NCBI GenBank assembly: GCA_037042185.1 | Contig: JAXQJY010000032.1 | Coordinates: forward strand, 248,001-312,000 | Direction of reading: 5' to 3' | From: Sordariomycetes sp. S80-01Y | Taxonomy: Eukaryota; Ascomycota; Sordariomycetes | Length of the DNA: 64,000 nucleotides | In this document: in pieces, positions 1-64,000 of the stretch | Position numbering within the stretch: the stretch's first letter is position 1 | Layout: each line of letters starts with the position of its first letter | Notes under the pieces: generated by a model | Databases searched by the model: none | What the model was told of the DNA's origin: nothing | The model's input: the letters and a program-made list of their open reading frames with translations, nothing else | Program-made: the position numbers and the translations under genes

Positions 1-1982
1 CGCAAATCTTGCCTGGAGCTAAACCTCGCAAAAGTAGCTGGTTGGTACCGGTAATCAAAGGGGAAATGTTGGCGGATCTTGAAGTTCAGGTTCTGCGGAT
101 GCGGCGTGGGAAGACTGGGTGACTTAGTAGTCCCACAGCATTCCGACAACGAACAAGGGTATCGCTCGATGAAGCGGGAAACTCTATGCAGTCGATATGC
201 GAAGAACTGACCGTTGGTAGAGAGGAAACGTAAGTGCTGGTATCGCAGCAGCGGTTGATGGCGGCTGTCTTTGAGGGGCTAGAGCCGAGCGGGCGTCATA
301 CTCGAGGTCGCCGAGCGAAGGCGGCGTTGCAAATGCGCGGGTGAACTTTTGTGGCGTCGTCGAAGAAAGGTCTCCGAGGCAGAAGGGAGATGATGGGCAA
401 CGAGGCAACAGTCGCGGAGCTGGGTGAGTAATAGATAGGTTAAGGTTGGGATGAGAGAAGATAGCTTGAGGATGAGGACGGGTTGGGCTTGAGGGCCTGT
501 GGCGCAACCTGGTCGAGACAACTTACTTGCGAAACCATCCTGGCGCATGCGCGGGTGAGAATATGTTCATTGAGTCAACTAAGCAAAGGGTCGGTCGCTG
601 AGCTTAAACTGGTGGCGTACGCCTCACCTCTATTGCAACCAATAACCGTTTGATTCAACAACCCTTGCCCTTCCCCCATTTCCCTTTTCTCTGGCCTCTT
701 TTCTCTCTTCCATCTCCACCTCCTCGTACGAGCATTCGCTCTGCAGAGCAGACCTTCGCATTATCTTCAGACAGCATTCCTTCAAGAGATGTGCAATTGC
801 AGTGTAGGCTTCGACGAAATTCAGCTGCGTAGGTCGGATTAGTAGTTATCGGGGTCACTTGCAGCTCTCCCTGTCCGACCAAAACTCCACGGACGGCGCC
901 CCGAGAGGCTCTGACAGCTCACTCCCTGACAGCGGTCGCTAGGTCTTGGACTTCGCCCATCCTCCTTGCAACTGAATGGGGAGCTTGCCGATCCAATAAG
1001 GCTGCTCGGACCCAGGTCGTCGTAATTCCTTTCAGCAGGTTGCTTCTCGCAAGCACTCATTGGACCTTGGGATACCCAGCACTGAGCCAGAAATTAAGTA
1101 CTTCAACTTCCCTGGTACCAGTGAAGACTTCTCGCGCTCGAGCATTGGACTCATACTCCTGACTTAGGACTTAGAATTGGGTCACATCTCTTCCACATCT
1201 GCTCGGCAATGCTGCACTGCGTGGTGAGGGAGACGGCTAGGTTGGGTATCATAACGTTATTCTGCCTCCAGGGTCGCAAAATAACTCCACACCCGTACTT
1301 ACTACCTTGAACGTGAGTACGAAGTTTTTCCGTCTCTTGTATCCTCCCTTGTATTGTCCGTTCAGGGTATACTTCGTCATAAATCGATGCGACTTTTACT
1401 GTAAATACTTGCCCGTGAGGGTGTTCGCAGGCCCTGCGAGCCGCCGACAAGCAATAAACCCAGTCAGCCCTGAGCCAACTAAGCCGCTACATACCAGGGA
1501 CGTGAACTCTTCCAGCCACATCGCCAGAAAAGGTGTAACGAGAAGCCGGCAGAACCGCCAAGGATGGGGTTCCGCCTCGTACCTCGAAACTCGCCGTTGG
1601 ATTCCAATTATGAAGAGGGTAGACTGTACCTTCACATGGTCGCGGACTAATGCTCTGCTTCCGAAATTAAGTATGATATGGCCACAGGTCCATGGACACG
1701 GGCGAGAATCCCAGCAAATTGGGAACAACTATCATCTTGATGATGTTCTTGTAGGCCCTAATGGAAAAGGCTCTCGAGAAATATATTGCCTAGACGTCCA
1801 TCAAAGGGTTGCATGCCCCTCTCTTGCCTGTCGCGTCGGAGACGTTGCTCCTCTTGTGGAGTCCCGCATCTTGCAGTCCTCGTTGTCTCGATATCTTCCC
1901 TCGTGGCTTACCGGCCACTTGGTCACATCAGATTCCTCGACACCACACCTGGAGAGTTCCTCCCCTAGGTGCAAGGAGCATT
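1..1982. other. No convincing gene
   Basis: Nothing here is supported as a gene. Open frames on both strands (for example 1307-2041 on +) have no recognisable domain, no intron logic and a composition like random frames. The + strand is pyrimidine-rich at about 655-730, which is common upstream of fungal genes, but no clear start follows it. Confidence 0.4.
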
Positions 1983-2327
1983 ATGGTGCAGCCAGCCCAT
2001 ACCGCCTATGCTTGTCACTGTTGTCGTCAGAAGAGATCTAAGTATGGATGTTAAGCGCCGTCACCCATGGATCTTTCCAGTCTATCCCCCAGCCTTTTCC
2101 CAGACATAATATTGATATCTTTCCCACCTTTCTATCAATCACCAGAACGCAGTGTGGGCCCCTCGTTCACCTTATTATGGATGACTTTCCCGTTTACTCC
2201 AGTGCGATGGAAAGATCCCCTGCGATAGATGTCGCTGATGGAACCAAAACTGCATCTACGATACTCGAATGAAAGAACTTCAGCACTCGACTGTGGCGAC
2301 TACCCAGTCTCGCACTTATGACCCAAC
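1983..2327 (+). pseudogene. Decayed Zn2Cys6 transcription factor, DNA-binding fragment
   Basis: The ATG at 1983 opens a short peptide ending CHCCRQKRSK, which fits the first half of a fungal binuclear zinc cluster (C-x2-C-x6-C). After about 150 bp of intron-like sequence, position 2203 onward reads CDGKIPCDRCR, a stop, then WNQNCIYDTRMKELQ. This matches the second half of the cluster (C-x5-C-x2-C-x6-C) and the usual linker. The two halves do not splice cleanly: GT follows the AA of the last codon and the frame does not match across a simple AG acceptor. The reading frame also has a TGA where the linker should continue. The fragment stops at the 195-bp repeat at 2328, and no regulatory domain follows. 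It is a relic of a host regulator, not a working gene. Confidence 0.6.
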
Positions 2328-2522
2328 TGTTACGGTCGTGCCCTGTGGCACTGACTGGGTGCAGGGTAGGTCGTTTCCCTAGCTCGATCCAGCGGGGGCC
2401 AGCACCTTAGTCTCCATAGTCACGTGTGGTGACCGCGTGGTTACCAACGCCTCGCGGCCCTCCACACTCTCTTGAATTGAACAACCAATTGAACCCATCT
2501 GTGACCTCTTCAAAGTGTTACA
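2328..2522 (-). repeat. 195-bp LTR-like element, full copy 1
   Basis: Read on the minus strand this unit begins TGTAACACTTTG (here with small changes) and ends in CGTAACA, giving TG...CA ends with near-inverted TGTAAC/GTAACA termini. Two other copies of exactly 195 bp lie at 44148-44342 and 59038-59232, with shorter pieces at 7848, 49074 and 53384. No internal retroelement genes adjoin it and no clean target-site duplication is visible. A solo LTR is the best guess. Confidence 0.65.
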
Positions 2523-2672
2523 TTATCCGTACTACCTACTATTCTACGTAAGGTGAGTACTGGACATGGCACCTTCGTCACGACAGAACCCATCAGCTTC
2601 TTCACTCATTCTGGCGTTCTTCCCTCCCACCCGTCCGGTACCAGCCCTCCACTCAATCAATTAGGCTCAGTA

Positions 2673-3741
2673 ATGGCTCGAATAGGGCCGCTTGCCGCAT
2701 CCACGAGACTCCCTCGGCCTCGGGGTCGTGAGGAGCGCCCGTCGCCGTACAGCTTCCCCGCCAGCCAGAAGCAGCATGATGTCGAGGTCATCGGCAATCG
2801 ATATCAGATGGTACAAATCGATGCCGATACCATATTGATGTTACCGCTCACGTACGATCAATTTGACCGCGAAGCGGACTGTGAGTGGGACGAAGGCCCC
2901 TCCATGGATCGAGCATGGAAGTCGGTCATTGCCTGCGAGTTTCTGCAAGAACACCACAAGATACCCCATCCACGCCTAGCCGAGTATGGAATTAACCTTG
3001 TCTTTGAGCTTTGACAAGATACTAAAACAGATCAGATTTAAAGGGCGAGATCCTTGGACAGCACTCCCGCTATTCAAAACACCATCTGGCCCGTCGTTGG
3101 GTCTCTTCTTGGACCATCACCAAGATAACCTTTACACGACCTATGGCTCTTCCTCGAAACGTCCTCACTCCGCCTACGCACCCATTTTTTACCAATGGAT
3201 CCTGCAAGTGGCGTCGACCCTTCAGCTACTCCATGGCCAAGGCATTGTGGTTGGCGATTGGGACAATCGGAACTGGTGGTTGTCCCTCCCTGACCTGACG
3301 CTTAGGTATGTAGGATTCTACTCGGCCAAGTTCCAACCCCATGGCAATGTATACCCATACATAAGCGATTATGAGTTCCCGAATAACCCCCGCCATCCTT
3401 TGCATATTGACGATTACAAGACCATACCGAACGTGGCCACGGACCTTGTCTTGTTCGGGTTTCGAGCGTACGAGCTCCTAACGCAGTCGCAGCCTGGCTG
3501 GGGCCCCGGCGAGACTGAAGGAGAGTGGCCAGACTTGGAGGCCGAGTATCTTGGCGAGATTGTGCAGAAATGCAAAATGAGTCGGTACCAAGACGCAGAC
3601 AAGCTCATGTCGGATATCGTCGGGGACCTAGAGTCTCGGGGGTGGAGTGTGGAGGGGGATCGTCTGGTTGGCCTCGACGTGCAGGCTATCATGGGGGACA
3701 AGATGAAGGCGAGCTATCGGTTCAACTGGAACCAACAATAG
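2673..3741 (+). CDS. Protein-kinase-fold-like (pseudokinase) protein
   Basis: The ATG at 2673 is chosen because it is the first in frame; upstream the frame opens only with GTG. The protein would be about 345 aa if positions 3000-3030 are removed. That 31-nt stretch has GT-AG ends and a TACTAAAAC branch-like motif, and it restores phase 0, but it is unusually short for a fungal intron. A simple frameshift is the alternative. The second half looks like a kinase C-lobe. WILQVASTLQLLHGQGIVV leads into GDWDNRNWW, which resembles a catalytic loop with D and N but without HRD. It is followed by LRYVGF where DFG would be, so catalysis is doubtful. It converges on the LysM gene, overlapping its 3' end by 28 bp. 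Confidence 0.55.
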
Positions 3742-5099
3742 TCAAGATACAAGAGCTCTATGTATGGCATAATTACGATCCTGTCTACTCGCAGACTCCA
3801 AACATTGCCTGGCATCCGCTGCCGCAGAAAGAAGATATAGACCCGCAATAGTTGCTCGAGGAACAGCATTCTCTCGAGACGAGGACAGTCGTCGTTTAGC
3901 TCCACTTCGTGGTACATGCTGCAGTCGGTGTTGGTGTCGGGGGCAATATTATCAGGCACCGGCGCGGGAGTCTTTCCGGGGCTGTTATGGGGAACGGCGT
4001 AGTCTCCGAGATGGTTTGAAACGCAGATCGTCTGATTGATCTTGTCCGCGATGTTGTCACAACGTCCATTGATGTCTGGATTCCAGGCTCGCAACTCGGC
4101 TTTGTTGGTGTCATTGGCCAACTGGATGGAGTCGCATGAATCCCCGCCTTGGACTGTGTACACCTCGCAATGTTCCCTGATGCATAGGGTGCCTGATGAG
4201 GGGAAGTGCTCCAGAGAATAGTGGAGGCCGTTTGCCGTGATAAGGTCGTGTTTCCTGACTTTTTGCGACTGCGACACGCTGAGGTAAGTGTCTCCCTTTT
4301 TGATGATGTACTCGGATTCGCATTCGGTCTCCCCAGTAGGTCTGCCGTTGATGAGTCAAAGTGTGCAACTGGGTGCGGACTATTGGGGATACTACTTACG
4401 AGGCAACGAGTAGGGATGGCGCCGTCTTCGTTATGGAAGGTCCCCCATAAGTGCAGCTGGAGCTCAAGGATTCGTAAGTCGACTTGGACTCTCCCTGATC
4501 ATCAGCTACAGGGGAAATAGCTTCGATATAGAGCAGCATGAGGTAATACCCGTCGCATTCGGGGTTTTCAGACTCGTATGCGTCTGCCTGGTACCAGATG
4601 TTGCAAAATTGACCGTTTCTGCGCTTGCGGTCCGTGATTAGCTCGCTGCTCACGATATCACGCCCAAAGCGATGAACAGAGGATAGAAGACTGACGATCG
4701 TTTCAGACAGGTCTTGTTGTATGCCATCATGGCAGACTCAACAAGAATGGTCGGCTTCCACGTCGAGCTATCGCCCGGGTCGTAGTAAAGCACATCCTTG
4801 CATTTCTGGGTCACGCCCTCGCGAAGACCCGTGAGGCTCTCGTAGCAAGCATCTGTGCAGAGGGTCTCGAGCTGCGCCTGGTCAAACGACTGCCCAAAAT
4901 CGTCCAAGACGTCAATCATGGTTGGTTGACAAGTGACAGTGGCGTTGAAGGCTGCAAGGCAATCGTCTGTCGCGCCTTCGAGGATTGACGAATCTCCGTA
5001 ACCAAGATTATAGGTAACCTTGGCGGTAGCCATAAGAGGCGACATAAGGAAGAAGAGGACGGTTGAGATCCGTCTTCCCGTCCACTTGTCTTGTCTCAT
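3714..5099 (-). CDS. Secreted three-LysM chitin-binding protein (effector-like)
   Basis: The model is complement(join(3714..4341, 4400..4618, 4696..5099)), 416 aa. The 77-bp intron has GTCAGT and a GCTAATC branch; the 58-bp intron has GTAAGT. The first 28 or so residues form a signal peptide (hydrophobic STVLFFLMSPLMATA). A cysteine-bearing N-terminal domain of about 200 residues follows. LysM 1 starts CESEYIIKKGDTYLSV, LysM 2 CEVYTVQGGDSCDSI, and a third begins YHEVELNDDC. The third repeat drifts from the consensus after its first strand, so the C-terminus may be altered. LysM proteins bind chitin oligomers in the cell wall or apoplast, and in pathogens they can hide chitin from host receptors. 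Such genes often sit beside subgroup C chitinases, and a fossil of one lies 0.9 kb away. Confidence 0.75.
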
Positions 5100-5970
5100 G
5101 TCGAGAGCGGTCGATGAAGTTGACAGTCAATGGTAATGGTGGATAAGAGTGTGCGAAAGAGTCCTTCAGATTGAAGGGGAGAACCTGGGCCGTCGCAAGC
5201 ACAACGACCACTCGCGGATGCGTCGAACAGCTTGCAAATCCTCAACAGGCGACAGAAAGTGACAAACGTCTTTGGAATACTCACTGCGCGGCAAGTTTCC
5301 TCGGCTCTAATGTTCGCTCCCCCTCAATCCGTGCGTGAGTTAATCTGCGAAGATGCCAAGATCGTCCCGATGATTCACGACAGCCAACGCAATGGGCGGA
5401 AACGAAGATCCCCACACCTGCCGTCACAGCTATGCGTAGTAATGGCCATGAAGAATTTCGAACATCGGCGGATGCGCGTTGTATGGCCGAGCTGAGCTCG
5501 CAGTCCATGTGCTGTGCCCACCAACACGTATTGCAGATTTGGCAAGGCCGGCTTGGGCTTGCAATGCAATTCCATGTTTCCACCTCATCGCACGGCACAA
5601 GTGGGCGCGGATGCGTTTCTGGCTACTGCAAGTGACCTGATACTCCACGAGAGCCCAGCATATGTTGTCTTTGGCCAATAGACAATTTGCATGTATGCAG
5701 GTACACATATGTATGCGACGCTGAGACAAGAGCGTCTGAGGTGCCGCGGATCATTGCACGTGAGACAAACCGTGCGGTGTGTACTATCAGCGAAAATGTG
5801 GTTCTACAGGACTGCCTGCAGGTTATTATCACATCTAGGAATTGAGTTGGATATCGGGACTAGGGTTTCTTCGTCCTCAAATCAGCTCTTGTTGATGACC
5901 ACAGGTACTGCCCTGTGTTTCGCAGCTCAGTGCCAAGTTCGCATTTCACGATGACGACGGCGAAGTCTGC
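5100..5970. other. Intergenic, LysM upstream region
   Basis: This holds the upstream region of the LysM gene and the lead-in to the chitinase fossil. I see no separate gene. Short open frames on both strands have no features. Confidence 0.4.
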
Positions 5971-7478
5971 ATGAACACAGAGGTGACTCTACGAGAATTC
6001 TCAGTCCTCAGCAATGGCAAATCGGCTAGGTGGGATATCGATAACTACGAGGCACTCGGCTACACGAAGTCGCAGACGACTATCAAAGAAGCGTGCTGGG
6101 ATTCCTCCGGAGCGGTGAGACGGTCGAATCCCGCTTCCGAGCTCGAGGATGAGCAGGATGGTGGTGACGATGAGAACCAAGGAGAGAGGAGAAAGCGACA
6201 GTACAACTCCTTCCCCTCTAATGGCGACTACAGGGGACTGGACGACATTCCAGACATCACATACCTGATCAACAAAGAGGCTAATAAGGAAGATTCTCTC
6301 ACCTGGCAGTGTGCTGGTGGCTGCGGCTACCAGTGCTACGCCACTTTCGAGATTGGCGGTGGTTGCTGTGACTGTGCCTTGGATACAGCCGGACTTCACA
6401 GGCGAGGAAGACTTGGCCATGATGCCTAGTGTAGGGGGATGGGAGGGCGGTGCAGGCACCGGTACCTCGCCGGGCGCCTCTGCTCTCGCACGAGTCTGAC
6501 AACCTTCCGCGTCTTGATCTGTCCGAGCGGGATATTTTGCAGGAACGTGCCAACAGCGACATCAACAAGGGCGTGAAGAGGGGGAGGTTCTGGGCGACGG
6601 GTCCGCTGGAAATCCCAACGAACCCGGCAGACGTGTTCTGGGTCGACTCGGAACGATATCCATCATACCCGGATTGCTACCAGAAACCGACGAGCGCCGC
6701 CTCGTGGGAGAGCGCCCCGGCATACGTTACGGTCAAGAAGTACTTCCACAAATCGACCGCCACATGCACGTCGTTTGACATCTCTCAGCACAGCAGCTAC
6801 GACGTGATGTACCCCTGGCCCAAGACCGGTTTCGAGAGGTTCAAGTACGAGAGGGGGAAGGCCTACCATTTCTTGTACAACACGGAGCATGTCGTGTAGG
6901 CGCATACGATTGGCAACTTCTTCGAAGACTGGTTGCCGAACCACGCTACCACGCCACGTAAACGCTACTGGGTTGAGGAGAACTTCTTCGTTAGCTACCA
7001 AAAGTGGGGTCCAGAGCCACTGATTTCCCATATTATAGACGAGCTGGGAAGCGTCGACCATCTCGATCGTCTCATCGTCTTCATGACAAGGCCGAGCCAG
7101 CACAAGGGCCGCCTCATGGATGGTAAGACTGCCGTGTCGATGCCCAAGTTTGCCGCCTTGGACAAGGGCGCCGAGCAGCTCCTCGCTGCGCGCGAGATTG
7201 GCATGTTTTTCCCGTATCTCAACCACGATGAGGTCTGGCAGTCCTATTGCGCAACGTACAATGGCATCTTGAACCGTATGGTCGAGTTTGATGATTGTTA
7301 CAAGGACCAGACAGGCGTCGACAGCAAGATGCGAGAGGAGTGGCCAAAGTCCATCCGGAGCGAGACGGCTGTCCACAGAGCAAGGGAGAACATACGAGAG
7401 ATGAATCAGAACAGGAAGTCTGCGGGCATCAAGTACACGATGCTCTGGGATGACGTTGTGGGGAGATGGGAAAGGTGA
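5971..7478 (+). pseudogene. Fossil C-terminal part of a killer-toxin-like GH18 (subgroup C) chitinase
   Basis: The sequence matches, from memory of the family, the long C-terminal region of fungal LysM-GH18 chitinases related to the killer toxin alpha/beta subunit. Recognisable blocks include HTIGNFFEDWLPNHATTP, RYWVEENFFVSYQKWGP, LDRLIVFMTRPSQHKG and KYTMLWDDV. The LysM and GH18 parts are absent. What remains is broken in several places and is treated as a fossil. Its position beside a LysM gene agrees with the known genomic pairing of these two families. Confidence 0.7.
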
Positions 7479-7847
7479 AGCTGGACAGGACCGACTACTG
7501 CAGGAGTCTGCCTGGTAGCAACTCGGGGCCGTGGACCGGTCCTTAGACGATTCTCGTGATCACCTTGCTGTGGGAAGTTGGGATCAACTCTACCTCACAA
7601 GCCTGGATCGTGCTTTAATGGCGATTGTCGCGCAATGATCTCCAGAGAGTTCAACTCCTGCATTGTTCCCGTTCCATGCATTCCATTGGTCTGTGCCGTC
7701 TAGGCGCTTGCCAACCGTTCCCCGAAAATGAGAAAATGAGGGCCATTGCTAGTGAGGCCCCAACATGGTCGCCTTGAGTCACTGCGTGGTGCCGAGAGGA
7801 AATGGGTATTTTATCGACGTCTATTCATCATGATTCTAGCGGAATTA
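7479..7847. other. Intergenic spacer
   Basis: No gene or RNA is recognisable between the chitinase fossil and the truncated repeat copy. Confidence 0.4.
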
Positions 7848-7962
7848 GTCACGTGTGGTGCACGTGTGGTGACCGCGTGGCTACCAACGCCTCGCGGCCC
7901 TCCACACTCTCTTGAATTGAACAATCAATTCAACCCATCTGTGACCACCTCAAAGTGTTACA
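7848..7962 (-). repeat. 195-bp LTR-like element, truncated copy
   Basis: About 115 bp match the proximal part of the 195-bp family, ending at the same GTGTTACA terminus as the copy at 2522. The other end is missing and carries a short direct doubling of CACGTGTGGTG. Confidence 0.6.
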
Positions 7963-8193
7963 GTAGAGATCTTTTGAACAGCATGTCGGTACCTAAATGC
8001 ACCTAACCGATAATGCGTCTCTATGCGAGGAGATACGCTATTCCGCCCCCTTTATTACAAATTTGTAACCAGCCGCCACATTACGTGCACCTATGGACAC
8101 CCCTCATTTACTCTTTTCGCCACGAGTCACTGAGCCCGTAACAAGCCTCTCGAGCCTTTCTACCATAGTGATCGCTACAGTAGACGGATAATC

Positions 8194-8931
8194 ATGCCTT
8201 ACGCCAATTCATACACTCTTCGCGAAAGCCTCCGCCCAATTCTTTACGAGGAAACATCACCGCCCCCAAACCCTGGACCCGAAGATCTCTATGGCGAGTG
8301 GGGGTTTACGGTATACCGCACCGCCTACGGCTTGTCAACGGACACTAGCTGGAATGCGCTTATTCAGACTATTCACGTCAATCTCCAAGCTACCATATCT
8401 CACTACTACGAAAATAGAGATTATCCGACTCCTGAAGACGAGAAAGAGGCCGGGAAGTTGCTTCTCGACCTCTTCCGCTTGGACGTTCGGGAGGGGCTTA
8501 ATCTGAAGGATAAGTCTCTCGACGACTTGCGCGACTCGTACCACAAAGAACCTTTCAGCTGGAAAAAAATTCACGATCCGTCGGATCCGATAAAATTATA
8601 TGACCAGCCAACGCCTGATGTCTTCTTCGTCGCCGACGCCCAAGTCCTGAAGGCAGTGGAGACTGGAACTTACATATTCAAATGCGTCGATGCGGACTGG
8701 TATCATCGGACCTATAAGCCACACCCAAGAGTACCACAGAGATATTGGGGCTGGATGCCAATGACTCCACTTGCTCTGCTGCCTCTGTGGCAACAGATGA
8801 ACGACGGAGGATTCGTATTGGAAGATGTCGCACCGTCTGCTCATTCTGAAGACACGATACCAACTTGGTGTGACCCTGATTCTACATTCGGCTGGGGAGC
8901 TAAACCGACGATATTACCCAAGTCCGATTAG
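8194..8931 (+). CDS. Uncharacterised fungal protein (paralogue of the 57504-58181 gene)
   Basis: This is an intact single-exon frame of 245 aa from the ATG at 8194. I do not recognise an established domain. The stretch GEWGFTVYRTAYGLSTDTSW is clearly related to QWGYTLYRTAYGPGTDEQW in the minus-strand gene at 57504-58181. Both also share a LLLDLFRLD / VLLGLFRLD block, a FFVADAQVLKAV / FLLADLEVLKRV block, and a YWGWM / HYGWM block before a C-terminal tryptophan-rich tail. There is no signal peptide or membrane segment, so a soluble intracellular protein is likely. Conservation of several blocks in two distant copies supports it being a real gene. Confidence 0.75.
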   Translation: MPYANSYTLRESLRPILYEETSPPPNPGPEDLYGEWGFTVYRTAYGLSTDTSWNALIQTIHVNLQATISHYYENRDYPTPEDEKEAGKLLLDLFRLDVREGLNLKDKSLDDLRDSYHKEPFSWKKIHDPSDPIKLYDQPTPDVFFVADAQVLKAVETGTYIFKCVDADWYHRTYKPHPRVPQRYWGWMPMTPLALLPLWQQMNDGGFVLEDVAPSAHSEDTIPTWCDPDSTFGWGAKPTILPKSD

Positions 8932-10436
8932 ACTTCTTGAATCTTAGAGTTGGTGATGTAATTATTGGCAAGAAATCAGCTGCGACTCCTTGTCGACTTG
9001 TTGGGGTCTGGGCTTGATGTGCTGATGATTTGTACTCCAGGAACACGGATATAGACAGGTGAAAGCTGGTGCGGCCGGGATGCGCAAAAATGATGTATTT
9101 TCACGCTTCTTAAAAGAGTGATCATACTGTTATGCAGTAATGGGAATAAGAGCTTGCCACAGTGAAATGTGACGTTGTCGCTACGATGCATGTTAAAGTC
9201 TTTCCAAGCTTGCACGATGAGACTTATGATGCAAGGTACAAGACAATTTATAAGTCGGAAGCCACAAGGTAACACTGCTTGCGTTGGTTGAAATGGTATG
9301 GACTTCTCTTCGTACGTCCATATCCTTTGCGGAGTGAGAGGCGAGCCAGCGATGACCATCGTCTCTTTGGCATGAAAACGCTTCCCTTCGTCCCCAGGAA
9401 GCTCGACTTTGGGTCCAGTTACATACGGCCAATGGTCTCTGGATATCTCGTCGAAACGGCATTCCTTTCAGTGTTGTACGGGATACTGACGTATCTTCTA
9501 GGCCTGGCATAGTGGGTTGGCCCGCACGGGCGTACAGAGCGATATAAAGACGGTCGTTATTGGAAGGCATTTCGGCTGACGACTTTTAGCGACAACAGAG
9601 TTTCAAAATCTGGACGGATACCGATGGCTTTATTAAGAGGGGTGCAGCTCCGCAGCAGGCTGTCCGCCTCTGCAACCATCGATGGCTTTACCACATCGAG
9701 ACGTCACTAGACCAAGCCTAGAACCAGTTATACTGCGCAGCAAATAGGCCAATATTACTTGTCTACGACATGGCCCTTGTTTAGCTAAGCTGCCTAGATC
9801 TGAGTGTCTGATAGCGGCTACGACATTCTTGCCGTTTCAAAGGAAGGAAGCACCACCATTTGTGGTGTACATCGCAAAGATGATTGGCTGCTGCCATGCA
9901 GGTAAGCGATTACTGCGGCCGATGCTCGGCTCCAGATTTGGTCGTCTGGTTTGGCTAATGAATCTATTTTGCAATAGCCGCGTGCCAGCGTGGTGTTGTC
10001 TTGTGTGGGAAGGTCACCCTCCGTCAGCCTGAGCACAGGTACATTTGAAAACGCGGCACTAGACGCGTTGGACACTCATGAGATCCTAAAGTACGGAACG
10101 ATGCCTTGCTACGTAGCTCATGCTATATTTGACAATCTTTTTGGCACCATGACTCCTTTGGGTCCTTCCGAAGCGCTTGTATGCGACGGTCGTCCCGGGT
10201 AGCTTGGCCACTTTTGCCTTGTAGTTGCTGATTATCATAGCACGCGACGTAATCGCCCCGTACCGCCACTAGCCCTTTTCCGGAGGGCGGTCATTATCGC
10301 TACTAATTCCAGCTGAGTGCGACTGAGATCCGCGTCGCAAGCGTTAACAACGGGACGTGCACTACGAAAGTCCCACACAGTGACCGAGCCCGCCATTCAC
10401 GGGGAGTCCTGTCGAATGCAAGTCTTATTTTGAAAG
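8932..10436. other. Intergenic, no confident gene
   Basis: There is a possible small spliced frame near 9830-10035: a good GTAAGC donor at 9901 and a GCTAATG branch before an AATAG acceptor near 9980. The encoded peptide is short and unrecognised. The rest shows nothing I can support. Confidence 0.3.
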
Positions 10437-11051
10437 GTACCGTAAAAGGCGAAATGGGTGTCGCGGGTTTTCGAAAATAAATCTTTTTAGTGGAGTACAC
10501 TTTTTGACACCTGTGGCTGTGCACCCAGGGGCACCTCAAATGTACCGGTGCCAAATGCAATAACACAGCAAGGCCAATTCATACCCTCCCTGAATACCCC
10601 CTAGTAGTGCCAGCGCCATTCTTGGCGACTCGGATATAAGTCTTACGGACCCCAGGTGGTGGTCGGTGTTCAGACAGCAAGCTAGGCACAGGGCCATAAT
10701 GCGGCGTTAACCGTTGTTGAGTGAGAGCCTGACCACTTTAGCCCTTCACATCCTCTCACCAGCGCCTACAAACCCAGGTTCTCAGCACAACGCCTGAGAC
10801 ACGCAAGCACTGCCACTCACAATGGCACGGAATAATTAGCCAATGCAGTTTGTCATCCTTGCCTTTTACGACCGCTCGTCGAGGCGTCTGGTTGGTCGGC
10901 GATATGCACGACCACACAAGGCTGGCGCTTAGGCGCTTCTCCTCGATCTTCGACTCATGACACTTCATCGATCCCGACCACCATGGATCTCCGAACACGA
11001 ACCATCACCTAAAGTCCGCCTCGAACAAGTACGACCACCGTGCGATCGAAG
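10437..11051 (+). promoter_or_regulatory. Duplicated upstream region of STAND gene A
   Basis: About 615 bp directly upstream of gene A align almost throughout with 27421-28058 upstream of gene C, and the part near the start codon also aligns with 37228-37495 upstream of the C' fragment. By eye the match is around 90 percent. It includes a shared GGATATAAGTCTTACG stretch that could serve as a TATA-like element. This is the leader and promoter that moved together with the PNP module. Confidence 0.65.
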
Positions 11052-14000
11052 ATGCCATCCAGAAGATTAAGCCACGGTGACTATAGGGTGGGATGGATCT
11101 GTCCCTTGGAGGTGGAACAGCTCGCGGCTATGGAGATGTTGGACGCGGAACACCAACCCTTGCCGCAATCGCGAGAGGACACAAACATCTACAACCTCGG
11201 CAGCATTAACAACCACAACATCGTTATCGCCGGTCTCCCCAAGCCGGGGAACTGCTCCGCAGCCACCGTCATCAGTCAGATGAGGATAGCATTCCCGAAC
11301 CTTAAATACGGTCTGCTGGTAGGGATCGGGGGTGGTGTGCCGGTAAACACAGAGCATGGGATGATCCGACTGGGGCATGTGGTGGTTAGTGAGGCGACGG
11401 GAATACACCCTGGAACAATACAGTACGACCATGGGAAGGCGACAGCGGGCCACTTCGAACGCAAAGGGTGCCTCGCACTTCCGCCAACAGCCTTGATCAG
11501 CGCTGCGCACGAGGTAGCAGTGCGGCGTCAACGGTTGGGATATGATCCAATTTGGAAAGATGCGCAGCGCCTTCAGACTAAACCCCGCACTCGTCGCCGC
11601 TTCAAATTTCCTGGCGCTGCGAGTGATCACCTTTACCAACCTGACTATGAACATCAGGAGATGGGGTTGCCGTGTGAAGAGGCCGGGTGTGATCCGGAGC
11701 AGCGTATCATGCGAGCGATAGACGACTTTGAGGAGACTTTTGTCGTCGTCCACAGAGGGACCATAGCATCTGGGGAGCTAGTCATAAAGGATTCGAAGAT
11801 GAGGGACGATCTGGCGCGGGCGCTTGGGGCGCTATGCTTTGAGATGGAGGCAGCCGGAGCTCTTACTGACTTTCCGTGCATGGTTATCCGAGGCATCTCA
11901 GACTACTGTGACTCGCACAAGAACGACCTGTGGCATGGCTATGCTGCGGCAGTGGCAGCCGCTTATGCAAGGCAGTTATTCCTCTGCATGCCTCAAGAAG
12001 ACCCACCGAGGTGAGATGGCCCCACAGGATGCAAATTCAAGCTGTTACTGAATTACTCCAGGACCGGAAGTCTCGACGAAAATCTGCGGGCAGTCTCAGG
12101 TCTGCCGGAAATCATGACGGAGCACCGTGACATCGCGAGAGAGCAGTTGCGAGCTCAGCAGCAGCTGGCACACAAGAAGATGTCCGAAGATGAGTCAAAA
12201 TGCCATCAGTTGTTCCGCCTCACCACTAGTCAAAGGGATGCCACATATGAGTGGTACAAAGACCGAGTGGAGGAAAGAGTCGAAGGCACGTGCAATTGGT
12301 TCCTCAAGCACAAGACCTTTCAGGCGTGGCTGGGGCAGACCTCGAGTCCCCTACTCGTCTCAGCCGATCCTGGCTGTGGAAAGTCGGTACTGGCCAAGTA
12401 CTTGATTGACCGCTGCCTGCCAAGAACCGCGACTGTTTGTTACTTCTTCTTCAAGGACCAAGACCAAAATACAGTTCGACAAGCGCTCTGCGCTCTGCTA
12501 CACCAGCTCTTCCGAAAGAAACCGTCGTTGATAGAACACGCCATGCCCGAGTTTCGTGAGGATGGGCCAGGCTTGATCAACTCGACGGAATCGCTTTGGA
12601 AGATTCTGCGGAAAGCTGCTCGAGACCCTCGGGCAGGTCCTGTGGTCGTGGTCCTCGACGCTCTGGATGAATGCGCCGAATCAGAGTTTGCAAACTTAAT
12701 AAGCAACGTGGAGAGCCACTTCAGCAACCAGTCGGGCTATGGCAATTTGAAATACCTGCTTACAAGCCGGCCTTATGAACGCGTTGTGACCAAATTTCAT
12801 CGCTTATTAGAGGCTTTCCCAAATATTCGCATACCAGGAGAAGATTCATCAGAAGCTATAAGTAAGGAGGTGAGTCGGGTTGTGGCGCACCGAGTCAATC
12901 GGTTGTCGAAAGAGAAGGCGCTTGCACCACATGTCAAGAGCCACTTGGAGACGCTGCTACAGGAAACAACGCACCGCACATATCTATGGGTCTACCTTGT
13001 GTTTGATCACCTGGAGAAAGAAGGGTTCAAGAAGACCACCAGGGGTGTCTCATCGGCTATCGCAACCCTTCCCAGGAGTGTCAACGACGCTTATGAGAAA
13101 ATACTCGCCAAGTCTAAGGATGATCCGATGGTGCGCAAAGTCCTGAATATCATTGTAGCGGCGAGTCGGCCATTGACGCTGATGGAGACGAACATTGCCG
13201 TGAATTTAGATGACGGTTTGGAGTCCATTCACGACCTCGATTTGGAAAGTGCAAGGGATTTCGAGAAACGCCTTAGAAATTGGTGTGGACTATTCGTCTC
13301 GGTTCATCACGACAAGGTCTATTTCCTTCATCAAACTGCCCGCGAATTCCTGCTGAAGCGCCCGACATCAGCCGTGATTAATGGACCAGCACCCCGCTGG
13401 CATCATTCTATTGACATCAGCTGCGCACATTCTGTTCTTGCCACGATATGTGTAGCCTTTCTAGGCTTATACAGCTCTAAATCTCCCTATCGCAAGTCAT
13501 CATTCTTTACTTACTCAGCCGTCTCATGGGGTGTTCACTTGCGCGAGGCAAACTTACAAGGCCAAGCCGTTACCGTACCTCATTTATGGGAGATCTGTGA
13601 TCGGAACTCAGAGACCTTCTTGCCATGGATTACAATCTATTGGCGCACAACAGGTACCAACCTTTGGCCAATTGGTATCGAAGTTCCTCAAAATCTTACT
13701 CGCCTCATGCTAGCTTCACATTTTGGACACGTGGATCTTGTCAAGCACCTGATCCGGGATGGTGAGAACCTCGATGCACAAGACGAACGCGGCCGGACAG
13801 CTTTGTCCTGGTCCGCAATGGCAGGTTTTGAAGCAGTCGCCACTCTGTTGATCGAGCAGGGAGCCGATCTCGAGTCAAAGGATTACTGCCATCGTACGCC
13901 ACTGTCCCTCGCGGCTGAATTGGGCCGTGTATCTATGGTCAAGCTACTTAGCCAGGATAGCCGGGTTGACGTGAACTCCCAATCTGGACGTTCATATGAG

Positions 14001-15329
14001 GGTCGACGCTCCCCGCTGTCTTATGCAGCTGAGAACGGTCATGAGGCAGTTGCAGACCTACTTATCGCTCACAAGGATATCAAGATTGACCTTAAGGATT
14101 GCCGTGGCAAAACGCCATTGATGTACGCTGTAGCAGCCGCAAAAAGCTCTACTGCATACACTTTGATTCGAGGCGGCGCAAATGTCACAGAGTTTGATTT
14201 TGAGCGAAAGGGTCTCCTACACCATACTGTTATCAACGCCGAGTCTGAACTGAGTTTGGTGGAGGCTCTCATCACAGGTGGTGCAGCTACGAAATCAATC
14301 GACGCCGAGAACATGACGCCTTTGCATTACACTGTCCGACATGGCAGGACGGATATTGCTCGTGCATTATTGGCACATGGCGTACCTGTGGACATTGCTG
14401 TTCATAGAAGGACATGGCTACGTACAGTCACGGCCGAGCGACATATCTCCAAGCCTGACCCTTTGCTGCCCCAACTTGCGTTTAAGAGGGGCCTGGGACT
14501 TACTCCTCTCCACTATGCTGCGTTGGTTGGATACGAGAACATGGTGGCTTTCTTCATGCAACAAGGTGCAGATCCAAATGCCGTCTCGGCCTATGGGGAA
14601 ACCCCTTTACACCTTGCCGTCGCTAGGACCTTGAAAGGCCCGGGATACACAGATTATTGGACAGAAAGTACTTGGAGAGTTGAGGGGCTACTGGATGTTA
14701 TACAGTTGGATGACGAAGACGAGTATGCGGCAACAACTGACCAAATCCTAGACTCCCGAAAGGCTGTACTTGATACGTTACTCGGTAATTCTAGAACCGA
14801 CGTACAGGCTCTGGATTACGACGCGGAATCGGTATTGCACAAAATTCGCTACGGACATTACAGATCTTTTGAGTTAGTGCAGAAGTTACTCGAGAGAAAC
14901 GTGGTGTCATCGAGTCGCTGCTGCGACAACCAAACACCTTTACACCTGGCGTGTCGAGCAGGCGATTCATACTCAGTCTGTCTCTTAGTATCACGTACAG
15001 ATCTACCCAAAGCCGACTTCAGGGGGCGAACTGCTTTGCACCTAGCATCCTGCAGCGGATCTGTTTCAACGATAAAGGCAGTCATCGAAGCATGCGCGCT
15101 TCACAACATTGACTTATTCTCACTTAAGGACAAGCATCTCCGCAATGCACTGCATTGCTATGCTTCGTCTCTATGTTTGGACGAACAAGGTGTGCAGCTT
15201 TTACTAGACTACGGTGTCGAGCATGGTGAGACAGATGTGGATGGAAACCTTCCTCTTTCCATCTATCGTCACAGTTTATGGTGCGTTTCTGAGAATATTC
15301 TTCGGCTGTTATCTCCTAGCAGCGCCTGA
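11052..15329 (+). CDS. STAND receptor A: PNP_UDP-NACHT-ankyrin
   Basis: The model is join(11052..12010, 12062..15329), 1408 aa. The 51-bp intron (GTGAGA...CTCCAG) joins the two frames exactly. Residues 1-320 form a nucleoside-phosphorylase/nucleosidase domain, with GIGGGVPV for the phosphate or base pocket, FEMEAAG and GISDYCDSHKN. The NACHT ATPase follows, with a P-loop GCGKSVLAK near residue 427 and Walker B VVVVLDALDEC near 515. Divergent ankyrin repeats fill about 860-1400. Fungal STAND proteins act as intracellular sensors: the repeats bind a trigger, NACHT oligomerises, and the N-terminal effector is switched on. Some PNP-family effectors in immune proteins cleave ATP, so this is a possible output. 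The frame is intact. Unlike B and D its ANK repeats are diverged, which suggests an older array. Confidence 0.85.
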
Positions 15330-15795
15330 ATGGAGTCCACCACTTGTCTCGACATGGGTAACCGCATTCTCCAACCACGTCTCCGGTTCGATGATCTATC
15401 AGCTGGTTCGAGTCTGCAAATCTCTGGTGATGAATTGCTCGTGTAGTGTATGTACCGGAAGATTTTTGGCGATAGGTGCAGTGAAGATACTCCGACCTCT
15501 TTTTATCCTGAATGTAACAACGTCATCCATAGCTCGTAACATATCTGAATCTCTGATAAGTTGGTCATCGCTGTGCTCATAGATGTTGAAGTTCGAGTCC
15601 ATGCAACATGCGAAGAGCATCAGCTCGCTTGGGCATCGTCGACATGGCCCAAGCAAGTAAATCTCCCTTGGCATTACTGGAGGAAAGTCTGGCCCAAGGA
15701 TCTAGAGAACCAACCACCTCACTTCGAAGACTCAGCCGGACCTCACAAATGCATTACCATCTCTAATCAAATACCACACTTTTAACAATCCCCGG
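15330..15795. other. 3' flank of STAND A
   Basis: No separate gene is visible. Short frames on both strands have no recognisable content. Confidence 0.4.
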
Positions 15796-16395
15796 TTAAA
15801 TCAATGACACATCTTGCTGACCCCTCTGCTTCAAGCTCCGCCTCCGCATTGCTCCCACTCTTGCCAGCGCACGCCGCCTCTTTCGCTGAGGATAATCGCA
15901 TCTGCCAGCCCTCCTTGCGCGTACCGCTGGGATGGTGGCGGCAGCCCCTGTGCCTCTCGCCCCAGTCCTTGTCGGGGGGAGGTAATTGTACTCTTCGTCG
16001 GAGTCAAGGTCGTATCGCGTGCGGCATTCGCATGATACTCCTCTGCCCTTCAAGATGCAGTTGGAGCAGGCATTGTTGAACTTGTTCCGTAGCGTGACGC
16101 AACGGCCCTGGTCCTCCTCGCATGTTGTGCAGGGGTGAGGCATAACGTCGCCCCAGGCATGACAGGTAAGGGCCCTTTTCGTGTTCCTGTTGCCCCCTGT
16201 GAGCTCGCAGCAGATGTTCATCGGCACCGAGTGAGATCCAGTATACGGCCAATGAATCATCCTCTGCTCGGTGCGGGTGTCGAGGGATCCGGATTGATCC
16301 CCTTCGACGAAGAAGCCCACCTCAGTGCGGCCTGTGGCGTTTTGAAATAGGACCACAGTGAAGAACGCGTTGATACGGTGTGCGGAAAACGACAT
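15796..16395 (-). CDS. Cysteine-rich hypothetical protein, DUF3716-like
   Basis: This is an intact frame of 199 aa from the ATG at 16395. Residues around 80-125 carry a zinc-binding-like pattern: PCTTCEEDQGRC, then NACSNC and GVSCECR. That spacing resembles the fungal DUF3716 domain. The tail is rich in arginine and basic (RKRRRALARVGAMRRRS), so nuclear localisation is plausible. DUF3716 proteins are abundant in fungal accessory regions and have no assigned function. The family call is tentative. Confidence 0.5.
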   Translation of the reverse strand: MSFSAHRINAFFTVVLFQNATGRTEVGFFVEGDQSGSLDTRTEQRMIHWPYTGSHSVPMNICCELTGGNRNTKRALTCHAWGDVMPHPCTTCEEDQGRCVTLRNKFNNACSNCILKGRGVSCECRTRYDLDSDEEYNYLPPTRTGARGTGAAATIPAVRARRAGRCDYPQRKRRRALARVGAMRRRSLKQRGQQDVSLI

Positions 16396-16619
16396 GGTCG
16401 GAGACCACGGTGGTTATTGGTGAGTGAAGAAGAGAAGATGGAGAGGATGATGGTCGAAGGGGGGTGGGACCAGGTATTTCCACCTGCACCAGCAACTCTT
16501 TCCCCTCTTCCGGCACACAGCCATAGTAGCGTCACATGAGTGTCGTTTACGTGCAGAAGGAGGACACCAGCGAGCCAGCTATCGAGCCCATGACGCGTAG
16601 TTGCGCGGCGTGATCTTGT

Positions 16620-17365
16620 GGTTTCCGGCTGGCCACAAACGACAACAGACCGTGACACATTCGGACAGCTAAGAAGTCACCTCGAGAAACGCCAACCCCA
16701 TGTGGTACCGCCGTGGTGTGTTCCCCCGCATGTGAGCACTGCGAAGTCAACCGACGAGGCCATCGAGAAGCACGATGTGATCAAGCCTGGCGCCGTTTGC
16801 GTCTACACAGACGGAAGCGGCATTCATGCTCACGTTGGGGTCGCTGCAGTGGCGGCTACGCTCCAGATGGAAGGCATCAACACGACACGTGGGCCCTGAG
16901 GCCACGGCGGTCTATGCTGAGAGCAATCGTCCTCGCTCTGGTGAGTGGCTGGGCAGATGCGCCATGTTTACCGACAACCAAGCCGCCATCCAGGCGATCC
17001 GTAACCCCAAATGTCCATCGGGACAGTACATACTATCGAAGCCATCGGAAAACTGGATGAATTACGTGGCCAAGGACGGGACGTGCAGTTCCACTGGATC
17101 CCGGCTCACGTAGAAGTCCACGGCAACGAGGCAACGGATCGAGCTGCCAAGGAAGCCGCTGGAATCGACTCCGGCACAGACAACTTGAAAATCCTCATGG
17201 CGACCACTAGAACGACAATCAAGCATGGGCGCGACCTCTTCCAGCTCGGCGTGCGCCCTGCGAAGGGAGCACCAGACACCCACGTCGGAACACATAGAGC
17301 GATCAGCTCGGTGATCACGCAGATGCGCACAGCCAAGATCGGCCTGCGTGCATAACTATCGAGCA
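16620..17365 (+). mobile_element. LINE (Tad-type) fragment: RNase H and 3' tail
   Basis: Pieces of an RNase HI domain are legible in more than one frame. They are CVYTDGSGI near 16800, [20 protein letters not shown] near 16965, and [20 protein letters not shown] near 17085. This order and the spacing match the RNase H of fungal Tad1-clade non-LTR retrotransposons. No reverse transcriptase or endonuclease is present, so it is a 5'-truncated relic. At least two frameshifts separate the pieces. Confidence 0.7.
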
Positions 17366-17480
17366 TCAACAAGACGTGGACATCAAGCGCATTCTCTGTA
17401 GCTCGTCAATAGCCACAAGCAGTCAATTCCGAGCGGTTCCATCTCACGTACTCAGCACAGCAGGACATTTCTTGGCTGGG

Positions 17481-17700
17481 CTTTACTAGTAAATTTCCCT
17501 CTTGGATTTACTGGTAAACTTCTTCTTGAGACTTTACTGGTAAGGTTTTCTGCTTGCTTTTACTGGTAACTTTCTTCCTCAGAATTTACTGGTAAGTTTT
17601 TCCATTGCTTTTACTGGTAAGTTTTTCCATTGCTTTTATTGGCAAGTTTTTTCATTGCTTTTACTGGTAAAATGTGTCTTAGCTTTTACTGGTAAACAGC
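17481..17700. repeat. Minisatellite with TTTACTGGTAA cores
   Basis: Nine copies of TTTACTGGTAA (one TTTACTAGTAA and one TTTATTGGCAA) are spaced about 22-30 bp apart, joined by T-rich linkers such as GTTTTTCCATTGC. Two adjacent units (near 17590-17640) are almost identical, so the array probably grew by slippage or unequal exchange. Confidence 0.75.
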
Positions 17701-18150
17701 TCTATTTATACTATATCAAAGCTAGCTTGCCTCCGAGATATACTTGACGATGCATCAGAAAGCCTATCGCCGCTATTCCCTTCCCCGTACGTGTGACCTT
17801 GAGGACTAATATTCCGTCTCCAGCAACCTTATGAGACGCTTTGAGCTTGTGTTCTGAGCCACGAGGCTTCGCACCTGCTTCATAAAAGTTCTATCCCCAC
17901 AGGCTATCATGACATTCAGAAAGGTGTATCAGAGGATGAGAAAGAGCATACCAAGAAGCACGCTTCTGCCAGGGTATCTTGACTCTTGGCGTACCTCCCT
18001 TGCTTGGCGTATCTCCCTTGCGAAAGAGCGTATATCAAATTTGTCCTTCACCTTCCAGAACTTGTGACTATTGAAACCAGGACGATGCTCCCTAGGGGAT
18101 TCCCCAGGGTATATACACCAGACAGCTAGAAAAGTCTTTAGAGGTCAGTC
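17701..18150. other. AT-rich spacer
   Basis: It has a TATA-like stretch near 17705 and an 18-bp tandem doubling (CTTGGCGTACCTCCCTTG) near 17985-18020. No gene is recognisable. Confidence 0.4.
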
Positions 18151-19665
18151 TTAGATCATTTCTCTAATTCGGGCACCCACTTCTGTTCTCAAGTCCTGAA
18201 GATCTTTGAATTGAGTTCGAAGCCAAACCTCCTGGCTCTCATGCTCAAGCCACCATACGAGATCGACGCATCTACTCAGATCTCCCAGAATTGGCTTGTT
18301 GCTGTCGTGTATTCTCTTAGATCGCTGTCTTGCGTCGTTATCATGCTTCTTTCGCGCGGCCAGGTGGAGGGCATATGACAGAACTCCAGCTATGCCCATA
18401 CCTTTGGCAGCGAGCATCACCGTCTCGTACTCACCCAGACGGTGATTAATACCGTATGAACCCTCTATACATAAATTTTGGCCCGTTGTGACCTGCAGTA
18501 ATTGACAGCGACTGTGAGATCTCGACACTAGAAATGTAAGATGTTTCGATTTCCCCCTAGCGCATTGTTCTGGGTCGGTCCAACATGTCATCAATGGCTG
18601 ATCGTGTAGGAGGTCCAGCAAAGGAAGCCCCTGCCGTGAAAAGACGTAGAAGTAACAGCCAGGGAAGATACGAACCTCTCGGGAGCAGGAAAGCGTTAGA
18701 CGAGTTACCTTTCCGTCACTCCAATGTTTCCTTAATAACGGCACAGGCTCTTTAGCGGAGCAGGAGACGCAAGACTCTAAAAGACTAGGTCGAAAGCCAT
18801 AGGTCGCAAGCAATAAATACCTAATCTCTGGCCAGGAGCGAGCCCTTTAGGATAACGTGCCAAGTCAAGCCTAATAAGAACCTAAGGCAAAGACCAAGGT
18901 AGGAAAGCCTAGCGAGCCCCAAGAGATAGGATACAAAACGTTTAAGTATCCCTAACCCATTTTACAGTGTGGCTTTATAAGGAAAGAGCCAAATAAGCGC
19001 CTAAACCAATATAGCTAAGCTGGCACCGGAAGCCTATAGAAAGATTAGTTAATTCTATCTAAGAGGTCGTACTTACCACTCCGCCAGATATAGCCAGCGC
19101 ATCCTAGCTCGATACTCCATGGAGGTGACTGCCAGAGTGTAGTAGAGCTTCATAGACTGCGACGAAGGCAATCACTCGGTGGGCGAAGTAGTATACGTGT
19201 AGAGAGACGCCGAGGTAATCGGCCAACGGATTAATTCTGCCGCCGAGGAAAAGGGTAGCGTAGTTTGCGGCAGCAACAGTCCCGGCGCCATGTGCCAAAT
19301 GGGACTATCCCTTGAGACCAAGGATAACGAGTACGTAAGCATTTAATCCAATGAATACTACGAAGAGAAGTAGGTGAGGAGCGGGAACCCGCGGAGTAAG
19401 AGGGAGTCTTGCATACCCGAACCGCAAAGTGTACGAGCGCATAAAAGGTAAGAGGCATCGCAAGCCTCGGACAAGGAGCATGTAAAGTAACAAAATTAAG
19501 AGGATACCGCCCAAATTGACAGCATATATCAGAGAGAACATAGTGTAAGCGAGGTATCATGAGTTTCGAGGTTTCAAATGGATCTGGCGGCGCCGACGAG
19601 CCGGGTTTTGCGACCCTAGAATTGCAACCTCTGATGTACCTGTCAGGTTCGCAGATTCTACTCAC
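18151..19665 (-). pseudogene. Ferric reductase-like transmembrane oxidoreductase relic
   Basis: The upstream part (19541-19104) has hydrophobic segments, then GTVAAANYATLFLGGR and LHVYYFAHRVIAFVAVYEA. These fit the membrane haem domain of fungal ferric reductases, including the histidines of the fourth helix. A one-base shift separates them near 19300. The downstream part (18813-18151) matches the FAD/NAD module: FPGCYFYVFSRQG, IEGSYG, and MLAAKGMGIAGVLSYALHLA. The middle (about 18820-19090) is AT-rich with many stops and cannot be read as coding. The C-terminal NAD-binding end is missing. It is a decayed host gene for reductive metal uptake. Confidence 0.65.
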
Positions 19666-20102
19666 TGGATCTGGATGCGGGAAACGACATTCCGCTCCTT
19701 GATTTGTACTGATTGCTTAAGAAATCCCAGGAAGAGAGTGCAGCCAGGTAAGGTGTAGGGTGGTTGTCGTTGGCGCATAGCCACCCAATCACAACCCCCG
19801 CGCTCACTGCGCGTTTATAGAATCCAATGCGTAGGCGTCTATTGATAGCATAGACAAAGGGCTGGCGCGAAAGGCTGTCTTTACCAACCTACAAAATTCC
19901 TCATTTTCCCATCCGCCATCAAGATACCGTCTAAAACATAGCCAGATCCGCTCGATTTCGAAACATCCTCTTACCTATTGTTTTTACGCAAACCCTCGGT
20001 GGGCTATCTTCGTCAAAATCGCAATGGCGCGGCCGCAATGGAAAGCTCCAAGGACTTTGCTCGCAGCCTGAACACAAGAAGCGAAGGCTTGATGAGAAAG
20101 CA
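19666..20102. other. Intergenic spacer
   Basis: No gene is recognisable. This would be the upstream region of the next + strand frame. Confidence 0.35.
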
Positions 20103-20645
20103 ATGGAAATCACCAACCTGGGGGCTGGAGTCGCGATAGTGATTGAAGGCCGCGGAAGAACAATCCAGTTTGTCACAGACCCTGAATTCATCCCGGAATG
20201 GGAAAACACAGACAGCACACATACCGAGAATCTTCAGCCCAATGACTTCTTCCATGGGCAGGCTCCTAAGCTTCGGGCGGCGTCTAGTGCACGGAAGGAG
20301 ACCTGCACCACGTGTCAGCAGTCCCGAGGCCACAAGCGGTCGAGGCGAGCCTCAACTGTGGGGCACCTCCTAGACTCACCGCCCTCTACGCCTGATCTAA
20401 GGGACTTCGAGATTAAATACCTGAACACGCCGCCTCAATCAACGGCTGAACCTTGGGACAGTGCTTTTCGAACTTTGCTTGAGGCCTCTCCATGTCCCAC
20501 CTCGAATTCCACTCCAAATACCACTACCGAAGGCACGCCCAAAACGCCTCATCGCCGGCTATCGACGCGAGAGTCGCCCTCAACCGAATTCGACCCTTCC
20601 CCGCGGAAACGGCAGAAGATTGGCCCTACATGGTTCGATCCCTAG
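20103..20645 (+). CDS. Hypothetical low-complexity protein, 180 aa
   Basis: This is an intact frame from the ATG at 20103. The first 60 residues look folded (ITNLGAGVAIVIEGRGRTI, then FVTDPEFIPEW). The remainder is rich in S, T, P and charged residues, with a CTTCQQSRGHKRSRR basic patch and a second RKRQK near the end, which suggests a disordered nuclear protein. I do not recognise a family. It may be an exon of a longer gene. A run of 14 or so T follows at about 20688. Confidence 0.4.
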   Translation: MEITNLGAGVAIVIEGRGRTIQFVTDPEFIPEWENTDSTHTENLQPNDFFHGQAPKLRAASSARKETCTTCQQSRGHKRSRRASTVGHLLDSPPSTPDLRDFEIKYLNTPPQSTAEPWDSAFRTLLEASPCPTSNSTPNTTTEGTPKTPHRRLSTRESPSTEFDPSPRKRQKIGPTWFDP

Positions 20646-21051
20646 AGGAGGATCTGATAGCAGCAGGTGCGAGTATGCTTTCCGTGTTTTTTTTTTTTTT
20701 TGGGATTCTGGGTCCGGCCGAGGACAGCTCTGTATTCAGTTAACTAGATACATGTATTCTACTACACAGTGAGAGATCGTCGGCTCCAGCCAAATGGCCT
20801 CAGTGCTAGCTTTCCCACCATGTAGACGCTTTTCACAGTCCACAGTCGAACCTCTAGTACATCGTACAGCACTTCTTCCAGCCCAGCACGTGGTAGACGA
20901 CAGATGAGTCTCTTGTCGACTGAGTGTCATCCTCCACAATAATGGGCAGTCATGGACTGGGTACGAAGGCACACCTAATTGTGACGTGGAATTCGCAGGG
21001 CATATGGACAACAACATGAAGTTAAATGGTATGAATTTATTGCTTGATACT
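20646..21051. other. Intergenic spacer with poly-T
   Basis: A poly-T run lies at about 20688-20701. Nothing else is supported. Confidence 0.4.
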
Positions 21052-21504
21052 TTAAGGTAGTTTCTGGCCACAGGACGAACGACGAGCTGGATCAGACAGG
21101 CTCAGCCGCCTTAAAGATCGTTCCACTGGCGAGACAGGATCCGGCAATTGAAATCGAACACGCTTGGTGCTCGCTTGAGGTACAGCTGGTCGTAGTTTGA
21201 TGACCCGATTGTGCGCGTTGATTGCTTCTTGCTTTGCTTCGGTGTTCAGAGTTGGCAGTCTATTCGATCGGCGCCGCCCGCTCTGTATCTGAGGGTTGAC
21301 GAAGACATGTCGATAATGCGCTCGGATGGGTGGCCGAGTTACTCGTCCCCGATAGCCAGTGGAGAACGGATGTGGCGTGGGGGGCCGGGGTTCGGTCTCC
21401 CAAGCCCAAGTCCGGCGCACCTCTTCTGGACGGTGACGAGCCATTGAGCAAAACAGTATAAGGTACGAAGACATCTGTGAAAATAGGCTAAGTCTTCGTT
21501 TCAT
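21052..21504 (-). CDS. Hypothetical basic protein, 150 aa
   Basis: This is an open frame from the ATG at 21504, with a second ATG at about 21444 that would give a shorter start. It is arginine- and proline-rich and ends in RSLRRLSLSDPARRSSCG. There is no known domain. It could be a real small gene or a chance frame. Composition alone supports it weakly. Confidence 0.25.
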   Translation of the reverse strand: MKRRLSLFSQMSSYLILFCSMARHRPEEVRRTWAWETEPRPPTPHPFSTGYRGRVTRPPIRAHYRHVFVNPQIQSGRRRSNRLPTLNTEAKQEAINAHNRVIKLRPAVPQASTKRVRFQLPDPVSPVERSLRRLSLSDPARRSSCGQKLP

Positions 21505-21803
21505 GCTTTATAAGACAATATACTAAAGCGGTTGACAGTGTGGCGCGGCGCGTGCCGCGCACTAACAGGTCCCACCCCCGAAACTGGGTACGGTGCCCGT
21601 TTGCTGCTACTAGTTCTCAGATTCTCTGGTTCGAGTTTGCCGATACCAGATCTCCGCACCTTGTTCGTGTTAAACAGAGGTAGAATCAAACGATGGTTTC
21701 AAAGAGTATAAGAGTGGTGCAACATTTTAAAAGCCATTAATTCCGCCCTTTTGTTTAGTAAACTATCCCAAGTCTTAGTCCATAAGTATCTTGCCTCCTA
21801 AAC

Positions 21804-23126
21804 ATGGCACCTAAGAATAACAAGCAACTCAAGGCCGAGTGGGTCGATGTGACAGTCGAGCAGCTCAGGGAGCGGTTATCCAACCTTGGTGTTGACTTTA
21901 GTTTAAAAGACACAAAAGGTCCCATCATCCGTATGGCTATAGAGAATGGCATTACTCTGGAGGGCTTCCCGACCAATGGCAAGCGGAAGCAGAAGAAAGG
22001 ATCTGGGGCGAAGACAGAGCCGGATGGCGACAATAGTGACGGTGAACCATGTGGGAGTCAATAACCAGAGCCGGATAGCAACAATGGAGGCCCATCTGGC
22101 CGGGGAACAGAAGAACACTCTCCTGCAGAGCAACTGCGCACTCAGAAAATGCAGAGGATCTTCACCAAGGCGGAAGTAGCCCTCCTCAATAGTCCCGATT
22201 TACACCATACCTTGCCTACTTTCCTGGGAATGGTCGCCGCAAGTATGGACGGTTGCCTCGGCCACGCCGAGAAATTAAAAACATCGAGCCCAAATTTCCC
22301 ACTCATGCGATTTTTGATCTTTACAGATGTGGTGAGAAGGAGAAGTAGCCATGATGCGAGTAATGCATTTGAGGCATTCGTTTCGGACCCGGAAAAATTC
22401 TGGGCGCTGTGGGACTGGTACAACAACGATCCGACAGAAAAGAGCCTCTATAAACAAGTGAAAGCGACCGCAGCTAGCATTGATGCTTCCCTTTGTCCTC
22501 AATCTGACGCCGAGGATAGTTCGGACAGCGAAAATGACGACAGTGACGGCGATTCCTACAGTTCGAAGGAGCGAAGGGCCATCCGCGAAAAGAACAGGGC
22601 CCCGCCCACATCACGTGCAGCTAATTACTTGACCGTCAAAGACCCGGAGACTGGCAGAGAGGTCAAAGGCGACATTTTTGGAGTTAACCCGATCCGGCGA
22701 AAGTGGCTTGGCGTGGCCCTCCCAAGCAATAACCTAAAGTTCCCTGGGCTATCGAGAGGGCTTTGGGTCAATTGCTCATCCGGGACACTTCTTGATGGGT
22801 ATCGGGACTATGTTGCTAAAGGCGCGAACCACCAAATCAGAGCAGCAGCCGACGGACAGATCTTGGAAGATTGTAAGCCGGCGCAATTTGAGCTGAATAT
22901 TGTCTTCCAAATGCCTTGGGGTAAAGCTTGGCACACGCACGGATACGGGATACCCCACTATCAACAGGACCGCGAATTTATGCTGTTCTCGAAAAGCATG
23001 CTCACTACCGCTTGGGGAACCACCGACACGTCTGACTTGCTCCATACCCACATGCAAGATGCCGGTCAGAGCATTATGACGAAGGCGGGAGAGAGGCGCA
23101 TCAAAGCTAAGGCTTGGAGAAAGTAG
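21804..23126 (+). CDS. Uncharacterised protein with SAP-like N-terminus
   Basis: Two blocks lie in the same frame: 21804-22064 (86 aa) and 22149-23126 (325 aa). A TAA at 22062 separates them. A 33-nt GT-AG segment around the stop would keep phase, but it is shorter than usual fungal introns. The N-terminus (VTVEQLRERLSNLGVDFSLK) resembles a SAP-type DNA-binding motif. The second block has an acidic stretch (SSDSENDDSDGDS), then a C-terminal region with IRRKWLGVALPSNNLKFPG and PWGKAWHTHGYGIPHYQQ. I recognise no family. A near-repeat of an AGAGCCGGAT-type sequence flanks the stop, so slippage may have created it. It may be one gene with a nonsense break or two genes. Confidence 0.45.
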
Positions 23127-23424
23127 ATAGCCCAGGTAGATTGTTATATAACATGTTTAAATGTGTCTTGGCCTATGTAGTGGATCGTCTGTGGAGATAG
23201 ACTTACCACAGATTGAAGAACCAAATGCCGAATGCCCTCAGCAGCCGAGGCATTCCGCCCACGAGCGAGATCCGTGCTGCGATTCCCTCGCTTCATAGGC
23301 GAATGCCTTAAGTTGAAATCTATATGCTAGGATACCTTCCGAAGGATTATCGGGTTCTACGTTGCGATCTTATGAAATTAAAACGTTATCAATAGCTTCA
23401 GCTACCCATTCGATTAACATGGCG

Positions 23425-24935
23425 TCACATATCATTGGCGCCCTTCTCGAGAAGTAGTTGTACTATCGCCTCGTGGCCACCCCGTGATGCCGCCTGTAGA
23501 GCGTTTCCCCATTCTCCACCTTGTGCGTTGATGTCGGCGCCCTTCTCGATAAGTAGCTGTACTGTCGCCTCGTGACCACCCCACGATGCCGCCTGTAGAG
23601 CGTTTCCGTAATTTCCACCTTGCGCGTTGACGTCGGCGCCCTTCTCGATAAGTAGCTGTACTATTGCCTCGTGATCACGATCTGATGCCGCCTGTAGAGC
23701 GTTTCCGTAAATTCCACCCTGGGCGTTGACGTCGGCGCCCTTTTCGATAAGTAGCCGCGCTATTGCTTCGTGGCCACCCCACGATGCCGCCTGTAGAGCG
23801 TTTCCATATCTTCCACCTTGTGCGTTAACATCGGCGGCCTTCTCGATAAGTAGCTGTACTATTGCCTCGTGACTACCGGCTGATGCCGCCTGTAGAGCGT
23901 TTCCGTATCTTCCACCTTGGGCGTTAACGTCGGCGTCCTTCTCGATAAGTAGCCGCGCTATTGCTTCGTGGCTATTAACTAATGCCGCCTGTAGAGCGTT
24001 TCCGTATCTTCCACCTTGGGCGTTAATGTCGGCGTCCTTCTCGATAAGTAGCCGCGCTATTGCTTCGTGGCTATTAACTAATGCCGCCTGTAGAGCGTTT
24101 CGGTAAATTCCACCTTGGGCGTTGACGTCGGCGCCCTTCTCGATAAGTAGCTGTACTGTCGCCTCGTGGCCACCCCGTGATGCCGCTTGTAGAGCGTTTC
24201 CGTAAACTCCACCTTGGGCGTTGACGTCGGCGCCCTTCTCGATAAGTAGCCGCGCTATTGCTTCGTGACCACGATCTGATGCCGCCCATAGAGCATTTCC
24301 GTATCTTCCACCTTGGGCGTTGACGTCGGCGCCCTTCTCGATAAGTAGCTGTACTATTGCCTCGTGACCACGATCTGATGCCGCCCATAGAGCGTTTCCG
24401 TATCTTCCACCTTGTGCGTTAACGTCGGCGCCCTTCTCGATAAGTAGCCGCGCTATTGCTTCGTGGCCACCCCACGATGCCGCCTGTAGAGCGTTTCGGT
24501 AATCTCCACCTTGGGCGTTGACATCGGCGCCCTTCTCGATAAGTAGCCGCGCTATTGCCTCGTGACTACTGGCTGATGCCGCCTGTAGAGCGTTTCCGTA
24601 TCTTCCGCCTTGGGCGTTGATGTCGGTGCCCTTCTCGATAAGTAGCCGCGCTATTGCTTCGTGGCCATTAACTAATGCCGCCTGTAGAGCGTTTCGGTAA
24701 ATTCCACATTGGGCGTTGACGTCGGCGCCCTTCTCGATAAGTAGCTGTACTGTCGCCTCGTGGCCACCCCGTGATGCCGCTTGTAGAGCGTTTCCGTATC
24801 TTCCACCTTGGGCGTTGACGTTGGCGTCCTTCCCGATAAGTAGCTGTACTATCGTCTCGTGGCCACCGAATGATGCCGCTTGTAGAGCATTACCGTATCT
24901 GCCACTTTGCGTATTTATATCAGCGCAGAACTCCG
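23425..24935 (-). repeat. Ankyrin-coding 99-bp tandem array in gene B
   Basis: There are fifteen units of 99 bp. The frame is NAQGG-xYGNALQAAS-xxx-HEAI-VQLLIEKGADV. Change is concentrated in the residues after GG, in the three residues after AAS (RGG, VNG, ASS, WGG, DRG, AGS, VNS, DRD) and in the VQ/AR pair. Two neighbouring units share the same DRG variant. Confidence 0.85.
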
Positions 24936-27067
24936 AAGCACATGGCTTCGGAAAACAACATTCGGACCAGCTTTTGCTGAGAAGCACAGATAGAACAGAT
25001 TCTAGTCCAAGAAGCGAAGCAAAGTAGATGGGTAACAACAGCACAGACTCACACAACGGCAGAGGCCTATTTGTAAGGTCAAACGAAGAACCGATGATCC
25101 TAATCCATGTCTCAAATGCGCCACCGTTTTGTTGAAACAGGCGCAGCGCTTGAGTTTCGACTCGACATAGACTTCTGTCTGCATCGTGATAGTGTTCGTG
25201 CCAGCTTTTCGCAGCATAGAATGCAAGTGGATACTTGGTCGGATCCCCGGTTGCAGAGAGGCCGGGATCCAGCAAATATGTGAGACAGACAGAGGCTATT
25301 TCGGCGTGAACTTCTACTCTTCTCACACTGAAGGCTGCGACCGCGTTGTGCATTCGTTCGGACTCTAGGTATTCTTGAACCGAAAAGTGTGCAATGCGGA
25401 CGGTGGCCTTGTCACGGCGGGGATCCACGTCGACTTTGATCAGCCCAGGACAAACGCGGCGAATCTCTTCCTCGTCGGGCAACCTCCCATCGGGGTTCAG
25501 TCTCGGACTATCTCCTAGTTCCACTGCAATTCCTTCAATAAGTTCCGAAACCGTCAAGGGTCTTTTGGCGTAACAAAGTAGGTTTAGAATCCGTCTTGCG
25601 TCAGGCAAAGACTCTTCGTCGATATTCAACAGCATTCGCTCATAGGTCTTGTCTAGAGACCGAGGCAAGGAAGCAAGCAATTTATCAAGTCGACGCTTGC
25701 TCCTAGGACAAGATTCCAATGCCGCGAATTGACATTCCACCCATCGGAACCTAGTCAAATTAGAGTTAATCTTTTGGACAGAAGAGGAGAACGTACACGC
25801 CTTTCGCACGCTCAGTAAGCGCAGCCTCTATCCGCTCATAGTGTTCCTCCCACTTTCGAAGCCTTCGGTTGTCCCTGAGATGTCTGGAGATAAAAGACGC
25901 AATGTCGCAGTCGACGGCATCGTTCTCCAGCGAGATTTTCTCGTGCTGTGCTGCGTCCAATTCATCGCGGATGTCAGTCTCATCGCGACTCGTGACGAGA
26001 ATGTGGAGGCCAGACTCCCGCAATGCCCGGAGATCAGTCAGAGTCTGGAGCACGGCCCCCCTGTGGCTATCTCGAGGACTTTCGTCTAACGCATCTAAGA
26101 GGATGTACACGTCGTCAAACGCCCGGACGAGCTGACGTAGGCAGTCGAAGAGGGTTTGGTTAGGTGGGGTCGCGTTGCGATAGCTCGCATGCAGGCACGC
26201 GAGCTCCTTGTGGTTGTTATTGAGCTGGCTTGACAACTGCAGAACCAGTGCGCGGAGCATTGCCGAGGTGTCTTGTTTGGAATTGTCATTGAAGGCAAAG
26301 AAGAAGAACGCAATTCCGGCACGTGGGTTGGACCTCTGATGCCGGTGGGCGTACCGTATGGCTGTAGAGAGCAGCACCGACTTGCCGCACCCGGCGAAGC
26401 CGTTGAGCCACAAAAAGGAATGGCGGTTTGCTAGCCAAGCAGAGAAGGAGGAGCCTTTAACGAACCAGAGGCCGGTACCGGGGTGCCACTTCCCGTAGGC
26501 AAGCCTATAGTATTCACCGGTTACATCTGGAGCTTTCAGCCACTCGCTGATGGTCGACGAGATCTGGTCGGCTCTAACCAGATCCACTAATGCTTTGGTA
26601 TCCTCGACGTCATCTTGAACGTAGCTGATATCCTTTGACTCCAGAAGCTGCAGTGCGAGGGATAGGTGCGAGACGATCTCATTGATGTCTTCATCGAGCT
26701 TTTGTAGCGTACTCTGTCGGAAAGGGTACGTTGCTCGGCACGCAGCTGTCCGGGCGGCGGCTGAGATGCCGGCCCTAGATTCTCCCTTGATCTTCCCAGT
26801 CTCGCCTTGTAGCTCTTCAATCCACCCTTCACAGTTCTGAATCGAGCTATGTATGCTCTCGAGCAAGGTTTGCTCGTCCGCGCGGAACTTGCGGTTCCTT
26901 AGTTGGCTGCTTAGTGCCTCGAGCACGCCAAGAAGGTGGTCCAGCTTCTTGATGGTGTATGTGACGTCGGATCTCTGAGACCTGTACGCTGAATAGAAGT
27001 TGAGGAGAGTCTGCGTGATTTGGATGCTCAGCGAAATAAAGCCAGCCGTAGCAGCGGCGACTTCCAT
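23425..27067 (-). CDS. STAND receptor B: Helo-like-NACHT-ankyrin (15 repeats)
   Basis: The model is complement(join(23425..25750, 25797..27067)), 1198 aa. The 46-bp intron (GTACGT...GACTAG, branch-like CTAATTTGAC) joins AKGV to FRWVECQ, a junction common in fungal NACHT proteins. The start MEVAAATAGFISLS is preferred over an upstream alternative because it aligns with the start of D. Residues 1-200 fit the fungal N-terminal domain of STAND proteins (Helo-like). The P-loop GFAGCGKSVL is near 226 and the Walker B YILLDALDES near 322. A winged-helix-like region follows, then about 15 ankyrin repeats of 33 aa at about 700-1198. The repeats are nearly identical. It faces gene C, with 991 bp between start codons. 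It is likely a non-self sensor acting through a membrane- or death-type N-terminal domain. Confidence 0.85.
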
Positions 27068-27420
27068 CGTGGCGTGTCGGACTATGGCGGACACGGCGCA
27101 CCCCGAAACCAATGTTAACAACCCTGCTTTGTAGGCGCAGGGGGTTCACCTTGAGAGGACAAAACGGAGAGGCCGACCGTGAATATATGTCACGACTGGA
27201 TACGCGTAAATCAACTGGACAATCATCAAATACAGCCTCGGAGTCTGCCTGGTGTTTGCCTTGCCGAAGAGGCTTGGATGGGCCGCACACCATTTTGGAC
27301 CCCGCTCCCCTGCAGTCTTTGTAGCCTCGCGGCCATCGGGCATTAATCAATTACGCACCGCAAAAGCATCGGGAATGCCTCCGTGAAGGGGCTCAGAAGA
27401 GCACCTTCCCTCGCCGTAGA
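27068..27420. promoter_or_regulatory. Upstream region of gene B
   Basis: This 353-bp stretch lies between the B start and the duplicated PNP upstream region. It is not shared with the A copy. I see no gene in it. It presumably holds the B promoter. Confidence 0.4.
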
Positions 27421-28058
27421 CAGTACCCGTAAAACGCGAAATGTGGGTGTCGCGGGTTTCCAAAATGAATCGGTTTAGTGGAGTCCACTTCTTTATACCT
27501 GTGGCTGTGCACCCAGATTCAGGGGTACCTCAAAAAGTACCGCTGCTAAATGCAATAACGCGGCAAGGCCAATTCCTATCCTCCCTGAACCCCCCTAGTA
27601 GTGCCAGCGTCATTCTTGGCGACTCGGATATAAGTCTTACAGAACCTAGGTGGTGGTCGGTGTTCGGACAGCAAGCTAGGCACAGGGCCAGAACGCGGCG
27701 TCAACCATGGCTGGTGAGAGCTGACCACTTCGGTCCTTCACATCCTCTCACCAGCGGCTGTAAACCCAGTTTCTCAGCACAACGCCTAAGACACGCAAGC
27801 ACTGCCACTCACCATGGCACGGAATAATGAACCGATGCAGTTTGTCATCCTTGGCTTTTACGACCGCTCGTCGAGGCGTCTGGTTGGTCGGCGATATGCA
27901 CGACCACACAAGGCTGGCGCTTAGGCGCTACTCCTCCTCGATCTTTAATGCTGATGCAGTTCACCTCCTCTACTCATGAAGCTTCATCGATCCTGACCAC
28001 CATGGATCTCCGAACACGAACTATCACCTAAAGTCCGCCTCGAACAAGTACGACCACC
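27421..28058 (+). promoter_or_regulatory. Duplicated upstream region of STAND gene C
   Basis: It aligns with 10437-11051 upstream of gene A through nearly its whole length, with a few small indels near the start codon (about 27945-27975). It also aligns partly, inverted, with 37228-37495. The match to A ends sharply at its left edge. Confidence 0.65.
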
Positions 28059-31000
28059 ATGCGATCGAAGATGCCGTCCAGAAGATTGAGCCACGGTGAC
28101 TACAGGGTGGGATGGATCTGTCCGTTGGAGGTGGAACAGATTGCCGCGCTGGAGATGCTGGATGAGGAGCACGAGACTCTGCCGCAATCGCGCAGCGACA
28201 CGAATATTTACAACCTCGGCAGCATCAACAACCACAATGTCGTCATCGCCGGTCTCCCCAAGGCTGGGAACTGCCCCGCCGCCACTGTTATCACCCAGAT
28301 GAAGATGACATTCCTAAACCTAAAATACGGCCTTTTGGTTGGAATTGGCGGCGGTGTGCCGGTAAAGACGGATCATGGGATGATTCGCCTCGGGCACGTG
28401 GTGGTTAGCGAACCGACAGGTATACACTCTGGAGCAGTACAATACGACCATGGAAAAGCGATAACGGGGGAGTTTGAACGCAAAGGATCCCTTGATTCTC
28501 CGCCAACAGCCCTCCTGCATGCTGCTCGAGAGGTGTCAGTACGGCGTCAGCGGATGGATTATGACCCTATTTGGAAGAACGCGCAGAGAATCGACACTAA
28601 CCATCGACATCTCCGTCGCTTTAAGTTCCCTGGCGTTACGAAGGATCATCTCTACCGGCCCGAATACGAACATCGTCAAGTAGGGGTATCATGTGAGGAT
28701 GGTGGGTGCGACCCTAAGCAGCGCATCGAGCGACCGATTAACGACGATAACACGCCCTTTGTCATTGTGCACAGAGGGACAATAGCGTCTGGGGAGCTGG
28801 TGATCAAGGATGGCAGGAAGAGGGATGACCTAGCGCGGGAGCATGGGGTGCTGTGTTTTGAGATGGAGGCAGCAGGAGCCCTAGCCGATTTCCCGTGCAT
28901 GGTTATCCGAGGCATCTCAGACTATTGCGACTCTCATAAGAACGACGTGTGGCATGGGTACGCCGCGGCCGTAGCGGCAGCATATGCGCGACAACTATTT
29001 TTTCACATGCCTATCGAGCACGAGCACGGGCACGGTGGACACGAGGGCTCCGCAGTACACTGTAGGTAGAATGTTTTGCATGGGATCTCGATTAAGACTG
29101 AAAGACGGCCAGTTCTCGTGCCATACACAAGCAACCCGAATTTTGTGGGCCGCTCCGATATCCTCGACCAGCTCAAGGATCAGCTGAGTCATGAGCAGGC
29201 GGAACCGAACAGCACAGCACAAGCTAGGACTTCTCTGTACGGACTAGGTGGTGTTGGGTACGTTTCGGTGGTATGCTAGAAGTGGCACCAGTGAAGCTAA
29301 CCTATCCCAGGAAGACTCAGATTGCGTTGGCACATGTCTACTGGCTGCATGAGACGTCTCCGGATATATCAGTTTTCTGGGTACATGCGAGCAATGCCGA
29401 ACGGTTTCGCCAATCATTCGCGACTATTGCAGAAGAATGTAGGATCCCCGGCTATACCGATCTCAAGGAGGATATTCTGCTGCTGGTAAAACGATGGCTG
29501 GAGAGCAAATATTGCGGTCGGTGGCTTATGGTCATTGACAACGCGGACGACCTGCAGCTTTTTTTCGGTCACCCGGGCGCAGTTACTACAACCACACACA
29601 CTTATGGAGAGCACCTGGGGATATATATCCCTGAATGTGCTCACGGAGCTATTCTCTGCACCACCAGAAACAAACAGGCAGGCTCTAGGATTGCCAAGGG
29701 AAAACATCCTATTAAGGTTGGCAACATGGAGGGACAGGAATCAGATCAGCTGCTTCGAGTTACACTTGAAGACGTTGGATCTTGCCCCAGTGAGCTAGCA
29801 AAGCTTGCCTCTCGCCTTGAGCACCTACCACTTGCCCTAGTCCAGGCAGCGGCCTTTATCTACGAGAATAATACGTCGGTAGGTGAATACCTTGAGCTCC
29901 TGGATAAGAGCGACCAGCACATTGTCGACTTGCTTAGCGAAGAATTCGAGACGGTCGGTAGAGACTTAGAGACTCCTCGTGCTGTCGCCGAGACATGGAT
30001 CCTCTCGTTTCAGCAGATCGAAAGGGAGAATAGTCTAGCTGGCGAGCTCCTCTCTCTTATGAGCTTACTCGACCGACAGGCGATTCCGCAGGAGTTCTTA
30101 CGCCACTATAGCGATAATACATATACAGGCGGGGTGGTGGGAGATATACAGCTCACAAAGGCCGTGGGTATCCTCAAGGCATTTTCTCTTGTCATGGGAG
30201 AGAAAGGCGGTAGCCTGGATATCCACCGCTTAGTTCAACTTGTCACTCGAAAATGGCTTTCTCGAGCGGAGAGGATCCAACGCTTTTCTAGTGCGGCACT
30301 TTTTACGGTATCACAGATGTATCCCTTCGGACGTTACGAGACCCGGACGACATGCAGAGCTTACCTCCCGCATGGCTATGCCGTCTTAAAGTTACAAGGC
30401 GCCGAGTTTAGGGAAGAAGTATTAGCGAAAGCATCTCTCTTAAGCTGCATCAGTGGATATTTTTATTTTGAGGGTGCATGGAACGATGCGCAACGACTAG
30501 AGGAGGAATGCGTGGGTATTCGGAAACGACTACTGGGAGTAGAACATCCCGAGACACTCTCAAGTATAGCCAACCTAGCGTCGACGTATAGGAATCAGGG
30601 CCAGTGGGAAGAGGCAGAGAAGCTATTTATGCAGGTGATGGAGACGAGCAAGGCCAAGCTTGGGGCGGATCATCTCGATACGCTGATGAGCATTGGTAAT
30701 CTGGCGTCGACGTATTGGCATCAGGGTCGGTGGGAGGAGGCAGAGAAGCTTGAGGTGCAGGTGATGGAGACTCACAAGGCCAAGCTTGGGGCGGATCATC
30801 CCGATACGCTGATCAGCATGGCCAACCTGGCGTCGACGTATAGGAATCAGGGCCGGTGGGAGGAGGCAGAGAAGCTTGAGGTGCAGGTGATGGAGACTCA
30901 CAAGGCCAAGCTTGGGGCGGATCATCCCGATACGCTGATCAGCATGGCCAACCTGGCGTCGACGTATAGGAATCAGGGCAGGTGGGAGGAGGCAGAGAAG

Positions 31001-31744
31001 CTTGAGGTGCAGGTGATGGAGACGAGCAAGGCCAAGCTTGGGGCGGATCATCCCGATACGCTGATAAGCATGGCCAACCTGGCGTCGACGTATAGGAATC
31101 AGGGCCGGTGGGAGGAGGCAGAGAAGCTTGAGGTGCAGGTGATAGAGACTCGCAAGATTAAGCTTGGGACGGATCATCCCGATACGCTGATCAGCATGGG
31201 CAACCTGGCGTCGACGTATTGGAATCAGGGCCGGTGGGAGGAGGCAGAGAAGCTATTCATGCAGGTGATAGAGACGAGCAAGGCCAAGCTTGGGGCGGAT
31301 CATCCCGATACGCTAAACAGCATGGCCAACCTGGCGTCGACGTATTGGAATCAGGGCCGGTGGGAGGAGGCAGAGAAGCTTCAGGTGCAGGTGATGGAGA
31401 CTCGCAAGGCCAAGCTTGGGGCGGATTATCCCGATACGCTGATGAGCACGGGCAACCTGGCGTCGACGTATTTGAATCAGGGCCGGCGGGAGGAGGCAGA
31501 GAAGCTCGAGGTACAGGTGATGGAGACTCGCAAGGTTAAGCTTGGGGCGGATCATCCCGATACGCTGATCAGCATGAACAATCTCGCGCATACTTGGAAG
31601 TCTATGGGGAAGAGCTCAGAGGCTACTGATTTGATGCGTACATGCATTCGCCTCCAGCAGCTACGGCTAGGGTTGAATCATCCGTCCACACAGTCCTCAG
31701 TTTTTACTTTAAACCAATGGCAGTCGGGGAGGGATATATTATAA
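28059..31744 (+). CDS. STAND receptor C: PNP_UDP-NB-ARC-TPR
   Basis: A working model is join(28059..29054, 29097..29257, 29311..31744), 1196 aa. The 53-bp intron is clear and rebuilds the P-loop GLGGVGKTQIA. The first junction is uncertain: an in-frame TAG at 29067 needs the 42-nt GT-AG segment to be spliced, otherwise the gene is split. Residues 1-330 are a PNP/nucleosidase domain about 80 percent like that of A, with GIGGGVPV, FEMEAAG and GISDYCDSHKN. NB-ARC follows, with Walker B WLMVIDNADD near 456. Nine 42-residue TPR units of kinesin-light-chain type (HPDTLISMANLASTYRNQGR) fill about 797-1170. PNP is the probable effector, the TPRs the sensor. It starts head-to-head with gene B. Confidence 0.75.
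30541..31660 (+). repeat. TPR-coding 126-bp tandem array in gene C
   Basis: There are eight units of 126 bp that are almost identical and one diverged last unit. Variation falls at RNQ/WNQ/WHQ/LNQ, at EVQ/FMQ/QVQ, and at HKAK/SKAK/RKIK/RKVK. The identity implies recent copy-number change. Confidence 0.85.
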
Positions 31745-34700
31745 GTATCAATGTAAAGATATACAGTATCACCTCCAGAGTCTGGTCAATAGTCCTCGGA
31801 GACCAACCCAACACAAGCCAGATAAGTTTCTCTTCTCGTTGCCGTAGAGCTTCCAAACAAAGACGCATAGCTGCGACTTTGGTTTTATTGCCCTTTCTGC
31901 AACCCTACCCTTTGCCGCGTCTGTGCTCCATTTCTTAGCTACGACTGAACGACCGGTGAAGAAGGTGTTTGGAGTGGCCGTCTCCCGGTCAGAGACCCCC
32001 GATTCTTTAGTCAAAGACTAATTTCCGAAGGTGCTTCTGAAATGCTTCGGCATCCACTTATCGTTGATATCCTTGATGGAGGAATAGGGTGCCCACTTAT
32101 CCTTGCTCTGCAGCCCTGTCAAACTCAAGTTTGTGGATTGCGTGGCCATAGAACTTCGTACCTGTATCTCATCAGCCGGCGCCGGGCGACTACCGAAGCT
32201 TTTAGAAGCATGACACAGCAGGAGCCGCAGAGGAAGCAATCACCAAAGAACAGCGAAAGAGGTCTTTGAACAGAAGCCGTGCAGCGTGAGATACACAGGT
32301 GATTGAATGGTGGTGAACCGTATACCAATTGCGCTGGCACCTCTTGGCTATATACCGACCATCAGTGTCGCCATCCTTGGCTGCTTCTCGGCCACAGCTT
32401 GTCAGTGTCAACTAGCTGCGTAGCGGCGGCTCGGTCGGCTCGGTCGAGTTCGCTGGCCACACCCTGTCTCGATCGGCCCCAGGTTGGGCCTCCCTGTTGG
32501 CTCCATCGGCTCACTCGAGCCTGCAGACCGAAATTTGCCTCGATCAGCCGCAGATTGGGCCTCCGTGTTGGCTCCGTCAGCTCGCTCGACGCCTGCTGAC
32601 CACACGTTGCATCGAACTGCGCGTGCCATATTAGTCCCATGTCTTCGCTCGAGTCTATTATTGATCACACATTGCACGGATCCAGAGCAGATCAGGTCTC
32701 GATGCTACTCAGCTCCATCGACGCTGTCTTGCGTTGAGCTTGCGTTGACCCGGCCTCTTGAAGCGTTCGAATTGGCTCTCGTGTCTACCAAATGTCTCGA
32801 GCCCGTGGGCTCCTGATCCTGCCAATTCGTGGTGATTCTTGCGCCGGGCTAGCTTGATACAAGTTGCCTGAGCTGCTTCTTCGTCGTCAAAGTGCGTAAG
32901 AGATGGCGAGCCGGAGGTGGTGAGCTAGCAGCTTCGGAGAGGCGAGGGGCGCGAGGGGCTGTTGGCGGCAGGGTTGACAGAGCGGAACGAGAGCAGCCGC
33001 TCCTACCGATGCCGCATTTTTATCATTGGGTAAGGATGAGCAGGCAGCAGTATCGGCGACGAGCAGAAGCGGGAGAAGAATGGGTTTAACCAGCGTGCGG
33101 TGGGCGGGGGTACTTATACTCAAGGAGCTGAGTGACTTGCGATGGTTGATGACGGGCATCTACCGGAGTCGGGAGGACCTGTATCCGACGCATGCGACCC
33201 CTGCATCAGAGCAATGAGAAAGCAGCCCCCAGGACAGCGACACAGGCACTACAAATCTGGGTGACAATGAGAGCACGGCCCCTGAAGTCTCTCATGCAGG
33301 AGATTGATGTGACCGCGAAAGTGTAACGGGTAAACCTCATGACCGCTGAACTCTGGTTGGCCACGTTGAACCTGGGGCGACCCGAAGCGGCTAGTGTGCT
33401 GACCCGACTGCTCAACCTCCCAATACACAACGCGGGGCATGGACTTCACAACCGTTGTTTGCCATGAGAAAAGGTCTTCTTGTCGCGGGGCGAAAAGTAG
33501 GGGCCATTACGCTTGTACGACTAATCAGCTACTTTCCATAAAAGTCCCGATCCGGTAGTTCAGCCTTTTATGGCGCTCTGCCTGCCCAGCCATTTTGACC
33601 CAACTGCTTGCTTGTGCTCTATGTGCCATGCTTCGCAGCATTGCCTCGTCGACTTGCAGCCTCTTGCTGCAACCCTCCAAGCTCAGGATGAGGTAACAGC
33701 TCAGCCCCGTCGCCTGGGCTACCATTCACCAGGACCTGAGTTGTAAGACCGACAACATATCCCGGCCGACCACGACTACTTCACGCGCGCTATTCATTCT
33801 GCTTTGGGTTCGGCAGGCCCTATGTCGTGCAAGAGAAGAACCGCAACATAACCTTTTCCAGAAGGTAAATTATGAGCTTCTTTACTCAACAAATTCTCTG
33901 CGGCCGCTTTGTAAGAGGCCAGTATATACGGGTATTACGGGGGCTGTACCGGCCGAACGGGCAAGTTGAACACACAATGCTGGAAACCGCGATGCACGGC
34001 GTTGGACCTGGCTCATGGAGCGTTACATCAGTCTCCAGCCGTCGCGTTCGCTTTCGGCCCTTGTCCCGTACAGCAGGAGCAGCGTGATGCAACAATGTCG
34101 CTGTGCGGCTGTGTAAATGGTCTCCCTGTGTAATCATGCAGGTCAATACGACGGGAGCTGCGACCGTCTGCATGTAGACCAGCGGTATATGATTACAGCG
34201 CCAGCAGCTCTGCGATGAGCATAAGAAGCTGCATTTACCAATAATCCTTACGGTTCGGTCGCATTTTAGGTGATCTACTTACTAATTAGCTTACTATGGC
34301 GCAGCCTTTCATGTTCAAACTTGGATTTGCTCGTACTTACCGCTCGTGTTGCTGTTACACCATTTATATGTGTGGAGGATTGTGCGGAATTACGCTCTCA
34401 GTTTAGCTAGTATTTCTACTACCAGAAACTAAAACTACGGTATCGCTAAGCCTTAGTTTATGAGTATCTAGACTATTTCGGGAAAAAGAAAAGGTGACAC
34501 CGCCCGGCGTTTAATTACATAAAGAAGTAGGGTCAGACCGGTGCTGGCCCGCATTGGTCCTGGGTCGTACTGGCACTGGATCGCAATGGTATTGGGTCGC
34601 ACGGGATACTTGAAAGGATAGCAGGCCGCGTTATCACTCATCAGAGATATTTCTGAGATGTAGCTGAGCACAGCCTAAGACCTGTCACTGTGCGTGTATC

Positions 34701-35064
34701 TGCACGCCGCTCACGATCTTGGCGAAATGTCACACCATGTCTTCAGCTCCCCGCTGGCACGTCGGCCATCTCCCCAGTCAAGCTCTTCGGCTTATTCGTA
34801 AGATAACTTTCAATTGTTAGATGTCGGCATAACATTTCACCCGCTTAAATCGTACTGTTTGACCGGCAACGTGCTCATTGGAGGAAAGCATGAGCTGGTA
34901 TGTCATTTGACCACCTCTTCAGACCCAATGCGGTGACACTCTGGCTTGATTTCGGTCAAAAGTTTCAGTTTATTTGCCCGTCTCAAGTAATATTCCAGCT
35001 ATTCAGTCTTTGTAGATCATATTCTGATATTATTCGAGTATACGGCTCAACGAGGCCGTCAAGT
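31745..35064. other. Gene-poor stretch with degenerate repeats
   Basis: A degenerate tandem repeat of about 69 bp lies at 32430-32600 (CTCGATCGGCCCCAGGTTGG and a second copy). Short imperfect repeats with TGGGTCGCA or TGGATCGCA cores lie at about 34550-34605. I found no supported gene. The open frames there have no domains. Confidence 0.4.
32430..32600. repeat. Degenerate ~69-bp tandem repeat
   Basis: Two clear units begin near 32468 and 32537 and share a TTGGGCCTCC core followed by TGTTGGCTCC and a CTCGA box. A weaker unit lies to the left. Confidence 0.5.
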
Positions 35065-35174
35065 ATATAAAGGGCCGCTTGCAATCCTACACCTGCTTCA
35101 CCTTCCAGCTTAACAAAATCACAACTATTCAGTCTACTATTATAAATTTACTAGGATCATCAAATCTTCCCAAG
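35065..35174 (+). promoter_or_regulatory. TATA box and leader of the small secreted protein
   Basis: GTATATAAAGG at about 35063-35073 lies about 110 bp before the ATG at 35175. The leader between them is A/T- and CAA-rich, as in highly expressed fungal secreted-protein genes. Confidence 0.55.
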
Positions 35175-35541
35175 ATGCACGCTCTCAACATTATTGTTAC
35201 CCTCGCGTAAGAAACCTTTGCTTCGCTGTGACTGAAACCTCACTAACAGTCCCCCCACAGGCTCGCCGCTACCGGTAAGATTACATGATCCCTTTTCGTC
35301 TCACTCCTTGTCCCTCTACTTCGCTTGTACTTACCTATCTATCCACGCAGCTTACGCCTCCCCCGCCGAGGCCCCCAGCCTCCAGTCCGCTGAGCCCATC
35401 GATGCTGCTGCCATCGGCTGCTACCAACAGGGCACCCCCAGCCGACCTGCCATGTGCTGGAAGCCCAACTGCCCCAGCAACAGGAGATCCGTCTTTTGGG
35501 ACTTTGGTTGCCCTGACGGTAGCTGGAAGTGCTGCATCTAG
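35175..35541 (+). CDS. Small secreted cysteine-rich protein, 78 aa
   Basis: The model is join(35175..35206, 35261..35274, 35351..35541). Introns of 54 bp (GTAAGA, CACTAAC branch) and 76 bp (GTAAGA...ACGCAG) flank a 14-nt exon. The peptide starts MHALNIIVTLALAATAYAS, a classic signal peptide with an AYA cleavage site. A short acidic pro-region follows, then a mature part of about 40 residues with six cysteines: C-x11-C-x4-C-x14-C-x6-CC. The pattern suggests three disulphides, as in antifungal peptides or apoplastic effectors. A TATA box lies 110 bp upstream. I do not recognise the exact family. It lies in receptor-rich accessory DNA, which fits an antagonistic or effector role, but this is inference. 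Confidence 0.7.
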
Positions 35542-35849
35542 ATGCTATTTCTAGCAAGAGAGTCTCGACCTAGCGCACGCTGCAGCCGTGTGCTCGCGTT
35601 CAAGACTAGCATAACATTTAGCACCATAGTTAGGGCCTCGGTCAAGTCATTTTCCTAACAGTACTAAATATATGCAATTACCTCATTCTTCCAAGTATTC
35701 TACGTAACCTTTGAATCATGTATTGTGTTACAGAAAACCATTTCTTACCCTAATAAATTCCCTAAATTACCTACTAACCCAGTGTGCGCTGTAGTACAGT
35801 TGGTTTGGAATTGTCCAGATACATGGGGTAGAGTTAGACTTAGGTGACC
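35542..35849. other. 3' flank of the secreted-protein gene
   Basis: AT-rich downstream sequence. No gene is seen. Confidence 0.4.
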
Positions 35850-36050
35850 AGGGGTGGTGGGTTCACGCCTTTCACCTCGGCTTCGACAACAGGACATGCC
35901 GATGTTGTGAGATTGTTGCTCGGCCATGGAGGCAAGCTTGACGTGAAGACCTCTATGGGCGCCACGGCGTTGACTCTGGCGTTCTGGGTCAGGCCACATG
36001 GAGGTCGTGAAAGTGTTGCTTGAAGCGGGAGCTGCTACTGTAGAGTACCT
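35850..36050 (+). pseudogene. Ankyrin-repeat fragment
   Basis: The reading TPFTSASTTGHADVVRLLLG, then KTSMGATALTLAF and, after a frameshift near 35985, GHMEVVKVLLEAGAA gives one and a half ankyrin repeats. There is no start codon or NACHT part. It is a scrap of another ANK gene and differs from the B and D repeats, so it is not a recent copy of them. Confidence 0.6.
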
Positions 36051-36194
36051 TGTATATTGGAATTTTTAGGATAGTATAGGTTATGTACACCATTTCTTTT
36101 ATTTTTTTTTATTTTTTTTTGGCTGCGCACATAGACGACGAGCATCATGAACGGCCAGATCTCCGTTTCTGACGAAAATCAAACATCAAGCGCT

Positions 36195-36830
36195 TTAGCT
36201 AGCCCTCTCGGATAAGCCTTCAGCGACTCCGGAGCCTATTCTTATTTAGGGAGGCGCCACCGTAACCGAGGTCTACGCCATTTAGTTTCCGAAAGCGTCC
36301 GGCTATGCCGTCCTCACGATAGCCTCACCCCATCACGAGGAGTACCTCCGCAGCCTCGGCGCCGACGCAATCTTCGACTATAACTCACCGACCTGGTTCT
36401 CTAACGTTAAAGCTGCCATTAATGACTAACTTGAGCTGGCCTTCGACACCATCGGCTCCGCTGAAATAGGTAAAGCCACCGCCGTGGCTATATCCTCCTC
36501 CGGTATACGCTACTTCAGTACCGAGGACGGCGGCCCGGAGCTCATTAAAGCCGAGTTACCTAAAATTACCACTCAGGCCATTTCAGCTCATACCATTATC
36601 GGCTAAGAGTTTATTTGGGCGGATGGGGTTAAGTTAATCACGTTTAAGGAGCGACCAGAGGACTTTAAGTTTGCGAAGACGTTCTGGAAGCCGGCGCGTG
36701 GGCTGCTAGCCAGTGGCCAGGCTAGACGGTTAACTTTGGTGGGAAGGGACTTAAGGGGGTGCTCCTCGGGTTGGAGGAGCTCAGGTAGGGTAAAGTGCGT
36801 GGGGGAAAGCTAGTAAACTATTTGTAACCA
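36195..36830 (+). pseudogene. RIP-like zinc-type oxidoreductase (MDR) relic
   Basis: The frame at about 36220 onward reads GGATVTEVYA, then FPKASGYAVLTIASPHHEEY, SLGADAIFDYNSP, LELAFDTIGS and FKERPEDFKFAKTFW, ending VRGGKLV. This is the Rossmann half of a medium-chain dehydrogenase/reductase related to fungal enoyl reductases. The N-terminal GroES-like half is missing. Stops replace expected Trp and Gln codons (TAG after ILI and after VYAI, TAA after KAAIND), and a frameshift occurs near 36770. The C-to-T and G-to-A pattern is what repeat-induced point mutation leaves. Confidence 0.65.
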
Positions 36831-36904
36831 TCTCAAAGTGCATTGTCGCTATGCTATAATCAAGCACCTCATCTAACATCATTAACCTTATGGTCATGAT
36901 CATA

Positions 36905-37227
36905 GTCTTTCAATCCCCTGATCCGTCTTTACCGGCACGCCGCCGCTAATCCAAACCAAGAGGCCATATTTTAGGTTTAGGAATGTCATCTTCATCTGGG
37001 TGATAACAGTAGCGGCGGGGCAGTTCCCAGCCTTGGGGAGACCGGCGATTATGGTTATTGATGCTGCCCAGATTGTAAATGTTCGTATCGCTGCGCGGTT
37101 GCGGCAGAGTCTCATGCTCTTTATCCAGCATCTCCATCGCGGCGATCTGTTCCACCCCCAACGGACAGATCCATCCCACACTATAGTCGTCGCGACTCAA
37201 CCTTTTTGGTGGCATCTTCGATCGCAC
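36905..37227 (-). pseudogene. PNP module fragment C' (third copy)
   Basis: The ATG at 37227 opens MRSKMPPKRLSRDDYSVGW, close to the start of genes A and C. A small deletion in the NHN-VVIAGL region shifts the frame, and similarity continues in another frame through GGVPVKTDQG. It is cut off near 36905, before the catalytic core is complete. Its upstream region (37228-37495) matches the duplicated leader of A and C. It lies head-to-head with gene D, mirroring the B/C arrangement. Confidence 0.8.
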
Positions 37228-37755
37228 GCGTATTGGTTCGAGGTGGACTTTAGTTGTGGGGACGTGCTCAGAGATCCCATTTGGTCGGGACCGATGAATT
37301 TTTCATGCGTAGGGATAGGTGACCTGCTCACACTGGCAATCAGAACGCGACAAGGAGACTGAATGTAGGGAAACATGGACTGCTATCCGCTCTTAGCTAA
37401 CATCGAGCGGTAGCGCCTAAGCGCCAGCCTTGCGCGGGGCGGAGTGCAGTGCATATCGCCGACCAACCAGACGCCTCAACGAAGGTCCGTCAAAGGGCAA
37501 ACTTCGCCCGTACGTCGAAGCTGCAGCTAACACGCATATTTGCGGTTGGGCTGACGCGCACAGCGTGTCCAGAGAGCCTCCAGGCGTGTCGTGGCCGGCT
37601 GTCGATGGCTGCATCGCATTCTTGCGCCTTAGGCTGACTCGCAGTTTCCTTCTTTCTGCCAAACCAAGTTCAGTTCCTCCTTTCAGGATGTACGATTTGT
37701 ATCTCAAGACCTTTGGCTTGCTGATTTCGTTGCGCTCCGCGCTGTGGTGCACACA
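37228..37755. promoter_or_regulatory. Divergent region between C' and gene D
   Basis: The left 270 bp match, inverted, the duplicated PNP leader. The right 260 bp are private to D and do not align obviously with the B upstream region. It contains no gene. Confidence 0.5.
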
Positions 37756-40700
37756 ATGACGGACCCATTTTCTATCGCAGGAAGCGCGGTCGGCATCACA
37801 TCGCTCGGCATCACAGTCGCTCAGGGCCTGTATGACTACTATTCGGCATTTCATGACCAGAAATCCGATATCGCACACACTACCAAAAAGCTTTCGCGCC
37901 TTCTCGAAATACTGGAGAGCCTGAATCGCACACTCGAACAGCGTCAGATCCCAGCCGACGACCATAGACGACCGACAATAATCTCCTGTATCGAAGATTG
38001 CCAAGAGCTTATTGAAGAACTTCGCGAAGAGCTGGAAAAGTTCCGCCGCCAGCCTCATCAGGATGCCACGGGCCGTCTGCGAGCAGCAGGCCGCCGCGTC
38101 GCGTACCCTCTCCGCCAGAGCACATTGCAGAAGCTAGACGAGAATGTCGACGATGCCATTTTGACTTTATCGCTTGCCATGAAGCAGATGCAGCAGAGTG
38201 ATATATACACGATGCAAGATGGCATAGAGGATACCAGGACGCTCCTCGACCTGGTCAGAGCTAGCCAAGTCTCTACAGAGGTCAAGGCATGGCTCATGGC
38301 CCCGGACGCTACAATCAATTTCAATGAGGCTCTCAAGATGAAGCACCCACGCACGGGGTTATGGTTCGTCCAAGGATCAGAATTTAAGGATTGGCTGGAA
38401 ACGCCATCCTCCTTCCTCTGGCTCGTTGGCTTTGCAGGGTGTGGCAAGTCCGTCTTGTGCTCTACGGCGATCCAATATACGCTCCGTCACCGCAGGTCAA
38501 ATCTGGAAATCGGCATAGCCTTCTTCTATTTTACATTCAATGACGAGACCAAACAGGGGGCATCCGCAATACTACGCTCTCTTGTGCTGCAGCTATCGGG
38601 CCAACTCGACAATAGCCATGCTTACCTATCATCGCTGCGCGAAAGCTATCGCGATTCATCGCCACCAGTTCCGGCTCTTATGGCGTGCCTCCGGCAGATC
38701 GTGCGAGCTTTCAAGCAGGTATATGTTCTTATAGATGCACTAGACGAGAGCCCGAGAGACAAGCACCGCGAGGCAATGCTAGAGGCCTTAGCCGACATAC
38801 GCTCGTGGTCTGAACCTGGTCTACATATCCTCGTCTCAAGTCGAGATGAGCCAGACATCCGCGTTGAGCTGGACGTACCAACGAAGCATGTCATCAAGGT
38901 GCAGAATGAGGCCCATGATGATGACATTGCATCATATATTTCCGATCATCTGCAGCACAATCGTCACCTACGGAAATGGCACGAGTATCACGCTCAAATT
39001 AAGAGAACCCTTACCTCTCGCGCCAAGGGCGTGTACGTACACCTCAGAGACTGACATATTGGTATACTAATACACTAGATAGGTTCCGTTGGGTCGAGTG
39101 CCAATTTAAAGCTCTTGCTCATTGTCCACAGAGCGAGGACTTCCTTGAACAAGTTCTGGAATCGCTGCCCCCAACACTAGACAAAACTTACGAACGAATC
39201 CTTGCCAACATTCCATCGGTATCCAGGACTTACGCCCGACAAATGCTGGTGCTTCTCTGTTGTGCACGAAGACCATTGACTGTAGGCGAGCTCACCGATG
39301 GCATCGCCGTCGAGCTTGGTAGCGCGCCAAGGTTCAATCCGAAGCGGAAAGTGAAGGATACCAACTCCATCCAACAAATCTGCCCTGGCCTGGTGGAGTT
39401 AGATGCGGACCGCCATAGTCAAACTATCGTGCGCATTGCCCATTTCTCTGTTCGCGAGTATCTGGAATCTCAGCAGATCTTAAACTCTGAGGATGCAGCT
39501 CTATTCAGCATCAGACGAGAACAAGCCGATTCACAGATGGCCTCTATTTGCTTGACGATCCTCCTAGAACCTCGATTAGCAACACCAGGGGCTCTGTCCT
39601 TAGAGACGCAAGATAACTCAACACTAGCACGATATGCTGCTCAATACTGGCCAGAGCATTATGCAGATGGTGAAGAAAGCACTCAGACGGAAGGTCAGAT
39701 CCTGGAACTCTGTACAGGTGATATGTTTGAGAAATGGGTTCGGACTTGGAATGTTGACGACTCCAACGGCCGCCCCTTTGGAAGCATCCCATCGCCTCTC
39801 TATTATGCCTCACTTCTTGGATTTCACCCGAATTGCCTTCAGCAGCTCATCGATAACAACGCCGACGTGAATGCTCAGGGTGGACAGTGTGGAACCGCTC
39901 TCCAGGCGGCATCAACGGGCGGTCACGAAAGGATCGTCCAGCTGCTCCTTGATCACCATGCCGACGTCAACGCTCAAGGGGGAACTTTTGGAACCGCTCT
40001 CCAGATGGCATCAGAGAATGGTCACAAAAAGATCGTCCAGCTGCTCCTTGGTTATCATGTCGACATAAATGCTCAAGGAGGTCTTTTTGGAACCGCTCTC
40101 CAGGCGGCATCAAGGCGTGGTCACGAAGAGATCGTTCAGCTGCTCCTTGATCATCATGCCGACGTCAATGCACAAGGTGGATATGCAACCGCTCTCCAGG
40201 AGGCATCAGAGAGCGGTCACGAAAGGATTATCCAGCTGCTTCTTGACCATCATGCCGACGTCAATGCTCAAGACGAACAGTATGGAACCGCTCTCAGGGC
40301 GGCATCACAGCGTGGTCACAAAAAGATCGTCCAGCTGTTGCTTGCTCATTATGCCGACGTCAACGCTAAAGGAGGGCTTTTTGGAACCGCTCTCCGGGCG
40401 GCATCAGCGGGCGGTCACAAAGAGATTGTTCAGCTGCTCCTTGATCATCACGCCGACGTTAATGCTCAAGGAGGACTTCTTGGAACCGCTCTCCAGGCGG
40501 CATCATTGCGTGGTCACGAAGAGATCATCCAGCTGCTCCTTGATCATCGTGCCCACATCAACGCCCAAGGTGGACAGTATGGAACCGCTCTCCAGGCGGC
40601 ATCATTGCGTGGTCACGAAAAGATCGTTCAGCTACTCCTTGGTCATCATGCCAACATTAATGCCCAAGGTGGACAGTATGGAACCGCTCTCCAGGCGGCA

Positions 40701-42635
40701 TCACAGCGTGGTCACAAAAAGACCGTTCAGCCGTTGCTTGCTCATCATGCCGACGTCAATGCACAAGGTGGACATGGAACCGCTCTACAGGCGATATCAA
40801 CGGGCGGCCACGAAGAGATCGTTCAGCTGCTCCTTGATCACCATGCCGACGTTAATGCTCAAGGAGGTCTTTTTGGAACCGCTCTTCAGGCGGCATCAGA
40901 GGCTGGTCACGACAAGATCGTTCAGCTGCTCCTTAATCACCATGCCGACGTCAACGCTCAGGGTGGAAGCTATGGAACCGCTCTCCAGGCGGCATCAGAG
41001 GCTGGTCACGACAAGATCGTTCAGCTGCTCCTTGATCACCATGCCGACGTCAACGCTCAGGGTGGAAGCTATGGAACCGCTCTCCAGGCGGCATCATTGC
41101 GTGGTCACGAAAAGATCGTTCAGCTACTCCTTGGTCATCATGCCGACATCAACGCCCAAGGTGGAGGCTATGCAACCGCTCTCCAGGCGGCATCAGAGGC
41201 TGGTCACGACAAGATCGTTCAGCTACTCCTTGATCACCATGCCGACATCAATGCTCAGGGTGGAGGCTATGGAACCGCTCTCCAGGCGGCATCATTGCGT
41301 GGTCACGACAAGATAGTTCAGCTGCTCCTTGATCATCATGCCGACGTCAACGCACAAGGTGGACATGGAACCGCTCTACAGGCGGCATCAACGGGCGGCC
41401 ACGAAGAGATCGTTCAGCTGCTCCTTGATCACCATGCCGACGTCAACGCTCAGGGTGGAAGCTATGGAACCGCTCTCCAGGCGGCATCATTGCGTGGTCA
41501 CGAAAAGATCGTTCAGCTACTCCTTGGTCGTCATGCCGACATTAATGCCCAAGGTGGACAGTATGGAACCGCTCTCCAGGCGGCATCGCAGCGTGGTCAC
41601 AAAAAGACCGTTCAGCTGTTGCTTGCTCATCATGCCGACGTCAATGCACAAGGTGGACATGCAACCGCTCTCCAGGAGGCATCAGAGAGCGGTCACGAAA
41701 GGATTGTCCAGCTGCTTCTTGATCACCATGCCGACATCAATACTCAGGGTGGAAGCTATGGAACCGCTCTCCAGGCGGCATCATTGCGTGGTCACGACAA
41801 GATAGTTCAGCTGCTCCTTGATCATCATGCCGACGTCAACGCACAAGGTGGATATGCAACCGCTCTCCAGGCGGCATCAGGACGTGGTCACGACAAGATC
41901 GTTCAGCTGCTCCTTGATCATCATGCCGACGTCAATGCACAAAGTAGACATAGAACCGCTCTCCAGGCGGCATCATTGCGTGGTCACGACAAGATCGTTC
42001 AGCTGCTCCTTGATCATCATGCCGACGTCAACGCACAAGGTGGATATGCAACCGCTCTCCAGGCGGCATCAGAGAGCGGTCACGAAAGGATCGTCCAGCT
42101 GCTCCTTGACCGTCATGCCGACGTCAATGCACAAGGTGGACATGGAACCGCTCTCCAGGCGGCATCAAAGCGTGGTCACGAAAAGACCGTTCAGCTGTTG
42201 CTTGCTCATCATGCCGACGTCAATGCACAAGGTGGACATGCAACCGCTCTCCAGGAGGCATCAGAGAGCGGTCACGAAAGGATTGTCCAGCTGCTTCTTG
42301 ATCACCATGCCGACATCAATACTCAGGGTGGAAGCTATGGAACCGCTCTCCAGGCGGCATCAGCGGGCGGTCACGAAGAGATTGTTCAGCTGCTCCTTGA
42401 TTATCACGTCGACATAGATGCTCAAGGAGGTCTTTTTGGAACCGCTCTCCAGGCGGCATCAAGGCGTGGTCACGACAAGATAGTTCAGCTGCTCCTTGAT
42501 CATCATGCCGGTATCAACGCCCAAGGTGGAGGCTATGGAACCGATCTCCAGGCGGTATCAGAGGATGGTCACGAGAAGATAGTCAGGCTACTCATTAACA
42601 ACAATGATGAGAATATGAATGCTTCGGATAGTTAG
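37756..42635 (+). CDS. STAND receptor D: Helo-like-NACHT-ankyrin (about 28 repeats)
   Basis: The model is join(37756..39032, 39083..42635), 1609 aa. The 50-bp intron (GTACGT, TACTAATA branch, GATAG) joins AKGV to FRWVECQ exactly as in B. The start MTDPFSIAGSAVGITSLG is typical for fungal STAND proteins. Helo-like residues fill 1-190. The P-loop FAGCGKSVL is near 228, Walker B YVLIDALDES follows about 95 residues later, and a winged-helix region leads to the repeats. ANK units run from about 682 to 1595, with the consensus NAQGGQYGTALQAASLRG. B and D are clear paralogues across NACHT, by eye about two-thirds identical. The gene is intact despite its repetitive 3' half. Confidence 0.88.
39850..42590 (+). 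repeat. Ankyrin-coding tandem array in gene D
   Basis: About 28 units of 99 bp are mixed with 96-bp units that lack one residue (GGYATALQ or GGHGTALQ instead of GGQYGTALQ). Blocks repeat at a higher level: for example the LRG-EKIVQLLLG unit with a following QRG-KKTVQ unit recurs, and ESG-HERIVQ with NTQGGSYG occurs twice. That points to repeated unequal exchange. Confidence 0.88.
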
Positions 42636-44129
42636 TACTTTGCATGATAATCTCGCTGGTGGCGATGCGATCATGGATTAGAGCGAAGAGTAATGCCATC
42701 CGCGAAGGGACTATGGCAGCTTGGGCTGTGCCATCTAACCTCAGTCGAACCAAAATGCTGGCCTTTACTGGAAAGTGGCACAAACCTCCCTGCGTACAAA
42801 CATAAAGCATAAACAAGTAGAAGGTGACTGTTCTGGGGCACTTGTCGACAAGGGCCTAGCGAAGTGGTTCAAACGACGCGGGCAGATAATTTACAGATTT
42901 CTTAGAAATTACGATGTCGTCACGCATATAGGAGAAGATAACCTAATGAGTAGCACTTGCCACCTATGAGAACAAGTAAAGCGAAGAAAGGAGAGGGACA
43001 GAGGCCTTGGGTTCGGTTTCCGGGAACGAAAGTCGCAAAGGGTAGAGACCGGACCGCGGGTCCCATTCTAAGAATGGAGTCCACGTCGCGCGAGGTGCGC
43101 ACGACGACGGTCGGTGAGACAAGCTCTAATGTTGTTGCAAGAAAAGCATCCACACTGCCTGGAGTAGACGAAAGATTGTCAGATGGTCTTGTACATTGGG
43201 TAACCACAGATGTCTGCTGCTCGTCGCATTCAGTATCGCTCGAGACGCAGTTAGTTAGTGCAGTCGCGATCAATGTCATCCTTATGATGGCTGAACCTAC
43301 AGCAGAACTGACCATTGCAATCTTCAACATGTGTTCAATCAGTACCATTCGGACGCATGATTTGGACATTCTCTTCCAATGGAGAACAGGCGTCGGCTGG
43401 AGAGGCATGTGCAGCTACGGTACTTCGCTCTCGTCTCAAACTTCATTTGAATTAAGGGGATCTGCCACTGCCCGTGGCCTCAGCAGCTGGCGCCTGCGGT
43501 TTCTTAAGTTAAACGAGAACCAGGGTAAGGGCCACCCCCCTTCCGCAGCACGCCCCACCCCTGTGGCCTCTGGTGCAGTGGAGACTCTAACAATTTTCTT
43601 GCACCCTCTAACAGCAGATTCGACGTTCAAGGATACGACCGTTTTGCCCACGGTCATGTGACATAACGGTAAGGTGGATCATCGCTACGTGGATGACCAC
43701 CTCCAAATACGGAGACCATGGGCGTCTATTCAGGATGTCTATTCTTCCACTTCAAGCTGCCAGCATCCTGACAGCAAAGAGTCCTGAGGGGAGTCTTCTC
43801 TATATCGGTCCCGCATCACGTGATGTGAACCCCCGTTTACGCCCGTAATTTTACTCACGCGTCCGCGTGCCCAATGCCCCACCGTTCCGTTTTGTCCTCG
43901 TCGAAGCTCCTGTTAGTGTTATTTCTGCGGGGTCTTTGCCGGAAGCGCCCACGACATCCATTGCCGCTTGCCTATGTCTCTGTCTACACGCCACTGACCC
44001 TCCAGTGCACCCCCGCTCTTCCCCTTTACTAACCCGCAGCCGCCATCAGAAGATACCTTGCAAGAGGAAGAAGGCGGCTGGGCCTCACATGAGGGAGAGA
44101 GAGATCTTGAGGGGGACTTAGGAGCCTGG
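42636..44129. other. Intergenic, possible minus-strand relic
   Basis: On the minus strand near 43330-43190 a peptide MVSSAVGSAIIRMTLIATAL precedes a TECDEQQTSVVTQC stretch. It recalls a signal peptide with a Thr/Cys-rich secreted region but is too weak to call. The rest holds nothing I can support. Confidence 0.3.
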
Positions 44130-44147
44130 TGTAACACTCTGAGGTGG
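44130..44147 (+). repeat. 18-bp terminal scrap of the 195-bp element
   Basis: TGTAACACTCTGAGGTGG equals the first 18 bp of the 195-bp family with one change. It abuts the full copy at 44148. The same 18-bp scrap is found at 53384. Confidence 0.6.
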
Positions 44148-44342
44148 TGTAACACTTTGAGATGGTCACAGATGGGTTGAATTGGTTAATCAATTCAGGA
44201 GAGTGTGGAAGGCCGCGAGGCGTTGGTAGCCACGTGGTCACCACACGTGACTATGGATGACTACAGCTGCAACCGGCTGGATCGCACGAGGATTAAGACC
44301 TACCCTGCACCCAGATCCATGCCACAAGGCATAACCGTAACA
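44148..44342 (+). repeat. 195-bp LTR-like element, full copy 2
   Basis: It begins TGTAACACTTTGAGATGG and ends AACCGTAACA, 195 bp in all. It has the same length and ends as the copies at 2328 and 59038. No internal region is attached. Confidence 0.7.
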
Positions 44343-44767
44343 TAAACGCACGCCTTAGCACAGCGTGTTTAGCACCGCCTGACACGTTGGAATTGAACTA
44401 TGTGACGCTCGGCTCTGGAGCTGACTATAGGGCAGGCAGAAACAGAGGTTTGTTTTCACATTAAGGAGTCAAGCAGGATGTCGCAAGTGCGGTGTGTGAG
44501 ACTAGGAACGGGATAGGCGAAAACGATACTCATATAGTATCGATAGCTGAAGAGCTACTGTTCTATCTAGTGAATGAATGTGTATATAAAGTAGGTGGAT
44601 CACCGTAGTTGAGAGGTGATCCCGTCCGTGGAACGTTTGGGGGTCGCCGTGATCCAGGGATGATTGGGAGAAATGAATGGGAGTGACCGGGGTCACGTGT
44701 AGGCCACGTGCAGGGGCGTGACAATTTCGAAATAGAGAAGCGACTTGCGAAATGGCCGGGAACGTTC
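44343..44767. other. Intergenic, 3' flank of the CrtC-like gene
   Basis: Nothing gene-like is seen. Confidence 0.35.
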
Positions 44768-45922
44768 TCAAATCATATCCTGCACATTTCCGCTGGCCCG
44801 TCCCAAGTACTGAGGTCCACCAACCAAGCCTCCCTTCAGTGCGCCAACGAATCCACCAACCCTTGTAACATTACTGGACGGGAATAAGTACACAGTCTGT
44901 GTGTAATCAATCTCGAACTTCCAATGTTTGTTGGCCTCTGGATCCACCATTTCTAGCACATATCCCGTGTGCTTTGACGGAGGTAAAGGCTCCCCGCTTG
45001 GGTCCGATGTCAAATGGACAGCTCCGCCGTATGCTAGGTCGAACGAGCCGAAAGTGCTGGTTGTCGATGCCTCTCGTTCCTGGGTACGGAATACCACTTC
45101 CTTTCCTTCCATAATCACGCTGGTGAAGTACGTCTCCCCGTCGACTTTTGATGTATAAACCCAGGCCATGAGAGTATACGGGCCAGCAGTCGCCCTAAGC
45201 ATGTTCCAAGTCAAGCTCAACGAGGCCCAATTGAAAGAATTCCAGTTGCGCTCTCTACCTCCAATACCTTTGGTGATGTATGGAGTCCCATTGACGACAA
45301 GATTGACCTCGGTAGTCGCAACGGGCACAGTCTCAGCCCAGTAGATATATGGTGCGAACAGGGCGTTTCCACGGTTATCAGGGTAGACAAGGCCGTTCGG
45401 ATAGACAGCAGGACTTATTGAATCCAATGTAATTGTCCCTTTGATGGTAGCTGAGTCGATCGTAACAACCGTATGCGAGTAGTCGTTGGATGACTCGAAA
45501 TTCCAGTTCATCCCCGACGTCTCATTAAACCATGTCCCAATCGTTGAGTCTTTACACATCTGAATTGTAGAGACGTCTGCGAAATCAGATTCCATATATC
45601 TCGTCCCGTTGGGCCAGACAATAGTGATGATAGAGCGTTGGGCCAAGGGGTGTCCGGCGATTGTGCCGCGGCTGAGCATCCAACCCATCCCGGCTTTTCC
45701 ATCTTCGGACACAGCTTCGAATGACCACTCCTCTCCAACCGTAGAGTTGAATCCATCCGTCATCGGAGAATCAAACGGCAGTAGTGGATTTTCATTCATA
45801 CGGATGGTGCCGTTGGTGGAGACCCCGGCATGAACGGTGTCGGTAGTGCAGCCTAGCTTGGCAAGACTCGTAGCAGTCACTGCCGATGCCAGAAAAGTGG
45901 CGAGTAGAAACATATGAACCAT
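44768..45922 (-). CDS. Secreted CrtC / Diels-Alderase-like lipocalin-fold protein
   Basis: This is a single exon of 384 aa from the ATG at 45922; a TTG lies three codons earlier. Residues 1-20 (MVHMFLLATFLASAVTATS) form a signal peptide. The C-terminal half matches my memory of fungal decalin-forming Diels-Alderases such as Fsa2. It has a GG-x-R-x-W block (GGRERNW), W..... followed by AGPYTLM, HTGYVLEMVDPE, WKFEIDYTQ, then RVGGFVGALKGG near the end. Those enzymes have two calycin domains and fold polyenes into decalins. A secreted form could act on lipids or on a metabolite outside the cell. There are several N-x-T/S glycosylation sites. No synthase gene lies in the window, so the substrate is unknown. 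Confidence 0.65.
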   Translation of the reverse strand: MVHMFLLATFLASAVTATSLAKLGCTTDTVHAGVSTNGTIRMNENPLLPFDSPMTDGFNSTVGEEWSFEAVSEDGKAGMGWMLSRGTIAGHPLAQRSIITIVWPNGTRYMESDFADVSTIQMCKDSTIGTWFNETSGMNWNFESSNDYSHTVVTIDSATIKGTITLDSISPAVYPNGLVYPDNRGNALFAPYIYWAETVPVATTEVNLVVNGTPYITKGIGGRERNWNSFNWASLSLTWNMLRATAGPYTLMAWVYTSKVDGETYFTSVIMEGKEVVFRTQEREASTTSTFGSFDLAYGGAVHLTSDPSGEPLPPSKHTGYVLEMVDPEANKHWKFEIDYTQTVYLFPSSNVTRVGGFVGALKGGLVGGPQYLGRASGNVQDMI

Positions 45923-46167
45923 GCTTGGCAAAGAGTTGAATAAAGATGAAGTCGGATTTATCTGTTTGTGGAAAGATTGTCGGTGTCCGAGGAATTGAAT
46001 AACTCAAACAATGTAGAGGCATAGAGCTTTTAAATAGTCAAGAAGCCAAAATATAAGCGAGGCATTGTCTTTACCGTTGCATATTGACAGACAGAGTTAA
46101 TGTGTCCTCTTAAGCGTAACTTGCTTGTTTTGGATGTAATTGTGATCCCTTTTAGTGGCAAGGCTTC

Positions 46168-46363
46168 TTTGGGAAGCACACGAGATATTCATTGTGCTAG
46201 CCCCCCAGTTGTCATATCAAGGTGTACCGATACCCCTCTGGCTGCCTCGAAGTCAGCTAGCTTATTTGGGAAGCATACGAGATGCTCACTTTGCTAGGCA
46301 CCCCGGTTATTATATCAAGGTGTACCGATGCCCTCTGTGGCTGCCTCGAAGTCAGCTAGCTTA
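46168..46363. repeat. Tandem duplication, ~97-bp unit, two copies
   Basis: Both units begin TTTGGGAAGC and end CTCGAAGTCAGCTAGCTTA, with about ten differences between them. It lies in non-coding DNA downstream of the CrtC-like gene start. Confidence 0.7.
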
Positions 46364-46868
46364 TTCTAATAAAATGTCAGGATTTCTATTGGGGAGCGCT
46401 AGCTATATTTCTAAGTGGGCGAAGTGAATGTACGCAATCCCGCAACCCAGTCGCCTTTTTCGCGTTACGTTCCCATCGATCCCGTCTGATCGGCCAGCCA
46501 CCCAGTAAAAGATTTCGAGACTGGCTTCGACTTGTAGCCCTAAGACATCCGGCATTGGGCAACAACCATTGGCGATCTAACTCGTTTGAGCAGGGAGTCG
46601 CTAAAGGATGCCGCCCTGAGTACTGTCCGCTTCTATGGGTATATACACAGCGTCGGTGTGGAATGCAACTGTGCGATTGTTAACTGGGGAGAAATAAGAT
46701 TGCAAGGTATCTTTGGAAATATGAATTGAATCGACCCTTACAAGGGAGCCTTTGTATGCTGGGAACACCCAGGTTATTAGCAGGGGCTAAGTATTTGAGT
46801 GGATTTTTCTGTGCCGCCAAGATTCCCTTTTGACTAATCAAATGCCACCATTCGGCCCTAGAACAAAC
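46364..46868. other. Intergenic spacer
   Basis: Nothing is supported here. Confidence 0.35.
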
Positions 46869-47070
46869 CTCGTAACTTTCCTTAAATGGAATAAGCTCTC
46901 TAATGACGCCAAGACTGACGACGAATTATCGCCTACTGCGCCACCATGCACGTGGTTCGAGGCGCTGGAATAAGACTCGTAACTTTCCTCATTGGAACAA
47001 GCTCTTCAATAGCGCTAAGGCTGATGAAGACTTGATCGCCTACTACGCCACCACACACGTAGTCCACTAA
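46869..47070. repeat. Tandem duplication, ~107-bp unit, two copies
   Basis: The units start CTCGTAACTTTCC at 46869 and 46976 and share GCGCC/ACGCCACCA boxes. Divergence is greater than in the 97-bp pair. Confidence 0.6.
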
Positions 47071-47238
47071 TCTAGCCTTAGCCGGGCCTCCCGCTCGTAG
47101 TGTGATCTATATCAATCGTGATTTGCTACACCTAACTACAATCCGCACTACAACCTCGATTATTAGGAGACATGGCAACGTCATGTATTATCGCTCATTC
47201 TATAATTACAGCTAACCAGATTCGCTAAGACTCCAAGC

Positions 47239-48729
47239 ATGCCAGTATCAAGATTGTCGAGTAAGATAAGTGGTAATCCTCTCGCCAAAACCAGAGCATC
47301 AAAAGGAAGATCTCGGTCAGGCTGCCTAAGATGCAAGGAGCGAAGAGTCAAGGCAAGTCAGTCAACATCGAGTTCAGGTGAAGGATGCTTGCACGTATAC
47401 ATCAAATCGGCCACTTGTGTTCGTCAACTTGGGTTGATTCAAATCAGGCCGTTAGAATCAGAATAAAAGCTGATTGTATTAGTGTGACGAGTTGCGTCCT
47501 TGCTCCCGGTGTAAGATCGGTCCACATGTTTGTGTCTATTCCGTCGTTAGCGCTCCAAGCTGGAATAGTCAAGTCACCACGTTCCGCTCGTCGATTGCCG
47601 CGGTCTCAAGCGCCGACTGTCCAGACAAGGCTGCTCGCTCTTCCGCCCCACACAAAAAAGCATCTTCCACCTTGTTTCACAGTACGCCATCGTATGGATA
47701 TCAGATTTCACAGCCGATTGCAGATGATGCTCCGGTTTTCGACACTCACGATGTCTTCCTCTTGGCGCATTTCAAGTCCACTACCAGTATTAGTCTTATT
47801 GGCAGTCAGTCCATTTGGGTCGAGGACGTGTTGCAACTCGCCTTGCAAGTAGGTAAGCCCCCGAAAATGGGGTGGGGAAGTCGTACAAACACTAACTAGA
47901 TACCTTACCTTAGCATGATTTCGTTATGCATGCGATACTAGGACTTTCCGCCCGACATCTCCAGGAGACCCACCGCTATGCTCAGAGTCCCTCGTTGTAT
48001 AACTATGGACTTCTCGAAGCGCACCACCTGAAAAATGCTCTTTCTAGCTTCAACAAGCAATTTCAGAGTAGCATTTCGGCGAATCAAGACGCAGCACTCG
48101 CAGCATCATTCTTGCTCTGTTTCCACGCTTGCTCTACGGTTCACGTGGATCCGCTCACGACTCCTTTCCAGGATAGCTCGCTCGCTTTCCTTCGTGGTAT
48201 CCGGTCAATCGTTGCCAGCCACCATCGCGCTGCCCGCAGTGGTGTCTTCAAGTCTTTAGTGGCACCGCCTCGATTGACACGACGATCCATTCCCCAAATC
48301 GTACCATCTACAGGGCCTTTTGCACATTTTATAAATCTCCTCAATGGTTTACCTCCCATTCCCCACTTTCTCGAAAACAGAGAGATATACGAAGAATGTG
48401 TCAAGTCTCTCGCCCCATTCCTCTGTCTAGCCGAGGAGCAGGATGACACCAGAACAGAACCACTAGAGTTGTTGTTATGCTTCCTGGAATGGCAGGCGTT
48501 TTGTCCTGCTAAATTCGTCGCGCTGGTCAACACTCATGACCCAATCGCTTTGATCCTTTTGGCACATTTTTATGCTACGGCTGGCTCTGTTCTATCTGAA
48601 GCAAAGAGCAGGTGGTGGTGGTGGTGGCAGAGCAAGCCGAGCTACATGGTGCAAGCAATTGATGGACACCTCGGCAGTGCCTGGACTGTTTGGATGGATT
48701 GGCCAAGGACGGCCGTTCAGAAGTTGTGA
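47239..48729 (+). CDS. Zn2Cys6 transcription factor 1 with a GC-AG intron
   Basis: The model is join(47239..47352, 47483..47848, 47914..48729), 431 aa. The 130-bp first intron begins GCAAGT, a GC donor in perfect consensus, and ends ATTAG. Splicing it completes CLRCKERRVKCDELRPCSRC plus KIGPHVC, a textbook C-x2-C-x6-C-x5-C-x2-C-x6-C cluster at about residues 29-55. The second intron (GTAGGT...CTTAG, ACTAACT branch) is 65 bp. The C-terminal part (HDFVMHAILGLSARHLQETH) matches regulators of the sterol-uptake/ECM22-like group. A run of five Trp (WWWWW) comes from a TGG repeat near 48610. The protein probably binds CGG-type sites. Neighbours suggest control of the local genes, unproven. Confidence 0.8.
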
Positions 48730-49073
48730 TGCAGAGCGTGGGCATCATCAGGCTACAACTGTCACGGCCAAACGAAACTGAAATCAGCAGAGTGGGACAT
48801 TATGGCAAGAAAAGTGTGCAGGAGACAGATTTGATGGTAGAATTCCAGTCAGTATTGCCGATCACAAGATGCACCGATGCTCTAACCGTAAATGTCACAT
48901 TGGCCTACATGCAGTGCAACTACTTGTACATCTTCGCAAGGGCAAAAAAATAAAGCGAGTCCTCAATACATTAATTGTTGCGCACACAGCTTAGTTTGGG
49001 TTGCATCAGGCTGTAAGTTGTCCTTAATTCCATCCAAGTCCAAGTTTGTGTGACGGCTCAGCATGCTGCCTAC
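48730..49073. other. 3' flank of transcription factor 1
   Basis: No gene is recognisable. Confidence 0.35.
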
Positions 49074-49186
49074 ACGTGACTCCTCACGCCTGGTGACCGC
49101 GTGGCTACCAACGCCTCGCGGCCCGCTACACTCGGTTGAATTGAACAGCCAATTCAACCCATCTGTGACCACCTCAAAGTGTTACA
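49074..49186 (-). repeat. 195-bp LTR-like element, truncated copy
   Basis: About 113 bp match the same half of the family as the 7848 copy and end at GTGTTACA. Confidence 0.6.
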
Positions 49187-49655
49187 AGGGCGAACAATAT
49201 GTCAATCGTATATGTGGTTGAATAAAAGAGCGAGAGGACTGTGAGTGGGGAGGGGAGGTGGCCAGCTTTTGTATATCTATCGATGTAGGCGAGTGGCTTC
49301 CATGTATACTTAGCCAGAAGTGGCATGCCAAGCTTCCATGAATGCTTAGCCACAAGCGCCATGGTCGCGGATACTGGGGGCATGCACGTAACCAGGCCAC
49401 GCGCTGCATAGCAAGAAGGTGATGCACCAGGGCGAGGACCCCACTGGTTGAAGCCCCCAAAGGCAGCGACAGACACCATCCACATTGGGAGGTCAAGACC
49501 GCGACACTTGGACTTATGGTAGAATATTTACCCCGTTAAATGCTAAGAATCTTGAAATCTCCCACTAAAATTCATTATCCGAGGGGTGCTAACGATTCCC
49601 ATTACTATCATGGGTGCCAACGATTCTCATTACCATCAGGCTCCGGTGAACCGTA
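49187..49655. other. Intergenic, 3' flank of the SDR gene
   Basis: Short frames on the minus strand look like chance. There is a short direct repeat of ATTCCCATTACTATCA near 49593 and 49625. Confidence 0.35.
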
Positions 49656-50634
49656 TTACAGGACGCTGGTAAACTCAAACAATTCCTTGTTTGCCAGAGA
49701 TTCTCCCCCTCCCTCGACCTGATCCGTACTGATGCTGACTTCTTTCCACATGCCAATCAATTCGAGCTGTTCCTCGCACCTCTGCTTTGCTGAACCCATA
49801 CCGTCCGATCCCAATGCCACACGCACTGCCCAAGGCTTCTCGCCGGCGCGGCCCTCCCGCTTCGCAATGTCGGCTATTTTCACTGCAGCCTTGGACAAAT
49901 CTCCAGGCATATGCGCTGAAGGGTTGGTCACAAACTTGGCGACTAGGGAGCCAAACAAAGGGGCGTAGGCCTCAATGGCTGGACCGGCGCTTCCAAACTG
50001 AGCTTGGGAAGTGTCTCGAGGTTGTCCAAGGTTTGTTGGAAAGCCGCCGCACTCAATAGCAACACAACGAATGTTTAGCGGCTGGAGCTCCTTGTGGAGA
50101 GACTCAACGTAGGCGCTTAGAGCTGCTTTGGAGGCGGCATAATGCGACATGTAAGGTAGGGGTGTCCACAATGAGCTCGACGAAGTGAAAACGATGCAGC
50201 CATGGCCTTGGCTACGAAAGTACGGCAGTATGGCTTGCGTCACCCGTAGGTGGCCGAAGAAATTGACTTGGAACATATTGTTGACGAACTCATCACTGTG
50301 AATGTTAGTCTCATACTTGAACTGTTTCAAACTGTACCAGGACTCACTCAGCCTCTTCTGCGGGTTTCATCGCTGACATGCCAGCATTGTTCATCAAGAT
50401 GTCTATGTGGCCGAAAGCGAGCCAAGCCTCATCCATTTGAGTCTTGATGTCAGGTAAAGGGGCGGTGATGTCGAGATCAAGAAGATATACTGAGTCCGAC
50501 TTCAAATGACCAAGGCGATTTACGGTATTTCGGCCTGTGGCAATGACTTTGTCACCACGTCGGATCACCTCATTAATGAGAGATGCTCCAATGCCGGAGG
50601 TTGCCCCCGTGATGAGCCAGACAGATGGGACCAT
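49656..50634 (-). CDS. Short-chain dehydrogenase/reductase 1
   Basis: The model is complement(join(49656..50295, 50348..50634)), 308 aa. The 52-bp intron has GTGAGT, a GACTAAC branch and CACAG. The N-terminus WLITGATSGIG is the TGxxxGxG cofactor motif of classical SDRs. NNAG follows near residue 85 and the catalytic pair appears as YAASK. The S of the triad lies in FTSSSSL. The protein is an NAD(P)-dependent oxidoreductase without a signal peptide, so it acts in the cytosol. It is divergent to zinc-cluster regulator 2, with 408 bp between starts, which suggests shared control. Confidence 0.85.
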
Positions 50635-51042
50635 GCTGGACGCTTCGGTAAAGTCTGAGTATTGTCGTTGGAGAAGTTAACAATGTCAAAAGTTGGTGGA
50701 ATTCTGAAATGATTATTTGCCTTGATCTGTTGCTGCAATGAGTTCTTTTGACTTTCTGGGATCAGAATAGCTCTTTATAGCCCATTCATCTCGCCTCGAC
50801 AGATGGAGTTTCTGTCGCGGACGAGCATGTCGGACATATGACGGAGATAGGGATGAAATCAGGGGTGCGCTCGTTCTGGTGGCGGACCCAAGTCCCTTTG
50901 TGTACCGCACGTGGTGCGGACGAAAGCTGTTCGTCCGTCTTGGCAAGGCCACCCAACGGACGAACGGTTTTCATTCCACCGTTCCCTGGCTGGAATTCCC
51001 TCGCCGGCTGGTGATGCTCCCGCAATACACAACCACCGCAAG
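50635..51042. promoter_or_regulatory. Divergent promoter of SDR 1 and regulator 2
   Basis: This is a 408-bp shared upstream region. GC-rich CGG-type half-sites occur (ACGTGGTGCGGACG near 50910, CCAACGGACG near 50952), but I cannot assign an operator. Confidence 0.4.
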
Positions 51043-53285
51043 ATGTTTCGATCAAATATGCAGGGCTTGATTCCAGCGGTTTCGAGCCCAAGTCCAGTAC
51101 TATCGAAGCAGAAGCGAATGCGAAAGGGGACTCGCAGTTGCACCGAATGTAAGCTTCCCTCCTTCGTCCGTCAATCCCCAGCCGCTGGTCTCTGTGCCGA
51201 GACGATCATCCGACTTGATCTCCATACTACGTGAACCGAGCATCATCTGACCTGTGACATTGCCTTCTAGGTCGTAGACGTAAGATTCGGTGTATCTTTG
51301 GTCGTGCTAGTTTGGTGTGCACTCATTGCTCTAGCAGAGGCCTCGAGTGCATAGATCAGAGAGACAACCTCAACGGCGCCAGCAACCAGCGAAATGATTT
51401 TCATCAGACACCGGCTATTTCTTCGGATGAATCTCATTGTACACACCACAACATACCCCTTTCAGTCTCCGCAAGAGGCAGCCCTTCCCAAGACTGCGCT
51501 CGGGTTCTTCGGGAAGCGTCATTTGACGGAGACCTCCCAGAGGGCCAGTCATGCTTTCCGCCTCTCATCTCCCTGTTGGACAATGTTCAGGTAATGACCA
51601 CGTACCCATTCGACCTTTCAGTATGGGCATTTCTCACCAACTCAGCAGAACGGGGTCTCGATGACACGTACGACTGGCGAACCGCTTTCCAAAACTCCTC
51701 TGACAAAGCCACGGGAATCTGTTGTCTGCGGGACACTACGGTCGTTTCTGCCAGGATATGATGAGATCACCGCTGCTCTAGACAGGAACGGTCAGTGGTG
51801 GGAGAGTTTTCGCCGGAAAACGCGTGTTATCTCTCAAGCAGAGCCTTTCGTGCCACTAAACTCGTTCGTAGCTCAGGCCTACACAAGCACTGACCCCGCT
51901 GAGCTGGCCATACTTGCTGTTGCCTACGTGCGGAGCTTGTGTCAAAGTCATCACATTCTTGCCTTGGTCGAGAATCTCATAATTGCCGATTTTTCGCTGG
52001 CATCCACCGTGGGAGGATTGGAGTGCTTGGTTCTTCTCGCCAAGACATTTACAGACATCGGACACCCTCGTCGAGCGTGGCTGACTTGGCGCAAGGGACT
52101 AGCAATTGCGCAGCTCATGGTGTGTGACAGCTCTTGTGGGTAAGATAAGCTAATATCTTGTCTAACGTGTCAAGTAGGGCTTGCACTTTGGTTCTTTTGA
52201 GACTTCCACCACCTATCACCGGATATGGTTGGCTATTTACCATGGCGACCGCTTTACTAGCCTGCTTCTTGGATTACCACATGGCTTCAATGATGCTCTC
52301 TTAAGTGACACGTCAGGAAACATTACCTCTGGTCCCCTTGTCTCCTGGCTTCCGGAATTTATCCACCACTGTTCTGTAAAGGCCGGGCAAGCTATCGACC
52401 TCAATAGGTCGTCTACGAGCCCTTTCTTTGCAAAGGCTGTGCTCCTAGATGAACAGATGGACGCCATGTACGCTACAGCACCCGCTGGTTGGTGGGACGT
52501 TCCAACCAAGTGTCCAGAGTCGTCCGCCGAGGTCAATGATCTCATCGACCGCATGCTAATCCAGTTCTTCTTCTTCCACGTTCGAATGTACATTCACCTA
52601 CCGTTCCTGACCTCATCGCTATCGCTGTCGAAATACAACCTCAGCAGGACATTATGCGTGGATGCCGCTCGCAACATGGTCAAACGATTCCTGTTGCTCC
52701 GATCCGAAGAGTCTGGCAAGAGTCTTTTCGACTGCAAGACTTCCGACTTTGTCGGTTTTGCTGCCACGGTGGTTCTTTTGGTTGGCTGCTCGAGTGCGAG
52801 TGAAATATTCTGCACGACTTACAGTGAGGACCTTGAGCTAATTGCAAATGTGGAAACGATTTTTCGAAATCTGGACAGGAGGACCGACTGCAGGATCGCT
52901 TCGCAGTGCCGCAACGCACTAGCGCTACTTTCAAAGCCACTGCCAAACGGTGCCACCGAGCAGACGATCCAAATTCCATACGTCGGCAAATTTAAGCGCA
53001 GACAGCCAGCCGCTAGTCATCAAACCGTGGGTAAGGATCGTGTCTCCTAATGACATTTCAAGTCTAACAGAATGTATGACAGCCCCTGGTGATCTTGCTA
53101 AGCAGGCTCTTGCTATTGAAGGTTGTACTGTCGAGTATATGGGCTGCACCGCTCACAACGCTTTAATGGGGGGTATATGGGACGGCGATAGGGCGTCCGA
53201 GGATGGTCATAGAGCTATTCTTGATGCAGCTAGCTTTGATCTTGACCAGGACTGGGAACTGTTTACCCCGTTCATGAGTTTTTAA
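51043..53285 (+). CDS. Zn2Cys6 transcription factor 2
   Basis: The model is join(51043..51148, 51271..51590, 51646..52119, 52178..53030, 53071..53285), 655 aa. All four introns have GT-AG ends and keep phase. The last is only 40 bp, with a CCTAATG branch. The first intron interrupts the zinc cluster: SCTEC before it, RRRKIRC after it, then VCTHCSSRGLEC. The spacing C-x2-C-x6-C-x8-C-x2-C-x6-C is canonical. The middle region (FGSFETSTTYHRIWLAIYHG, LTSSLSLSKYN) fits the fungal-specific regulatory domain. The C-terminus ends FDLDQDWELFTPF, typical of activators. It sits divergent to SDR 1 and could regulate it. No break is visible. Confidence 0.82.
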
Positions 53286-53383
53286 ATGAATTGCTCTAGC
53301 GACATAAATTCGAGGCTTCCTATTATTCTTACTTACCTTTAAGAAAGCCGTTTTAATATACATACGTATAGCTCATGGTGATA

Positions 53384-53401
53384 TGTAACACTTTGAGGTG
53401 G
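53384..53401 (+). repeat. 18-bp terminal scrap of the 195-bp element
   Basis: TGTAACACTTTGAGGTGG is the exact start of the 195-bp family. It is cut off directly by the next TG...CA unit at 53402. Confidence 0.6.
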
Positions 53402-53636
53402 TGTCAGGAACCTCGCAGAGGCCTGGCGATGACCTCTCTGCGACCTCCACGGCAGGGTCACGTGTGCAAATGTCTAAAAAGACCTCCCACGGGCCTCAGT
53501 AACTTAGAACCTCCAGAGATTAATACAGTCACCATTTACACCCCAGCTATAAACCCTCTACCTAGCTGTTACCCAGCGGCGCACTCCCATCTAGTTACAC
53601 TTCTTCACTCTCTTCGCCAACCCAGGTCCTGACAGT
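53402..53636 (+). repeat. Second LTR-like unit (TGTCAGG...CCTGACA)
   Basis: This 235-bp unit has perfect short inverted ends and an internal CTATAAACC TATA-like box, features of an LTR. It adjoins the 18-bp scrap of the first family. No coding region of a retroelement is attached. Solo LTR is the likely reading. Confidence 0.5.
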
Positions 53637-54812
53637 TCTTTTCACTTAGTGGAAAAGTTAGATTAATGTCGGTCAACTAAAGGAAATACTAAAAGGGCGG
53701 CCGTAGCCTATGGCTCCTCCAGTGGCCGACGATAATAGGTGTGGTCGTTTACGGTGAATAAAGTGTTACAACTCGTCATGCGGCCTTCACGTGAGGTTGA
53801 AAGACCCCCACAATCTTCTCTCAATCACCGACAGATCGCAACCAACAGGTGTACGCTCCCCAGCTAGTATATACGACTCACGAGTCACTCACATTCATTG
53901 GACAACACTCAGCTATCAATAACATTAGTTACTATACCTGCCAGTTCCATGACCTCAGCATTCGACTGTGACGACTACCCAGTCTCGCACTTGTGACCCA
54001 ATGTACTATGAACCTCAAATCCACCCTGTGATCTACCAACCCCGTAGGCAGACCAGGCCCGAACGTCACAGAAGGCGCCAGTGTCGTTCTACATCGGCGA
54101 GCGCTGACCTACGCCAACATAAGGCTGGGCAGCAGGCACTTGCTGATGCTGTTGATGCTTCTGATTCTGTGGTGGAGGGCCAGCCGGGGGTTAGTATTGC
54201 TTCTGTTACGGCGAGGGTACATATCCTGGTTGGTACGACATCGTGGTCGACTGAATGGTTCAAATGCGAATTGTTTGGCACAGAAAGAAACGCAGATGTA
54301 AAAAGCTTACCAAGGTTCACTCAGGGTGCCTTCTTAAATAGTGCAACAAAACTCAATCCCTAGTCAAAAGGCCTCCAGTGGGAGCTGACATGCACCCCTG
54401 CTCAGTCCATCACATGTAAGCATCGTGAGGGCGAGAGGCCCACCCACGGCAGGCAAGAGTCCATGCTCGAAATCTAGAACACGGTGTTGCGCCCTCCAGG
54501 AATGGCTGTATTCTGAATTAGGTAAAGCGCTCTCGCTATCATTAGCCTATTCCCTTGCATACCACCACGGGGAGGAGCCCCGCCCGTCGACATGTCAGCA
54601 ATCTTGTCAGAAAATGTCAGAAAGTGTCTGAGAGTGTCAGAAAAAGGTGGCCAGGAGCGCTAAATTTCAGCCCAGTCGCGCGGCGGCAATTACCGATATC
54701 GCCTTAACACCCCTTTTTTGAGTTATGCGGCCAGAGTAGGAATTACCGGGCTGAACTCGACTCCGAGTTGTTTTTTTCACGTCAGGTTCTTACCCATAAT
54801 TCGCGTCACCTC
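53637..54812. other. Mixed remnant DNA before the bZIP gene
   Basis: A TGTTACA motif lies at 53766, and TATATAC at about 53870. At 53952-54002 about 50 bp match 2278-2326 near the zinc-cluster fragment. An open frame at 53968-54363 (131 aa) follows it without a known domain. AGAAAATGTCAGAAAGTGTC-like short repeats lie at about 54605-54650. Confidence 0.4.
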
Positions 54813-55621
54813 ATGGACTCCACGTGGAAGCCCTATGCGAGGTCATCGGCGGATGACTGGACCACAATCATCGATCCCGCCGAGCGCAAGCGCGTCCAGA
54901 ACCGGCTTGCACAGCGAGCAAGGCGTACTCGTACGTGCCGACACAACCACAGGCTTGCAGCGACGTGCTAACGTTGGACTTTGCAGGAATGAGACTTGCT
55001 ACCAGGTACGGGAATGGCACGGCTTTGCTCCCGTCTCCTCCTCTACCGCAGGAGAGTTGTACCAGTTTTGAAGACGGAGAGCTGGCAGCGGATATCAGTG
55101 TCGTCCGCACCGTACGCCCCGGCCTATCATCGCATCAGACACAACCGGACCCCGTAGCCGACAGCCACTTCATCATAATGCACAACATGACCACTTTCCA
55201 GGCCTTCGCGGCCATCGCCCAAGTGCTCGACCTCACGTGTCTGCAAGACCCCGGCTTCGGCATCCGCACCGCGGCAGCCAGTTTGCCCGCTCCCATCGCG
55301 CCGACCCTGCAGCAGCAAGTTGTCCCGCACTTGACGTACGTCGACATGCTGCCGTGGTCCTCGCTGCGTGACCGGCTGCTCCAGTCGCTGGGGGTCATCA
55401 ATGAGGCCGAGTTCACTCGCGACATGCTCCAGGCCGACCTGAAGGTCTGGGGCTCGACGCCCTGGGATCCCATGGCGTGGGAGGTTGGTCCGGGGTTTGC
55501 GGCTCGTTGGTGGTTCCTCATAGACGACTCCATCATCCGCACCTCGAACTTCTGGAGGGCGCAGAGGGGAGAGGCCCCGCTGCCCGCCTCACTGCTCAAG
55601 AGCAGTGGCCCAGTAATGTGA
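54813..55621 (+). CDS. bZIP-like transcription factor with DUF3425
   Basis: The model is join(54813..54930, 54987..55621), 250 aa. The 56-bp intron has GTACGT, a GCTAACG branch and TGCAG. The N-terminus [20 protein letters not shown] followed by QRARR is the AP-1-like basic region found in fungal bZIP-DUF3425 proteins. The expected leucine heptads do not follow; instead the chain goes straight into a proline-rich linker. The C-terminal part is DUF3425: [44 protein letters not shown] and [13 protein letters not shown]. This group regulates stress and secondary-metabolism genes. The missing zipper may prevent homodimer formation. Confidence 0.8.
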
Positions 55622-55930
55622 GCAGCCGTTACTTCTTGTCTCCTGGTCCTCCTCCAACGGCGTGGATGAAGCTGGTCATAAACCCTTTGCAGGGTTGCCA
55701 CTCATTCTGACATCGAGGAGTCCTCGGAGTGTCACTTTCTGACCACACTTGAGAGTACTACCGGATCCACAGGCACTAGGATCCTCAACAGCCTGTCGTC
55801 ACTGTGCTACTTAAGTTAAGCTTGTACCTGCATTGATGCGTTCCTAGAAGTCCCGTCAGGTCGTTCGTAACCGGCGCCTTATTCTTTTTTCTTTTTAACG
55901 ACACATTCTGTCCACGTGCGGAATTAATCC

Positions 55931-56911
55931 ATGATGGGTGGAAATCTGGCACAATTGTTCCCGTCAAATCCAACTTTTACGGAGAACGATGTGCCATCAC
56001 TCCAGGGGAAGGTCTTCATCGTGACCGGCGGGACGGCGGGGGTGGGCCTCGAACTCGCCAAAATGCTATACTCGAAGAACGGCGCCGTTTACATTGCCTG
56101 CCGCTCCCCAAGCAAGGGCGCCAAGGTTGTCGAGACCATCAAGTCGACCTACCCGGCAAGCACCGGCACCCTGAGAGTTATCATGCTCGACGTCAATGAC
56201 CTCACCACCGTATCAACTTGCGTTTCCAGCTTCCTCGCCCAGGAGAGCCGCCTCGACGTCCTTTGGAATAATGCCGGCATCGGCGAGACACCGGATAGTC
56301 CACTTACCGCCCAAGGACACGAGGCACACATCGGCGTTAACTGCCTTGGCGCCTTCCTATTGACCAAGCTGCTCCTCTCTACCCTTCAGCAGACTGCTAA
56401 AGGCTCTCCCCAGGGTTTTGTACGTGTAGTCTTCGCTGCTTCAGGGGTCGTTGACCTCATGGCACCCAACGGTGGTCTTGTGGTCGCAGAGCTCGCCTCG
56501 GGCGCCCATTCCAAAGACAATGTGCGCAACTACAGCGCTTCCAAGGTCGGCAACTGGTTCCTCGCCTCGGAGTTTGACAGGCGCGCTCGGAAGGACGGCG
56601 TCATCTTTTTAGCACAGAATCCTGGCAACCTCAAGAGCAAGATCTGGGATAGTACCTCATGGCTGATGAGAAAGGTGGTGTCGGTGATACTGCACGATCC
56701 AAAGTATGGCGCGTATTCTTACCTGTGGGCTGGTCTTAGCCCAGACGTGAAACTCAAGGACGGTGGTCGGTATGGCATTCCGTGGGGCAGGTGGCACCCG
56801 GCCCCAAGGGAGGATATCCTGCAAAGCCTTAAGCCAGAGGAAGAGGGCGGCACCGGCGTGGCAGCGCAGTTCTGGGAGTGGTGCGATGAGCAGACTGAGG
56901 CCAGCTCATGA
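55931..56911 (+). CDS. Short-chain dehydrogenase/reductase 2
   Basis: This is an intact single-exon frame of 326 aa. The cofactor motif is VFIVTGGTAGVGLELAK near residue 30, NNAG near 113, and YSASKVGNW holds the catalytic Tyr and Lys. The length and the C-terminal YLWAGLSP block fit the retinol-dehydrogenase-like (WWOX-type) group of fungal SDRs. There is no signal peptide. It lies 310 bp downstream of the bZIP gene on the same strand. It probably reduces or oxidises a small lipid or polyketide-like molecule. The substrate cannot be told from sequence. Confidence 0.85.
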   Translation: MMGGNLAQLFPSNPTFTENDVPSLQGKVFIVTGGTAGVGLELAKMLYSKNGAVYIACRSPSKGAKVVETIKSTYPASTGTLRVIMLDVNDLTTVSTCVSSFLAQESRLDVLWNNAGIGETPDSPLTAQGHEAHIGVNCLGAFLLTKLLLSTLQQTAKGSPQGFVRVVFAASGVVDLMAPNGGLVVAELASGAHSKDNVRNYSASKVGNWFLASEFDRRARKDGVIFLAQNPGNLKSKIWDSTSWLMRKVVSVILHDPKYGAYSYLWAGLSPDVKLKDGGRYGIPWGRWHPAPREDILQSLKPEEEGGTGVAAQFWEWCDEQTEASS

Positions 56912-57503
56912 GATGGTGGTGTTCTCAGCGTTTGCTTACTTCTAGACTGAGGCAGAGTCTTTATGCCTTATTACCATTAGCCATCCTTTATTATTTGGTT
57001 TGGTGTCACGTTCAGCAGGCGCCCGATTAGTTCTCGTCGTTGCTTGTCTCCTCTGCATTGTGAATGATCCCAACGCTCTCTGGGCAATGATATGTCTTAC
57101 TGTCAAGGCAAAAAGCCGGGGCGCGAGCTGCTGCCGTGCGTGTCATAGGCCGTGCAACGAGATGTTCGCGCTCTTGAGGTCGGGCCGGCAAGCTAAGATC
57201 TCCCCGACCGGCGGCCGTCCGAAGGACACGAGGCTCTTCGAGAAGCTGCGCTGGAAGCGGAGGAGCCAGGCTAGAATGATGTCCGCGCGGGGCGAGCAGC
57301 AACCAATATGCTGCGTACGACTTGAACTAGCTAGAAAATCAAGATTCTTTCAAGCTTATGCGGTAGAATAGTGGGCTCAACTATAAATGAACAAAGGTAA
57401 CCCAAACCAAATCCGAGGGTCCAGAACACGGCTAGAGTAACCCGGCGGGTTTGGATAAAAATCATCGGCCGGTCAAAATACTAATAGAAATAATCCCTTA
57501 GCA
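56912..57503. other. Intergenic, 3' flanks
   Basis: An open frame at 57000-57371 (+) has no recognisable content and an odd composition, so I leave it uncalled. Confidence 0.35.
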
Positions 57504-58181
57504 TCAGGTCCACCACGGGGCCCCAGTCCATAGCGGAACGGGCTGGTCCGGAAGAATATGCGGCGCAAGCTCTTCAAAAATCGTTTCTGTTTCCCCCAAC
57601 AGCCAGACAATGGCCACAACAGGTAACTGCATCCAACCATAATGTGACCTCTCCACCCGTGAGTTTACATGAACGACATCCCTCTCATAGAAGCTGGCAT
57701 CGATAAACTTAACGTGGAATATACCCTCATCGACACGCTTCAGCACCTCAAGATCGGCGAGCAAGAAGCGGTCCGGTGAAGGACGGTCCTCCTCACCATC
57801 ATTGAGGACCATGCTTTTACTAGCGTACTGCCAATCAAAAGGATCGGTTTGGTACAGATCGCGTAGCGCGTCCAGCTCGTCCATATCCTTGCCTTGTAAC
57901 GTGTCATAGTCAGACCGAGGGTCGAGTCGGAAGAGCCCTAGTAGGACCTGCGCGGCGTGGGCCTCCTCATCGTCGCGTTCAAACTCTGCCTCACGTTGCA
58001 GGCATTCAAGACTGACGCGAATAACTGTGCGGATGGTCTCGACGAGCATGGCCCATTGTTCATCGGTTCCGGGACCGTATGCAGTGCGATAAAGAGTATA
58101 TCCCCATTGGGTATAGGCTTTATCGGGGGAGCCGGAGGGATTGTCACAGCGAAGGAAACTGAGCAATTGCTGAGCCTTCAT
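57504..58181 (-). CDS. Uncharacterised fungal protein (paralogue of the 8194-8931 gene)
   Basis: This is an intact frame of 225 aa from the ATG at 58181; a TTG lies three codons upstream. Conserved blocks shared with the 8194 gene are QWGYTLYRTAYGPGTDEQW, LLGLFRLDPRSDYD, LRDLYQTDPFDWQY, FLLADLEVLKRVD and HYGWMQLPVV. No domain is known to me. The protein looks soluble and acidic. Two copies 49 kb apart in the same window, on opposite strands, suggest a family that spreads with this accessory DNA. Confidence 0.75.
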   Translation of the reverse strand: MKAQQLLSFLRCDNPSGSPDKAYTQWGYTLYRTAYGPGTDEQWAMLVETIRTVIRVSLECLQREAEFERDDEEAHAAQVLLGLFRLDPRSDYDTLQGKDMDELDALRDLYQTDPFDWQYASKSMVLNDGEEDRPSPDRFLLADLEVLKRVDEGIFHVKFIDASFYERDVVHVNSRVERSHYGWMQLPVVAIVWLLGETETIFEELAPHILPDQPVPLWTGAPWWT

Positions 58182-58742
58182 TGTTGGCAAGTCCTAGGTG
58201 CAGAGACGGGGAGAGAAGAATATCTGCCGAATCTATGAAGAGTTCCGTGGGGAGATTAATGCGTCGTTGATTATTTGAAGTGTCTGGGGCGTGGTTCCGA
58301 GGTGCATTCTCTACGAACTTAGTAACTGGTGGTAAGCAGGTTAGAATGGAGGGGATTCACGCAACATGGCTGTTGGTACATGTTAGTTGTTGGTTGCAAC
58401 AAAGCACGCGGAATAACATATATCCTTACCTAGTAATGCATTAACGGATACCTCCATGCGAAGGTTTTCATTCACTCCCTAAATAAATATCGAAATAATT
58501 ATGATTATCTTTCAAGGCTTTATCTCAGCTTAGCTACATTTTTCTCTGGCAGCGCCTTCTCAGAGATGTGGGTCCGCTCGAAACGAGACATCAGCTTGCA
58601 ATGTTGCTACTGCATCAGGTAAGTTACGAAGTTGATTTTGAATATCCTGTAAGATATAAGGAGGAGAAAACATATTTAATATCTGCCGACAATAACACTG
58701 AGTAATGTACATGCACTGGCATCGGCAGTCTGACCGGGACCA
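58182..58742. other. Intergenic, AT-rich
   Basis: Upstream region of the previous gene. No gene is seen. Confidence 0.35.
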
Positions 58743-59037
58743 GTGTTCACCTCCCCGGATGGCCGGCAGATTATTTCAGGCTCATGCGATGGTACTACTA
58801 AAGTTTGGGATCGCGACTCCGGTGCATGCACGCAAACGCTTGGGAGTCATGGCGACATGTTCCAGTCGGTCGCCTTTTTCCCGGATGGCCAACTGATCAT
58901 TTCAAGCTCAGACCACGGCACTATCACGGTCTAGGATCGCGAGTAAGGCGCATGCACGCAAACGCTTAACGTCCATAACAACGGGATCTGGTCAATCGCC
59001 TTCTCGCCAGAGGGCCAGCAGATTATTTCAGGCTTGC
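58743..59037 (+). pseudogene. WD40-repeat fragment of a HET-E-like receptor
   Basis: The frame reads FTSPDGRQIISGSCDGTTKV with WDRDSGACTQTLGSHGD, then VAFFPDGQLIISSSDHGTI and, after TAG and TAA codons in place of Trp and Ser-type codons, GACTQTLNVHNNGI and FSPEGQQIISG. These are two and a half WD40 repeats of the highly conserved class found at the C-terminus of HET-E/HET-D-type NACHT proteins. It ends exactly where the 195-bp element begins at 59038, and no repeat continues after it. Confidence 0.75.
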
Positions 59038-59232
59038 TGTAACACTTTGAGGTGGTCGCAGATGGGTTAATTGGTTGTTCCATTCAAGAGAGTGTGGCGG
59101 GCCGCGAGGCGTTGGTAGCCCTAGCGGCCACCGCACATGACTATAGATAACTAAGGCTATAGCCGGCTAGATTGCACAAGGTAAACGACCTGCCCTGCAA
59201 CCAGGTCTGTGCCACAAGGCACAACCGTAACA
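59038..59232 (+). repeat. 195-bp LTR-like element, full copy 3
   Basis: It begins TGTAACACTTTGAGGTGG and ends ACAACCGTAACA, 195 bp, and interrupts the WD40 relic. The flanking bases do not show a target-site duplication. Confidence 0.7.
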
Positions 59233-59365
59233 GATATGTATTAAATCTGAAGGAAGTAGCTGACATGCAGAGCAGTCAATAATGTATTAGTGGCATATGG
59301 GCTCGACTTTAGTGGCGGCCTTGAAATTTGTGTGGACAGAATGCTCAATACAGCACAGGGTCCGA

Positions 59366-60154
59366 TCAGAGAAACCCAGCACGGCGGCCAGCTCCGGAGT
59401 CGGCTGTAGTCGATACGGCGGACGAAGACGCCGCTTGGGTACTGGTAGTGGTTTCGGATTGGGATTCAGAGGTCGTGACGGGCTCAAAGACGTCGATGTA
59501 GTCTTTGCCACCGCAAGTTTGGTCCTCGTTGCCGCTGCAAGACTTGTCACATTTCTTCTCATCGTTGGCCAACTCTCCAGCAACAAATGGGCTGCACCAG
59601 CACTGGTTACCGTTCTTGACACCAGCGAAGAGGACGGTGCCGTTCACGGACACCTTCCAGCACGAGTCCTCGCAGCTGGCGATATCCAGAGACGAGTCAC
59701 CCCCTTCCTCGCTCACCATGGACTTGAGGACAGGATACTCGGGGTCGTTATCCGTGAAGCAGCCTAGGGCCTCCCAAGACGTGGGAGAAGGCACGTGTGT
59801 GCTGACCTCGGAAGTGGTGGTGGTGGTGGGAAGGTCGGTTGTGGATGTGAAGCCTGGAGGGGGATCGCGGTCGCTGGTGGACACGCAGTAGGATAATGGA
59901 AAGAGCCACGGCTCACAGTCGAGACTGAGAGACGGGTTCCATTCCTTAAACTGCTCTGGGGAGATGTTATAGTAATCTCGGACGTACTCGCAGGAGCGGC
60001 TGTCGTCGGGATTATCCCACCAGTCAATGCAGGTATCGATGGTCGCAGGATCTGTAGAAAAGGCGGGCTGAGGGGCAGCAGCGCATAGGCGAGGGGCCCA
60101 GAGCAGCGCCGCCAGCAAGCCTGAGCGGTAGGCAGTGGTAGAGGTTGCCTTCAT
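59366..60154 (-). CDS. Secreted LysM-WSC protein
   Basis: This is an intact single exon of 262 aa. Residues 1-25 form a signal peptide (GLLAALLWAPRLCAA). One LysM-like domain follows at about 35-92 (TCIDWWDNPDDSRSCEYVRD through LSYCVS). A Thr/Ser/Pro linker of about 35 residues leads to a WSC domain at about 128-225, starting WEALGCFTDNDPEYPVL and holding AGVKNGNQCWCSPF and GNEDQTCGGKDYIDVFE. The tail is Ser/Thr-rich. Both domains bind wall glycans (chitin and beta-glucan), so it probably sits in the wall or apoplast. The frame is intact and the promoter has a TATA-poor, CT-free upstream. Confidence 0.85.
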   Translation of the reverse strand: MKATSTTAYRSGLLAALLWAPRLCAAAPQPAFSTDPATIDTCIDWWDNPDDSRSCEYVRDYYNISPEQFKEWNPSLSLDCEPWLFPLSYCVSTSDRDPPPGFTSTTDLPTTTTTSEVSTHVPSPTSWEALGCFTDNDPEYPVLKSMVSEEGGDSSLDIASCEDSCWKVSVNGTVLFAGVKNGNQCWCSPFVAGELANDEKKCDKSCSGNEDQTCGGKDYIDVFEPVTTSESQSETTTSTQAASSSAVSTTADSGAGRRAGFL

Positions 60155-61300
60155 GATGATTGTCTTTTTCTCTGCTTTTCGCGCCCTGAGTGAGGTGAAG
60201 AGTGAGAGGGCAAATAACCAAAGTATTAATAGAAGGGAAATGCGGAAAACAGCTCGAGTTCACAGTGCCTTGGAATGACATGCAACCGGCACACCACTTA
60301 TTGCAGTCAAAGCCACTATGTCTGTCGATTGGGGGGCCCGGAGAGGGAAATTCACACCTAACCTAGGGTTGAGCTTGTACGTATCATTAAGTCAGATGTA
60401 CGGAGTAGGGGTTGAGGCTATAAATGAACATCATGTGCAAATTAATCCAAGAGATCGGCGCTTGCGCAGGACGTCGGGCGTGTGTTGGTCCAACGGTGGT
60501 CCAAGTCGAGTAAAGCTCGAGGAGTCGTCCTTGCAGGGACTTCAGGGTATTATACTCATGAGAAGGGGAGCCCGCTAGCAGGCGTCTGGGCCGTCGGCTT
60601 ATCATTGGCCTGTTCCCCTGAAAATTCTACTAGTAACGAGGCTAGGCGTTCTCGGCGTTAATGCCGAGCCGCCCGCTAGACTTGGCGCTGCACAAGAGAG
60701 GTTGTCGTTGGCTTAGCCGCTCACTCGGGGCCGCGGCTATAGACCGGTCGGTATGACCTTTGGACGTTAAAAATCCCGCCCGGGCTTGGGGGCTGTTGGC
60801 TACCTCTGCGGATCGGGTTCCAGGCTCATCAGCAAATCTGGCTGGGTGCCCTGGCAGCTGCAGCGCATGCCTGGCTGTAGTACAGTAGTGCGGCGTAGCT
60901 GACTAGAACGACCCTGGATCTCGGCACCTGCCATGGGATCGGATTTTCGACTCTTCCAGGGTACGGAAAGTTGCAAGATCAGCAGGACTCCCGAGCCCCC
61001 TCCGAGTCTGATTCGCGCTGGAGGGCACTGCGCCGTTGGCCTTCCCCGGCCCCAATAATATTATCCACTTAACTGTGCGGATATTAGTGGACCTTCCCTA
61101 AGTAGGCAGGCAGTCACTTGCGTCTTCCTGCTCATAAAGCCCGCCTCATGTTTTCGTCGCATCTCATTGTCCGCTTCCGCAGAGCACCTTATCTAGGTTT
61201 TCCCACAAAACATAAAAAGCCCTCATTAGGGCCCCTAACTAAGCGGGAATTAAGACATGGTTAGCCGCACTTCGCCCGCATATAACCTTCAATCTCCGCC
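60155..61300. other. Intergenic between the LysM-WSC and 2EXR genes
   Basis: Contains the LysM-WSC upstream region (about 60155-60300) and, nearer the 2EXR gene, a GC-rich stretch without coding signal. GGCTATAAATG at about 60417 is TATA-like but has no gene downstream. Confidence 0.35.
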
Positions 61301-62020
61301 ATGTCTTTCGCCAGTCTGCCCTATGAGCTTCGCTCGCACATTTGGAGCTTAGCGGTAGAGCCGCGTCGTATCACGGAGGTCCACAGGGAAAAGAGCGACC
61401 GCAAATTTAAAATGAAACAACGGCGGAGAGGCCTGGATATCCTTTACGAGACCACATCGACGCCGCCCCCGGCGGTTATGCAGGTTTGCCGAGAGGCCCG
61501 AAAGCATGCCCCTTACCAGCGATGTTTCACCGCAGGTACTGAGGCACGATGGACTTGGGTCAATTTTGGAGTCGATACCTTTTGTGTTAGGAGTGTCTTC
61601 TTTATTGAAGATATTGTCTCCCACCGCTCTGATATACAGCGACTAGAGATCCGCACTGATGAAGACTGGGACTGGTACGAGGGGGTAATACATCACAGAG
61701 CCCTAGATGTCCTTAGCGACCTCACTGGCCTAAGGGAAATCAAGATTATACTAGAGCCCGGGGACCTGGCGAGGTGGAATCACGCTGTGTGGTGGCTGGA
61801 CCATGGACACTGTCCCATAGAGAACATTACCTTCATCGACAAACGCTCGGGACTCGCGCTAACGAGGTCTCAGCTGGGACTTGTGGCGGCCTGGAGAATG
61901 CTGTTGTCGTTCAATGGAACAAATAATCCGCCCGACCCGGACAGACTTTCAGAAGAGATCGCCGATGCTCACGGGGGCCGCAGGGGTATGGGCATGGCAC
62001 AACTATACGAGATAGATTGA
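61301..62020 (+). CDS. 2EXR domain protein
   Basis: This is an intact single exon of 239 aa. The N-terminus SFASLPYELRSHIWSLAVEP is the signature of the fungal 2EXR motif, in which an F-box-like LPxELRxxIW helix is followed by a conserved VCREARKHA. The middle is rich in aromatic residues (DEDWDWYEGV, AVWWLDHGH), as in the family. Function is unknown. 2EXR genes are numerous and lineage-specific in Sordariomycetes and often mark accessory regions. There is no signal peptide. Confidence 0.75.
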   Translation: MSFASLPYELRSHIWSLAVEPRRITEVHREKSDRKFKMKQRRRGLDILYETTSTPPPAVMQVCREARKHAPYQRCFTAGTEARWTWVNFGVDTFCVRSVFFIEDIVSHRSDIQRLEIRTDEDWDWYEGVIHHRALDVLSDLTGLREIKIILEPGDLARWNHAVWWLDHGHCPIENITFIDKRSGLALTRSQLGLVAAWRMLLSFNGTNNPPDPDRLSEEIADAHGGRRGMGMAQLYEID

Positions 62021-62086
62021 AAATACAGTACCCTTCGACGTTATCTAGATATATAAGAATCAAGTAGGAAAAGCTTTAGAGCATTC

Positions 62087-62810
62087 TTAGGAGATACAGT
62101 GGTTTACCCTCTCGAGTGCTCGCCGATTACCATCTATGACCACCTTATGCTCCTTGGGGACCCTCCTGGCGTACACATTCTTAGCAGCCTTAGATAGCTC
62201 CTTGGCTACATCCTCTTTACTCTGGCCCGTAGCTGCTGCTCGGTCCGCGATGGTTTGTTTGAAGTCGACAACTTTCCATGGGGTCGAGGGGTTCCTGGGG
62301 TTGTCGATTTCCTTTCTTGTAGGGTCCCAGCCAAGCGCTTTCTTCATGTCCTTCACCTGGAACTTGGAATTGTCACCTTGTCTTGCTCGAATAACGAGTT
62401 CAATTCCAGACCTGGACTTTTCGAAGAAGGTTCTGTGCCGGCTCCAATTATCTTTGCCGACCTCCTGAATCAGCTTCCCAATGTCCTCCGTGTGCTTAGC
62501 CCAGTCGTCGGTGTCGGTTTTGCAAAATTCAAAAGCTACCCTGTCGGGGGGCTTGCCGCCATGTTAATTAGTCGCCTGGTTAAATAAATTTGTGGCCGTC
62601 TTCTCAAGGTCGATTTTTTCGACCCATTCTAATGCAGAGACCGGCTTGTTGCTGCTGTCCCTGACTAAGTTCGTCGAGGAAGATGGCAGGATGATGAGAT
62701 GGGTCAAGATTTCGTTAATGTCGGCTCGAGGGCCTGTCGAAGGCCACTTCTGCCAAGCGGTTTTGCTTTTCTTTTGTTTTTGTCCCAGTCATTCTTATCG
62801 CACATGAGGC
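62087..62810 (-). pseudogene. Uncharacterised coding-like stretch, probably broken
   Basis: From about 62562 to 62087 the minus strand is open and reads FCKTDTDDWAKHTEDIGKLI, NWSRHRTFFEKSRSGIELVI, MKKALGWDPTRKE and ends ERVNHCIS. Just upstream, a TAA near 62567 interrupts otherwise coding-like sequence (SALEWVEKIDLEKTATNLF). Further up the frame shifts again near 62770. The lysine-rich, evenly charged composition argues that this was, or is, a gene. I do not recognise it. An intron over the TAA is possible but no good donor is visible. Confidence 0.4.
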
Positions 62811-62813
62811 CCA

Positions 62814-63334
62814 TGGTGCGATCGGATGTTATCGATCGCTCATTTGACACGCGACGAGACCAAACAGAAACACTCGTGAAGCGCCTAGCGGTAAAAGTTA
62901 CGACAGCCCTTCTCTATGGCCATTTCATTTCGGTATGCAATACCAAGTCTCCAATGAATCGCGTCTTTCCTCTCGTGATGTTCATCGCCTACCCCGTGTG
63001 GTCTATTATTGAACTTCTCTGCAACATTTTGCTTGCGATCACTGATAATCTTAAGTGGTGGCCAAGATGCTCTCAATCCATACCTCGCCTCCGAATTCGA
63101 AGGGAACGCAGCGGAAGCCTGAACAAGCGAATGGGGCAGTGTTTGGGCTCGTTCTTCGTTGCGGCTCAATGTGCAGGGACGATCTCGATCTTGGCGCGAA
63201 GGATTGTAGATAGAGCCGCAACACCAGGTGACGGGAAGATGCGCATAACGGCAATAAGTGGTATCTCTGTCACAGTCCAAACTGGGCTCGCTGCCGTCAT
63301 AGGTAGATTCGTATGCGAAGGGGAATATGACTGA
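62814..63334 (+). CDS. Hypothetical membrane protein
   Basis: The frame from the ATG at 62814 gives 173 aa. It has hydrophobic segments FPLVMFIAYPVWSIIELLC and a second around QCAGTISILARRIV, then ISGISVTVQTGLAAVIGRFV. It may continue through an intron into 63374-63562, where MLLVGVYLLIITGTE and FIGWIYLLYGLRLLI are also membrane-like. The exact splice cannot be decided. No family is recognised. Confidence 0.4.
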
Positions 63335-63562
63335 CACACATTTGAGTAGCCTTCATACTTCTAACTAAACATCATGCTCCTTGTGGGTGTTTATCTACTT
63401 ATCATAACAGGGACCGAAGTCCCAGTCGTCGCTCGGTGCGTTTTGATGGCTGCTCGCGACTACTTTTACCCACATATAGCTTTTATTGGTTGGATTTATT
63501 TACTCTACGGCTTAAGGTTACTGATAAGATCGCCCGAGCCTATTCGGGCTAAATGTCTCTAG

Positions 63563-64000
63563 TTTGGGCTAGGGTTCTTGTGGTAATTGTTGGTCATTTT
63601 GTCAACGTACATGTACGGGTTAGATTTGTATATCGAACCTCGCGGTGACACGATTGATTACAGATGGACTGCATGGCCGGAAGATGAGCCGTGTCCTAAG
63701 CTATGGAGAGACCCGCTTGCAGATGAGCTGCTTGCGTTTTGAGTTGTTTTAGTTATTTTCAATAGGCAGCGTTGCCCTGGACAGGGGTACGAAGCCACGG
63801 CACACACAAGAGCGCCGCTGCTTGACCTCACACAACGGACGGCAACCCCATATCTCGGCAGAACATCAATATGAAGCAATACCACTGTTTTGTTCACGTC
63901 GCCTCGAGAGGTCTGTTATCCTCTTATTCAGCCGTGTCTCGTGCTCTTTCGCCCTCACCTGACACACCTTTTCTCTCTCTTCTACTCCTTCTCCTTAATC
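63563..64000. other. Intergenic, pyrimidine-rich end
   Basis: The last 80 bases of the + strand are strongly C/T-rich (for example TTTTCTCTCTCTTCTACTCC), which is common just before a fungal start codon, so a gene may begin beyond the window. Confidence 0.35.

What the first reader, a model, noticed from the sequence alone, without database searches (positions are those of the whole stretch)
10437..31744. One leader-plus-PNP module joined to two different receptor cores
Genes A and C share about 615 bp of upstream DNA and the whole PNP domain, and the likeness stops just after the PNP domain (about 12000 and 29000). After that A has NACHT-ANK and C has NB-ARC-TPR. An effector with its own promoter appears to have been transferred as a unit onto unrelated sensor cores. 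Module swapping in fungal STAND proteins is known, but a case with promoter and effector moving together in one 20-kb region is striking.
Basis: partly seen in the sequence, partly recalled or inferred. Interest (0 to 1): 0.85.

Follow-up and report, generated by a model that had tools for sequence, protein, structure and literature searches.

The report
Fungal immune gene with overwritten promoter
Two neighbouring fungal immune-receptor genes with unrelated sensor parts carry the same kind of effector domain and nearly the same promoter DNA, but the promoter copy looks far younger than the shared domain, so it was probably pasted over later rather than moved together with it.

Summary
In detail: genes A (11052-15329) and C (28071-31744) share DNA from 10437/27427 through the PNP domain to about 11993/29012; then A has a NACHT-ANK core and C an NB-ARC-TPR core. 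"Leader and effector moved as one unit" fails on age: PNP third codon positions differ by K=0.69, the leader by 0.093. In two control pairs, C-D and B-B', leader and third positions diverge at similar rates. A relic, D (36880-37496), gives direction: in the PNP body C pairs with D (42 against 15 sites), in the leader with A (31 against 4; Fisher 6e-9). Best reading: A's promoter, 5'UTR and first ~20 codons were overwritten from the C lineage by ectopic gene conversion after C and D split, on top of an older PNP swap. The swap is real: of 120 listed kin of each core, 102 (A) and 25 (C) have a long PNP, only 36-46% and 30-41% like A's and C's. Against: AU tests do not reject A and C as sister PNPs, and no other strain could be read. 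N-terminal swapping in fungal NLRs is known; the later promoter overwrite is the new part.

The parts
10437..11051 (+). Leader of A (promoter, 5'UTR); youngest segment shared with C, 90-94% identical
10437..11120 (+). Inferred conversion tract in A (leader plus first ~20 codons); right edge by change-point 11121 (11104-11126)
   Evidence: 57 of 677 sites differ before, 212 of 870 after, lnL gain 36; one search suggests the edge may be gradual
11052..12010 (+). Gene A exon 1, PNP domain; A-C homology ends at about 11993
12011..12061 (+). Gene A intron 1 (51 nt, GTGAGA...CAG), just after the break point
   Evidence: model only
12062..15329 (+). Gene A core: NACHT-like (NPHP3_N) and ankyrin repeats; no DNA copy of 12062-14000 found elsewhere in the genome
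23425..27067 (-). Gene B: N-terminal domain, NACHT, ankyrin array; start codon at 27067, intron(s) near 25.8 kb not resolved
26652..27442 (-). B leader plus first ~138 codons, duplicated as an orphan at contig C15:107664-108477 (88.7%)
27422..27442 (.). Junction where B-B' homology ends and A-C leader homology begins (AGTACCCGTAAAA shared by C and B')
27427..28070 (+). Leader of C, inferred donor
28071..29061 (+). Gene C exon 1, PNP domain; homology to A ends at about 29012
29113..31744 (+). Gene C core: NB-ARC (exons 29113-29257 and 29311 on; intron 29258-29310 splits the P-loop) and TPR array 30569-31576 (126-bp unit x 8)
36880..37496 (-). D: relic of leader plus part of PNP, nearest to C in the PNP body; frame broken, no core seen after it

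Best explanation
A and C are two open-framed fungal NLR-type receptors whose PNP effector domains belong to one promiscuous PNP lineage that has been joined to many cores. On top of that older N-terminal swap, A's leader and first ~20 codons were later replaced by a copy of C's through ectopic gene conversion (or one-sided break repair) between the two direct-repeat genes 17 kb apart. The event was anchored in the homologous PNP start, ran upstream through the leader and ended where C's leader meets gene B's leader. Shown: the break points, the two ages, the switch of nearest relative between leader and body. Inferred: conversion as the process, C to A as the direction, and that the copied DNA drives A. 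By family, both genes should work as sensors whose NACHT or NB-ARC core assembles on recognition and whose PNP then destroys a nucleotide pool and kills or arrests the cell; with the overwrite, two receptors with different sensors would now be switched on by the same promoter.
For: Leader K=0.093 (53 of 608 sites, 95% 0.069-0.119) against third-position K=0.69 (127 of 282, 0.55-0.86) for A-C; fourfold sites 54 of 109 against leader 53 of 608, Fisher 6e-22. Controls: C-D leader 0.283 (50 of 212) and third positions 0.226 (15 of 77); B-B' 0.091 (32 of 373) and 0.126 (16 of 138), so leaders here diverge about as fast as third positions. Three-way columns: leader AC|D 31, CD|A 4, AD|C 8 of 185; body 11121-11362 AC|D 15, CD|A 42, AD|C 4 of 234; Fisher 6e-9. 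Direction: A-D leader K=0.218 although A-D third positions are 0.84, so A's leader sits inside the C/D lineage. Equal constraint on all leaders is disfavoured: A-only to C-only changes are 4:8 in the leader and 42:4 in the body, p=9e-5. Older swap: of 120 listed kin of A's core, 102 have at least 200 aa of PNP, 36-46% like A's; of 120 of C's core, 25 have such a PNP at 30-41% and 90 none, while the PNP nearest to C's (P0027, 87%) sits on another core. Ka/Ks about 0.12 for A-C, so both PNPs look under purifying selection.
Against: D is a relic, gives only 185 leader columns and may have drifted without constraint. The distal leader (10437-10861) has no third copy, so direction is shown only for the proximal part. 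Third positions of codons 1-70 are also less diverged (21 of 70) than the rest (116 of 245), so the right edge may be gradual or reflect more than one event. The AU tests do not reject A+C as sister PNPs (p 0.662, 0.199) nor A inside C's group (0.224), and the constrained tree scored better than the free quick search. The closest relative of A's core (P0121, 95%) begins inside the core, so it cannot say which PNP it had. No second strain or species could be read at DNA level.
Confidence: 0.72

Rival explanations
1. One reading: leader and PNP were moved together as a unit from one gene to the other, and the PNP then diverged faster than the leader.
For: Leader and PNP are contiguous in A, C and partly D; orphan leader-plus-N-terminus copies exist (D; B' at C15:107664-108477), so 5' ends are copied as blocks here.
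Against: The excess divergence is at third positions, mostly synonymous (K 0.69 against 0.093), which protein selection does not explain; 94 of 227 A-C differences in exon 1 are transversions, unlike RIP. The switch of nearest relative is not expected.
Confidence: 0.08
2. The reverse order: A received C's leader plus PNP recently, and its PNP body from codon ~20 on was then replaced by a divergent PNP of the same lineage, by conversion or introgression.
For: It gives the same mosaic and the same numbers. A degenerate PNP piece with stops on C3:403707-404065 (57% over 76 aa to A; 70% DNA over 322 bp) shows that other copies of related PNPs once existed.
Against: It needs a second intact PNP donor; apart from C and the relic D, the best full-length PNP match in the genome is 46% (short pieces reach 57% and 52%).
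Confidence: 0.12
3. No exchange: A and C inherited leader and PNP from an old duplication, and 600 bp of leader are held at 90% by strong constraint.
For: A release of constraint in the relic D would also give many D-only changes in the leader; one run of 75 identical bases is longer than most random placements (fraction 0.035).
Against: Differences in the leader are spread much as by chance (dispersion 1.2, fraction 0.17); A-only to C-only changes 4:8 against 42:4 in the body; the B-B' leader diverges about like third positions.
Confidence: 0.08

Closest known systems
N-terminal domain swapping in fungal NLRs (Dyrka et al. 2014, PMC4986451; section 12 read, passages elsewhere)
   Same: Very similar NOD cores with different N-terminal domains, PNP_UDP among them; trees of N-terminal domains and NODs do not agree; read there as domain fusions and swaps.
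   Different: Protein-level pairs. The term 'promoter' has no occurrence in the main text held. Here the N-terminal domain is the shared part, the cores differ, and the DNA shows a second, younger layer in the leader.
NLR clusters of Sordariales (Bonometti et al. 2025, PMC12258605; abstract and passages seen)
   Same: PNP_UDP_1 is found about equally with T-NACHT (170) and NB-ARC (145); [quoted passage not shown]
   Different: In the passages seen it is a proposal, favoured by the C-terminal repeats; here a specific 5' tract between receptors with unrelated cores is dated and given a direction.
PNP effectors of fungal NLRs and amyloid-linked PNP (Wojciechowski et al. 2022, PMC9815663; passages seen)
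   Same: PNP_UDP as an N-terminal or neighbouring effector of NLRs.
   Different: A and C carry PNP in cis; the PUASM amyloid pattern was sought only in 8 loci at 4 other PNP/NB-ARC places, without regard to introns, and not found.
Repeat exchange between members of the WD-repeat STAND family of Podospora (described in PMC4986451, passages; original papers not read)
   Same: Concerted evolution between paralogous STAND genes.
   Different: There the C-terminal repeats are exchanged; here the promoter end.

Membership tests
Fungal NLR (STAND) receptor, PNP-NACHT-ANK (gene A) | N-terminal PNP_UDP_1, NACHT-type NTPase, ankyrin repeats in one open frame | tested here: met
   PNP 4.2e-8, NPHP3_N 1.8e-40, Ank_2 7e-60; PF05729 itself not hit in A at 0.001
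Fungal NLR (STAND) receptor, PNP-NB-ARC-TPR (gene C) | N-terminal PNP_UDP_1, NB-ARC, TPR repeats in one open frame | tested here: met
   PNP 1.6e-7, TPR_10 1.5e-128; NB-ARC by P-loop and relatives, not by a direct Pfam hit
Fungal NLR (both) | Ligand-triggered oligomerisation and cell death | not testable with these tools
   No assay; inferred from family
N-terminal domain swap | Core's closest kin carry a different N-terminal domain | tested here: met
   A core 102 of 120 with PNP at 36-46%, 14 none, 4 short pieces (43-64% over 47-141 aa); C core 25 of 120 with PNP at 30-41%, 90 none, 5 short pieces (42-50% over 66-116 aa). Nearest exceptions: P0120 (PNP 61%, core 56% to A) and three Clonostachys proteins (PNP 69-71%, core 50-51% to C)
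Joint promoter-plus-effector transfer | Leader and effector body of the same age and same nearest relative | tested here: not met
   K 0.093 against 0.69; AC|D 31 against 4 in leader, CD|A 42 against 15 in body
Ectopic gene conversion tract | Local rise of identity with a change of nearest relative, against controls | tested here: met
Ectopic gene conversion tract | Presence or absence of the tract among strains or sister species | not testable with these tools
   The whole-genome tool says this genome has no relatives there; only own-genome DNA searches ran
Active promoter shared by A and C | Transcription start in the leader, joint regulation | not tested
   No RNA data

The most novel reading that the evidence does not exclude
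In this NLR-rich, repeat-rich part of contig C15 the 5' ends of receptor genes (leader plus N-terminal effector) are copied as blocks, leaving orphans (D, B') and overwriting the promoters of receptors with other sensors (A). Promoter homogenisation across unrelated sensors would be a distinct layer of fungal NLR evolution that keeps sensors under one expression programme while their cores change.
Probability: 0.3. Interest if true: 0.7.

Novelty: new variant of a known kind. Interest (0 to 1): 0.52.

Why it matters
Combinatorial swapping in fungal immune receptors has been inferred from proteins, and gene conversion in NLR clusters has been proposed. This locus gives a worked case at DNA level: a relic that sets the direction, two control pairs that set the local rate, and a break point at the end of the effector domain. 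It also shows that a shared promoter need not date from the domain swap, so 5' likeness between receptors cannot be read as joint transfer without dating both parts. If common, it would explain how new sensor-effector pairs acquire working expression.

Tried and rejected
Leader as a dispersed repeat or transposon: rejected, only A, C and D matched in 30.9 Mb. RIP as the source of PNP divergence: rejected, 94 of 227 A-C differences in exon 1 are transversions. The shared AGTACCCGTAAAA at the junctions as a special motif: rejected, matches with up to one mismatch are fewer than for the reversed control (52 against 176). A second conversion at the PNP 3' end: not seen, synonymous sites of codons 271-315 are saturated. 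Viral contigs holding PNP relatives: 6 stretches matched a pattern, none confirmed. Rfam at gathering score: no match in the window. Gene E's 5' end as a further duplicated block: no copy, so block copying is seen for the A/C/D and B/B' ends, not for E. B-C and E-D as one duplicated head-to-head pair: B and E are 52-53% at protein level although C and D are close, so not of one age. Literature: searched the held library; judged by titles and abstract starts, none of the papers listed reports a promoter overwrite between fungal NLR genes. Searches listed only 12 of 758 and 10 of 573 papers; subscription papers are mostly not held.
Full report
What is there. Gene A (11052-12010, 12062-15329, plus strand) encodes PNP-NACHT-ankyrin; gene C (28071-29061, 29113-29257, 29311-31744, plus strand) encodes PNP-NB-ARC-TPR. 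Their DNA is alike from 10437/27427 to about 11993/29012 and the likeness does not go on at either side. A third partial copy, D, lies at 36880-37496 on the minus strand; its frame is broken and no core was seen after it. In the whole genome the leader matched only A, C and D. In PNP protein C is 78% identical to A; besides D's pieces (79% over 56 aa, 69% over 51 aa) the best of the other matches over most of the domain is 46%, and short ones reach 57% (76 aa, with stops, C3:403707) and 52% (81 aa) among 35 matches.

Break point. In A the likeness ends 17 bases before the donor of intron 1 (12011-12061); in C 49 bases before the donor of intron 1 (29062-29112). The break is thus in the last codons of exon 1, at the end of the PNP domain, not in an intron. 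After it A matches its own core family from the linker on (GLPEIMTEHRDIAREQL against the DLHEVAEEHRDIAKEHL of P0123) and C matches the linker FLVPYTSNPxFVGRS of its core family (P0242). A Fusarium protein, P0027, with a PNP 87% like C's, carries the same linker and then a different, NACHT-annotated core, so cores have also been exchanged behind this PNP.

The PNP swap is real. The 120 listed relatives of A's NACHT core (55.6-95.4% identity) include 102 with at least 200 aa of PNP, all 36-46% identical to A's PNP, 14 with no PNP hit and 4 with short pieces (P0133 45% over 141 aa, P0145 43% over 138, P0165 51% over 112, P0201 64% over 47). The 120 listed relatives of C's NB-ARC core (55-70%) include 25 with such a PNP at 30-41%, 90 with none and 5 with short pieces at 42-50% over 66-116 aa; other records carry N-terminal domains such as PF12697 (alpha/beta hydrolase, name recalled), PNPLA, DUF676 or PF06985 (HET, name recalled). 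Conversely the 120 listed relatives of A's PNP (43-78%) sit mostly on other cores: 79 have at least 250 aa alignable to C's NB-ARC, 76 of them under 45% and three (Clonostachys P0037, P0042, P0058) at 50-51%; 19 have at least 250 aa alignable to A's NACHT, 18 of them at 21-31% and one, P0120 (Metarhizium), at 56% with a PNP 61% like A's; P0118 (PNP 63%, core 48%) is next. In each search only the best 120 of 2541, 3378 and 3158 hits were listed and examined, and searches scored only the candidates sharing most words.

Two ages. Between A and C the leader differs at 53 of 608 sites (K=0.093, 95% 0.069-0.119); third positions of codons 24-305 differ at 127 of 282 (K=0.69, 0.55-0.86). Exon 1 to codon 315 has Ks 1.13 and Ka 0.14. 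A change-point sits at 11121 (11104-11126), about 23 codons into the gene, but third positions of codons 1-70 are less diverged (21 of 70) than later ones (116 of 245), so the edge may be gradual. Two pairs serve as controls for the local relation between leader and third positions: C-D 0.283 (50 of 212) and 0.226 (15 of 77), B-B' 0.091 (32 of 373) and 0.126 (16 of 138). Only A-C is out of line, about sevenfold.

Direction. In 185 leader columns held by all three, A and C agree against D at 31, C and D against A at 4, A and D against C at 8. In 234 body columns (11121-11362) the counts are 15, 42 and 4 (Fisher for the first two, 6e-9). The body pairs C with D; the leader pairs A with C. A-D leader distance is 0.218 although A-D third positions are at 0.84; had C taken A's leader, A-D should be as distant in the leader as in the body. 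So A's leader most likely came from the C/D side after C and D split. A shared constraint does not explain it: under constraint A-only changes should still outnumber C-only ones as in the body (42:4), but they are 4:8 (p=9e-5). D's own many changes in the leader could reflect loss of function, and the distal leader lacks D; both limit the argument.

Trees. A 97-row quick PNP tree placed C with Beauveria-type proteins and A loosely in a mainly Penicillium group, but the best tree holding A and C together scored higher than the free one (p 0.662). A careful 48-row tree without the first 23 residues again puts C in a supported group (99/97) without A; A joins P0052 with weak support (85/82), both on long branches. 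AU does not reject A+C (p 0.199) nor A within C's group (p 0.224). The PNP tree therefore neither shows nor excludes a direct A-C duplication; the third-position distance says it would be old.

Neighbourhood. Gene B is head to head with C. Its leader and first ~138 codons recur as an orphan at C15:107664-108477 (88.7%); no B-like NACHT or ankyrin part was found after it in the 9-kb stretch read. The B-B' likeness ends at 27442, within about 15 bp of where A-C likeness begins, so C's leader has a clear outer edge. Orphan 5' blocks (D, B') near an overwritten 5' end (A) suggest that 5' ends are copied here, but gene E's 5' end has no copy. Of the 35 PNP matches (exon pieces, not genes) 13 lie within C15:173-600 kb, where a ~195-bp repeat is also dense (28 of 46 matches on C15, all between 31 and 602 kb; counts are lower bounds).

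How it probably works. Recognition by the ankyrin or TPR end, assembly by NACHT or NB-ARC, and nucleotide destruction by PNP is the family expectation; [quoted passage not shown] The nearest solved sequences are MTA/SAH nucleosidases (best 6.6e-5, residues 227-301 of C's 330). None of this was tested. The conversion would place A under C's promoter; whether A and C are in fact co-expressed is unknown.

What is known. Swapped N-terminal domains and incongruent trees in fungal NLRs were reported in 2014 (PMC4986451, section 12); PNP with both NACHT and NB-ARC, and clusters as a possible site of gene conversion, in 2025 (PMC12258605, passages). A dated overwrite of a promoter between receptors with unrelated cores did not appear among the papers listed; one search listed none.

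Noticed in passing
36880-37496 (minus): Relic D: leader plus part of the PNP with broken frame and no core seen; head to head with the NACHT-ankyrin gene E (frames within 37633-42635).
   Followed up: yes
26652-27442 and C15:107664-108477 (L075): Leader and N-terminal domain of gene B recur about 140 kb before the window's start as an orphan block that ends soon after codon 134; a copy of the ~195-bp repeat lies 60 bp beyond its end (C15:108538).
   Followed up: partly
C3:403707-404065 (L033): Another degenerate PNP piece with stops, 57% over 76 aa to A and about 70% in DNA to A and C: a further relic of this or a near PNP lineage.
   Followed up: no
2328-2522, 7861-7965, 44148-44342, 49084-49186, 59035-59233: A ~195-bp repeat (two copies are the last ~100 bp only); 46 matches genome-wide, 28 of them on C15 within 31-602 kb; no Rfam match in the window.
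   Followed up: partly
23437-24909, 30569-31576, 39861-42580: Highly alike coding repeats: ankyrin 99-bp x 14.9, TPR 126-bp x 8, ankyrin 99-bp x 27.7 (86, 90 and 82% matches), as described for fungal NLRs.
   Followed up: no
C14:903588-905947 (L063/L038), C13:363579-365926 (L064/L041), C15:171643-173630 (L066/L032), C15:590951-593290 (L068/L026): Four places where a PNP frame (+) and an NB-ARC frame (-) lie head to head, three of them alike at DNA level; the C15:171643 NB-ARC match holds 12 stops. Possibly paired PNP effector and NLR units.
   Followed up: partly
10983-11012 and 28002-28031: A short upstream reading frame (MDLRTRTIT, stop) in the leaders of both A and C.
   Followed up: no
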